Below, piece by piece: positions 1 to 64,000 of a stretch of 64,000 nucleotides of DNA. Each line of letters starts with the position of its first letter. The stretch's first letter is position 1. The stretch spans positions 3,956,501-4,020,500 of the forward strand of contig NC_090714.1 of assembly GCF_040954835.1 (NCBI RefSeq), read 5' to 3'. The DNA is from Lepisosteus oculatus. Lineage: Eukaryota > Chordata > Actinopteri > Semionotiformes > Lepisosteidae. The position numbers and the translations under genes were made by a program. The notes under the pieces were generated by a model that did no database searches, was not told the DNA's origin, and saw only the letters and a program-made list of their open reading frames with translations.

Positions 1-353
1 CTGCTAACAGCTGCAGATATTTGTTATTGTTCAACTTGATCTTGGCTTATTGATTATTGATATTCTTCCTCATTATTCCAAATTGTTTAAACTGTTTTCC
101 CCAGTTTCTTTCCTATACTTCCGATTGGTCTTTTGTATTCATTTTGGCTACAGACTCCACATACTGGAGGTAAAAGGTTTAAAAGTGGTTCATGTATTTT
201 TCCTGTTCAATTTTACATTTCATTGTTCAAACACGTTTTAGGGTACCGTAATATGTATGAATTTACCATTTAAACATGTTTAGAAACAAATTGCAGATAG
301 AAGAATTGCAAACTGCAAATTGAAAAGGTTTTCTTCTTTTCAAATTTATTCAG

Positions 354-3300
354 GTTTCAGGACAGAAGGATTCCCATTTCTATGAGGATAATCTTATAAG
401 CACAGTTTCAAGCTTGTTTGCTGCTGGGACTGACACAACAGGTGCAACACTCCACTGGGGGCTGCTGCTGATGGCTAAATATCCCCACATCCAAAGTAAG
501 AGCCCCCCCTGCTGACTCTCTCAACACTCTGGAATACAAGGAATCTCCTGTGGTGCAGTTTTAGATGTGCACATAAGGCATAGCCACTGAGGTCTTATGG
601 AGGGCATGTTAATTTGTAAGCAGTACCAATGTTTATGTAATATAAAGAAAATATTACAAGTGTGGAGCTCTCTGTTCCAGCTTCTAGACTGTTGGATAAT
701 ACTGAAGGGAAATAACTGAGGTTCAAGATTCAAAACCTCACATATTAAGTCACCCCGAAACCTCTCTCGCCCCCAAAAGTGGTTTTTAATTAGACCTGAC
801 CTTTTGTCTTTGGGACGACTCCACAGCACCTGGTGAAAACTCATGTGGTCTTATTACATGCAGGTCCCCAGGCCTGAAGTCAAACCTAGGAGCTTTGAGC
901 AGTAGTGCTAACCATTGCACTACTAACATCACATGTGGACTTTCACTGTCTGGTATTACTGTGACAGCTTCGCCAGCCACTGTTCTGCACATACAATTGA
1001 CTGATCAAATATCATTTATCTTCATCTAGAAAATCATCTAGAAAATGTATGAATTGTCCTTTAGCCCTCCCAAAATTTGAATAACTTTCTAGATATTAGA
1101 TTAAATAAACAGAGTGTGGAAATGGATCTCCAGTTCTAATCATGGATAGCCTCCATTACTTTATTAAATTAAATACTAGCCAGTGACTGAAGACAGCTGT
1201 AGAGCCTCAGTCCTTTCTTCCCCAGACCACAGGGTGGGTGTTCATAATGGTGGTGAACAGGACAAGATGTCCCTGCAACCACATTTCCACATACAGAACA
1301 TGACTGTTTCAACCACTACAACCACATGATTGGGTAGCTTGTGCCACACTCCCACAATCCTTTCACGTCCTTCTTTGTTTGAAATGCATTTAATGCAGTC
1401 TCCCATCGTGATTTCTGGTTCACATTTCACAGTTTTTTTTCTCTGTTTTGCAAACAGAAAAGGTTCAGGAGGAAATTGAGAAGGTCGTCGGCACAAAGCA
1501 GCCGAGGGCTGAACATCGGAGAAGCATGCCCTACACCGATGCTGTGATACATGAAATCCAGCGCCTGGCAAATATCATTCCACTGAACCTTCCTCACATG
1601 ACAGCGGCAGATGTTCACTTCCAGGGCTACTTCATCAAAAAGGCATGTAGACGTCACTCTGTCTCATACTGCTGATCAGGTGTGTGTTGGGTCAGATGGT
1701 TCAGACTCCAGGATAATCAGAATAAAGGATCTAGGAAGAATACAAAATAATATTTTCTTGTATGATTTTAGAACTTGAAATTGCCATATTTGCTGGAGAA
1801 GATGTGAACTAGAAGTATGTTATTGAAAATGATTCTTAAAGTTGTAGTGAATTTTAGTGGAGTGAAAACCAGCAGATCCAGTGTTGTTCCTGGACTGGAA
1901 ATGAGAATCCTTGGTCTGAATGAATGAATGAGAGTCTTACTTCTGCTTGTGATTGGCTCACTTCAGGGGACCCCTGTCTTTCCTTTGCTGACCTCAGTGC
2001 TCCAGGATGAGACCCAGTGGGAAACGCCTCATCAGTTCAACCCTGCTCACTTCCTGGACCCTGAGGGCCAGTTTGTGAAGAAGGACGCCTTCATGGCGTT
2101 TTCTGCAGGTACAGGACCACAGTGTGCAGCTCATTTGCAAAAGTCACTGTTTGTATCTCATTTTGCATTTAATAGGAATAAATTTTAGAGGCTAAAAAAA
2201 TATGTTCTGAACATTTAAATAGCAGATATGACATTTTTTGAAGTAACGTGGTGGATGGGCAATACAGCCTAAAAATAGAGACAACTAATACTGCAGTGCA
2301 GGATTCAACAGACCCTTTGGAATTATCTTATTATTATCAGGAAATTCTACAGCAGAATGTCAGGGTGTCTGTCTGTGATCTAAAACTCAGAAGAGGTTGG
2401 GTCATGTAACGTGACATTGATCCAAAACACAGGAGTAAATCCACAACAAAGTGGCTCGAACAGAAGAAATTCTGTATTTTAGAATGGCCACGTCAGAGTC
2501 CTAGCCTCAGTCCCATTGAAATGCTGTGGTGAGATCTGAAGCAGGCCATTCAAGACATCCCAAAAATATATGTGAACTGGAGCACTTTTGTATAGAGGGA
2601 TACCTCCTAACCACTGCGCAGGTCTGATCAGTAGCTACAGAAAGCATTTGGCTGAGGTTATAGCCACTAGTTAGTAAATATAAGGGTTCGCATACTTTTT
2701 CCATCAATGACCTTGATTGTTTAAACCATTTATTCGATAAAGATATGACATATGTTAAATGTTTTTTTTTGTCCTGGATTCCATAGTCACCCTGTTTGAC
2801 TTAGTTCGCTATGATTCAGTTGGCTTACTTTCTAACCACTTACAAGTTAATTATAAGCAACTGCAGTCTGTGATCTGATAAAGTGTGTCTGCGCAGGACG
2901 GCTCCGGCCAACAAGCAAACCTAACAGGTGCTAGTTATGTAGTCATGTGGACAGCAGTGCAATCTGACATTTTTAAACTAGAAAATGTTCATGAATTATA
3001 TATTAATAAATGGGAATGGATTTGCTCTTTTATACATTATTGATTGGAGTTGATTGTAAATGAGGTATAACGACATACATGGGGCACACATCTCTTGAGT
3101 CCTAGATTCAACTCTAGACTGTGAGGGGACTGCATGTTCTCCTACTGTCCATGTCAGTTTTTTCAACATCCAAAGCCACAGCTCGATAATTGCGACCCAC
3201 TTTCCAGGTGTGAGCACCGTCGCGCGTTCCACACGCGCTCACCAGCGCCGTCGCATTCCCACGCGCGCCCACTCAAACAGTCTTCCTATCGCCTTTCTCT

Positions 3301-4296
3301 CCCGTCACTACTTTAACCCTCCTCTTTCCCTATGCCTTTCCTCGCTATTTCAGCTTTTCCCTGGAGCGCTCTCTCCTTCAATAGCCTGTTCTCTTCCTTA
3401 CTTCCTGACTCTCGCTCGATTCTGACCACGTCTCTGCCTTTGCGTTTTGGGATTGGTTACCTCGCTGTTTTGTCTCCTCCCGGTTTTGACTATCGCCTGC
3501 CCTTTGGTTTTCGGATATTGGGACTTGTTTCTTCTTTTGTAGCCTTTTCTATTTGGGTTTCCTATTGGGGAAATAAGCCTAGTTGAGCCCGGTACAGGGT
3601 CCTTATTTTCAGCATTCGTATATGCTAACAAGTACCCCGTTTGGACTGAATTCCACTTCAGGACAGCTTTGCGCCCAACTTTTCACTACAGACTCTGGAT
3701 TGCAATCCCTGGTCAATTTAAGCGATGTTTCAATAAAGGGATGCTCTAGTACTTTTGGGCTTTTGGGTTCTGATTTTGGTCACCCCTTTAGTGTATTACA
3801 AGATGGCCAATGTAAGGCTTGAAAGTTGCATTAAGTCTATTTACAAACCATTTGCATTTGCTGTCCATGCACTGCCATCAGAATGGCATCTCAAGCCATT
3901 GCACACTGCCCCAATGTTTTATTCACTTTATTTGTGTAGTTCTACAAAATAGAAGAGGATGTATTCTAACACTTTATGCTTTCCAAAAACAAAGGATATT
4001 TTGCAGTCCCATTCAGGATAATTTCCTGTTCTTTTTATAATTCACTGTATTCTGTGTACACAGACCATGAGGAGGAGGAGGACTAATCTGTGTTGTTTGC
4101 TGTCCCAGGACACAGGGCTTGTCTCGGAGAGAGCCTGGCCAGGATGGAGCTGTTCCTGTTCTTCACCTCGCTGTTGCAGAAGTTCACCTTCTCTCCCCCT
4201 CCAGGAGTGCAGGAGTCTGAACTGGACCTCACTCCTGCTGTGGGCTTTACTCTGAGCCCACAGCCTCACCAGCTGTGTGCCCTGAGACAGGGGTAG
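354..4296 (+). CDS. CYP2K-like cytochrome P450, exons 6-9 (5' part lies before the window)
   Basis: The exons are 354-495 (142 bp), 1458-1642 (185), 1967-2108 (142) and 4109-4296 (188, stop TAG). They encode the last 218 residues of a microsomal haem mono-oxygenase; the family oxidises fatty acids, steroids and xenobiotics at the ER membrane. Visible landmarks are the I-helix AAGTDTT, the K-helix ExxR as HEIQR, and the haem ligand motif FSAGHRACLG with its cysteine. The C-terminus ends ALRQG. The closest remembered family is trout CYP2K1 (shared [23 protein letters not shown]). All visible frames and splice sites are intact except that intron 7 starts with GC. Intron 8 is about 2 kb because of inserted repeats, against 269 bp in the downstream paralogue. 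Whether exons 1-5 are intact cannot be seen, so this could be a working gene or a truncated copy. The substrate is not inferable. Confidence 0.9.
855..948 (-). mobile_element. SINE head fragment (tRNA-derived type) in intron 6
   Basis: On the minus strand this reads like the head of the common fish SINE: a GTGCAATGGTTAGCACTA stretch followed by a B-box-like segment near TAGGTTTGA. The body and tail are missing. It is partial, old and diverged. It lies in intron 6 of the upstream CYP2K-like gene. Confidence 0.55.
1290..1420 (+). repeat. Dispersed repeat, same family as 14235-14440
   Basis: The stretch around 'accacatgattgggtagctt', followed by 'actcccacaatccttt' and 'gaaatgcatttaa', matches the same order of words at 14350-14440. 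The family is common in fish introns. I cannot name it with certainty (LINE tail or SINE). It lies just upstream of exon 7 in both CYP2K-like genes, so it may have been there before the gene duplication. Confidence 0.5.
2335..2765 (+). mobile_element. Tc1/mariner-type DNA transposon relic (3' part of transposase)
   Basis: The plus strand reads [15 protein letters not shown], then ILEWPRQSP and SPIEMLW with a following DLKQA. This is the C-terminal catalytic end of Tc1-like DD34E transposases; the final E lies in the PIEMLW motif. Several in-frame stops and missing N-terminal sequence make it dead. The 3' end, near a run of T at 2761-2770, looks like the terminal region, but I could not pair it with a 5' inverted repeat. 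It inserted into intron 8 after the CYP2K genes duplicated. Confidence 0.8.
2828..2935 (+). repeat. Dispersed repeat shared with 9530-9640
   Basis: The words 'ccacttacaagttaat', 'aagtgtgtctgcgcaggac' and 'caacaagcaaac' recur in the same order at 9540-9630 with scattered differences. It is about 108 bp, not coding, and of unknown family. Confidence 0.6.
3065..3180 (+). mobile_element. SINE fragment
   Basis: A B-box-like 'tagattcaactctagact' is followed by 'gactgcatgttctcctactg', the word order of the SINE body seen more completely at 9165-9530. The tail is missing and the copy is diverged. Confidence 0.45.
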
Positions 4297-4420
4297 TAAT
4301 CCACAAGAAAGTCATCACCACTTACTTCATGTCCAGGACTGTCTGTTGGTCTAACTTCCCCTACTCAATCCCTACTTTCCTGCTGTGAAGATCATATAGC
4401 AGGAGGATGAACAGTCTGTT

Positions 4421-4426
4421 AATAAA
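4421..4426 (+). promoter_or_regulatory. Polyadenylation signal AATAAA of the upstream CYP2K-like gene
   Basis: AATAAA lies 125 bases after the stop codon, a normal 3' UTR length. The paralogue has a changed sequence at the matching place (TTAAAGTA near 15760), so that gene must use another signal, perhaps the ATTAAA at 15924. Confidence 0.55.
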
Positions 4427-4439
4427 CACTGAGCAGTTC

Positions 4440-5440
4440 ATATCAGTCCAATCGTTATGTGACGTACATTGTTTCACTTAAGGTTGAGATCGAAGTAGCT
4501 GTTCTGTAAGATACACGGTAATCATTGTACAAGCATTATTTATTTTCCTTTCTGTTTTTAAAAGTTTGCTTTACTTTAATGTGACTAATCTTCAAAAAGT
4601 TTTTTTCTATAACTTGAAAATCTTTAAATATCCATTTCTGCTGTGCTGCGAATAATTAAAAGCATTAAAAAGTTTATCCAAATATTTAATGAAGCGATTA
4701 ACAGTTCAGATGCATCGGGGAATTACTCAAGTGTGCCAGTTGATGGTGCAGTAGCTTCCTGATTGGTGTGTTTTCAGTACTGTAGTGAAAAGCCCCGGAA
4801 ATATTTATACTATGTAATGTGCTAAAATGTTAAGCTTTGCAGGTAAGGCTGAAACCACAACATTTTGAGGAAGAAAGAAAAATGTAAAAATACCAAATAT
4901 GTTTGAACTATGCATGTTAGTGTGATTAACCGGAACAGTAAGTGTTTCCTTTACTTCCACCAAAGGCACTCAAGCACTGCTAAAAGAAAAATATCCTTCC
5001 CGTTCGTATTTAACAACACGGTTAAACTAAGACCTGGTTTATCTTGAAACATGATCAAGCAAGCAATAGATTGTAGGGAAAGTCCACTTACTGTGTGTTT
5101 TTCAATTACACCTAAGACATTTGCTTGTCATGCACACTTGTGTCCCATGTTGTGTTCAGGAAGTCGATGTTTAGGGGACTGTAAGAGTTTGCAGGGAGGG
5201 GAGATGAGGCAGGGGTATCTGGTTCCCTGGCATAGGGGGGGCTTACTTAGTAGATACAATATTTTTGTGCTGCACACACAGTGATGCCATATTACCCTTC
5301 TTGAGTGTGCCATCTCTAGGCTTCTAACACTGTTCAATAATAATGACATTAGAAAGTATTTCAGAGCCCTTCAAGAGATTAGAGGCCTTTTTCTCTAAAG
5401 ATATCTAAGTGCACTAACACCAAAGCATCATTATCCTTTT
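4440..5440. other. Intergenic; first ~620 bases are a duplicated 3' flank
   Basis: Down to about 5060 this matches 15785-16460 behind the other CYP2K-like gene (for example 'attactcaagtgtgccagtt' at about 4722 and 'cttactcaagtgtgccagtt' at 16038). It shows that the gene duplication carried at least 760 bases past the stop. I see no gene in 5060-5440. Confidence 0.6.
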
Positions 5441-5474
5441 TTCCTATTATTCTTTTTTATTGTCCTTTATGCTG

Positions 5475-5765
5475 TTTGTCATCTGTCTGTTTTTGAACTG
5501 CTTCATCCAAATGCAGGGCCATGGGGGAGCTGGAACCTCTTGACAAGCAATGGGTGTAAGGTGGGCTACACCCTGAATGGGATGCCGGTCCATCACAGGT
5601 CTCACACACACACGTACACACACTCTCACGGGCACCAATTTTTCCAGAAGCCAAGCAAACATGGACCGTGGAAGGAACGAGTACCTGGAAGACACTCACA
5701 CGAACACAGACTCCATGCTGACTGTGTCCCAAGATTAGAATTGAACCCAGGGGCCTACTGTTTTG
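5475..5765 (-). mobile_element. SINE, minus orientation, nearly full length
   Basis: It reads tail first on the plus strand: 'gaactgcttcatccaaatgc', 'gatgccggtccatcacagg', a CA-rich stretch, then 'gaattgaacccaggggcc' near the head. The order fits the fish SINE family also present at 9165, 16690 and 17222. Confidence 0.7.
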
Positions 5766-6046
5766 TTGTTTCCAGAAGTTTTGGTTTTCTCTCAAATGCT
5801 TTTCAAAATCTTTTCTTGCTCTTTGCAAACGGTAATGACTACAGTGCTGTTTTCTTGTCAATGTTTAATTTTAATGTCAATTTTTTTTTAAGACTGTCTC
5901 TGTTAGGGTCTGTAGACAAAGTCCTGTTTTGGGTACAGTAAATGATTTTTCCTTTCTTTTCAATGTTTCATTTCATGGTTTTATTACAAACTATTTATTT
6001 CCAGTATAGTATAATGGAGGGCTGAGACATTCCTCCCTCCAGGAGC

Positions 6047-6400
6047 CCCTGAGCTGTGAACAGGCCTCGACAGTGACGGTAATCAGGGACAGAGTCAGGA
6101 AGGGAGAAGTGGAATTGGGCTCTAGGGCTCCAATACTGGGGAAATGGGGTACGAGAGGTGAAACTGTGATGGTTTAAATGGTGGTGGTATAAAGAGACAC
6201 AACTGCAGGAGTTAATCTAGATTGATGATCTATTCTTTTCTTTGGCAGGAAAACCATTTGACACCAAGGAACCTGTAGACTGTGCTGTTTCCAACATTAT
6301 ATCCTCCATAGTGTATGGAGACAGGTTTGATTATGCTGATCCAGTCTACCAGGCTATGCAGAATAGGGCTTATCACATGATCAGGCTCAGTGGATCTCCT
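6047..6400 (+). pseudogene. Orphan CYP2K exon 4 with its upstream intron
   Basis: The acceptor at 6247-6248 is followed by a frame reading GKPFDTKEPVDCAVSN, then IVYGDRFDYADPVYQAM. This is the CYP2 exon 4 of the complete gene (12183-12343). About 200 bases of intron 3 before it also match (from 'cccctgagctgtgaacaggc'). Similarity stops at about 6400, nine bases before the normal 161 bp exon end, so the donor site is lost and unrelated sequence runs on to a stop at 6478. No other exon lies near it. It is a stray duplicated exon between two genes, not a gene. Confidence 0.85.
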
Positions 6401-6479
6401 CCCCCTGAGTTCTGGTTGAGTTTGAGAGGCTGGTGGTTTTATCTAATCAAAGGATTCCAGCCGTCATTGAGTTGGTGAT

Positions 6480-7700
6480 TGCTGAACAGGTTTTCTCAGT
6501 TATTTAAGTTCCTATTGCTCTCGTTGCCATTTATACCTGAACTATTCTGTTCCTAACCAACAGTGTCCAATACGATATCCTACAGAACAGTGCAGCTGAA
6601 AAAAGGTCCTAGAGAGCATGTTTATGTGGCTTTCTGGGAATATCCATCCTTTTGATCACCGATGTGATTTTCTGTATATACGGACACTGGACATCAGCAA
6701 AGCTGTGTCTAGAAAGCTGATTAACCTTGCATTGTGCAGAATCTAGAAAACATGAACCATTTATGGTTATGAATCAAACTGTATACTATGTAAAGGGAAT
6801 CATGTATGTAGACAGCGATTGCAGGTAAATTTCATATCAATTACAACAGCAGAAGGAGACTAGACATAAAGGTTGAAATTCTCAGTTCATCAGTGCCTCA
6901 GCACTGATTTTTACATATTTAAATGTCTGTTAACTACTGGCCTTTGGTAAAAAGAGTAGTTTTCAGAAACAAGCAATAGTGTTCATTGACAATACAGAGT
7001 AAGAATAAGTAACTGGTGATTTTCTACACCTCAGGGAGCAACATGAAGTTTTTTCTTGTGAAGTGAATTTCATTTTTGGTTTAGGATTTTTCAACCTTAC
7101 AGATTGATTTCAAGTAATGATCATCAATCGAAGGATATGTGTAGTGTACAAATGTGTTTACAAACATGATTTGATAAATTAAATTTGAACGTCTAATGAA
7201 AAGGCACAGAGATTTCTACAGACTCGACCGGCTTAGTTTACATTTCACACGAGAGAGGTTTCTCATTTTACAGTGTTAACCTTGGCTAAGGAGGTGGAGC
7301 CAAAATCATCACTCCCTTTGTGCTTTTTTATCTTGTGCATACATTTTTTGCATTTATTATGGTAATCACAAATAGGATGCTATAGCAGCTGAAAATTTCC
7401 TCACATATACGTGACCCCCTAAAACAAGGACTATTCTTCCACGACTGCTCCACCTAACAATTACTGTATAGGGGGTGCTAGGACTGGCAAACCCACAGGT
7501 TTTGTTCATCTCCCAGAAACACCAGTGCAGACACAGACCAGCAACAGACACTAGCATCGTTTAGGTGCCCTTTTTATTTTCTAAAAATCTAAGCATTCAT
7601 CACTACCCAAAAACACAGCATCAGCAAGACAACACAAACTGTAACTCCAAGGGCACACTTGATTCCAGAGGCTCAACAGCCCATTTCGGAGATAAGGAAG
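6480..7700. other. Intergenic, nothing recognised
   Basis: AT-rich unique-looking sequence. I find no exon, RNA gene or clear repeat. The open frames present are short and lack homology that I can recognise. Confidence 0.5.
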
Positions 7701-7711
7701 TGGCACTGCAC

Positions 7712-7812
7712 CGTATCTGTGACTGACATCATAAAATACTGGAATGATGAGTCTGGTCCCAAACTCTGCAGAGTTGTTAACAAGCTTCACTGTTTTGTAA
7801 CCAGTAAACCAG
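7712..7812 (-). pseudogene. Antisense relic of a CYP2K exon 2
   Basis: The minus strand reads GYKTVKLVNNSAEFG, then TRLIIPVFYDVSHRYG, followed by a GT at the normal exon 2 donor position (7710-7711). It matches the second half of CYP2K exon 2 (GYKTVK, EFGSRLITP and FHDINQGHG in the complete gene). The N-terminal half is replaced by unrelated sequence. It lies between two plus-strand genes and points the other way, so it records an inverted duplication or an older minus-strand gene. Confidence 0.8.
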
Positions 7813-8550
7813 GTATCCGGGCCCTCTCGCTTCATTTTTTCCTTTAATGCAACTCCCCCTCTGCCCGAGGTGTGGTCCAAGCTGGCTCAGCAACCCCTCA
7901 CGCCTCCGTTTGACGGGACCGAAGGTGTGGCAATCCGATCGTGACTTGACACCAGTGTTTTCTTCAATTCCTGCTCATCGTTTCCACTGTCTGCATTTGA
8001 AGACTTTGAAGTTGCGGGAGGAAATAAACAGAGAAGTACAGACACACCCATTGAAACAATCCTGGCCGCTAAATGCAAACTTAATTAATCGGACCCACTC
8101 CTCCCTCGACTGTTAATACTCTGTGACAATCACATCTTTTAAAATGTTCATTTCTAGCCTGTCCAGTACTCAAACGATTATATTACATTGTGTTTTTTCA
8201 AGTTGCGCAATAACTCTCTCTTACGGCCCATCTTGGCAAAGGACCAAAACCTGGAGACACTTTTACTGTATTTAAAGTTGCAGTGTACAGTTTCTCTTCG
8301 CTACCACGTAGCAAATTCTGTCCAGTGTCATAAACATACAAACGAAGTGTAAAAGGTTGAATGTTCTTATCCTTTACAGTGATAGGTTCAAGTTTTGTAA
8401 GCCTAAAACATGAGCCATTCAGGGAAGACATGTGTTTTGTGATTTTCCAGATTAATGCCTTCTCAGTATCACTCGTTAGCCAAATCCCTTGACTACATGA
8501 TCCTCTGCGGTGAAACGCCCACTGCTGTAACTCCCATGGCGTCAGGTGTG
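7813..8550. other. Upstream region of the complete CYP2K-like gene, with an unassigned minus-strand frame
   Basis: A 77-codon open frame on the minus strand (8431-8198) reads like protein: FRLTKLEPITVKDKNIQPF, then LRLYVYDTG and GFGPLPRW. I do not recognise it. It could be a fragment of a repeat-encoded protein. The rest of the stretch shows nothing clear. Confidence 0.35.
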
Positions 8551-8556
8551 TTCTTC

Positions 8557-8566
8557 TTATTTAAGG
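8557..8566 (+). promoter_or_regulatory. TATA-like box of the complete CYP2K-like gene
   Basis: TTATTTAAGG lies about 170 bases before the start codon in a non-repetitive stretch. A start of transcription about 30 bases on would leave a 5' UTR near 140 bases. This rests on position only. Confidence 0.35.
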
Positions 8567-8728
8567 TGCGTTGCTGAGGCGCTGTGTGCAAATATAATTG
8601 GCAATTTTCAGTGGAAAGGGACAGCAAAAACAGGCCATGTGAAAGATCGCAATCTGCATTACAATCCAGCTCGTTTTCCTGAAAAGCTATTGAAAATAAA
8701 CCTTACCAGCTAATTGGGGATTGCGAAA

Positions 8729-11700
8729 ATGTTTCTTCCAGAAGGTTTTCTGCAACTTTCCACTGTGACGCTGCTCCTGGCTGCGGTGATAGTGATTTCT
8801 GTGGTTTATATCTTCATGGGGTCGACACCCGAGTCTGTCAAGACACCTCCGGGACCCCCAGCCCTGCCGCTCCTAGGAAATCTGCTCTCGCTGGATCTGA
8901 AGAGGCTGGATCTGTCTCTTGTGGAGGTAAGATGTAATAATATTTAGGTGTCATAGGCATCAGCTCTGAAGATGTTGTGTGAGCTCAAGCACCCCCAGTA
9001 GTTTTGATCATGTAATGTAAAAGCAGGGGTCAATGCATTTTTACTTTGTCTGTTTGGTTAACATAGGATTGAGGTTATGTGCTGCTCAGTAACTGTTGTG
9101 CTATGGCCTTGACTCTGTAGTGAGCTGATCAGACGTATTTAAGAATGAGTCAGTTGGTCGTTGTCAGGCACAGTGGTGCAGAGATTAGCATTGCTGCCTT
9201 GTAGGACCTGGCTTCCAGGTTCAATTCCTGGGGTGCGGTCTGCATGGGATGCTTACAGACAGTACCTCCAATTCCCCCCTGTTTGCAGGCGTTTCCTTTG
9301 GGTGCTTTGGGTTCCTCCATCACTACAAAAGCAATCAAGGTAGGTCAATTGGATTCTGGGAAATAGACCCTGGCGTGAGTGTGGCTGTGTCTTCCTTGTG
9401 ATGGGCTGGTGTCCCATTCAGGGTGCATCCTGCCTTGCACCTGTTGCTTGCCAGGATAAGTTCCTGCTCTCCCTTGACCCTGAATTTGATAAATCTGCTG
9501 GAAAAGGGATGTGTGGATGGATTCTGTTGACTTACCTTTTAACAACTTACAAGTTAATGATGAGCAGATGTAGTTTTTGATGTCACAAAAGTGTCTCTGC
9601 TCAGGACAGCCATTGACAACAAGAACACCTTGCAGGTATTATGTTTCAGACAATTCTGAAACCAGGGCAACAGCAACAAAAAAACAGCACCAGACAAACA
9701 CCGGTATGCGTGTGATTTGAATTCTGATAGTGGCACAGAAAGCGATTTTTCAGTGAGCTTTATGTTGGTGAGTTACCTGACACCGATTAAGGAGAAAAAC
9801 TGTGGAGATACAGATCATTTAATCCGCTGCGCAGCGGAACATGTTGTTCTTTAACACACTGTTAATGACTCCATTAACAATAAGAAAGGATTCAGTTTTG
9901 TTAAGATTAAGGCGTTTTACCCACCCACAATAACTTAGAGAAACTGGCACCTTTGTATTGTAAGTCATATTATAATAAATAGCATTCTGAATCATTCTCT
10001 GATCACGCTTCTCAAGACATTTTTTCAGACTATATTGGACCTTTAGTGTATGTGGATCTACATTATTGCAGATGTGACCCTCCCAGGTTGCAGTTATTGG
10101 TGTGTGCATATTGATGAACTGTATGTTATGCATTGTAAAACGTTCCAATACATTTTCACTGCAGGTCAGACTCAGTGTATTCATTGTTTTATGTGTTTAA
10201 TTGTGTTTAAGGATAAAAATACAAAGAGAACAACAGTAACAATGATGACTTTTTAATGGGCAAAATAATGTTTTCCTATATTTTTACACTTTACTTCTCA
10301 TTCCATATTTTTAGCTCTCAAGATAGTGTTGGTGGAAGGAACATTTACCCTGCAAATCCATCATCCTTACATTTTGCTTTCATAGGTATTTTTTTGGATC
10401 ACAGTTGTGTGTGCTTTGCTTGTAGCGATTTAAACCAAGAATGTCATCCAGTTGTTTCTTGAAGGAAACCAAGGCATCAGCTTTGATCACGGCATCCCCA
10501 TCCTGTAACATCACATAACTTTGAAGCTGACAATTCATACATTTCCAGATTGATCTTCGGTTCCTGAATTAAGTCAAATGCTGCATATTGCACTACAATT
10601 AAAGACTAGCTGGAGAAAAGTCCTGCAATGGAGAGGAATGGAAGTGTCCAGGATGTCTGTCCCTGTTCCAGGAGTTGGAGCCTCTTTGTGGACGCTGTGG
10701 GATTCTCAATTATTGTAAAACAATTGTGTGACTGTAGTAAATGGGCCTACTTTTAATATGAAAAGGAGAACAAAGCACTTTAAGGAAATGTTTAATTTGA
10801 CTTTATTCATTAATTATTTTACTGAATTGAAATTAATTTACTAATTACCATATTGCACATTGTTCAATGGTGCTGTGCAACTCTTTCTCTCTCCCTGTGC
10901 CCCAGTTGTCTAAGACGTATGGCAGTGTCTTCACTGTGCACCTCGGCCCCATGAGAGTAGTGGTCCTGGCTGGTTACAAGACAGTGAAAGAGGCGCTTGT
11001 TGACTACCCTGAGGAGTTTGGGAGCAGGCTCATCACACCGATATTTCACGATATCAATCAAGGACACGGTAAAAATGTTTCTGCTGAAGCACAGGATGAT
11101 TTGTTAATACAAATTTCAGCGTCTTGCACTTTATTATAAAGAAATTAGTATTTTCATATTGCCACAAAGTCAGGTTAAAGTTTTTCTCCAGAGAGCTTTA
11201 GATGGCAGTTTTTCACGTTTTAGAGGTACGTACTGCTGTGTTTAAATCCTTCCTTTAGCTACTGTACTTCTTAGTAGTAGTATGTTCATTGTAGAGACAT
11301 TATTAAGTGCATTGTGAGTTTTTACTCATTTAGTGATCTCTTCATCTATCTGATCATTACAATTCGTGTTTGGCTCAAATCCAGGTATCATTTTTGCAAA
11401 CGGGAACTCGTGGAAGGAGATGAGGAGGTTTGCTCTGTCTAATCTGCGGGACTTTGGAATGGGAAGGAAAGGGAGTGAGGAAAAGATCATCGAGGAAATC
11501 CAGTACCTCACTGAGGTGTTTGAAGCACATGGAGGTAGAAGGATTAGGCATTCATTTTCACAGGGGCCTTTGTCGGTTTTCAAGATACAAAAGCACCCTT
11601 TGAAATGTAATTCAACTGATGTAATTGATATTATGTCAATGGATAATCTGAGGACAGATGGTGTCCAGGTGCCAGTGACCTATGGGAGTGTCTGCAAATA

Positions 11701-14700
11701 GTCTGTTTTGTATCTGGGTGACTTGATACAGGTGACACAGGCAAATCTTTCAGCTGTAGGGGAGAAAGACTATGATACAAATTTACATGATACAAAGAAA
11801 TGAGGGTCTTTAAAATCAGTCCTGAACTTGATGGGATCTCTCCTTCAGTATGAGCTGAAGGAACAGGAGAAAGAAATTGAAATATTTCATTTAAATGTTT
11901 TCTCTCTCAAATTATTTTCTTACCCTTTGCAAAGGAATATGACTAAACATTGTTTGTTCTGATCAATATTCTTCCCTTAACATGCCCCTGAGCTGTGAAC
12001 AGGCCTCGACAGTGATAGTAATCAGGGACAGAGTCAGGAAGGGAGAAGTGGAATTGGGCTCTAGTGAGCACTGGTGAATTGGGGTTCGAGAGGTGAAACT
12101 GGGAGCACACAGGGGTGGTGGTATAGAGAGACACAACTGCAGGAGGTATTCCAGACTGATGCTGTATTCTTTCCTTTGGCAGGAAAACCATTTGACACCA
12201 CAGAACCTGTAAACTGTGCTGTTTCCAACATTATATCCTCCATAGTGTATGGAGACAGGTTTGATTATGCTGACCCAGTCTTCCAGGCTATGGTGAAAAG
12301 GGCTAATCACATGATCAAGCTCAGTGGATCTCCTGCTATCCAGGTAACATTCTGTTGTAAAAATATGATTAAGAGAAACTTCGGAGTGGTCTTAGAGAAC
12401 ACAACAATACTAGAAAGCAAATTACCTTTAATTTCAATGTAATCCAAAATACACATACAGTTAAAGCAGAAATCCCAAACCAGTGTATGAATGATCTGGA
12501 GGCACTGTGCTGTGCTGTAGGACTTTCATCCTTCAGATGAGACAGTAAACCAGGGTCCTGGCTACTAGTGGTCTTTGAAATGCTCTGGGGGTTAAGTTTA
12601 AGGAACATAATATTTTCTTTTTCTCTGTAGCTCTACAACATCTTCCCTTTCCTTGGGTTTTTATTGAAAGCCAGGAAGAAGATTCTGATGGAAGTTGCAG
12701 AAAACATTGCTGACATGAAAAACATTGTGAAGCAGCTGCAGCAGACCTTACAGGAGCACGATAAGAGGGGGTTTGTGGATGCGTTCTTGATCAAGCAGCA
12801 GGAGGTAAGAGAGTTTACTGTGACTGGTTAGGAAACTCTGGGATTTTGCCTTAAAGGAGCCCAAAGTGTTGAATCAACAGTGTTTCTCCTGGGGCTGGTA
12901 GACTAATGACTCAGTTGTGATGCCTGTCACTTGAACAGACACACTGGAAGGGTTTCCCTCCGCTTGTTGTGTTCCACCATTTTATTTTTTTTAGTTCAAG
13001 TAGGGAGCTGAGCCAGCATGCCTAGGCTGCAAAGGAGCAAGTAAAGGTTTATTCCACACTGAGAAGAGAAGAAAAGAAACTCAACGTTCCAGCTGTTGAG
13101 CCTTCTTTGGATGTGACACCCGACCGGACACAGAGGACAATTACGCAGCTCATCCTTGTTCTGTTTAGGGACTAATTGGGTGGTAATGTAGAAAATGTGC
13201 TCACCCTGAGTGCCATCTGGGCACCTGGGGGAGTCCTGCTGAATACGTCACATTGACGCGGGAAACGCTTCGTCAGAGAAGCAGGACACTGTCTTGGGCA
13301 GATTCAGTTTTTACTGAGCTCCATAAGAAGAGCAACATGGAATTGGGCTTCCCCTGCAAAACAGACAGACTGCAGGGGTTTCCCAACTCTTATATGCAGT
13401 GCAGGCTCAGAAAGGAGTTGATGTTTCACACTTCGGGTGCTTGACATTTTCTCTGATATGTTATTCCTTTTTGTCGTGTGCTTTGAGAATGTGTCCTATC
13501 CTTTGATATGTAACAGAAGTTGGTTCCGCATACATTGATACGTAATTCTACACTTAACATTCTATAGAGGGAAATTAACTGATGCAGCAGTTAAAGGAAA
13601 ACAGCTTTATTTGGTCTTCACATACACTTTAATAACAGATGGAAGGTAGACCGGAACTGACATCAATAATTAGGACTTGTGGACTTAGGATATAGTGAAA
13701 ATTCCAATTTAGATTTCACTGTTCAGGATCTGTAATATGTCTGAATCGATAACTTATTTAAAGAGCAAACTACAAATCTCGAGCATGTTTTCCTCTTTTG
13801 ACATTCATTCAAGCTTTCAGGCCAGAGAGACTCCCATTTCCATGACGATAATCTGATACATGCATCTGGAAACATGTTTGGTGCTGGGACTGAAACAACA
13901 GGCACCACACTCCGCTGGGGGCTGCTGCTGATGGCTAAATATCCCCACATCCAAAGTAAGAGCCCCCCTGCTGACTCTCTCAACACTCTGGGTTACCAGG
14001 GAAAACCCCTGTGGTCCAGTTTTAGATGTGCACATTTGCCCAAACTGTATTGCATAACAACTGAGGAGGGCATGCCAATTTATGGTGTATGAAATTTAAA
14101 ATAAATCTGAAAATATCACAAGCACTTAAATCTGTTTCAGATTGCAACTGCAGATAATACTGCAGAAAAATAAAGATTCAAGTTTAAACCCCTCAGATAT
14201 TACGTCACCTTGAAATCCCACCCTTACCTAACCATCACATCACTGTTTCAAATGAATGGAGGCCAAATGGCCCATTTAGCCTGTTTCATGGTTCGTAGCT
14301 AATAAGATCTCATCTAGGTTTTTCTTGAAGGAAACTAGAGAATTGGCTTCAGGCACATGACTGGTTGTCTTGTTCCAGACTCCCACTGCCCTTTGGGTGA
14401 AGAAGTGCTTCCTGTTCTTGGTTTTAAATGCACTTCCACATAGTGGAACATCCTGTTAATGTTTCACTGTTTTCTTTTGAAATATTTTGCAAACAGAAAA
14501 GGTTCAGGAGGAAATTGAGAAGGTTGTCGGCACAAAGCAGCCGAGGGCTGAACATCGGAGAAGCATGCCCTACACCGATGCTGTGATACATGAAATCCAG
14601 CGCCTGGCAAATGTCGTTCCACTGAACCTTCCTCACATGACAGCGGCAGATGTTCACTTCCAGGGCTACTTCATCAAAAAGGCATGTAGACGGCACTCTG

Positions 14701-15611
14701 TCTCATACTGCTGATCAGGTGCATGTTGGGATTGATGTGAAGACTCCAGGAAAAATTGAAATATCGATGAGGCAGTAATGCCAATGGATTTTTACTGTAT
14801 AATTTTAAAACTTGAAATCATTACATTTCTGTGACATAAAGTCATCTGAAAAGTTTTTTTGGGAAAAAATAAAATACATTTCAGATTAAGTAGTAAACTT
14901 TAGTGGAGAGAAAACCAGCAGAGCCAGAGTTACTTCTTTACTGGATGTTAGAATCTCTGCTCTCTATGAATGAATGAGGGTCTTACTTCTGCTTGTCATT
15001 GGCTCACTTCAGGGGACCCCTGTCTTTCCTTTGCTGACCTCAGTGCTCCAGGATGAGACCCAGTGGGAAACGCCTCATCAGTTCAACCCTGCTCACTTCC
15101 TGGACCCTGAGGGCCAGTTTGTGAAGAAGGACGCCTTCATGGCTTTTTCTGCAGGTACAGGACTGCGGTGTGCAGCTCATTTGTAAAAAGTATTTATATC
15201 TCATGTTGCATCACTAATATGAATGACCCTGGATAGAACAGAGATAATAACACAGTCTGAACATTTAAATAAGAAAGGGTCACTTCATCATTTCTCAAGT
15301 AGCGTGATGAGTGGGCAATACAGCCTAAACACATTGACACCCAGTTCTGCAGTGTGGGATTCAGCACAGACACTCACAGTCCATGAAAAGGAGTAACCTA
15401 ACCTGTGGTGTTTGCTGTCCCAGGACGCAGGGCTTGTCTCGGAGAGAGCCTGGCCAGGATGGAGCTGTTCCTGTTCTTCACCTCGCTGTTGCAGAAGTTC
15501 ACCTTCTCTCCCCCTCCAGGAGTGCGGGAGTCTGAACTGGACCTCACTCCTGTTTTGGGCCTCACTATGAACCCATCGCTTCACCAGCTGTGTGCTCTTA
15601 GACGGGCGTAG
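8729..15611 (+). CDS. CYP2K-like cytochrome P450, complete nine-exon gene
   Basis: Exons: 8729-8926, 10906-11068, 11385-11534, 12183-12343, 12631-12804, 13814-13955, 14497-14681, 15013-15154, 15424-15611 (198, 163, 150, 161, 174, 142, 185, 142, 188 bp; 500 residues). Phases follow the CYP2 pattern. The start is the ATG before FLPEGFLQ, which gives an N-terminal membrane anchor (about residues 9-30) and the proline hinge PPGPP (40-44). Other landmarks are C-helix WKEMR (130-134), I-helix AGTETT (306-311), K-helix EIQR (362-365) and haem motif FSAGRRACLG (436-445, Cys443 ligand). The family is an ER mono-oxygenase fed electrons by P450 reductase; trout CYP2K1 hydroxylates fatty acids. It looks whole. 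The one oddity is a GC donor at intron 7 (AAG|GCATGT). Assignment to CYP2K is strong; the exact member and substrate are unknown. Confidence 0.95.
9165..9530 (+). mobile_element. SINE, plus orientation, full length, in intron 1
   Basis: The head 'ggcacagtggtgcagagatt' and 'ggttcaattcctgggg' match tRNA-type A and B promoter boxes. The body carries 'gatgggctggtgtcccattc' and 'ctgaatttgataaa', and the tail ends in GGATGG. It is the clearest copy of the SINE family in this window. The tRNA-like head is part of the SINE, not a tRNA gene. Confidence 0.75.
9530..9640 (+). repeat. Dispersed repeat shared with 2828-2935
   Basis: Words 'caacttacaagttaatgatg', 'aagtgtctctgctcaggac' and 'caacaagaacacctt' align in order with the copy in intron 8 of the upstream gene. 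It directly follows the SINE tail, so the two may have moved together or the SINE may have landed beside it. Confidence 0.55.
10445..10745 (+). repeat. ~300 bp repeat or duplicated block shared with 17735-18015
   Basis: Both copies run 'gtttcttgaaggaaacca', then 'ataactttgaa', then 'ctgaattaag', then 'aatggaga' with 'gatggaagtg' or 'aatggaagtg', then 'gtgtgactgtag'. The shared order over 300 bases suggests one duplicated unit. In this copy it lies just before exon 2. Confidence 0.6.
12485..12600 (+). repeat. Dispersed repeat fragment in intron 4
   Basis: The words 'ggcactgtgctgtgctgtag' and 'cttcagatgagacagtaaac' followed by 'gggtcctgg' match a common fish repeat. A longer copy with the same core (GATGAGACGTCAAACCGAGG) lies at 27760-27960. 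Confidence 0.5.
13010..13150 (-). repeat. Dispersed repeat in intron 5, same family as 27545-27660
   Basis: On the minus strand it reads 'ggctcaacagctggaacgtt', then 'ggaataaacctttacttgct' and 'cctttgcagcc'. The copy at 27545-27660 reads 'caacgtttcggccgcggagc' and 'ggaataaacctttgcagctc'. The family was not assigned. Confidence 0.5.
14235..14440 (+). repeat. Dispersed repeat in intron 6
   Basis: It carries 'aatggaggccaaatggccca', 'tttttcttgaaggaaactag', 'cttgttccagactcccactg' and 'aagaagtgcttcctgttctt'. This is a familiar interspersed element of fish genomes. A shorter copy is at the same intron position in the upstream gene (1290-1420). Confidence 0.6.
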
Positions 15612-15784
15612 GGCACCAGCTGTGTGCTCTGAGATGAGGGGAGTGTATTGGCGAACTACACTGATGGGCACTTGCTTCAAGTTCGGGGCCTGTTGGTTTA
15701 ATTGCCCTTTGCCTCTCCCTACTGCTTTTTGCCGTGAATATCAGGAGGATGAACAGTCTGTTAAAGTACACTGTGCAGCTTAAA

Positions 15785-16690
15785 TCAGTCCAATTAGTTA
15801 CGCATGAAATGTCTTTTCACTTGAAGATATTGGGTAATAATTTTGCTAAACTTTAGTTCCTGTTTGTGTTCTTTATATCAAACGTTTTGCCTAAAATGAG
15901 TTCTCTCCAAAATGTTTTGAGTTATTAAAAGAAAATCTGGATAACTTTATTTCTTAAGCTCTGCGAACAATTAAAAGTATTTGAACATCTTACACAAACC
16001 TTCAATGAAGTGATTAACAGCTCAAATAAGACAGAAACTTACTCAAGTGTGCCAGTTAATGATAGCTTGCTGATGTACTGGGTGAAGATTTTCCTATTTG
16101 TGTCTCAAGACTGTACTGAAAAGTGTTGGAAATATTTTTACTATGTAACAAGCTACACAGGCTAGTTTGCTGTTGGCTTGTATTTGTTAGGAGGGGTATT
16201 AGAGGACAGTCCAGTGTTTGCGCACAATTCAGGACTTTTCCAGTGTATCCCTTCTCCCTGTAGTCTAGAAAAAAAGGAAATATTGATGGCATTTGAACTA
16301 TACACACATTCAGTGTGATAAGGCTGAAAATGTGTTTTCTTTATGTCCACTCAAGGTGCTGCAACAGTTTCAGTATAAAAATATGCTTCCAGTTCATGCT
16401 GAATAACGCGGTCAAACTGAGATTTGATTTATCCTTCAACGTGATAAAAAGAACTCAGAGTTGTTTAGATGATGTTGTGTTGTGACAAGGAAGAAAGTGA
16501 GATCCAAGAAGAGTGTAAAACCTTACTCACTCTTTGGCTTTTGGTAAATGAATGCTGCTGTGCAGGTTGGTTACAAAAGGTACTTTGAAGAAGTTACATG
16601 TTTGCATTTCATTATGTTTCTAAAGAAGTGCATTTGTATTCAAATACATTAACACCCATGCTCCAAGCAGTGTTTTGCTTCCTTGTAGAA
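15785..16690. other. 3' flank of the complete CYP2K-like gene
   Basis: Matches 4440-5060 behind the upstream gene to about 16460, then becomes unique. An ATTAAA at 15924 could serve as polyadenylation signal. No other gene is seen. Confidence 0.55.
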
Positions 16691-17012
16691 GGCATACTGT
16701 TGGTCATCCATCCACAGCTCATCAGGGAATGGGAAGAAGGTGAGATACACCCTGCAGGGGGCACCAGTCCATTGCAGGACACACACAAACACACACACAC
16801 ACACTTACACCAGGGCCAGTTTCCTCAAATGCCAATTCAACTACCAGTATGTCTTTAGACAGAAGAAATGGAGCACCCAGAGGAAACCTATGTGAACAGG
16901 AGGAGAGCATACAAACTCCACGCAGATAGCATCAGTTTATAGGAATTAAACCCAGGGACACACTGCTGTGATCCAGCCCTGTTAACCATTGTGCCACCAT
17001 GCTGCCTGCTAG
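16690..17012 (-). mobile_element. SINE, minus orientation, full length, with an internal CA run
   Basis: It begins with the tail 'catccatcc', passes 'gcaccagtccattgcaggac', a CA microsatellite (about 16775-16804), 'acccagaggaaaccta', 'acaaactccacgcagata', and ends 'gttaaccattgtgccaccat', the tRNA-like head in reverse. Confidence 0.75.
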
Positions 17013-17221
17013 TGATCCCAATTGTTGTTATAGTTTACTATAGTATATCATGAACTAAAATAAAATACAGGGCATTTTGCTATAAAGGAGGGAGGGTATA
17101 GATTCTAAACCTGTGATAAAACATACAGCATGGTGTGGGGAAGAAGAGACCACATGGGTAAAATGGCTATTCTGATGAAAAATATTTCCTTTTCATTTCA
17201 CATTGCGCTTTTTGTGATCCT

Positions 17222-17347
17222 GTGTCTGTGTGGCCGCCCTGCAATGGACTGGCGTCCAGTCCAAGTCCAAGTCCCCTGCCTTGGGGCTCTTGCTTGATGT
17301 CTCCCCTGTGACCCTGAATTGGAAGACGTGGTTAGAAAATGGATGGA
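17222..17347 (+). mobile_element. SINE 3' part, plus orientation
   Basis: 'gcaatggactggcgtccagt', 'gaccctgaattggaagacgt' and the tail 'gaaaatggatggatg' are the 3' half of the same SINE family. The head is absent. Confidence 0.65.
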
Positions 17348-17734
17348 TGCGGAACAGTAAATACTTTATCGAATAAGTTTGCTTTAAGCAGTGTCAGAAC
17401 TGCCACGCAGATACAGGTGTAGAGAACACACACTGTATGTAGCACAGGGCTGTCATGTTACAGTACGTCCCCACAATCATTAATTGCAACACCAGGTATT
17501 GTATGATTCTAAGGCCCTGGAAAGCCACAATCCACACGTTAATAGGCCACATTTACACCATCAGTGGAGGGTCAGGGTTTATATATCTGGGAGGCAGGCG
17601 GCTGGGACAAGTGGTCAGAGGCCTCACATACCCAGGAGCTCTTTGACTCCTCATGAATATGTGGCTGGTTTCCGTGGAGACCAAGCTCCAGCTCGCACAC
17701 AGCTGCGTGCGCTTTGGTAGTTAGTAGCTACTTG

Positions 17735-18015
17735 ATTCAAGGATTTCCTCCAGCTGTTTCTTGAAGGAAACCAGGACAGCAACGTCAGAATTGATCAAAA
17801 AAGGTCTATTTCTACGACATCAGATAACTTTGAACCTGTCAATTAATAAATCAATTACTGAATTAAGGCACATGCAGACTATCACATCCAAATGAAGGAA
17901 ATGGAGAGGGATGGAAGTGTTCCGGGTGCCTGTCTCTGTTCCAGAGGCTTGCGCAGAAGCGGTAGGATTTTTGTAAAACTTTTTCAACAATGGTGTGACT
18001 GTAGTCTCTGGTAAT
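17735..18015 (+). repeat. Second copy of the ~300 bp block at 10445-10745
   Basis: See the earlier copy for the matching words. Here it stands alone, 2.1 kb past the stop of the complete CYP2K-like gene, with no exon 2 behind it. Confidence 0.6.
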
Positions 18016-19740
18016 ACAGTATCTATACACACACAACACAAATACAAGGGAAGATAACAGAGAAATGATCTAAAAACGCATTGAATATTAGATTCATGGG
18101 TTTGCTTGAAACAGCTTAATTAAAGGTATTCATGGGTATTAAATGGTTCGGTATATAGCTAATCACAACCAAAATGACAGCAGCTCTGGACCTGTTTATA
18201 CAGTATGCTGAGAATATTTATTCGGCGGTAATCACGCTGTATGTGATACCGTAACTTTGAGAGAGTTTATTTCCTATGGGCTAGCCACCGGTGCTGGACC
18301 GAATATTCAGATCTATCGGTTTTTCTTTGAATTGTAGGCAAGGTCTTTTGGTCTATTCGTATTTCTTGAACATTATCGTAATGGAAAATTCTTCTCCTCT
18401 CTAAGGAATCTGCACATTTGGAAATGTATCAAACGCATGTTGTGTTAATTTTTCCTGCAGGAGGGGGGTAGCTCCCAAAAGTATCCTTGCAGTTAAAATA
18501 GGTTTTTCCTCCCCCTGTGCTGTGCAGCGTATTTTTCTGTATCCAAAATATGGGGATTTGTAGTTATTTAAAGAGGCAGTGGAATGCTGCGTGAGTATTT
18601 CAACAGACAATGATAATCTTAATAATGGCGTTTCTTTTTATATTCGCGAGTACTACTGAACGGGAGGTGATGTAAAAACACCAGCAAGGCATCTTCGCCT
18701 CCTCCTTCTAACAGAACAGCAGATGAGAGGCATCAGTGATTGGATCACGGTGGTTTCTTCGTCGATTGTCAATTGGTAACAGGTGAGCTGTGTTCAGTCA
18801 CCTAATTGAGATTCAAAATGGAAAAAAAGGTCCATACCCAATCACTAGGGCAACCACCTTCCTAGCACGAACCAATCAGTAATGAAAGTCTATTCACTAG
18901 CTGTCTCCGTGAATTTAAAGAAGCGGAAAACTTCCTTTGATACTGTATGTCCTTACTTATAATCCACTGGATCATTAAACGCTGCGAGACTCTCGCAACC
19001 CTGCTTCTGGGGTGCCAGAGCTCAGCAGGTTCTATACTTAGTAGGAGCAGGACTAACCATCCAGCTGATGTAAAATTCTGAAAGAGATTTAACAAGCCAC
19101 AGGAGCTCCTAGTTCAACAGCGGGTTACCTGTAAAACCACCTCAACTGGCATTTTTTCTGGAAGAGGGATGAGATCCCTGCTATAGTCCAGCCTTTTGCT
19201 GTGAAAACAGAGGGTTGAACATTCCTGGGCTGGATTGCAAGGCAGGGTCCTTGCACAATCCAGACATACCAGTTACAATACTCCACAGCTTTGATGAAGG
19301 AACCAAAGATGAGGTGGGAACAAGGTTCCCAGGCTGAAATTGGTCTCAAATCCCAGCTAGGCACCTTGGTCACTGTGCTGTAGCATCACTGACAAGCCTG
19401 TGCTCCTGTCAATACTAGTGTTCTTCTGCAGTCACAGTGCTCAGGCTATTTAATCTGTATTAGAGGCATGACAACAGCAGAACTGAAGCCACTGGTGTAG
19501 TGCAAGGCAACATGTCATTAAGACAGAAACAGTACATATCACCCCCAACGCCCCCTTATTATACATGTTAAGATATAGCGGTTTTCCTCCAGGTGGCATT
19601 GTTGCCAAAGAAAAGCTACTCCTGAAGGTAGTTATTTCCCCAATTACTGAATCTTCAGATCAGAAAAGCCTTGGGGAATATGCAAGAGGCCCCACAACAG
19701 AGGACAGTTAATGGCTGCATGCAAAGACTTCTAGTGACAC
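18015..19740. other. Intergenic, nothing recognised
   Basis: Mixed-composition sequence. Open frames are short and show no family I know. Confidence 0.45.
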
Positions 19741-20960
19741 CTTCACTTTATTGCACAGGCATGATACAGGGTCAAGGACATAACCGGTCAGAGGATCAAC
19801 GTACAAACCCGTTTCACATTACAGATGCATTGTTGAGGGTGTCCCATTCCCAATAGGGAGCTTCAGTTAGCCATCTTCATTCTTCCCCACACAAAGAATG
19901 GGACTCTCCCCCCCCAGCTGGGAGAAAGAAAAGGTTACATGACCAGTTACTGATACAGTTGTCATTGTAGCATTTTCCAAGTATCACAGTCCAATACTTG
20001 GAACCTTCCAACCCAGACCTCCAAGCTTTGGGGTCTGCAGTGTGAACATGAGTAGTCAATGACAGCCACACCATCCCACAGACTTGTCCAGTAGAGATAC
20101 TGCTGCGAGGAAGCTTCCTTTAACACAAAGGCAGGACACACTGGGCTCTTCCTGGTATACAGCTTTCCTGGAGACTAAACCCTTTTGAATGGTTTAGTTG
20201 TGAACATGATTAAACTCCAACAGCATGCTGCCAAGACATACAGAATGGCATTTCCAGGTGTCCATTTAAGAGGGATCAATGCAGGGTATGGTACATACCC
20301 ATGGAGCCTCAGTTCTACAGGCCATTTTATAGTCCTGTGCTTTAAAACAGCCTCCAGAGTCAATACAGAACAGCCAGTTAACCCCCCCGTCTAAATCCAT
20401 AGATAAATTCTCATGCAACACCCTGAACATTTCAGCATCAGTGACTGGTGGCAAATTTACTAAACGTCAACTCACCCCAACAGAGCTTACCCATGAGCTG
20501 GCACAAACAGCCTTGTCACACACCAGCTCAACACATTTAGCTGGACAGCACCATTTCCAAGGAAGATCCCACCGATGATCAGCTAGCTTCAGTAACAGTG
20601 TTCTGGTTGAATATGCCGAGCCAGTAACATCCAGGCCACAGGAACATTGACAGTACAGCTTCCACTTAATACTTCTCATATTCTTCTCCAACTCCAAACA
20701 CCATATAAATGTTGTCCTCCCAGGCTTCACTTTTATAAGCCTCTTCATTAACTACAGGGGTTGGGCTTGTTCTGTAGGAACCTATCCCAAAAGTCCGTGT
20801 GTGTCCAGCCCAATAACACACACCTGCTTCCTGATCCTTGCCTGCTTAGAAGCCATCTTGGCTCAGAGAAGCACCACAGCCTGGGCTTGAGCCAAAATGC
20901 AAGATTCTTACTGAAGCCTTCTAGAGACGACATTGCTTTAATACATTTTCCTTGAACACT
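19740..20960 (-). other. Unidentified cysteine/tryptophan-rich exon-like block
   Basis: Three minus-strand frames look like exons. The first, 20748-20467, contains KLYCQCSCGLDV and WDLPWKWCCPAKC and runs into a possible donor GTAAGC. The second, about 20446-20290, reads GVNWLFCIDSGGCF, with an acceptor-like CCACCAG before it and GTATGT after it. The third, ending near 19880, sits after a good acceptor TTTCTTTCTCCCAG (about 19917). An AATAAA follows (about 19755 on the plus scale). The Cys and Trp spacing in the first frame is faintly like a zona pellucida C-terminal domain, but the exon order does not fit. I do not recognise the gene. It could be a decayed gene or part of an old repeat. Confidence 0.3.
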
Positions 20961-21815
20961 TTTAGACGTGTGTTCTTTCTAAACCCTTCAGCATACCTCA
21001 AAATATTTCAGAAATAGATTAAGAGAGAAAGATAATGATCTGATCAGGTTTATATATATATTCCTTTATACTAATACAGGTTTGTGATTTAACTCTTAAA
21101 TCACATCATCACTCAATGTTATTTATCTTCCTATGTCAGAACCCTTGTCGATGTCTGCTTTGATTGAAATGGTGCTCTCAGTTGATGTATCACTGCAGTT
21201 AACCAATTTAAAAAGATAAGTTGCAGAAATATAGCGTGAACTACTTTGACATGATCCAAGTGAAACATGAAGGGATGTCAAGGGGAAGTGTATTTAAAAG
21301 TTCTTTACACAAAGAGGTGTGGGAGAATGGCACAGGTGATCCACACATTTCGTTGAAGCCAACAGCCTGTCTTCTTTCGAGCAATGGCTGCGTGAGATTA
21401 TCCAATCAAACTGATACCAGTAACCAGAATGTGAACTTTCTCGTGTTCTTGTAACTTCTTAAATTAACACATCAGCTGCATGACTAATAAGGAGTACAAA
21501 GATAGAAAACTGACTGGATGATAAACGATTACAGATGAAAAATCTGAATCTGGCTTCTTGGTGCAGAGTTAAGATAAATCAGGTTGTAGAACAGCTTAAC
21601 CTGCTAAGAACAATATGTAGCTCCCTTACATATTGTTACATTCCTTCATTAATATTCCTGTGGCTCTCATATACAATTAAGGATTTTAATGTACTAACTT
21701 TGATTACTCAGATGGCCATGGACAACAATTATTTTGAAACTTGTAGCTGATGGAGGTTTCAGAAAACATGCTCGATTTCTTCCACAAGTTTCCAGGTGGA
21801 GCCAAGAAAAAAAGC
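20960..21815. other. Intergenic, nothing recognised
   Basis: AT-rich, with a short TA run near 21052. No gene, RNA or clear repeat seen. Confidence 0.45.
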
Positions 21816-21919
21816 TGCCTGCACCGTCAGACTGTGGCCACGCCCACTCGAATGACATCACTCGCAGGCCACGCCCCGCGCACCTGTGCGCCAGGTTCTG
21901 CTGGAGAGAACGGAGCTGA
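21815..21919 (+). promoter_or_regulatory. CpG-rich promoter and first exon of a plus-strand transcription unit
   Basis: CpG and GC-box content rises sharply (GGCCACGCCC twice, CACGCCCCGCGCACCTGT at 21870-21887), ending at a perfect donor GTGAGT (21920). A closely similar promoter sequence lies in the opposite direction at 25290-25307. Confidence 0.5.
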
Positions 21920-23475
21920 GTGAGTTTGTTCCGCGTCTTTTACCATTATTTTTTATTTTTCTTTTATTTTAATGTAGATAAAATGTAATTCATGCACCTA
22001 TGTAGTCGAAATCTCGCAAGATAAATTGGTAAAACACGTATTTTCCTTGGAAGCTAAATAACATTTTTTAATGTATGTCTTTTCTTTTTCAACTCTTGTC
22101 TTATTTTTAACAAGACACTTGTGTTACACAGACAACGTGTGTATTTCTTTTAAATCGAAGGAAAGCTCTGTTGTAGCAGTAATACTGCTGTACTGCCAGA
22201 ATAAAAATGTTGCTTTCCATTTGTTTCTTTATCAAACACTTCGTGAAATTTGCTCACGAACTCAAGCGTGTGCGTTTATCCAATTACCCATTACAAATTA
22301 ATTACAAATGACCCTTCCTAGAAGTTTTTTTCATTATTATCCAATGTATGTTGTGTGATTATGTTCTTAAATTCGTGGTAAAAATTCGCTTGCAATTAAC
22401 ACTTTTTAGTTTAAATGGTCTTTCAATTCTTCTGTTCTGTGTTTTTAGTTTAGTGTCTTCGGGAGGACATGATTCGCACTAAATTTCTTAACAAGTATCT
22501 TTTTGAAATGTTTTCTACGCTATCTAGCCTGGGGAAAACGCTGTTTGCTACTCAGAAATCTTGGTTTCAATTATCTTTAAATAATCGTCCAAATACTTGT
22601 GTTTTTGTGTTTCCAGTTTGGTGTCTTCGGGCAGGACATGCTTGGCTCAGCTGGTGGAATTATCGATGTAAGTATAAACCTTTTTATTCGTTTACACATA
22701 TCATTTTGAAGTACATAATGTATCTCCGAGGATTGTTGTCAAAAAAAAGACTCAAACTAGAAGATACTAGATTTCTCCAGGGCAGAAATGGTTTGACCCG
22801 ACAAAATTGAAGGCCTGCTATTTATAGCTGCGTATAATACATTATTCAGAAACCGTTTTGGCTTTCCAAACTGCATCACAACAATTAAAACAACGGAGCC
22901 TATAAAGATATGGATTAACTTTGTGTGTTAAATTAATTGTTGCAGAAAACGTTAATGAGCACATTCGTAGTGGTAGTTCCTAAACGACACACTCTAGCTG
23001 TATTGTTTCAGTATTCACACTTTAAATGTAACTGTTACACCAGGCTAATCGCTTTATTGCATCTGTAAATCTTTTTAAACTGTTTCATCTTTTGAACGCA
23101 AAAATCGATTCAGAAGATCTATCTGTTTTGGATAATTTCGAGATTCTGTTTGTAACCTAAAGTTAATACTGATTTCTGTTGTTTTACAGGAATTGCAACG
23201 AAGTTTCAGTCTTCATTCCGGTCGCTGCCTCGACTGATACCTCGGAGAAACAGTAACGTGCTGTGTGTTTCTGTTTTAACATGTAGTTGTTTGCAAATGT
23301 TTTTTTACTCTGTTGACTTGTAACAGTATTTTGCGTTAATGTAGCCGTGCTTTGACACTTTGTGATTGAAATGCATGTTGACTTTCACTTCTAAGCTTAT
23401 GCACCCGACGTATTGTAATGCTTTGTTTTGTATGTCATTTTCGCTCAATAAATTGTTGATTGAACCTTGATTTTG
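21870..23475 (+). ncRNA. Putative short spliced transcript, probably non-coding or micro-peptide
   Basis: Proposed exons are about 21870-21919, 22617-22667 (51 bp, between TTTCCAG and GTAAGT) and 23190-about 23470, with AATAAA at 23447-23452. A partial copy of the middle exon's start, TTTAGTGTCTTCGGGAGGACATG, also follows a TTTTTAG upstream (22449), so an alternative or duplicated exon is possible. A further exon-like piece (23494-23534) lies past the polyadenylation signal. Only very short frames cross the junctions; the longest from an ATG is about 25 residues. The signals are good but the product is unknown. It converges on the minus-strand unit at 24130-25310. Confidence 0.45.
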
Positions 23476-24130
23476 TTCTTTGATTTCTTGTGCAGAGTTC
23501 TGTACCCCCTTGGCCCTGAAAAACCCCGGTGTTGGTGAGTTTTTTGGCGGAGAGATTTTGCTTACAGTTTGTGGCCGCAAGGGGACCCCCTATCGCTTTT
23601 TGACTTAAAAAGGTCAAAGGCTACCCCCTTTTTAAGCGTGTCCAGATTTTCCCGCCAAAAAACTTAGTATCTGGGGTTTTTCTCGGGGTCTGGTAGCAAT
23701 CAAGCCGAGCCTCGCCCACCCCCCCCCCTCATTGGAGAGGGGTAGGCGGGGGCTGGCTGATTGACCGCAGCTCTAGCCAGGCCCACTCGCTCCCGGCAGG
23801 AGAGGATGGCAGGTTGGTGGTGGCTTTGGTCCCTGCAGCGAGGCAGGTCTCCTGGGGTTTGGACTTAGAAAGCTGTCAGTTGCAAGCTGTGACTGATAGG
23901 CTGAGTCCGCCCTGGGTGCCTCCTCTCTCTCGGGCCGAGGCCATCTCCAGCCTGCCTTCCCCTCCCCCCAGGGCTAGACCCACGCTCCCTCCTAGGGACC
24001 CTATTCCCCCCCAGACTATCTAAAAAGGCGGGCGTCCTCGCACTTTTCCAGGTCAGTGCGATGGGGTGTCGCCTTGCGGTGCGTGGCGCACGCGCAAGAC
24101 AACACTTCACACCTTCGAAAACACAGGACA
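23470..24130. other. GC-rich intergenic stretch between convergent transcripts
   Basis: Holds C/G runs, several purine or pyrimidine tracts and E2F-like sites. A TCTAAAAAGG at 24018 before a CpG-rich segment could be a weak plus-strand promoter. No coding region can be supported. Confidence 0.35.
23648..23660. promoter_or_regulatory. E2F-type site
   Basis: TTTCCCGCCAAAA is a perfect E2F consensus. A related TTTTTTGGCGG lies about 110 bases upstream (23529-23540) in the other orientation. Whether a promoter here uses them is not visible. Confidence 0.4.
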
Positions 24131-25310
24131 ATGCAGACAATGAAAGGAGTTTTTATTGCAGAATTTACAGCACATACAATAGCAGCAGTCAACAGAAAAC
24201 ATGCAGGTCAAGAATAAAATACAGCACTGAATCGGGATATTACAGATCAAGCCACTGGTTACAATAATCAAATGTAAAAAGCAGCACACATTGTCAAAAA
24301 AAACTTGGCCAACGGTCGTCGAGTTGCTGGAGTGGATTGGAAAGGAGATCGTCGGAGCCGCAAAACTGAAGGCAAAAGAAAAAGGATCAAGTTAACAAAA
24401 TACCGGATTTGTAAAATCGATTAAAGTTGAAGTAATGAAGTCTTAACTTTTTTAATAACCTGCCTGAATTAAGAAACATACAAACAGGTAACAACATGAG
24501 AAATCACAGATACACCCCAGTCCCACTACTCCAATATTTAGAAAGTAGCTTCAGCCTATTATGAATAAAAGAATCCATAAAAAAGAACCAGCGCTTTTGT
24601 GTTTCCTATTTGTATTCAGCAAAAGCACAACTAAACGAAAAGAAGTGATAACGTTAAAATAAAACCGTTCTGGTGTTAAAAAGCTGTGAAATACGAGTCG
24701 TCTTTAATACACGAATATAAACAGTATAGCAAAAGATAAGAATAAAACTTACCTCGGAAAAAAAAACACTTTCTAACTGGAGGCCGGTTTTTGAAATCCC
24801 TTTGTCACCTGGAAAAATAAGAAAACATACGAATAAGTTCATTTAATCTTGGCAAAAGTTTATCATTTCGGAACGGAAAGCGATATAGCCCGATTCCGAA
24901 AGGCGGAGATACTAACAGTTAGATACACAGTTACTAACTTTATACAGCAAGTGACTGAAGATAAATTACAGCTTTTTTCGTCAAAGGAAACAGAGCTAGA
25001 GATACCATGTTTTTAAAACATACTTACATGAAAGGCAGTATAAGAACGCTGAATGCAGACTTCGAGAGCACGCTCAGACAGGACACTCATTTCGGCGTCC
25101 TAAAACACAAATTAAACAGAAACAAATACAATTAACAAAAGTTTCAACAACAATACATTTTTATCTAACTTTCCTCAAAGTGAAATTTTAGTTTTTGCAT
25201 TTAAAATAAGAAAATTCGAAATAAAACGCAAACGCACCTCACGCCGCAGAAACTCACCCCGCCGCCATCTTGCCGGGCGCACCTGTGGAACAGGTGGACG
25301 GGGCGTGTCC
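24130..25310 (-). ncRNA. Putative four-exon spliced transcript, micro-peptide or non-coding
   Basis: Proposed exons on the minus strand are about 25310-25258, 25099-25028 (72 bp), 24808-24753 (56 bp) and 24365-about 24130, all with canonical GT-AG borders, and AATAAA at 24157-24152. Exon 1 contains AAGATGGCGGCGGG, a strong start context, but that frame stops seven codons on, after MAAGTPK. The next ATG, in exon 2, gives 32 residues starting MSVLSERALEVC. Neither is recognised. A snoRNA host gene is possible, but I found no clear C/D boxes in the introns. The polyadenylation signal and splice sites make a real transcript likely. Confidence 0.5.
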
Positions 25311-25379
25311 GCTGAGGAAGGTCACTCTGGGGGCGGGCTCGGCTCCTGAATGACAGCTGTGCGCTCGGTTACAAGGGCT

Positions 25380-26430
25380 CAACACTGAAGATAAATGAAG
25401 ATAAATAGAAACCTGAAATCACCAAATCACACATAAAGTATATAACGGCTAATAATTTTCAGACAACCTAACAGTAGCAGTCGTCTACGAGTCTGTTTGC
25501 CGGACTCGTTTATCTTCCGGCCAGCTGGTCGAATCAAGAGAAATGTGCTGGAGAGAGACCCCTGTCGCTCCTAGTTAGGACTGCACCTCTCTCTCACTGC
25601 TAGTGCCACACCTGTCCTGCAGGTGTCTCAGTGGTATAAGGGGCTGCTTTTTCGAATTGAATTCCGATCTATGCATTTATAAAGGACTTAAACCCCCCAT
25701 TTTCCCTGTTTTGGAAGGCCCCGAAAATGGAGCCCCCCAAAACGGCCGGCGTGGTAGAGAACAGCCACTCCGACAAACTCACCCCGACAGCATGAGAGCT
25801 TCACCCGGGGATTAGATCTCAGACCGGGGATTAGGTCTCAGACTGACGGGGAGGCTCGGGGCTCGACTTCAACTCACAAGACTCTCCGGTAGTCGATCTG
25901 CTCTCTGAACTTTAGAAGTGTCCGATGGTTCAGCCCGCGGAGCCACCAGGCCGGCAACGCAAAACACCGGCCATGTACATCTCTTATTCAGCCTAAAGCC
26001 AAGTCACAGCCCTGAGACGAGGCGGTTCGCCTGTTTACTCTCATTTCAAGCAATAAAGCTACTGAATTGCCTTTGTAAAGCGCTTTTCTTTTTTTTGCGA
26101 CTGGACATGACTTGTTCATCTTTTCGAATGACAGGGAAAAATAAAGCAAAATGTGCTGTAGAGTTGGGGGAGCCTGTATGTCATGTATTTCGTGTGTCAG
26201 ACGTGAAGTCTGAGAAGTTAAAATGTTGATGTTTCTTATTTTTTAAAACAAAATTCTACAGACAACTTTAAAAAATCTACACGAACGGTTCAGTTAATCT
26301 GAGTGTTTTATACCCCAGCTGGTGTCTGGGCAGAGAATCACTTCAGTTCCTTTATACCAGTGCGTCTCACTGCGTACCGCTCGACACGATTCCACACAGA
26401 AGTTCAGTACTTAAGAATAAAGTTTTAAAA
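25380..26430. other. Intergenic, no gene recognised
   Basis: Moderately GC-rich at 25,480-26,000, with a twice-repeated short motif 'gaccggggattag' near 25810-25835. From 26,100 it becomes AT-rich. I can name no gene. Confidence 0.4.
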
Positions 26431-26589
26431 ATCAGAAGCGACGCATGTGAATAGACTGTGAACTGGTGTAGCCTGGAAAACAGAACAGTGACGAGGATGG
26501 GATGACTGGTTTTGCAATCATTGGGGAAACACGTCGCTCCTTATGATTAGTATTAGAGAAGGTGTCATGTAATATACTGTAAATTACTG

Positions 26590-26985
26590 TAGTCAATACC
26601 AGCACCGCACAGGCGCCCGGGGACCAGAACACCCCCCGCAAACACACGCCGCGCGCGCCTCCCCCCCTCATTAGGAACCGCTGTCCTGCAGCTCGCGACC
26701 ACTTGCGCGAGCCGGGTCCGGCCGGGCGGGGGGCGTTCCCGAACCTTCCAGAGCGAGCGCGAGACAGGGCACAGGCGCGGCAGCTCGAGGAGGCGCGAGA
26801 GGCGCGCGGGCAGTCGGAGGGCGCGGCGGCAGGGCGAGGAGCGCTTCCCGCCCGGCGCCACGCGTCGAGCCCTGAGGGCTGCCTCGCCGCCGCCAAACCC
26901 GCCCGAAAAAGACCCGCTCGGCTCCCGGGAAGCCCTCATCGTCCTGAGCCGGGTTTTCTCTGGAAAGCAACGGAACAGGTAAAGA
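26590..26985. promoter_or_regulatory. CpG island with a possible plus-strand first exon
   Basis: About 400 bases very rich in CpG (for example GCCGCGCGCGCC and GGCCGGGCGGGGGGCG). It ends with GGAACAG followed by the donor GTAAAG at 26979, which would fit the end of a plus-strand first exon. Long open frames on both strands here follow from high GC content. No downstream exon was found in the window, so the gene served is unknown. Confidence 0.55.
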
Positions 26986-27059
26986 AATTTCCGAAGAAAA
27001 CCACCTTTCCTCACCGTCGCGTTTGTGACAGTGAACGGAAAACATCCATCATCGGGTTA

Positions 27060-27545
27060 TAGTCATTTTCCTTTCTACTTTTTTGTTTCACTACACATTA
27101 AAATCGGTACAAAGAATCTTCATATACAATGAATCTATAAAAAATCGACATCTTTTTGATATGTATTTTGCCATTTTGAAAACAGGTTTGAGGTAAAACG
27201 TTAAAGCGGCAATTTTGTTTTTCTTACCCACGGAATTTCGTTCCCGTTCGGTTTGCTTTGCCCCGTGACCGAGGGCCCCCCGCCACATAGAACAGGACAC
27301 TAAATCATATTCAGGCATAACTCAACATTTGAAATAATTGACGTCTGTGTTCCAGAGTAATTTTAAATATCGTATGTTGCTCTATCCAGATGATTGTTTG
27401 CACGTAAAAAGAAACGAAATTCGGGTCTAGAGGACACCAGTAGCAAGTAGTTATTATTTCAATATTTTGGACGAGCCCGGACCGTGTTCCCGGTGTATGA
27501 AGAGGGCTGTTTCTGAAGCGAGCGGGCTCGCTGGTGAAGCTCAAG
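27060..27545. other. Intergenic, nothing recognised
   Basis: AT-rich unique sequence after the CpG island. No exon or repeat could be assigned. Confidence 0.4.
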
Positions 27546-27660
27546 TTTAGTCCTTTCTGGACAGAAAAGAGCAACGTTTCGGCCGCGGAGCCTCCTTCAG
27601 GTGCGACAAGTCGTGTCTTTTTGCTTTTCTGCTCGGCGCGGAATAAACCTTTGCAGCTCC
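27545..27660 (+). repeat. Dispersed repeat, same family as 13010-13150
   Basis: Carries 'caacgtttcggccgcggagc' and 'ggaataaacctttgcagctc'. The motif with an aacgttt core followed by GAATAAACCT is shared with the intron 5 copy. Family not assigned. Confidence 0.5.
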
Positions 27661-27759
27661 GTTATCGGACAGTCGTGTTTTCTCTTGCCTGGTCCCGATG
27701 CCCCAGTATAGTGAACATCGGTTTCCCTACGAGATTAATAAAGTATTATCTATCTGTCT

Positions 27760-27965
27760 AGACTGGAAACAGGCGCCGTCTCTCGGATGAGACGTCAAAC
27801 CGAGGTCCGGGCTCTCCGTGGTCATTACAAATCCCAGGGCGTTTCTCGAAAAGAGTAGGGGTGTAACCCCGGCGTCCTGGCCCAAAAATGTCCTATGCCT
27901 CCTAATAATCCCCCTCTATGAATCGGCTACATCACTTTGCTCTCCTCTTCCTCCCCTCCGACGGC
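27760..27965 (+). repeat. Dispersed repeat, longer copy of the 12485 family
   Basis: 'gatgagacgtcaaaccgagg', 'tccgtggtcattacaaatcc', 'agagtaggggtgtaaccccg' and 'gaatcggctacatcactttg' follow one another as in a widespread fish repeat. A short TATC/TGTC run precedes it (27745-27760). Confidence 0.6.
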
Positions 27966-28239
27966 AGGCGGAGCGACGCGCCCGTTGCAGTATTTCTCGG
28001 TCGCCTTTAATGGCAACGTCAGCTCAAAGATTTGGTTCAAACCACCAAATGGAGACGGGCGTGCCGATAAGAGGAGCCTGCCGATGTGGGATTAACGCTA
28101 GGATGAGAGATTTTCTCTCGCCTCCGCCGCGCCCCCTGCCGGCCCGGGCTAGATGTGCATCTGCTCCAGGTCCCTGCAGGTGGGAGTTTCGTAACTGTGG
28201 TTCTGCATCCTGCTCAGGTGACGCCCCGCGGGGGTCAGC

Positions 28240-28705
28240 ATGGGATCAACCTGTGAGAGAGCGGAACAGATTGGAGGATCATGGCCACTCGCCATGGACT
28301 GTGTCCACCACGATCTCCACACCACCCACGTCCTCTCGCCTTCAACTCACACAGCAAAGCAGATCCGTGCAGCTGACGCGTGAGTAAAAAAAGCTTACTG
28401 TATATCACAGTTTTAATATGACTCTGCGATATCAAGTCAACACCTTAACTTCTTCTTCAAAATCCTGGTAATCCTGGTAAAGTACCTCAATCTCACAGAG
28501 GGATATAACATCGAGGGGCAATCGTTGCAGTGTGTGCTTCTACATGATCTGGTATTAAAAACACCACAACCTGATGGTCTGAATAAAGAGTAGACTGATC
28601 TTGTTTTGTTACTTACTGGTTTAAGGGACAAAAAAGTGTCCAACGGTGTGTTTTTCACAACTCACCCATCTTCCAACCACTCATCACAGGCACCACAGTC
28701 TTGTA
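28240..28705. other. Intergenic, nothing recognised
   Basis: No gene or named repeat seen before the minisatellite begins. Confidence 0.4.
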
Positions 28706-28707
28706 CC

Positions 28708-29045
28708 GGAGCAGCAGTGCTGATTGGAGGAGAGGCACGTCCCTCCTCCACAGCCCCCTACCGGTGGAGCAGTGCTGATTTGAGGAGAGGCACGTCCCTC
28801 CTCCACAGCCCCCTACCGGTGGAGCAGTGCTGATTTGAGGAGAGGCACGTCCCTCCCCACAGCCCCCTACTGGTGGAGCAGTGCTGATTGGAGGAGAGGC
28901 ACGTCCCTCCCCAGAGCCCCCTACCGGTGGAGCAGTGCTGATTGGAGGAGAGGCACGTCCCTCCTCCACAGCCCCCTACCGGTGGAGCAGTGCTGATTGG
29001 AGGAGAGGCGCGTCCCTCCTCACAGCCCCCTACAGGTGGAGCAGA
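28708..29045. repeat. Minisatellite, 54-55 bp unit, about six copies
   Basis: GGTGGAGCAGTGCTGATT recurs at 28763, 28818, 28872, 28926 and 28981, with a last partial GGTGGAGCAG at 29035 and a diverged first unit from about 28708. Spacings are 55, 54, 54, 55 and 54. The copies are very similar, so the array is young. Confidence 0.9.
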
Positions 29046-29049
29046 TCTT

Positions 29050-29515
29050 GATCACAACATGGAGCCCTCAGCACAGCACAGAGCCCTCAGGACAGAGCAA
29101 GTGATCTCAGAGTCAACGCACAGCCCTCAGGACGGTGCTGGTGATCTCAGACACAGCACAAAGCCCATAGGACAGTGGTGATGATCTCAGAGACAGTGCA
29201 AAGCCTTTAGGACATTGCTGGTGATCCCAGAGACAGCAGATGAGATTTCACAAAACCCTCAGAACAACGGTGGTTATCTCAGAGACAGTGCAGAGCTATT
29301 GGGATGGTGCTAGTGATCTCAGAGACAGCAGGGTGCAGAGCAAACAGAACAGGGCTGATGATGTTGAGGACAGTACAAAGCCCTCAGGACACTACAGGGA
29401 ATCTCTAAGACAGTGCAAAGCCCTCTGGACAAAGCTGTTTATCTTAAAGACAGCACAGTGCAGAGCCCTCAAGACGAGGCTGGGGATCTCATAGACAGCC
29501 CAAAGGTATTAGGAC
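29050..29515. repeat. Degenerate tandem repeat, unit about 40-50 bp
   Basis: The motif 'gatctcagagacag' followed by 'gcaaagccctcaggaca' recurs about ten times with variable spacing and many changes. It directly abuts the 54-55 bp minisatellite and is clearly older. Confidence 0.75.
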
Positions 29516-29519
29516 AAGC

Positions 29520-31430
29520 TGGATATCTGGTGGTGCAGGAGGCAACGCCATTGGGAAGAAAGGGCAGAAGAAAGGGAGCGCTAAAAGAAGAGAGACTCTC
29601 TCCATATGAATGGGTTCCCATCCCACACCAGCTCTTACCATACTGCTGCCAATCTTCCCCTTGCTTTTGAAGGCTCTCTCCTGCACTCCTATCAGGCTAT
29701 CCAGTCCCACCATCCTGAAACCTGCTGTTTCAGAAAGGAGAAAGACAGAGAGACAGAATAAAGGAAGGGGAGAGATAGAGTATGGACAGTTTGGAAGAAA
29801 GTGGGAGAGAGAGTCACCGAGGAAGGCGAGACAGAGCAGGACCAATCTTTCTTCATGGTGTGAGGAGGGTCAGACTGTGCGCCTAGCCGCCACCACAGAG
29901 CAAAGAAAAAAATTGGAATGACAAAAAGGAAAAAGAAAAGGGGAAAAAAGGAGAAATTTTACTGAGAGCTTTGTGACAGGTTTCTCCAGAATCTCTGGGC
30001 TGCCTGCTGAAAGACTTACTACAGGTGTAATACAGAATAAAAAATCAAATGTAGAAAAAACCAAACGCACTGAATCTTTATTTCCTCAAACTCTTGAAAC
30101 TACTTGTGTTTTAGAGAAAAATACCATTACTAATGTTTCAGTCTGCCTGTAAGGTCCAAATGCTTCATGCCGTAATTTGTGGGAACCAGCCCTCTGGCTC
30201 GTGGTGAGACCAGGGGTTTGCTATCACATGGTGATTTACAGTACTTTCACAAAGTTCACAATGGTGTGCTTAATTCGAAATTTGTACAATCCTTTTCATA
30301 ATGTCAATGAATTTCCTTTCTGAGATTTAATAACTGGTCTGAGCAATTGGGACTGCAGTGTTCCTTTAATGTTTTTAATCTATTCCTTGTAATTCGACTG
30401 CTATTTTATTCAATTACCAGCAGGGGGCGCGAGTGATTGTTTTTTACCGGGTCACAGAGTCTGTTGGAATAAAGACAACAGGAAGAGCCATCTTGGTCTA
30501 GGAATGTTGCTTTTGTGTATTTATAGACACACTGATAGCCTTGTTGTTCAAAAATGTGCAAACAGAATTATTTTTGGTTAATTACAAATGTTTATAAGTT
30601 TATACTTTAATTCCAAGGTGCACTATAGTTAACACAGAGAAACAAAGGAGTGGCCATGTATAAGTTTTATTTTAGTTATTTAGTGAACCTTACATAAAGT
30701 ATGGTTTAGGGAACATGGTAAGATGTATACAGTTTTAATATGTTTTCATTGGTATTTTGCATGACATTTTGTTATTGATATTTATGTATAGATGTAGAAA
30801 CAGGACCCAGTGTCCACACCAAATTCAATACAAATGGATAAGGTACACCGATGGTGATTACAAAGATGCCACGAACAGGACAAAAAAAATATTTTTCATT
30901 TTAGTTAACAAGGTCATTGATTGTTGTTGTATAATTATTTCAGGAGAATAACGACTATTAATATTACTGTAAATTGAAGGAGTTAAAACTGGGATCTTTG
31001 TTGCCAAGGTAAGAAAGTAATAATTACAACATGCATATGAATAGACTCTGTGGTGAAGTGTAACAGATCAGACGAGGTCAATATCTGTAGATTTACAGAA
31101 GCAGGTGCCACAGCACAGAGCAAGAGAGAAGCACTTGAAAATCCATGGAAAGGAGACAAAACAAAAGGTATGATATTTTTTTATTATGCTTTTGAGTTTA
31201 ACTCACACCTTGGTACTCGCCTTAGACACAAAGCTGACCATCGCTGCCTCCTGTGCCATGCTCATGCCCAGAACACAGTTCCCGAAACAGCACCACGACC
31301 TACTGGACCTGTTCTCTGCATTCTCTGCTAAAACTCTGACTTTAGCAACCAAAAAAAGCTTTCAGCTGTGCCGGATGGGATCCACAATGCCCACACGAAT
31401 GTAGACATGCACAAAAGCTGAACATGCTGA
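29520..31430. other. Intergenic between the small minisatellites and the giant satellite
   Basis: Purine-rich around 29,740-29,960, AT-rich after 30,500. Apart from the CTCF-like motif I recognise nothing. Confidence 0.45.
30417..30430 (+). promoter_or_regulatory. CTCF-type core motif
   Basis: CCAGCAGGGGGCGC is an exact match to the vertebrate CTCF core consensus. It stands about 1 kb before the giant satellite. Function as an insulator or loop anchor is inferred from the motif only. Confidence 0.55.
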
Positions 31431-32115
31431 ACATAGAAACTAGACACAGTCAGACTTGGCTTCCCAGACAGTACACTCTCAGAAAACACTGTGATGACAT
31501 GGAAATAAAAAATGGACATCCTACAACACTGGACATTAAACAGGAAATTGGTAAACCTGGCTGATCTCTGGCTGTCCAGAGATGGCATATTCAGCGGTGT
31601 AACAATGCTAATAGAAACTGGACACAGGCAAACCTGGCTGTCCAGAAATGACAGGCTCGAATACCACAGTCTGGACATGAAACACTGGACAAAGGCAGCA
31701 CTGACTGTCCAGAAACGAGAGAATCAGTTACCAGAGTCTGGACATGAAAAGTGGACACAGGCAGCCCTGACTGTCCAGAAACGAGAGGCTCAGTTACCAG
31801 AGTCTGGACAAAGACACTGGACACAAGCAAACCTGGCTGTCCAGAGAATACATGCTCAGTGGTGTAGTGCTGCGAACAGAAACTGGACACAGGCATCCCT
31901 GACTGTCCAGATACGACATTCTCAGTTACCACAGTCTGGACATAAAACACTGGACACAGGCAGCCCTGACTTTCCAGAAATGACAGGCTCAGTTACCACA
32001 GTCTGGACAAGAAAACTGGACACAAGAAAACCTGTCTGTCCAGAGACGACATGCTCAGTGGTTTAACACTGGACATAGAAACTAGACACAGGCAGCCCTG
32101 ACTGTCTAGAAACGA
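31430..32115. repeat. Giant 66 bp satellite, left edge
   Basis: First recognisable monomers, more diverged than the interior. The monomer runs from CTGGACACAGGCAGCCCTGA through CTGTCCAGAAACGAGAGGCT and CAGTTACCAGAGTCTGGACA to TAGAAA, 66 bases in all. A second monomer type carries CATGCTCAGTGGTGTAACAC in the second half. Confidence 0.9.
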
Positions 32116-32650
32116 GAGACTCAATTAGCATAGTGTGACAGAGGAGCCTGTCACTGGGTACAGGTAGCACAGAAAATACAACATTGATACACCTTCCATT
32201 GAGCGGTTGCTAGATAAGTTCTTGAGGGTGCACACTCAGGGCTTGACTAGTAACTGCTATTACCTAATTTCATATACATTCTCGTACATAAACATACCTA
32301 ATTTCATACACATTCATATACTTAAAACTGGCATGAGTGAGTATTGTGGTGTGAATGGAGAGCGCTCTCAAAATGGATGTTATTCATGGTTTGTTGGTTG
32401 TTGGTGGTTAGATAGTGGTATATCAACAGAGAGAGAGAGAACAGGTAGGTAAGGAGGATCTACCTTTATTTGAATAATTACTTTTGTTTCTTTTTTGGGG
32501 GTTTTGTTATCTGGTGTGAGGGACTTGGAGCCATGTGAATAGACTGCACTTGTTTTGCTTGGGTGCTTTTGCGGCGGAGCCCTTATGAGATAAAACAGAC
32601 CTGCTTTGTCCTTGCTCAGGCCGTTGTGTTACACATAATAAGGACAAAGA
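32116..32650. repeat. Satellite spacer copy A (~535 bp)
   Basis: Unrelated to the monomer. It begins GAGACTCAATTAGCATAG, contains a stem-loop GTGACAG-AGGAGC-CTGTCAC and the 12-base palindrome GAGAGCGCTCTC, then a T-rich run, and ends before GACAAAGAAACTGG. Sequence-type markers are ACAACATTG, AACTGGCATG, GATAGTGG and CAACAGAG. An 81-codon open frame without a leading ATG is present, as in the other copies. Confidence 0.9.
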
Positions 32651-35600
32651 AACTGGACACAGGCAGCCCTGCCTGTCCAGAAATGAAAAGGCTCAGATAC
32701 CACAGTGTGGACAAAAAACACTGGACACAGGCAGCCCTGACTGTCCAAAAATGACAGGCTCAGATACCACAGTCTGGACAAATAATACTGGACACAGGCA
32801 GACTGTCCAGGAACTAGAAGGTCAGTTACCACAGTCTGAACATGAAAAGTAGACACAGGCAAACCTGTCTGTCCAGAAACGAGAGAATCAGTTTCCAGAC
32901 TGTGGACATAGAAACTGGACACAGGCAGTCCTGACTGTCCAGAAACGAGAGCCTCAGTTACCAGAGTCTAGACATAGAAAGTGGACACAGGCAGACTTGA
33001 CTGTCCAGACAAGACAAGCTCAGATACCACAGTCTGGACAAATAAGACTGGACACAGGCAGCCCTGATTGTCCAGAAACTAAAAGCTCAGTTACCACAGT
33101 CTGGACAAGAAAATTGGACACAGGCAAACCTGTCTGTCCAGAAACAAGAGAATCAGATACCACAGTGTGGACATAGAAACTGGACACAGGCAGCCCTGAC
33201 TGTCCAGAAACGAGAGAATCTGTTTCCAGAGTCTGGACATAGAAACTGGACACAGGCAGCCCTGACTGTCCAGGAACTAAAAGGTCAGTTACCACAGTCT
33301 GGACATGAAAAGTGGACACAGGCAAACCTGTCTGTCCAGAAACGAGAGAATCAGTTTCCAGATTGTGGAGATAGAAACTGGACACAGGCAGTCCTGAGTG
33401 TCCAGAAAGGAGAGCCTCAGTTACCACAGTGTGGACACAGAAAATGGACACAGGCAAATCTGGCTGTCCAGAGACTACATGCTCAGTTGTGTAACACTGC
33501 TAATAGAAGCTGGACACAGGCAGCCCTGACTGTCCAAAACTGACAGGTTCAGATACAAGAGTCTGGACATAGAAACTGGACAAAGGCAGCCCTGACTGTC
33601 CAGAATCGAGAGAATCAGTTACCAGAGTCTTGACATAGAAACTGGACACAGGCAGCCCTGACTGTCCAGAAACGAGAGGCTCAGTTACCAGAGTCTGGAC
33701 ATGAAAAGTGGACACAGGCAAACCTGTCTGTCCAGAAACGAGAGAATCAGTTTCCAGACTGTGGACATAGAAACTGGACACAGGCAGTCCTGATTGTCCA
33801 GAAACGAGAGCCTCAGTTACCAGAGTCTAGACATAGAAACTGGACACAGGCAGACCTGACTGTCCAGAGAAGACAAGCTCAGATACCACAGTCTTGACAA
33901 ATAAGTCTGGACACAGGCAGCCCTGATTGTCCAGAAAAGAGAGCCTCAGTTACCAGAGTCTAGACATAAAAATTGGACACAGGCAGACCTCACTGTCCAG
34001 AGAAGACAATCTCAGATACCACAGTCTGGACAAATAAGACTGGACACAGGAAACCCTGATTGTCCAGAAACTAAAAGCTCAGTTACAACAGTCTGGACAA
34101 GAAAAATGGACACAGGCAAACCTGTCTGTCCAGAAACGAGAGAATCAGTTACCACAGTGTGGACATAGAAACTGGACACAGGCAGCCCTGACTGTCCAGA
34201 AATGAGAGAATCTGTTTCCAGAGTCTGGAGATAGAAACTGGACGCAGGCAGCCCTGACTGTCCAGGAACTAGAAGGTCAGTTACCACAGTCTGAACATGA
34301 AAAGTGGACACAGGCAAACCTGTCTGTCCAGAAAAGAGAGCCTCAGTTACCACAGTGTGGACATAGAAACTGGACACAGGCAGCCCTGACTGTCCAGAAA
34401 TGAGAGAATCTGTTTCCAGAGTCTGGAGATAGAAACTGGACACAGGCAGCCCTGACTGTCCAGGAACTAGAAGGTCAGTTACCACAGTCTGAACATGAAA
34501 AGTGGACACAGGCAAACCTGTCTGTCCAGAAACGAGAGAATCAGTTTCCAGATTGTGGAGATAGAAACTGGACACAGGCAAACCTGGCTGTCCAGAGACT
34601 ACATGCTCAGTTCTGTAACACTGCTAACAGAAGCTGGACACAGGCAGCCCTGACTGTCCAAAACTGACAGGCTCAGATACGAGAGTCAGGACATAGAAAC
34701 TGGACACAGGCAGCCCTGACTGTCCAGAATCGAGAGAATCAGTTACCAGAGTCTGGACATAGAAACTGGACACAGGCAGCCCTGACTGTCCAGAAACGAG
34801 AGGCTCAGTTACCAGAGTCTGGACATGAAAAGTGGACACAGGCAAACCTGTCTGTCCAGAAACGAGAGAATCAGTTTCCAGACTGTGGACATAGAAACTG
34901 GACACAGGCAGTCCTGATTGTCCAGAAACGAGAGCCTCAGTTACCAGAGTCTAGACATAGAAACTGGACACAGGCAGACCTGACTGTCCAGAGAAGACAA
35001 GCTCAGATACCACAGTCTTGACAAATAAGTCTGGACACAGGCAGCCCTGATTGTCCAGAAAAGAGAGCCTCAGTTACCAGAGTCTAGACATAAAAATTGG
35101 ACACAGGCAGACCTCACTGTCCAGAGAAGACAATCTCAGATACCACAGTCTGGACAAATAAGACTGGACACAGGAAACCCTGATTGTCCAGAAACTAAAA
35201 GCTCAGTTACAACAGTCTGGACAAGAAAAATGGACACAGGCAAACCTGTCTGTCCAGAAACGAGAGAATCAGTTACCACAGTGTGGACATAGAAACTGGA
35301 CACAGGCAGCCCTGACTGTCCAGAAATGAGAGAATCTGTTTCCAGAGTCTGGAGATAGAAACTGGACGCAGGCAGCCCTGACTGTCCAGGAACTAGAAGG
35401 TCAGTTACCACAGTCTGAACATGAAAAGTGGACACAGGCAAACCTGTCTGTCCAGAAAAGAGAGCCTCAGTTACCACAGTGTGGACATAGAAACTGGACA
35501 CAGGCAGCCCTGACTGTCCAGAAATGAGAGAATCTGTTTCCAGAGTCTGGAGATAGAAACTGGACACAGGCAGCCCTGACTGTCCAGGAACTAGAAGGTC

Positions 35601-38600
35601 AGTTACCACAGTCTGAACATGAAAAGTGGACACAGGCAAACCTGTCTGTCCAGAAACGAGAGAATCAGTTTCCAGATTGTGGAGATAGAAACTGGACACA
35701 GGCAAACCTGGCTGTCCAGAGACTACATGCTCAGTTCTGTAACACTGCTAACAGAAGCTGGACACAGGCAGCCCTGACTGTCCAAAACTGACAGGCTCAG
35801 ATACGAGAGTCAGGACATAGAAACTGGACACAGGCAGCCCTGACTGTCCAGAATCGAGAGAATCAGTTACCAGAGTCTGGACATAGAAACTGGACACAGG
35901 CAGCCCTGACTGTCCAGAAACGAGAGGCTCAGTTACCAGAGTCTGGACATATAATACTGGACACAGGCAGCACTGACTGTCCTGAATCGAGAGAATCAGT
36001 TACTAGAGTCTGGACATAGAAACTGGACACAGGCAGCCCTGACTGTCCAGAAACGAGAGGCTCAGTTACCACAGTCTGGATAAATAATACTGGACACAGG
36101 CAGCCCTGACTGTCCAGAAACGAGAGGCTCAGTTACCAGAGTCTGGACATATAATACTGGACACAGGCAGCCCTGACTGTCCAGACAAGACAAGCTCAGA
36201 TACCACAGTCTGGACAAATAAGACTGGACACAGGAAGCCCTGATTGTCCAGAATCGAGAGAATCAGTTACCAGAGTCTGGAGATAGAAACTGGACACAGG
36301 CAGCCCTGACTGTCCAGAAACGAGAGGCTCAGTTACCAGAGTCTGGACATATAATACTGGACACAGGCAGCCCTGACTGTCCAGAAACGAGAGGCTCAGT
36401 TACCACAGTCTGGACATGAACAGTGGACAAAGGTAAACCTGTCTGTCCAGAAACAAGAGAATCACTTTCCAGACTGTGGACATAGAAATTGGACACAGTC
36501 AGTCCTGACTGTCCAGAAACGAGAGCCTCAGTTATCAGTGTCTAGACATAGAAATTGGACACAGGCAGACCTGACTGTCCAGAAACGAGAGAATTCGTTT
36601 CAGAGTCTGGAGACAGAAACTGGACACAGGCAGCCCTGACTGTCCAGGAACTAGAAGGTCAGTTACCACAGTCTGTACATGAAAAGTGGACACAGGCAAA
36701 CCTGTCTGTCCAGAAATGAGAGAATCAGTTTCCAGATTGTGGAGATAGAAACTGGACACAGGCAGTCCTGACTGTCCAGAAAAGAGAGCCTCAGTTACCA
36801 CAGTGTGGACATAGAAACTGGACACAGGCAGCCCTGACTGTCCAGGAACTAGAAGGTCAGTTACCACAGTCTGAACATGAAAAGTGGACACAGGCAAACC
36901 TGTCTGTCCAGAAACGAGAGAATCAGTTTCCAGATTGTGGAGATAGAAACTGGACACAGGCAAACCTGGCTGTCCAGAGACTACATGCTCAGTTCTGTAA
37001 CACTGCTAACAGAAGCTGGACACAGGCAGCCCTGACTGTCCAAAACTGACAGGCTCAGATACGAGAGTCAGGACATAGAAACTGGACACAGGCAGCCCTG
37101 ACTGTCCAGAATCGAGAGAATCAGTTACCAGAGTCTGGACATAGAAACTGGACACAGGCAGCCCTGACTGTCCAGAAACGAGAGGCTCAGTTACCAGAGT
37201 CTGGACATATAATACTGGACACAGGCAGCACTGACTGTCCTGAATCGAGAGAATCAGTTACTAGAGTCTGGACATAGAAACTGGACACAGGCAGCCCTGA
37301 CTGTCCAGAAACGAGAGGCTCAGTTACCACAGTCTGGATAAATAATACTGGACACAGGCAGCCCTGACTGTCCAGAAACGAGAGGCTCAGTTACCAGAGT
37401 CTGGACATATAATACTGGACACAGGCAGCCCTGACTGTCCAGACAAGACAAGCTCAGATACCACAGTCTGGACAAATAAGACTGGACACAGGAAGCCCTG
37501 ATTGTCCAGAATCGAGAGAATCAGTTACCAGAGTCTGGAGATAGAAACTGGACACAGGCAGCCCTGACTGTCCAGAAACGAGAGGCTCAGTTACCAGAGT
37601 CTGGACATATAATACTGGACACAGGCAGCCCTGACTGTCCAGAAACGAGAGGCTCAGTTACCACAGTCTGGACATGAACAGTGGACAAAGGTAAACCTGT
37701 CTGTCCAGAAACAAGAGAATCAGTTTCCAGACTGTGGACATAGAAATTGGACACAGTCAGTCCTGACTGTCCAGAAACGAGAGCCTCAGTTATCAGTGTC
37801 TAGACATAGAAATTGGACACAGGCAGACCTGACTGTCCAGAAACGAGAGAATTCGTTTCAGAGTCTGGAGATAGAAACTGGACACAGGCAGCCCTGACTG
37901 TCCAGGAACTAGAAGGTCAGTTACCACAGTCTGTACATGAAAAGTGGACACAGGCAAACCTGTCTGTCCAGAAATGAGAGAATCAGTTTCCAGATTGTGG
38001 AGATAGAAACTGGACACAGGCAGTCCTGACTGTCCAGAAAAGAGAGCCTCAGTTACCACAGTGTGGACATAGAAACTGGACACAGGCAGCCCTGACTGTC
38101 CAGAAATGAGAGAATCTGTTTCCAGAGTCTGGAGATAGAAACTGGACACAGGCAGCCCTGACTGTCCAGGAACTAGAAGGTCAGTTACCACAGTCTGAAC
38201 ATGAAAAGTGGACACAGGCAAACCTGTCTGTCCAGAAACGAGAGAATCAGTTTCCAGATTGTGGAGATAGAAACTGGACACAGGCAAACCTGGCTGTCCA
38301 GAGACTACATGCTCAGTTGTGTAACACTGCTAACAGAAGCTGGACACAGGCAGCCCTGACTGTCCAAAACTGACAGGCTCAGATACGAGAGTCAGGACAT
38401 AGAAACTGGACACAGGCAGTCCTGACTGTCCAGAATCGAGAGAATCAGTTACCAGAGTCTGGACATAGAAACTGGACACAGGCAGCCCTGACTGTCCAGA
38501 AACGAGAGGCTCAGTTACCAGAGTCTGGACATATAATACTGGACACAGGCAGCACTGACTGTCCTGAATCGAGAGAATCAGTTACTAGAGTCTGGACATA

Positions 38601-41581
38601 GAAACTGGACACAGGCAGCCCTGACTGTCCAGAAACGAGAGGCTCAGTTACCACAGTCTGGATAAATAATACTGGACACAGGCAGCCCTGACTGTCCAGA
38701 AACGAGAGGCTCAGTTACCAGAGTCTGGACATATAATACTGGACACAGGCAGCCCTGACTGTCCAGACAAGACAAGCTCAGATACCACAGTCTGGACAAA
38801 TAAGACTGGACACAGGAAGCCCTGATTGTCCAGAATCGAGAGAATCAGTTACCAGAGTCTGGAGATAGAAACTGGACACAGGCAGCCCTGACTGTCCAGA
38901 AACGAGAGGCTCAGTTACCAGAGTCTGGACATATAATACTGGACACAGGCAGCCCTGACTGTCCAGAAACGAGAGGCTCAGTTACCACAGTCTGGACATG
39001 AACAGTGGACAAAGGTAAACCTGTCTGTCCAGAAACAAGAGAATCAGTTTCCAGACTGTGGACATAGAAATTGGACACAGTCAGTCCTGACTGTCCAGAA
39101 ACGAGAGCCTCAGTTATCAGTGTCTAGACATAGAAATTGGACACAGGCAGACCTGACTGTCCAGAAACGAGAGAATTCGTTTCAGAGTCTGGAGATAGAA
39201 ACTGGACACAGGCAGCCCTGACTGTCCAGGAACTAGAAGGTCAGTTACCACAGTCTGTACATGAAAAGTGGACACAGGCAAACCTGTCTGTCCAGAAATG
39301 AGAGAATCAGTTTCCAGATTGTGGAGATAGAAACTGGACAAAGGCAGTCCTGACTGTCCAGAAAAGAGAGCCTCAGTTACCACAGTGTGGACATAGAAAC
39401 TGGACACAGGCAAACCTGGCTGTCTAGAGACTACATGCTCAGTTGTGTAACACTGCTAACAGAAGCTGGACACAGGCAGCCCTGACTGTCCAAAACTGAC
39501 AGGCTCAGATACAAGAGTCTGGACATAGAAACTGGACACAGGCAGCCCTGACTGTCCAGAATCGAGAGAATCAGTTACCAGAGTCTGGAGATAGAAACTG
39601 GACACAGGCAGCCCTGACTGTCCAGGAACTAGAAGGTCAGTTACCAGAGTCTGGACATATAATACTGGACACAGGCAGCCCTGCCTGTCCTGAATCGAGA
39701 GAATCGGTTACTAGAGTCTGGACATAGAAACTGCACACAGGCAGCCCTGACTGTCCAGAAACGAGAGGCTCAGTTACCACAGTCTGGACATAAAATACTG
39801 GACACAGGCAGTCCTAACTGTCCAGAAACGAGAGAATCAGTTTCCAGACTGTGGACATAGAAACTGGAAACAGTCAGTCCTGACTGTCCAGAAACGAGAG
39901 CCTCAGTTACGAGTCTAGACATAGAAATTGGACACAGGCAGACCTGACTGTCCAGAGAAGACAAGCTCAGATACCATAGCCTGGACAAATAAGACTGGAC
40001 ACAGGCAACCCTGATTGTCCAGAAACTAAAAGCTCAGTTACCACAGTCTGGACATATAATACTGGACACAGGCAGCCCTGACTGTCCAGAAACGAGAGGC
40101 TCAGTTACCACAGTCTGGATATGAAAAGTGGACACAGGCAAACCTGTCTGTCCAGAAACGAGAGAATCAGTTTCCAGACTGTGGACATAGAAACTGGACA
40201 CAGTCAGTCCTGACTGTCCAGAGAAGACAAGCTCAGATACCACAGTCTGGACAAATAAGACTGGACACAGGCAACCCTGATTGTCCAGAAACTAAAAGCT
40301 CAGTTACCACAGTCTGGACAAGAAAATTGGACACAGGCAAACCTGTCTGTCCAGAAACGAGAGAATCGGTTACCACAGTGTGGACAACAAAACGGGACAC
40401 AGGCAAACCTGTCTGTCCTGAAAGGAGAGAATCATTTTCCAGAGTCTGGACATAGAAACTGGACACAGGCAGCCCTGACTGTCCAGACATGACAAGCTCA
40501 GATACCACAGTCTGAACAAATAAGACTGGACACAGGCAGCCCTGATTGTCCAGAAACTAAAAGCTCAGTTACCACAGTCTGGACAAGAAAATTGGACACA
40601 GGCAAACCTGTCTGTCCAGAAACGAGAGAATCAGTAACCACAGTGTGGACAACAAAACGGGACACAGGCAAACCTGTCTGTCCTGAAAGGAGAGAATCAT
40701 TTTCCAGAGTCTGGACATAGAAACTGGACACAGGCAGACCTGACTGTCCAGACAAGACAAGCTCAGATTCCACAGTCTGAACAAATAAGACTGGACACAG
40801 GCAGCCCTGATTGTCCCGAAACTAAAAGCTCAGTTACCACAGTCTGGACAAGAAAATTAGACACAGGCAAACATGGCTGTCCAGAGACGACATGCTCAGT
40901 GGTGTAACACTGCTAATAGAAGCTGGACACAGGTAGCCCTGCCTGTCCAGAATCGAGAGAATCAGTTACCAGTGTCTGGACATAGAAACTGGGCACAGGC
41001 AGCCCTGGCTGTCCAGACCTGCTATTAGGAGCCCTAACTGTCCAGAAACGAGAGGCTCAGTTACCACAGTGTGGACAACAAAATGGGACACAGGCAAACC
41101 TGTCTGTCCTGAAAGGAGAGAATCATTTTCCAGAGTCTGGACATAGAAACTGGACACAGGCAGCCCTGACTGTCCAGACATGACAAGCTCAGATACCACA
41201 GTCTGGACAAATAAGACTGGACACAGGCAGACCTGATTGTCCAGAGATTAGAAGCTCTGTTACCACAGTCTGGACATGAAAACTGGACACGGGCAAACCT
41301 GTCTGTCCAGAGACGACATGCTCAGTGGTGTAGTGCTGCGAACAGAAACTGGACACAGGCATCCCTGACTGTCCAGATACGACATTCTCAGTTACCACAG
41401 TCTGGACAAAAAACACTGGACACAGGCAGCCCTGACTGTCCAGAAATGACAGGCTCAGTTACCACAGTCTGGACAAGAAAACTGGACACAGGTAAACCTG
41501 TCTGTCCAGAGACGACATGCTCAGTGGTTTAACACTGGACATAGAAACTGGACACAGGCATCCCTGATTGTCTAGAAACGA
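32651..41581. repeat. Giant 66 bp satellite, block 1 (8.9 kb)
   Basis: About 135 monomers by length. It contains a near-perfect tandem repeat of 1,124 bp (33,500-34,620 repeated at 34,624-35,745; two 189-codon minus-strand frames are identical) and then three copies of a unit spaced 1,258 and 1,324 bp (about 36,000-39,420). The difference, 66, is exactly one monomer. Confidence 0.92.
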
Positions 41582-42116
41582 GAGACTCAATTAGCATAGT
41601 GTGACAGAGGAGCCTGTCACTGGGTACAGGTAGCACAGAAAATACATAATTGATACACCTTCCATTGAGCGGTTGCTAGATAAGTTCCTGAGGGTGCACA
41701 CTCAGAGCTTGACTAGTAACTGCTATTACCTAATTTCATATATATTCATGTACATAAACATACCTAATTTCATACACATTCATATACTTAAAACAGGTAT
41801 GAGTGAGTATTGTGGTGTGAATGGAGAGCGCTCTCAAAATGGATGTTATTCATGGTTTGTTGGTTGTTGGTGGTTAGGTAGTGGTATATCAACGGAGAGA
41901 GAGAGAACAGGTAGGTAAGGAGGATCTATCTTTATTTGAATAATTACTTTTGTTTCTTTTTTGGGGGTTTTGTTATCTGGTGTGAGGGACTTGGAGCCAT
42001 GTGAATAGACTGCACTTGTTTTGCTTGGGTGCTTTTGCGGCGGAGCCCTTATGAGATAAAACAGACCTGCTTTGTCCTTGCTCAGGCCGTTGTGTTACAC
42101 ATAATAAGGACAAAGA
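41582..42116. repeat. Satellite spacer copy B
   Basis: Near-identical to copy A in length and content. Sequence-type markers differ: ATACATAATTG, AACAGGTATG, GGTAGTGG, CAACGGAG. Confidence 0.9.
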
Positions 42117-45100
42117 AACTGGACACAGGCAGCCCTGGCTGTCCAGAAATGACAGGCTCAGATACCACAGTATGGACATAAAACACTGGACACAGGCAGC
42201 CCTGACAGTCCAAAAATGACAGGCTCAGATACCAGAGTCTGGACAAATAATACTGGACACAGGCAGACTGTCCAGGAACTAGAAGGTCAGTTACCACAGT
42301 CTGGACATGAAAAGTGGACACAGGCAAACCTGTCTGTCCAGAAACGAGAGAATCAGTTTCCAGACTGTGGACATAGAAACTGGACACAGGCAGTCCTGAC
42401 TGTCCAGAAACGAGAGCCTCAGTTACCAGAGTCTAGACATAGAAAGTGGACACAGGCAGACTTGACTGTCCACACAAGACAAGCTCAGATACCACAGTCT
42501 GGACAAATAAGACTGGACACAGGCAGCCCTGATTGTCCAGAAACTAAAAGCTCAGTTACCACAGTCTGGACAAGAAAATTGGACACAGGCAAACCTGTCT
42601 GTCCAGAAACAAGAGAATCAGATACCACAGTGTGGACATAGAAACTGGACACAGGCAGCCCTGACTGTCCAGAAACGAGAGAATCTGTTTCCAGAGTCTG
42701 GACATAGAAACTGGACACAGGAAGCCCTGACTGTCCAGGAACTAGAAGGTCAGTTACCACAGTCTGGACATGAAAAGTGGACACAGGCAAACCTGTCTGT
42801 CCAGAAACGAGAGAATCAGTTTCCAGATTGTGGACATAGAAACTGGACACAGGCAGTCCTGACTGTCCAGAAACGAGAGCCTCAGTTACCACAGTGTGGA
42901 CATAGAAACTGGACACAGGCAAACCTGGCTGTCCAGAGACTACATGCTCAGTTGTGTAACACTGCTAACAGAAGCTGGACACAGGCAGCCCTGACTGTCC
43001 AAAACTGACAGGCTCAGATACAAGAGTCTGGACATAGAAACTGGACACAGGCAGCCCTTACTGTCCAGAATCGAGAGGCTCAGTTACCACAGTCTGGATA
43101 TGAAAAGTGGACACAGGCAAACCTGTCTGTCCAGAAACGAGAGAATCAGTTTCCAGACTGTGGACATAGAAACTGGACACAGTCAGTCCTGTCTGTCCAG
43201 AAACGAGAGCCTCAGTTACCAGAGTCTAGACATAGAAATTGGACACAGGCAGACCTGACTGTCCAGAGAAGACAAGCTCAGATACCACAGTCTGGACAAA
43301 TAAGACTGGACACAGGCAGTCCTGACTGTCCAGAAACGAGAGCCTCAGTTACCACAGTCTGGACAAGAAAATTGGACACAGGCAAACCTGGCTGTCCAGA
43401 GACTACATGCTCAGTTGTGTAACACTGCTAACAGAAGCTGGACACAGGCAGCCCTGATTGTCCAAAACTGACAGGCTCAGATACAAGAGTTTGGACATAG
43501 AAACTGGACACAGGCAGCCCTGACTGTCCAGAATCGAGAGAATCAGTTAGCAGAGTCTGGACATAGAAACTGGACACAGGCAGCCCTGACTGTCCAGAAA
43601 CGAGAGGCTCAGTTACCAGAGTCTGGACATATAATACTGGACACAGGCAGCCCTGACTGTCCAGAAACGAGAGGCTCAGTTACCAGAGTCTGGACATATA
43701 ATACTGGACACAGGCAGCCCTGACTGTCCAGAATCGAGAGAATCAGTTACCAGAGTCTGGACATAGAAACTGGACACAGGCAGCCCTGACTGTCCAGAAA
43801 CGAGAGGCTCAGTTACCAGAGTCTGGACATATAATACTGGACACAGGCAGCCCTGACTGTCCAGAATTGAGAGAATCAGTTACCAGAGTCTGGACATAGA
43901 AACTGGACACAGGCAGCCCTGACTGTCCAGAAACGAGAGGCTCAGTTACCAGAGTCTGGACATATAATACTGGACAGAGGCAGCCCTGACTGTCCTGAAT
44001 CGAGAGAATCAGTTACCAGAGTCTGGACATAGAAACTGGACACAGGCAGCCTTGACTGTCCAGGAACTAGAAGGTCAGTTACCACAGTCTGGACATGAAA
44101 AGTGGACACAGGCAAACCTGTCTGTCCAGAATCGAGAGAATCAGTTACCAGAGTCTGGACATATAATACTGGACACAGGCAGCCCTGACTGTCCAGGAAC
44201 CAGAAGGTCAGTTACCACAGTCTGGACATGAAAAGTGGACACAGGCAAACCTGTCTGTCCAGAATCGAGAGAATCAGTTACCAGAGTCTGGAGATAGAAA
44301 CTGGACACAGGCAGCCCTGACTGTCCAGAAACGAGAGGCTCAGTTACCACAGTCTGAACAAATAATAATGGACACAGGCACCCCTGACTGTCCAGAAACG
44401 AGAGGCTCAGTTACCAATGTCTGGACATGAAAGGTGGACACAGGCAAACCTGTCTGTCCAGAAACGAGAGAATCAGTTTCCAGACTGTGGACATAGAAAC
44501 TGGACACAGGCAGTCCTGACTGTCCAGAAACGAGAGCCTCAGTTACCAGAGTCTAGACATAGAAACTGGACACAGGCAGACCTGACTGTCCAGACAAGAC
44601 AAGCTCAGATACCACAGTCTGGACAAATAAGACTGGACACAGGAAGCCCTGATTGTCCAGAATCGAGAGAATCAGTTACCAGAGTCTGGAGATAGAAACA
44701 CAGGCAAACCTGTCTGTCCAGAAACAAGAGAATCAGATACCACAGTGTGGACATAGAAACTGGACACAGGCAGCCCTGACTGTCCAGAAACGAGAGAATC
44801 TGTTTCCAGAGTCTGGACATAGAAACTGGACACAGGCAGCCCTGACTGTCCAGGAACTAGAAGGTCAGTTACCACAGTCTGGACATGAAAAGTGGACACA
44901 GGCAAACCTGTCTGTCCAGAAACGAGAGCCTCAGTTACCACAGTGTGGACATAGAAACTGGACACAGGCAAACCTGGCTGTCCAGAGACTACATGCTCAG
45001 TTGTGTAACACTGCTAACAGAAGCTGGACACAGGCAGCCCTGACTGTCCAAAACTGACAGGCTGAGATACAAGAGTCTGGACATAGAAACTGGACACAGG

Positions 45101-48100
45101 CAGCCCTGACTGTCCAGAATCGAGAGAATCAGTTACCAGAGTCTGGACATAGAAACTGGACACAGGCAGCCCTGACTGTCCAGAAACGAGAGGCTCAGTT
45201 ACCAGAGTCTGGACATATAATACTGGACAGAGGCAGCCCTGACTGTCCTGAATCGAAAGAATCAGTTACCAGAGTCTGGACATAGAAACTGGACACAGGC
45301 AGCCCTGACTGTCCAGGAACTAGAAGGTCAGTTACCACAGTCTGGACATGAAAAGTGGACACAGGCAAACCTGTCTGTCCAGAAACGAGAGAATCAGTTT
45401 CCAGACTGTGGACATAGAAACTGGACACAGGCAGTCCTGACTGTCCAGAAACGAGAGCCTCAGTTACCAGAGTCTAGACATAGAAACTGGACACAGGCAG
45501 TCCCGACTGTCCAAAACTGACAGGCTCAGATACAAGAGTCTGCACATAGAAACTGGACAAAGGCAGCCCTGACTGTCCAGAATCGAGAGAATCAGTTACC
45601 AGAGTCTGGAAATAGAAAGTGGACACAGGCAGCCCTGACTGTCCAGAAACGAGAGGCTCAGTTACCAGAGTCTGGACATATAATACTGGACACAGGCAGC
45701 CCTGACTGTCCAGGAACCAGAAGGTCAGTTACCACAGTTTGGACATGAAAAGTGGACACAGGCAAACCTGTCTGTCCAGAATCGAGAGAATCAGTTACCA
45801 GAGTCTGGAGATAGAAACTGGACACAGGCAGCCCTGACTGTCCAGAAACGAGAGGCTCAGTTACCAGAGTCTGCACATGTAATACTGGACAGAGGCAGCC
45901 CTGACTGTCCTGAATCGAGAGAATCAGTTACTAGAGTCCGGACATAGAAACTGGACACAGGCAGCCCTGACTGTCCAGAAACGAGAGGCTCAGTTACCAC
46001 AGTCTGGACATGAAAAGTGGACACAGGCAGACCTGACTGTCCAGAGAAGACAAGCTCAGATACCATAGCCTGGACAAATAAGACTGGACACAGGCAACCC
46101 TGATTGTCCAGAAACTAAAAGCTCAGTTACCACAGTCTGGACAAGAAAACTGGACACAGGCAGCCCTGAGTGTCCAGACATGCTATTAGCAGCCCTGACT
46201 GTCCAGAAACGAGAGGCTCAGTTACCACAGTGTGGACAACAAAACGGGACACAGGCAAACCTGTCTGTCCTGAAAGGAGAGAATCATTTTCCAGAGTCTG
46301 GACATAGAAACTGGACACAGGCAGACCTGACTGTCCAGACAAAACAAGCTCAGATTCCACAGTCTGAACAAATAAGACTGGACACAGACAGCCCTGATTG
46401 TCCAGAAACTAAAAGCTCAGTTACCACAGTCTGGACAAGAAAATCAGACACAGGCAAATATGGCTGTCCAGAGACGACATGCTCAGTGGTGTAACACTGC
46501 TAATAGAAGCTGGACACAGGTAGCCCTGCCTGTCCAGAATTGAGAGAATCAGTTACCAGTGTCTGGACATAGAAACTGGGCACAGGCAGCCCTGGCTGTC
46601 CAGACTTGCTATTAGGAGCCCTGACTGTCCAGAAACGAGAGGCTCAGTTACCACAGTGTGGACAACAAAACGGGACACAGGCAAACCTGTCTGTCCTGAA
46701 AGGAGAGAATCATTTTCCAGAGTCTGGACATAGAAACTGGACACAGGCAGCCCTGACTGTCCAGACATGACAAGCTCAGATACCACAGTCTGGACAAATA
46801 AGACTGGACACAGGCAGACCTGATTGTCCAGAGATTAGAAGCTCTGTTACAACAGTCTGGAAATGAAAACTTGACTGGGGCAAACCTGTCTGTCCAGAGA
46901 CGACATGCTCAGTGGTGTAGTGCTGCGAACAGAAACTGGACACAGGCATCCCTGACTGTCCAGATACGACATTCTCAGTTACCACAGTCTGGACAAAAAA
47001 CACTGGACACAGACAGCCCTGACTGTCCAGAAATGACAGGCTCAGTTACCACAGTCTGGACATGAAAAGTGGACACAGGCAAACCTGTCTGTCCAGATAC
47101 GAGAGAATCAGTTTCCAGATTGTGGAGACAGAAACTGGACACAGGCAGTCCTGATTGTCCAGAAACGAGAGCCTCAGTTACCACATGGTGGACATAGAAA
47201 CTGGACACAGGCAAACCTGGCTGTTTAGAGACTACATGCTCAGTTGTGTAACACTGCTAACAGAAGCTGGACACAGGCAGCCCTGACTGTCCAAAACTGA
47301 CAGGCTCAGATACAAGAGTCTGGACATAGAAACTGGACACAGGCAGCCCTGACTGTCCAGAATCGAGAGAATCAGTTACCAGAGTCTGGACATAGAAACT
47401 GGACACAGGCAGCCCTGACTGTCCAGAAACGAGAGGCTTAGTTACCAGAGTCTGGACATATAATACTGGACACAGGCAGCCCTGACTGTCCAGAAACGAG
47501 AGGCTCAGTTACCACAGTCTGGACATGAAAAGTGGACACAGGCAAACCTGTCTGTCTAGAAACGAGAGAATCAGTTTCCAGACTGTGGACATAGAAACTG
47601 GACACAGTCAGTCCTGACTGTCCAGAGAAGACAAGCTCAGATACCACAGTCTGGACAAATAAGACTGGACACAGGCAGCGCTGATTGTCCAGAAACTAAA
47701 AGCTCAGTTACCACAGTCTGGACAAGAAAATTGGACACAGGCAAACCTGTCTGTCCAGAAACAAGAGAATCAGTTACCAGTGTCTGGACATAGAAACTGG
47801 GCACAGGCAGCCCTGGCTGTCCAGACCTGCTATTAGGAGCCCTGACTGTCCAGAAACGAGAGGCTCAGTTACCACAGTGTGGACAACAAAATGGGACACA
47901 GGCAAACCTGTCTGTCCTGAAAGGAGAGAATCATTTTCCAGAGTCTGGACATAGAAACTGGACACAGGCAGCCCTGACTGTCCAGACATGACAAGCTCAG
48001 ATACCACAGTCTGGACAAATAAGACTGGACACAGGCAGACCTGATTGTCCAGAGATTAAAAGCTCTGTTATTACAGTCTGGACATGAAAACTGGACACGG

Positions 48101-48388
48101 GCAAACCTATCTGTCCAGAGACGACATGCTCAGTGGTGTAGTGCTGCGAACAGAAACTGGACACAGGCATCCCTGACTGTCCAGATACGACATTCTCAGT
48201 TACCACAGTCTGGACAAAAAACACTGGACACAGGCAGCCCTGACTGTCCAGAAATGACAGGCTCAGTTACCACAGTCTGGACAAGAAAACTGGACACAGG
48301 TAAACCTGTCTGTCCAGAGACGACATGCTCAGTGGTTTAACACTGGACATAGAAACTGGACACAGGCATCCCTAATTGTCTAGAAACG
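42117..48388. repeat. Giant 66 bp satellite, block 2 (6.3 kb)
   Basis: About 95 monomers by length. Its monomer order matches block 3 at an offset of 6,808 that later becomes 7,004 and 6,938 bp. A 1,221 bp spaced pair (46,553 and 47,774) is also present. Confidence 0.92.
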
Positions 48389-48925
48389 AGAGACTCAATT
48401 AGCATAGTGTGACAGAGGAGCCTGTCACTGGGTACAGGTAGCACAGAAAATACAACATTGATACACCTTCCATTGAGCGGTTGCTAGATAAGTTCCTGAG
48501 GGTGCACACTCAGAGCTTGACTAGTAACTGCTATTACCTAATTTCATATATATTCATGTACATAAACATACCTAATTTCATACACATTCATATACTTAAA
48601 ACTGGCATGAGTGAGTATTGTGGTGTGAATGGAGAGCGCTCTCAAAATGGATGTTATTCATGGTTTGTTGGTTGTTGGTGGTTAGATAGTGGTATATCAA
48701 CAGAGAGAGAGAGAACAGGTAGGTAAGGAGGATCTATCTTTATTTGAATAATTACTTTTGTTTCTTTTTTGGGGGTTTTGTTATCTGGTGTGAGGGACTT
48801 GGAGCCATGTGAATAGACTGCACTTGTTTTGCTTGGGTGCTTTTGCGGCGGAGCCCTTATGAGATAAAACAGACCTGCTTTGGCCTTGCTCAGGCCGTTG
48901 TGTTACACATAATAAGGACAAAGAA
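48389..48925. repeat. Satellite spacer copy C
   Basis: Carries the copy A set of markers at four sites (ACAACATTG, AACTGGCATG, GATAGTGG, CAACAGAG) although copy B lies next to it. Confidence 0.9.
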
Positions 48926-51900
48926 TCTGGACACAGGCAGCCCTGGCTGTCCAGAAATGAAAGTCTCAGATACCACAGTGTGGACAAAAAACACTGGACA
49001 CAGGCAGCCCTGACTGTCCAAAAATGACAGGCTCAGATACCAGAGTCTGGACAAATAATACTGGACACAGGCAGATTGTTCAGGAACTAGAAGGTCAGTT
49101 ACCACAGTCTGGACATGAAAAGTGGACATAGGCAAACCTGTCTGTCCAGAAACGAGAGAATCAGTTTCCAGACTGTGGACATAGAAACTGGACACAGGCA
49201 GTCCTGACTGTCCAGAAACGAGAGCCTCAGTTACCAGAGTCTAGACATAGAAAGTGGACACAGGCAGACTTGACTGTCCACACAAGACAAGCTCAGATAC
49301 CACAGTCTGGACAAATAAGACTGGACACAGGCAGCCCTGATTGTCCAGAAACTAAAAGCTCAGTTACCACAGTCTGGACAAGAAAATTGGACACAGGCAA
49401 ACCTGTCTGTCCAGAAACAGGAGAATCAGATACCACAGTGTGGACATAGAAACTGGACACAGGCAGCCCTGACTGTCCAGAAACGAGAGAATCTGTTTCC
49501 AGAGTCTGGACATAGAAACTGGACACAGGAAGCCCTGACTGTCCAGGAACTAGAAGGTCAGTTACCACAGTCTGGACATGAAAAGTGGACACAGGCAAAC
49601 CTGTCTGTCCAGAAACGAGAGAATCAGTTTCCACATTGTGGAGATAGAAACTGGACACAAGCAGTCCTGACTGTCCAGAAACGAGAGCCTCAGTTACCAC
49701 AGTGTGGACATAGAAACTGGACACAGGCAAACCTGGCTGTCCAGAGACTACATGCTCAGTTGTGTAACACTGCTAACAGAAGCTGGACACAGGCAGTCCT
49801 GACTGTCCAAAACTGACAGGATCAGATACAAGAGTCTGGACATAGAAACTGGACACAGGCAGCCCTTACTGTCCAGAATCGAGAGGCTCAGTTACCACAG
49901 TCTGGATATGAAAAGTGGACACAGGCAAACCTGTCTGTCCAGAAACGAGAGAATCAGTTTCCAGACTGTGGACATAGAAACTGGACACAGTCAGTCCTGT
50001 CTGTCCAGAAACGAGAGCCTCAGTTACCAGAGTCTAGACATAGAAATTGGACACAGGCAGACCTGACTGTCCAGAGAAGACAAGCTCAGATACCACAGTC
50101 TGGACAAATAAGACTGGACACAGGCAACCCTGATTGTCCAGAAACTAAAAGCTCAGTTACCACAGTCTGGACAAGAAAATTGGACACAGGCAAACCTGGC
50201 TGTCCAGAGACTACATGCTCAGTTGTGTAACACTGCTAACAGAAGCTGGACACAGGCAGCCCTGATTGTCCAAAACTGACAGGCTCAGATACAAGAGTTT
50301 GGACATAGAAACTGGACACAGGCAGCCCTGACTGTCCAGAATCGAGAGAATCAGTTAGCAGAGTCTGGACATAGAAACTGGACACAGGCAGCCCTGACTG
50401 TCCAGAAACGAGAGGCTCAGTAACCAGAGTCTGGACATATAATACTGGACAGAGGCAACCCTGACTGTCCTGAATCGAGAGAATCAGTTACCAGAGTCTG
50501 GACATAGAAACTGGACACAGGCAGCCCTGACTGTCCAGAAACGAGAGGCTCAGTTACCAGAGTCTGGACATATAATACTGGACAGAGGCAGCCCTGACTG
50601 TCCTGAATCGAGAGAATCAGTTACCAGAGTCTGGATATAGAAACTGGACACAGGCAGCCTTGACTGTCCAGGAACTAGAAGGTCAGTTACCACAGTCTGG
50701 ACATGAAAAGTGGACACAGGCAAACCTGTCTGTCCAGAAACGAGAGAATCAGTTTCCAGACTGTGGACATAGAAACTGGACACAGGCAGTCCTGACTGTC
50801 CAGAAACGAGAGCCTCAGTTACCAGAGTCTAGACATAGAAACTGGACACAGGCAGTCCTGACAGTCCAAAACTGACAGGCTCAGATACAACAGTCTGCAC
50901 ATAGAAACTGGACAAAGGCAGCCCTGACTGTCCAGAATCGAGAGAATCAGTTACCAGAGTCTGGAAATAGAAAGTGGACACAGGCAGCCCTGACTGTCCA
51001 GAAACGAGAGGCTCAGTTACCAGAGTCTGGACATATAATACTGGACACAGGCAGCCCTGACTGTCCAGGAACCAGAAGGTCAGTTACCACAGTCTGGACA
51101 TGAAAAGGGGACACAGGCAAACCTGTCTGTCCAGAATCGAGAAAATCAGTAACCAGAGTCTGGAGATAGAAACTGGACACAGGCAGCCCTGACTGTCCAG
51201 AAACGAGAGGCTCAGTTACCAGAGTCTGGACATATAATACTGGACACAGGCAGCCCTGACTGTCCAGGAACCAGAAGGTCAGTTACCACAGTCTGGACAT
51301 GAAAAGGGGACACAGGCAAACCTGTCTGTCCAGAATCGAGAGAATCAGTTACCAGAGTCTGGAGATAGAAACTGGACACAGGCACCCCTGACTGTCCAGA
51401 AACGAGAGGCTCAGTTACCACAGTCTGGACATGAAAAGTGGACACAGGCAAACCTGTCTGTCCAGAAACGAGAGAATCAGTTTCCAGACTGTGGACATAG
51501 AAACTGGACACAGGCAGTCCTGACTGTCCAGAAACGAGAGCCTCAGTTACCAGAGTCTAGACATAGAAACTGGACACAGGCAGACCTGACTGTCCAGACA
51601 AGACAAGCTCAGATACCACAGTCTGGACAAATAAGACTGGACACAGGAAGCCCTGATTGTCCAGAATCGAGAGAATCAGTTACCATAGTCTGGAGATAGA
51701 AACACAAGCAAACCTGTCTGTCCAGAAACAAGAGAATCAGATACCACAGTGTGGACATAGAAACTGGACACAGGCAGCCCTGACTGTCCAGAAACGAGAG
51801 AATCTGTTTCCAGAGTCTGGACATAGAAACTGGACACAGGCAGCCCTGACTGTCCAGGAACTAGAAGGTCAGTTACCACAGTCTGGACATGAAAAGTGGA

Positions 51901-54900
51901 CACAGGCAAACCTGTCTGTCCAGAAACGAGAGCCTCAGTTACCACAGTGTGGACATAGAAACTGGACACAGGCAGCCCTGACTGTCCAGAATAGAGAGAA
52001 TCAGTTACCAGAGTCTGGACATAGAAACTGGACACAGGCAGCCCTGACTGTCCAGAATCGAGAGAATCAGTTACCAGAGTCTGGACATAGAAACTGGACA
52101 CAGGCAGCCCTGACTGTCCAGAAACGAGAGGCTCAGTTACCAGAGTCTGGACATATAATACTGGACAGAGGCAGCCCTAACTGTCCTGAATCGAAAGAAT
52201 CAGTTACCAGAGTCTGGACATAGAAACTGGACACAGGCAGCCCTGACTGTCCACGAACTAGAAGGTCAGTTACCACAGTCTGGACATGAAAAGTGGACAC
52301 AGGCAAACCTGTCTGTCCAGAAACGAGAGAATCAGTTTCCAGACTGTGGACATAGAAACTGGACACAGGCAGTCCTGACTGTCCAGAAACGAGAGCCTCA
52401 GTTACCAGAGTCTAGACATAGAAACTGGACACAGGCAGTCCCGACTGTCCAAAACTGACAGGCTCAGATACAAGAGTCTGCACATAGAAACTGGACAAAG
52501 GCAGCCCTGACTGTCCAGAATCGAGAGAATCAGTTACCAGAGTCTGGAAATAGAAAGTGGACACAGGCAGCCCTGACTGTCCAGAAACGAGAGGCTCAGT
52601 TACCAGAGTCTGGACATATAATACTGGACACAGGCAGCCCTGACTGTCCAGGAACCAAAAGGTCAGTTACCACAGTTTGGACATGAAAAGTGGACACAGG
52701 CAAACCTGTCTGTCCAGAATCGAGAGAATCAGTTACCAGAGTCTGGAGATAGAAACTGGACACAGGCAGCCCTGACTGTCCAGAAATGAGAGGCTCAGTT
52801 ACCAGAGTCTGGACATGTAATACTGGACAGAGGCAGCCCTGACTGTCCTGAATCGAGAGAATCAGTTACTAGAGTCTGGACATAGAAACTGGACACAGGC
52901 AGCCCTGACTGTCCAGAAACGAGAGGCTCAGTTGCCACAGTCTGGACAAATAATACTGGACACAGGCACCCCTGACTGTCCAGAAACGAGAGGCTCAGTT
53001 ACCAGACTCTGGACATATAATACTGGACACAGGCAGTCCTGACTGTCCAGAAACGAGAGCCTCAGTTACCAGAGTCTAGACATAGAAACTGGACACAGGC
53101 AGACCTGACTGTCCAGACAAGACAAGCTCAGATACCACAGTCTGGACAAATAAGACTGGTCACAGGCAGCCCTGATTGTCCAGAAACAAGAGAATCAGTT
53201 CCCACAGTGTGGACATAGAAACTGGACACAGACAGTCCTGACTGTCCAGAAATGAGAGAATCTGTTTCCAGAATCTGGACATAGAAACTGGACACAGGCA
53301 GCCCTGACTGTCCAGGAACTAGAAGGTCAGTTACCACAGTCTGGACATGAAAAGTGGACACAGGCAAACCTGTCTGTCCAGATACGAGTGAATCAGTTTC
53401 CAGATTGTGGAGATAGAAACTGGACACAGGCAGCCCTGACTGTCCAGAAACAAGAGGCTCAGTTACCAGAGTCTGGACATATAATACTGGACACAGGCAG
53501 CCCTGACTGTCCAGACACGAGAGGCTCAGTTACCACAGTCTGGACATGAAAAGTGGACACAGGCAAACCTGTCTGTCCAGAAACGAGAGAATCAGTTTCC
53601 AGACTGTGGACATAGAAACTGGACACAGGCAGCCCTGACTGTCCAGAAACGAGAGAATCTGTTTCCAGAGTCTGGACATATAATACTGGACACAGGCAGC
53701 CCTGACTGTCCAGACACGAGAGGCTCAGTTACCACAGTCTGGACATGAAAAGTGGACACAGGCAAACCTGTCTGTCCAGAAACGAGAGAATCAGTTTCCA
53801 GACTGTGGACATAGAAACTGGACACAGGCAGCCCTGACTGTCCAGAATCGAGAGAATCAGTTACCAGAGTCTGGACATAGAAACTAGACACAGGCAGCCC
53901 AGACTGTCCAGAAACGAGAGGCTCAGTTACCAGACTGTGGACATAGAAACTGGACACAGGCAGTCCTGACTGTCCAGAAACGAGAGCCTCAGTTACCAGA
54001 GTCTAGACATAGAAACTGGACACAGGCAGACCTGACTGTCCAGACAAGACAAGCTCAGATACCACAGTCTGGACAAATAAGACTGGTCACAGGCAGCCCT
54101 GATTGTCCAGAAACAAGAGAATCAGTTCCCACAGTGTGGACATAGAAACTCGACACAGACAGTCCTGACTGTCCAGAAATGAGAGAATCTGTTTCCAGAA
54201 TCTGGACATAGAAACTGGACACAGGCAGCCCTGACTGTCCAGGAACTAGAAGGTCAGTTACCACAGTCTGGACATGAAAAGTGGACACAGGTAAACCTGT
54301 CTGTCCAGAAACAAAAGAATCAGTTACCACAGTGTGGACATAGAAACTGGACACAGGCAGCCCTGACTGTCCAGAAACAAGAGAATGTGTTTCCAGAGTC
54401 CGGACATAGAAACTGGACACAGGCAGCCCTGACTGTCCAGGAAACAGAAGGTCAGTTACCACAGTCTGGACATGAAAAGTGGACACAGGCAAACCTGTCT
54501 GTCCAGATACGAGTGAATCAGTTTCCAGATTGTGGAGACAGAAACTGGACACAGGCAGCCCTGACTGTCCAGAAACAAGAGGCTCAGTTACCAGAGTCTG
54601 GACATATAATACTGGACACAGGCAGCCCTGACTGTCCAGACACGAGAGGCTCAGTTACCACAGTCTGGACATGAAAAGTGGACACAGGCAAACCTGTCTG
54701 TCCAGAAACGAGAGAATCAGTTTCCAGACTGTGGACATAGAAACTGGACACAGGCAGCCCTGACTGTCCAGAAACGAGAGAATCTGTTTCCAGAGTCTGG
54801 ACATAGAAACTGGACACAGGCAGCCCTGACTGTCCAGGCATGCTATTAGCAGCCCTGACTGTCCAGAAACGAGAGGCTCAGTTACCACAGTGTGGACAAC

Positions 54901-56382
54901 AAAACGGGACACAGGCAAACCTGTCTGTCCTGAAAAGAGAGAATCATTTTCCAGAGTCTGGACATAGAAAGTGGACACAGGCAGCCCTGACAGTCCAAAA
55001 ATGACAGGCTCAGATACCAGAGTCTGGACAAATAATACTGGACACATGCAGCCCTGACTGTCCAGGAACCAGAAGGTCAGTTACCACAGTCTGGACATGA
55101 AAAGTGGACACAGGCAAACCTGTCTCTCCAGATACGAGAGAATCAGTTTCCAGATTGTGGAGATAGAAACTGGACACAGGCAGCCCTGACTGTCCAGAAT
55201 CGAGAGAATCAGTTACCAGAGTCTGGACATAGAAACTGGACACAGGCAGCCCTGACTGTCCAGAATCGAGAGAATCAGTTACCAGAGTCTGGAGATAGAA
55301 ACTGGACAAAGGCAGCCCTGACTGTCCAGAAACGAGAGGTTCACTTACCACAGTCTGGACATGAAAAGTGGACACAGGCAAACCTGTCTGTCCAGAAGCG
55401 AGAGAATCAGTTTCCAGACTGTGGACATAGAAACTGGACACAGTCAGTCCTGACTGTCCAGAAACGAGAGCCTCAGTTACCAGAGTCTAGACATAGAAAT
55501 TGGACACAGGCAGCCCAGACTGTCCAGAAACGAGAGGCTCAGTTACCAGACTGTGGACATAGAAACTGGACACAGGCAGTCCTGACTGTCCAGAAACGAG
55601 AGCCTCAGTTACCAGAGTCTAGACATAGAAACTGGACACAGGCAGACCTGACTGTCCAGACAAGACAAGCTCAGATACCACAGTCTGGACAAATAAGACT
55701 GGACACAGGCAGCCCTGATTGTCCAGAAACTAAAAGCTCAGTTACCACAGTCTGGACAAGAAAATTGGACACAGGCAAACCTGTCTGTCCAGAAACAAGA
55801 GAATCAGTTACCACAGTGTGGACATAGAAACTGGACACAGGCAGCCCTGACTGTCCAGAAACTAGAAGGTCCTGACTGTCCAGAAACGAGAGCCTCAGTT
55901 ACCAGAGTCTAGACATAGAAATTGGACACAGGCAGACCTGACTGTCCAGAGAAGACAAGCTCAGATACCATAGTTTGGACAAATAAGACTGGACACAGGC
56001 AACCGTGATTGTCCAGAAACTAAAAGCTCAGTTACTACAGTCTGGACAAGACAATTGGACACAGGCAAACATGGCTGTCCAGAGACGACATGCTCAGTGG
56101 TGTAACACTCCTAATAGAAGCTGGATACAGGTAGCCCTGCCTGTCCAGAATCGAGAGAATCAGTTTTCCAGTGTCTGGACATAGAAACTGGACACAGGCA
56201 GCCCTGACTGTCCAGACATGCTATTAGCAGCCCTGACTGTCCAGAAACGAGAGGCTCAGTTACCAGAGTGTGGACAAGAAAATTGGACACAGGTAAACCT
56301 GTCTGTCCAGAGACGACATGCTCAGTGGTTTAACACTGGACATAGAAACTGGACACAGGCATCCCTGATTGTCTAGAAACGA
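48926..56382. repeat. Giant 66 bp satellite, block 3 (7.5 kb)
   Basis: About 113 monomers by length. The first half parallels block 2. The longest plus-strand open frame of the whole satellite is here (51,657-52,223, 188 codons of the 22-residue period). Confidence 0.92.
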
Positions 56383-56918
56383 GAGACTCAATTAGCATAG
56401 TGTGACAGAGGAGCCTGTCACTGGGTACAGGTAGCACAGAAAATACATAATTGATACACCTTCCATTGAGCGGTTGCTAGATAAGTTCCTGAGGGTGCAC
56501 ACTCAGAGCTTGACTAGTAACTGCTATTACCTAATTTCATATATATTCATGTACATAAACATACCTAATTTCATACACATTCATATACTTAAAACAGGTA
56601 TGAGTGAGTATTGTGGTGTGAATGGAGAGCGCTCTCAAAATGGATGTTATTCATGGTTTGTTGGTTGTTGGTGGTTAGGTAGTGGTATATCAACGGAGAG
56701 AGAGAGAACAGGTAGGTAAGGAGGATCTATCTTTATTTGAATAATTACTTTTGTTTCTTTTTTGGGGGTTTTGTTATCTGGTGTGAGGGACTTGGAGCCA
56801 TGTGAATAGACTGCACTTGTTTTGCTTGGGTGCTTTTGCGGCGGAGCCCTTATGAGATAAAACAGACCTGCTTTGTCCTTGCTCAGGCCGTTGTGTTACA
56901 CATAATAAGGACAAAGAA
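56383..56918. repeat. Satellite spacer copy D
   Basis: Carries the copy B set of markers (ATACATAATTG, AACAGGTATG, GGTAGTGG, CAACGGAG). Confidence 0.9.
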
Positions 56919-59900
56919 ACTGGACACAGGCAGCCCTGGCTGTCCAGAAATGACAGGCTCAGATACCACAGTGTGGACATAAAACACTGTGACTGTCCAA
57001 GACTGTCCAGGAACTAGAAGGTCAGTTACCACAGTCTGGACATGAAAAGTGGACACAGGCAAACCTGTCTGTCCAGAAACGAGAGCCTCAGTTACCAGAG
57101 TCTAGACATAGAAACTGGACACAGGCAGACCTGACTGTCCAGACAAGACAAGCTCAGATACCACAGTCTGGACAAATAAGACTGGACACAGGCAGCCCTG
57201 ATTGTCCAGAAACTAAAAGCTCAGTTACCACAGTCTGGACAAGAAAATTGGACACAGGCAAACCTGTCTGTCCAGAAACAAGAGAATCAGTTACCACAGT
57301 GTGGACATAGAAACTGGACACAGGCAGCCCTGACTGTCCAGAAACTAGAAGGTCAGTTACCACAGACTGGACATGAAAAGTGGACACAGGCAAACCTGTC
57401 TGTCCAGAAATGGGAGAATCAGTTTCCAGATAGTGGAGAAAGAGACACAGGCAGTCCTGAGTGTCCAGAAACGAGAGCCTCAGTTACCACAGTGTTGACA
57501 TAGAAACTGGACACAGGCAATCCTGGCTGTCCAGAGACTACATGCTCAGTTGTGTAACACTGCTAATAGAAGCTGGACACAGGCAGCCCTGACTGTCCAA
57601 AACTGACAGGCTCAGATACAAGAGTCTGGACATAGAAACTGGACACAGGCAGCCCTGACTGTCCAGAATCGAGAGAATCAGTTACCAGAGTCTGGACATA
57701 GAAACTGGACACAGGCAGCCCTGACTGTCCAGAAACGAGAGGCTCAGTTACCAGAGTCTGGACATATAATACTGGACACAGGCAGCCCTGACTGTCCAGA
57801 AACGAGAGGCTCAGTTACCACAGTCTGGACATGAAAAGTGGACACAGGCAAACCTGTCTGTCCAGAAACGAAAGAATCAGTTTCCAGACTGTGGACATAG
57901 AAACTGGACACAGTCAGTCCTGACTGTCCAGAAACGAGAGCCTCAGTTACCAGAGTCTAGACATATAAGTTGGACACAGGCAGACCTGACTGTCCAGAGT
58001 AGACAAGCTCAGATACCACAGTCTGGATAAATAAGATTGGACACAGGCAACCCTGATCCTCCAGAAACTAAAAGCTCAGTTACCACAGTCTGAACAAGAA
58101 AATTGGACACAGGCAAACCTGTCTGTCCAGAAACGAGAGAATCAGTTACCACAGTGTGGGCATAGAAACTGGACACAGGCAGCCCTGACTGTACAGAAAC
58201 GAGAGAATCAGTTACCACAGTGTGGACAAAGATACTGGACACAGGTAAACCTGGCTGTCCAGAGACTACATGTTCAGTGGTGTAGCGCTGCGAACAGAAA
58301 CTGGACACAGGCATCCCTAACTGTCCAGATATGACATTCTCAGTTATGTCTGGACAAAAAACAGTGGACACAGGTAGCCCTGACTGTCCAGAAACGAGAG
58401 AATCAGTTTCCAGACTGTGGACATAGAAACTGGACACAGGCAGTCCTGACTGTCCAGAAACGAGAGCCTCAGTTACCAGAGTCTAGACATAGAAACTGGA
58501 CACAGGCAGACCTGACTGTCCAGACAAGACAAGCTCAGATACCACAGTCTGGACAAATAAGACTGGACACAGGCAGCCCTGATTGTCCAGAAACTAAAAG
58601 CTCAGTTACCACAGTCTGGACAAGAAAATTGGACACAGGCAAACCTGTCTGTCCAGAAACAAGAGAATCAGTTACCACAGTGTGGACATAGAAACTGGAC
58701 ACAGGCACCCCTGACTGTCCAGAAACTAGAAGGTCAGTTACCACAGACTGGACATGAAAAGTGGACACAGGCAAACCTGTCTGTCCAGAAATGGGAGAAT
58801 CAGTTTCCAGATAGTGGAGATAGAGACACAGGCAGTCCTGAGTGTCCAGAAACGAGAGCCTCAGTTACCACAGTGTTGACATAGAAACTGGACACAGGCA
58901 ATCCTGGCTGTCCAGAGACTACATGCTCAGTTGTGTAACACTGCTAATAGAAGCTGGACACAGGCAGCCCTGACTGTCCAAAACTGACAGGCTCAGATAC
59001 AAGAGTCTGGACATAGAAACTGGACACAGGCAGCCCTGACTGTCCAGAATCGAGAGAATCAGTTACCAGAGTCTGGACATATAATACTGGACACAGGCAG
59101 CCCTGACTGTCCAGAAACGAGAGGCTCAGTTACCACAGTCTGGACATGAAAAGTGGACACAGGCAAACCTGTCTGTCCAGAAACGAAAGAATCAGTTTCC
59201 AGACTGTGGACATAGAAACTGGACACAGTCAGTCCTGACTGTCCAGAAACGAGAGCCTCAGTTACCAGAGTCTAGACATAGAAGTTGGACACAGGCAGAC
59301 CTGACTGTCCAGAGTAGACAAGCTCAGATACCACAGTCTGGATAAATAAGACTGGACACAGGCAACCCTGATCCTCCAGAAACTAAAAGCTCAGTTACCA
59401 CAGTCTGAACAAGAAAATTGGACACAGGCAAACCTGTCTGTCCAGAAACGAGAGAATCAGTTACCACAGTGTGGACATAGAAACTGGACACAGGCAGCCC
59501 TGACTGTACAGAAACGAGAGAATCAGTTACCACAGTGTGGACAAAGATACTGGACACAGGTAAACCTGGCTGTCCAGAGACTACATGTTCAGTGGTGTAG
59601 CGCTGCGAACAGAAACTGGACACAGGCATCCCTAACTGTCCAGATATGACATTCTCAGTTATGTCTGGACAAAAAACAGTGGACACAGGTAGCCCTGACT
59701 GTCCAGAAACGAGAGAATCAGTTTCCAGATTCTGGACATAGAAACTGGACACAGGCAGCCCTGACTATCCAGAAACAAGAGGCTCACTTACCACAGTGTG
59801 GACAACAAAACTGGACACAGGCAAACCCGGCTGTCTAGAAACTACATGCTCAGTGGTGTAACACTGCTAATAGAAACTGGACACAGGCAGCCCTGACTGT

Positions 59901-62900
59901 CCAGAAATGACAAGCTCAGATACCACAGTCTGGAGAAAACATACTGGACACAGGCAGCCCTGACTGTCCTGAAACTAAAAGCTCAGTTACCACAGTCTGG
60001 ACAAGAAAACTGGACACAGTCAATCCTGTCTATCCAGAGACAGCATGCTCAGTGGTGTATCACTGCTAATAGAAACTGGACACAGACAGCCCTGACTGTC
60101 CAGACAGAGAGGCTCAGTTACCACAGTGTGGATATAGAAAGTGGACACAGGCAGCCCTGACTGTCCAAAAATTACAGGCTCAGATACCACAGTCTGGACA
60201 AAAAATATTGGATGCAGGCAGCCCTGACTGTCCAGAAACGAGAGAATCAGTTTCCAGAGTCCGGACATAGAAACTGGACACAGGCAAACCTGTCTGTCCA
60301 GAGACGATATGCTCAGTGGTGTAACACTGCTAATAGAAACTGGACACAGACCTGGCTATCTAGAAATGACAGGCTCGGATACCAAAGTCTGGACAAAAAA
60401 ACACTGGACACAGGCATCCCTGACTGTCCAGAAACGAGAGAATCAGTTACTAGAGTCTGGACATAGAAACTGGACACAGGCAGCCCTGACTGTCCAGAAA
60501 GGAGAGGCTCGGTTACCACAGTGTGGACAAGAAAACTGGACACAGGCAAACCTGGCTGTCCAGAAACAACATGCTCAGTGGTGTAACACTGCGAATAGAA
60601 ACTGGACACAGGCAGACCTGGCTGTCCAGAAATGACAGGCTCAGACACCAGAGTCTGGACATGAAACACTGCACAAAGGCAGTACTGACTGTCCAGAAAC
60701 TAGAGAATCAGTTACCAGAGTATGGACATAGATACTGGACACAGGCAGCCCTGACTGTCCAGAAAGGAGAGGTTCAGTTACCACAGTGTGGACAAAGATA
60801 CTGGACACAAGCAAACCTGGCTGTCCAGAGACTACATGCTCAGTGGTGTAGTGCTGCGAACAGAAACTGGACACAGGCATCCCTGACTGTCCAGATATGA
60901 CATTTTCAGTTACCACAGTGTGGACATTCTCAGTTATGTCTGGACAAATAAGACTGGACACAGGCAGCCCTGACTGTCCAGAAACGAGAGAATCAGTTTC
61001 CGGATTCTGGACATAGAAACTGGACACAGGCAGCCCTGACTGTCCAGAAACGAGAGGCTCAGTTACCACAGTGTGGACAACAAAACTGGACACAGGCAAA
61101 CCTGGCTGTCCAGAAACTACATGCTCAGTGGTGTAACACTGCTAATAGAAACTGGACACAGGCAGCCCTGACTGTCCAGAAATGACAAGCTCAGTTACCA
61201 CAGTCTGGACAAAAAAACTGGACACAGTCAATCCTGTCTGTCCAGAGAAGGCATGCTCAGTGGTGTTACACTGCTAATAGAAACTGGACACAGGCAGCCC
61301 TAACTGTCCAGAAATTAGAGGCTCATTTACCACAGTGTGGACATAGAAACTGGACACAGGCAGCCCTGAATGTCCAGAAAGGAGAGCCTCCGTTACCACA
61401 GTGTGGACAAAGATACTGGACACAGGCAAACCTGGCTGTCCAAAGACTACATGTTCAGAGGTGTAGCGCTGCGAACAGAAACTGGACACAGGCATCCCTG
61501 ACTGTCCAGATATGACATTCTCAGTTACCACAGTGTGGACAAGAAAACTGGACAAAGGCAGCCCTGACTGTCCAGAAACGAGAGGCTCAGTTACCACAGT
61601 GCGGACAAGAAAACTGGACACAGGCAAACCTGGCTGTCCAGAAACTACATGCTCAGTGGTGTAACACTGCGAACAGAAACTGGACACAGGCAGACCTGGC
61701 TGTCCAGAAATGACAAGCTCAGTTACCACACTGTGGACAAGAAAACTGGACACAGGCAGCCCTGACTGTCCAGAAACGAGAGGCTCAGTTACCACAGTGC
61801 GGACAAGAAAACTGGACACAGGCAATCCTGTCTGTCCAGAGACGGCATGCTCAGTGGTGTAACACTGCTAATAGAAACTGGACGCAGGCAGCCCTGACTG
61901 TCCAGAAACGAGAGAATCAGTTTCCAGAGTTTGGAAATAGAAACTGGACACAGGCAAACCTGTCTGTCCAGAGACGACATGCTCAGTGGTGTAACACTGC
62001 TAATAGAAACTGGACACAGGCAGACCTGACTGTCCAGAAAGGAGAGGCTCGGTTACCACAGTGTGGACAAAGATACTGGACACAGACAAACCTGGCTGTC
62101 CAAAGACTACATGTTCAGTGGTGTAGTGCTGCGAACAGAAACTGGACACAGGCATCCCTGACTGTCCAGATACGACATTTTCAGTTACCACAGTGTGGAC
62201 ATTCTCAGTTATGTCTGGACAAATAAGACTGGACACAGGCAGCCCTGACTGTCCAGAAATGAGAGGCTCAGTTACCACAGTGTGGACAAGAAAACTAGAC
62301 ACAGGCAGCCCTGACTGTCCAGAAACGAGAGAATCATTTTCCAGAGTCTGGACATAGAAACTGGACACAGGCAGCCCTAACTGTCCTGAAACGAGAGGCT
62401 CAGTTACCACAGTGTGGACAAGAAAACTGGACACAGGCAAACCTGGCTGTCCAGAAACTACATGCTCAGTGGTGTAAGACTGTGAATAGAAACTGGACAC
62501 AGGCAGCCCTGACTGTTCAGAAATGACAAGCTCAGATACCACAGTCTGGACAAAAAATACTGGACACAGGAAGCCCTGACTGTCCAGAATTGAGAGAATC
62601 AGTTACCAGAATCTGGATATAGAAACTGGACACAGGCAGCCCTGACTGTCCAGAAACGTCAAGCTCAGATACCACAGTCTGGACAAATAAGACTGGACAC
62701 AAGCAGCCCTGATTGTCCAGACACTAAAAGCTCAGTTACCACAGTCTGGACAAGTAAACTGGACACAGGCAATCCTGTCTGTCCAGAGACGGCATGCTCA
62801 GTGGTGTAACACTGCTAATAGAAACTGGACACAGGCAGACCTGGCTGTCCAGAAACGACAAGCTCAGATACCAGAGTCTGGACAAATAAGATTGGACACA

Positions 62901-63057
62901 GGCAGCCCTGATTGTCCAGAAACTAAAAGCTTAGTTACCGCAGTCTGGACAAGAAAACTGGACACAGTCAATCCTGTCTGTCCAGAGACAACATGCTCAG
63001 TGCTTTAACACTGGACATAGAAACTGGACACAGGCATCCCTGATTGTCTAGAAACGA
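56919..63057. repeat. Giant 66 bp satellite, block 4 (6.1 kb)
   Basis: About 93 monomers by length. A tandem pair with offsets of 1,381 bp (57,154 and 58,535) and 1,315 bp (58,009 and 59,324) again differs by one monomer. From about 59,800 on the monomers become more mixed, with many of the CATGCTCAGTGG type. Confidence 0.92.
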
Positions 63058-63593
63058 GAGACTCAATAAGCAAAGTGTGACAGAGGAGCCTGTCACTGGG
63101 TACAGGTAGCACAGAAAATACAACATTGATACACCTTCCATTGAGCGGTTGCTAGATAAGTTCCTGAGGGTGCACACTCAGAGCTTGACTAGTAACTGCT
63201 ATTACCTAATTTCATATATATTCATGTACATAAACATACCTAATTTCATACACATTCATATACTTAAAACTGGCATGAGTGAGTATTGTGGTGTGAATGG
63301 AGAGCGCTCTCAAAATGGATGTTATTCACGGTTTGTTGGTTGTTGGTGGTTAGGTAGTGGTATATCAACGGAGAGAGAGAGAACAGGTAGGTAAGGAGGA
63401 TTTACCTTTATTTGAATAATTACTTTTGTTTCTTTTTTGGAGGTATTGTTATCTGGTGTGAAGGACTTGGAGCCATGTGAATAGACTGCACTTGTTTTGC
63501 TTGGGTGCTTTTGCGGTGGAGCCAGTCTGAGATAAAACGGTCCTACTTTGGCCTTACTCAGGCCGTTGTGTTACACATAATATGGACAAAGAA
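63058..63593. repeat. Satellite spacer copy E
   Basis: Mosaic copy: it has ACAACATTG and AACTGGCATG of the A/C type but GGTAGTGG and CAACGGAG of the B/D type, plus private changes in its 3' half. Confidence 0.88.
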
Positions 63594-63843
63594 ACTGGAC
63601 ACAGGCAGACCTGACTGTCCAGAAACGCCAAGCTCAGTTACCGCAGTCTGGACAGAGAAACTGGACACAGGCAAACCTGGCTTTCCAGACACAACAGGCT
63701 CCTATACCACAGTCTGGATAAATAGGACTTGACACAGGTAGAATCGAGAGAATCAGTTACCAGAGTCTGGACGTAGAAACTGTCCAGAAACTAGAAGCTC
63801 AGTTACCACAGTCTGGAAAAGAAAACTGGAATAAGGCAAACCT
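63594..63843. repeat. Giant 66 bp satellite, right edge
   Basis: Fewer than four diverged monomers, one visibly shortened. The array stops at the CYP2K exon 9 fragment. Confidence 0.85.
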
Positions 63844-64000
63844 GTTCAGACTCCCACACTCCTGGAGGGGCAGAGAAGGTGAACTTCTGCAACAGCGAGG
63901 TGAAGATCAGGAACAGCTCATCCTGGCCAGGCTCTCTCCGAGACAAGCCCTGCGTCCTGGGACAGCAAACAACACAGGTTAGCCCTCCTCCTCATGGTCT
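63844..64000 (-). pseudogene. Antisense, truncated CYP2K exon 9 with intron 8 end
   Basis: The minus strand runs from intron 8 (acceptor TGTCCCAG at about 63957) into [13 protein letters not shown] and then follows exon 9 to GTCTGAAC at 63844, where the satellite takes over. The exon is cut at about 113 of 188 bp. One base is missing against both other copies (ATGAGCTG for ATGGAGCTG), which shifts the frame straight after LARM. The intron part ('agaccatgaggaggagg' at the window's edge) is closest to intron 8 of the upstream gene. Earlier exons, if any, lie outside the window. Confidence 0.88.

What the first reader, a model, noticed from the sequence alone, without database searches (positions are those of the whole stretch)
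31430..63843. A 32 kb satellite of 66 bp monomers inside a P450 gene cluster
About 450 monomers by length, broken only by five spacers. It sits between CYP2K-like sequences on both sides, so it is a large tandem array in gene-bearing DNA, not an evident centromere or telomere. The right junction with an exon is sharp. I know of no described family with this monomer.
Basis: partly seen in the sequence, partly recalled or inferred. Interest (0 to 1): 0.8.

Follow-up and report, generated by a model that had tools for sequence, protein, structure and literature searches.

The report
Satellite array born from retrotransposon code
A 32,000-base tandem repeat beside cytochrome P450 genes is built from a 66-base unit that matches 22 codons of a LINE retrotransposon's reverse-transcriptase gene, and the same genome still holds single, short, long and giant versions of that repeat.

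Summary
Window 31431-63814 gives 455 hits to a 65/66-bp monomer, broken by five spacers of 508 bp. The spacers are 95.7-100% alike and mark higher-order units of 6.7-9.5 kb. Spacer-bearing arrays with a shared left flank lie at four places, three on contig C19 and one on C26.

The monomer has a traceable origin. Its consensus aligns without gaps to 22 codons near the C-terminus of a LINE reverse-transcriptase ORF: 54 of 66 bases for the window, 61 of 66 for a divergent relative. That ORF is 856 aa, matches Pfam RVT_1 at E=1.3e-36, and holds two copies of the unit before a Cys/His motif. Intermediates exist in the same genome: 1,126 unit-to-tail junctions, 2,579 unit-to-unit junctions, and arrays inside open frames of 666 and 708 aa.

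The window array is non-coding. Best reading: a LINE-ORF-derived satellite, grown by unequal exchange and carried with its flank in segmental duplications. No function was shown. Tests for a conserved RNA hairpin did not support one. It is a new member of a known kind, with unusually complete intermediates.

The parts
31431..63814 (+). 66-bp monomer array, 455 HMM hits; + strand is the sense strand of the source LINE ORF
32135..32642 (+). spacer copy 1 (508 bp)
   Evidence: genome copies
41601..42108 (+). spacer copy 2 (508 bp)
48409..48916 (+). spacer copy 3 (508 bp)
56402..56909 (+). spacer copy 4 (508 bp)
63077..63584 (+). spacer copy 5 (508 bp)
26382..28700 (+). left flank shared by the arrays: 98% at two other C19 places, 79-89% in pieces at C26; CpG observed/expected near 1 over most of 24001-28250
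27758..28110 (+). dispersed short repeat (SINE-like) inside the shared flank; many 85-90% copies, not reported in the C26 copy of the flank
28704..29044 (+). 55-bp tandem repeat, six CTCF-like motif matches on the - strand
29067..29238 (+). 40/80-bp tandem repeat; much longer (about 2.1 kb) in the divergent C26 locus E
29240..31430 (+). rest of the shared left flank; collinear pieces at 71-83% in locus E (C26:15,628,678-15,633,879)
30414..30432 (+). strongest CTCF-like motif in the window (21.1 bits; matrix recalled)
63822..64000 (-). P450 heme-region exon fragment at the right junction, frame broken
12068..12442 (+). ORF with P450 exon, Pfam p450 E=2e-06

Best explanation
The array is a satellite derived from coding sequence of a LINE retrotransposon. 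Shown: the 66-bp monomer equals 22 codons of a LINE reverse-transcriptase ORF, the stretch just before a C-terminal Cys/His motif; one long ORF already carries two copies of it; tandem arrays of it occur in many sizes in the same genome; the window array is the large non-coding end of that series, organised in higher-order units with a 508-bp spacer and sharing its left flank with three other large arrays. Inferred: a duplication of 66 bp arose in the LINE ORF, where its length kept the frame; LINE copies spread it; unequal exchange or slippage lengthened some arrays; one ancestral array gained the spacer, which was then amplified with the monomers; segmental duplications carried array plus flank to the other C19 places and to C26. 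The array most likely has no selected function; its likely effect is as a substrate for unequal recombination and as methylated DNA next to the P450 genes.
For: Monomer HMM hits the LINE ORF at exactly two adjacent places, E=8.4e-15 and 7.1e-12; the best hit in 200 shuffled copies had E=1.6. Gap-free 66/66 alignment to unit 2: window 81.8%, C26 array D 83.3%, locus E 92.4%. Source ORF: 856 aa without stop, RVT_1 E=1.3e-36, best solved relatives R2 and LINE-1 ORF2. The tail peptide has 150 scored matches of 3,256 candidates genome-wide. Unit-to-tail junction 1,126 hits and unit-to-unit junction 2,579 hits, controls 0. Of 40 exact tail junctions listed on contig C1, 7 have a listed exact unit-to-unit junction 65-66 or 131 bp upstream, so single-unit copies seem commoner (exact matches only). 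Arrays in 666- and 708-aa open frames. Window arrays: about 380 stops in each of three + frames, consensus with a stop in the LINE frame. Spacer identity and higher-order lags of 6808, 1124, 1258 and 2582 bp. Array CpG observed/expected 0.15.
Against: The window consensus is only 82% identical to the LINE unit, and the direct link runs through the closer relatives E, L054 and L055. No array was seen between about 30 units and several hundred. Interiors of arrays B and C were read only around spacers, and C26:5,985,213-5,994,446 was not read. The timing and order of steps were not dated. The CpG-rich left flank and its partial conservation in locus E leave room for a function.
Confidence: 0.88

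Rival explanations
1. The array is the body of a transcribed non-coding RNA gene driven by the CpG-rich left flank, with the tandem hairpins as its working part.
For: CpG observed/expected near 1 over about 4 kb left of the array; the left flank, its tandem repeats and a 66-mer array are collinear in a diverged copy on C26, with blocks of 67-88% identity; each monomer folds into CTGGACACAGG/CCTGACTGTCCAG; rare A-to-G changes exceed T-to-C on the + strand in arrays A and D, 2.94 against 1.0 and 8.19 against 1.62 per site.
Against: The hairpin is not supported by paired changes: in locus E several pairs hold in only 56-69% of monomers, and paired changes in A and D are few; fold z-scores of the four repeat units are only -0.10 to -1.54; no Rfam match. 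The A-to-G excess rests on few columns and on homogenised copies. No RNA data were available.
Confidence: 0.1
2. The LINE captured the 66-bp unit from an older satellite, rather than the satellite arising from the LINE.
For: Similarity alone does not give direction; the window array is large and the LINE unit is short.
Against: The unit lies inside a continuous reverse-transcriptase ORF, next to a Cys/His motif, and single-unit copies appear commoner than multi-unit ones. Unit 1 of the LINE is 69 bp; unit 2 and the satellite share a 3-base shorter form.
Confidence: 0.05
3. The array is a repetitive protein-coding gene with a 22-aa repeat.
For: 66 bp is 22 codons; open frames of up to 263 aa occur in the window array, and 666- and 708-aa frames in other arrays.
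Against: 389, 379 and 381 stops in the three + frames of the window array; 93 spacings of 67 bp shift the frame; the consensus carries a stop in the LINE frame.
Confidence: 0.01
4. The array is largely an assembly artefact.
For: Array length was not checked with reads.
Against: Window without N; five spacers differ by up to 4.3% and units by 14-21%, which collapsed or duplicated assembly would not give; matching arrays on another contig.
Confidence: 0.03

Closest known systems
Satellites related to LINE ORF2: HinfI/SCR1 of chicken (CR1), PROsat of Phodopus (LINE-1), Pvc20 of harbour seal (LINE-1), as listed in PMC9659126 (passages and section 2.2 read)
   Same: Satellite monomer related to LINE ORF2 sequence.
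   Different: Here the whole monomer is one 22-codon stretch, the source ORF carries it in tandem in frame, and single, double, about 30-fold and several-hundred-fold states coexist in one genome. For the named ones I saw only the review's wording.
Common cetacean satellite, related to the 3' end of LINE-1 (PMC9659126)
   Same: Satellite from the 3' part of a LINE.
   Different: Non-coding 3' end there; coding C-terminal part here.
Tandem repeats in 3' untranslated regions of Ogre-type plant retrotransposons (PisTR-A, PMC9659126 section 2.2; PMC7004042 seen only as a search listing)
   Same: A short tandem repeat inside an active element seeds long satellite arrays.
   Different: Untranslated region of an LTR element there; translated region of a LINE here.
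DXZ4-type macrosatellite (PMC3491370, seen only as a listing; properties otherwise recalled)
   Same: Large tandem array with CTCF-like motifs and CpG-rich DNA close by.
   Different: No CTCF-like motif at 11 bits or more inside the array or its spacers; the motifs lie in the left flank.

Membership tests
Satellite DNA derived from a LINE ORF | Long head-to-tail array of a short monomer | tested here: met
Satellite DNA derived from a LINE ORF | Monomer homologous over its length to LINE coding sequence | tested here: met
   54 of 66 and 61 of 66 bases, gap-free; HMM E=8.4e-15
Satellite DNA derived from a LINE ORF | Source element is a LINE with reverse transcriptase | tested here: met
   RVT_1 E=1.3e-36; PDB R2 and LINE-1 ORF2. 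LINE clade not assigned
Satellite DNA derived from a LINE ORF | Direction LINE to satellite shown by outgroups | not testable with these tools
   No other vertebrate genome was on hand; direction is inferred from the ORF context
Centromeric satellite | Present as long arrays on most chromosomes or at CENP-A chromatin | tested here: not met
Structured repeat RNA (Xist/Rsx-like) | Stem kept by paired changes among monomers | tested here: not met
   few paired changes, several pairs at 56-69% in locus E
Structured repeat RNA (Xist/Rsx-like) | Transcribed | not testable with these tools
   No RNA data; promoter-like CpG content only
DXZ4-like CTCF macrosatellite | CTCF site in each repeat unit | tested here: not met
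   No match of 11 bits or more between 31431 and 63814 (matrix recalled)
piRNA cluster | Source of abundant small RNAs | not testable with these tools
   No small-RNA data

The most novel reading that the evidence does not exclude
The LINE keeps an in-frame, variable-number 22-aa repeat just before its C-terminal Cys/His motif as a working part of its protein, and this coding repeat is a steady nursery for satellites: copies with 1, 2 and about 30 units in open frame coexist, and some grow into arrays of hundreds of units. The giant arrays, headed by a CpG-rich flank with CTCF-like motifs, may in turn be transcribed through LINE-homologous repeats.
Probability: 0.15. Interest if true: 0.75.

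Novelty: new member of a known kind. Interest (0 to 1): 0.5.

Why it matters
Where satellites come from is usually a guess, because the source and the steps are gone. Here source ORF, two-unit ORF, open-frame arrays, broken arrays and giant higher-order arrays can be read in one genome. A duplication length that is a multiple of three could let a tandem repeat survive inside an active LINE and be spread by it, which is a testable route from coding sequence to satellite. The window case also shows such an array sitting in, and duplicated with, a P450 gene cluster.

Tried and rejected
RNA gene reading: pursued first because of the CpG-rich flank, the dyad in each monomer and the collinear locus E. 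Rfam gave no match. The stem is not supported by paired changes and fold z-scores are weak. By eye the 55-bp repeat seemed to show a paired change between loci A and E (note 3); I did not test it further and claim nothing from it.

Strand asymmetry of rare substitutions leans toward + strand transcription but rests on few columns and homogenised copies; not used for the verdict.

CTCF scan: 10 matches of 11 bits or more in the window against a mean of 3.1 in 20 shuffles; none in the array. The matrix was recalled from memory.

Protein-coding reading of the window array: rejected by stops and frame shifts.

Pfam on the LINE tail alone found nothing; the longer ORF did.

P450 genes beside arrays B and C: three P450 peptides found no match at E<=1e-3 in the 6-8 kb flanks L039-L042, so 'inside a P450 cluster' is shown for A and D only.

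Literature: one search found 0 papers, one search listed 20 of 62, one search listed 10, one search listed 3 (CYP2K with tandem repeat), one search listed 15 of 56, one search listed 4. Only PMC9659126 was opened (passages and section 2.2). In these listings I saw no paper on a 22-codon repeat in a LINE ORF, but most listed papers were not opened.

Full report
What is there. The window lies at C19:3,956,501-4,020,500 of a 1.2-Gb assembly in 813 contigs. TRF and a monomer HMM confirm the array: 455 hits, 31431-63814, one strand, spacings of 66 bp (328) and 67 bp (93). Five 508-bp spacers break it; they are 100, 98.6, 97.7, 97.7 and 95.7% identical to the first. Cutting at the spacers gives four full units of 9,466, 6,808, 7,993 and 6,675 bp; best unit-to-unit alignments are 79-86% identical, and self-similarity peaks at lags of 6808, 1258, 2582, 1324 and 1124 bp. 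So the spacers are part of a higher-order repeat, not separate insertions.

Other copies. The spacer has 53 matches in the genome. I count 26 of them in four clusters: window (5), C19 at 5.41-5.45 Mb (7), C19 at 6.26-6.29 Mb on the other strand (7), and C26 at 5.94-6.00 Mb (7, one of them partial). The other 27 are pieces of 14 dispersed copies at lower identity, so the spacer looks like part of an older dispersed repeat. Array ends read in fetched loci give extents of about 32.4 kb (A, window), 35.2 kb (B), 37.5 kb (C) and 60.6 kb (D, C26). B and C were read only at their ends and around spacers, and 9.2 kb of D was not read. B and C are inverted copies of each other: their left flanks are 95-98% and their right flanks 95.5% identical. 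A and D share 8 kb of right flank at 94%. All four share a left flank: window 26382-28700 at 98% in B and C and in pieces of 79-89% in D, and window 30596-31430 at 91-93%. The right flank of B and C differs from that of A and D.

Locus E. The left-flank search also found a diverged copy at C26:15,628,678-15,633,879. Read over 20 kb, it has, in the same order, blocks similar to the window flank, a short 55-bp-type repeat, a much longer 40-bp-type repeat, and a 66-mer array of only 19 hits. Its monomer consensus is closer to the LINE (61 of 66) than the window's (54 of 66).

Where the monomer comes from. Searching with 3.3 kb of locus E, array included, returned 69 matches; nearly all fall in the array part and lie on many contigs, at 68-85% identity. 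Two such arrays, L054 and L055, end in a sequence that reads LSDHSLAIETGHRQTWLPREDR-type 22-aa units followed by LCSHC...HFLL. A protein search with unit plus tail gave 150 scored matches of 3,256 candidates, with open frames up to 856 aa. The 856-aa frame (L056, C4:1,647,301-1,650,300) is a reverse transcriptase: RVT_1 E=1.3e-36 at residues 222-496, nearest solved chains R2 and LINE-1 ORF2. Residues 729-751 and 752-773 are two copies of the unit (69 and 66 bp), followed at once by the Cys/His motif LCSHC-x9-H-x4-C (motif read by eye). The window monomer HMM hits exactly these two units (E=8.4e-15 and 7.1e-12; best of 200 shuffles E=1.6). A tblastn of the ORF against the window, locus E and flanks, shown for hits that reach outside residues 740-800, lists only alignments within residues 691-812 (first 60 rows shown), so the rest of the LINE is not seen there.

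The series. Unit-to-tail junctions number 1,126 (564 forward, 562 reverse) and unit-to-unit junctions 2,579 (1,431 and 1,148), up to two mismatches, controls 0. Of the 40 exact tail junctions listed on C1, 7 have a listed exact unit-to-unit junction 65-66 or 131 bp upstream; being exact-only, 7 is a lower bound. A query of four units gave 185 matches of 2,853 candidates (150 scored); rows at C2:65,262,219-65,264,036 lie in one 708-aa open frame and rows at C30:2,890,764-2,892,239 in one 666-aa open frame, no stops. Openness over 2 kb may reflect homogenised, stop-free monomers and is no proof of coding. L054 and L055 arrays are frame-broken. The window array has 389, 379 and 381 stops in the + frames and its consensus has a stop in the LINE frame.

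How it works, and what is inferred. The most likely course: a 66-bp duplication in the LINE ORF, spread by the LINE, lengthened at some sites by unequal exchange or slippage, then one lineage that gained a spacer and a CpG-rich left flank and was copied with that flank to four places. Shown are the homology, the sizes, the shared flanks and the higher-order repeats; order and mechanism are inferred. In A and D the right junction cuts into a P450 heme-region exon, and the window copy of that exon has a broken frame, so array gain there went with loss or truncation of a P450 gene end.

Function. The left flank is CpG-rich relative to expectation (ratio 0.6-1.6 in 250-bp steps between 24001 and 28500) while the array is at 0.15 and the first 24 kb at 0.35, which fits an unmethylated flank and a methylated array (inference). 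CTCF-like motifs lie in the flank, not in the array (recalled matrix). Hairpin conservation failed. I therefore give no function to the array.

Novelty. Satellites from LINE ORF2 are known (PMC9659126). This is a new member. What is unusual is that the monomer is a whole number of codons, that an intact-looking ORF holds it twice, and that all stages coexist. Whether the satellite or LINE is already named could not be checked.

Noticed in passing
C14 of G000 (e.g. C14:3,557,500 to C14:49,602,670): A large share of the 150 listed LINE-tail matches fall on contig C14, many with the same score and the same 228-aa open frame, spread along the contig; a young LINE burst or a special chromosome is possible.
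   Followed up: no
window 24001-28500: About 4 kb with CpG observed/expected near 1 even where G+C is only 0.34-0.43, against 0.35 for the first 24 kb.
   Followed up: partly
window 28127, 28749-29021, 30414: CTCF-like motifs, including one per unit of the 55-bp repeat; the 28127 site recurs in fetched copies B, C, D and E of the flank, and a weaker match at the 30414 position recurs in E.
   Followed up: partly
window 32135-32642 and 14 dispersed places: The spacer resembles pieces of a dispersed repeat at up to 93% identity; its class was not identified.
   Followed up: no
C26:15,622,001-15,642,000 (L051, L052): Diverged collinear locus in which the 40-bp repeat, not the 66-mer, is expanded (about 2.1 kb).
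   Followed up: partly
genome-wide core-pattern count: 2,652 core hits exceed what I estimate for arrays A-D from densities; roughly 700 hits seem to lie in further arrays that were not located.
   Followed up: no
C1:19.6-22.1 Mb and C2:65.2-66.1 Mb: Unit-to-unit junctions cluster strongly in these stretches (listed part), suggesting regional hot spots.
   Followed up: no
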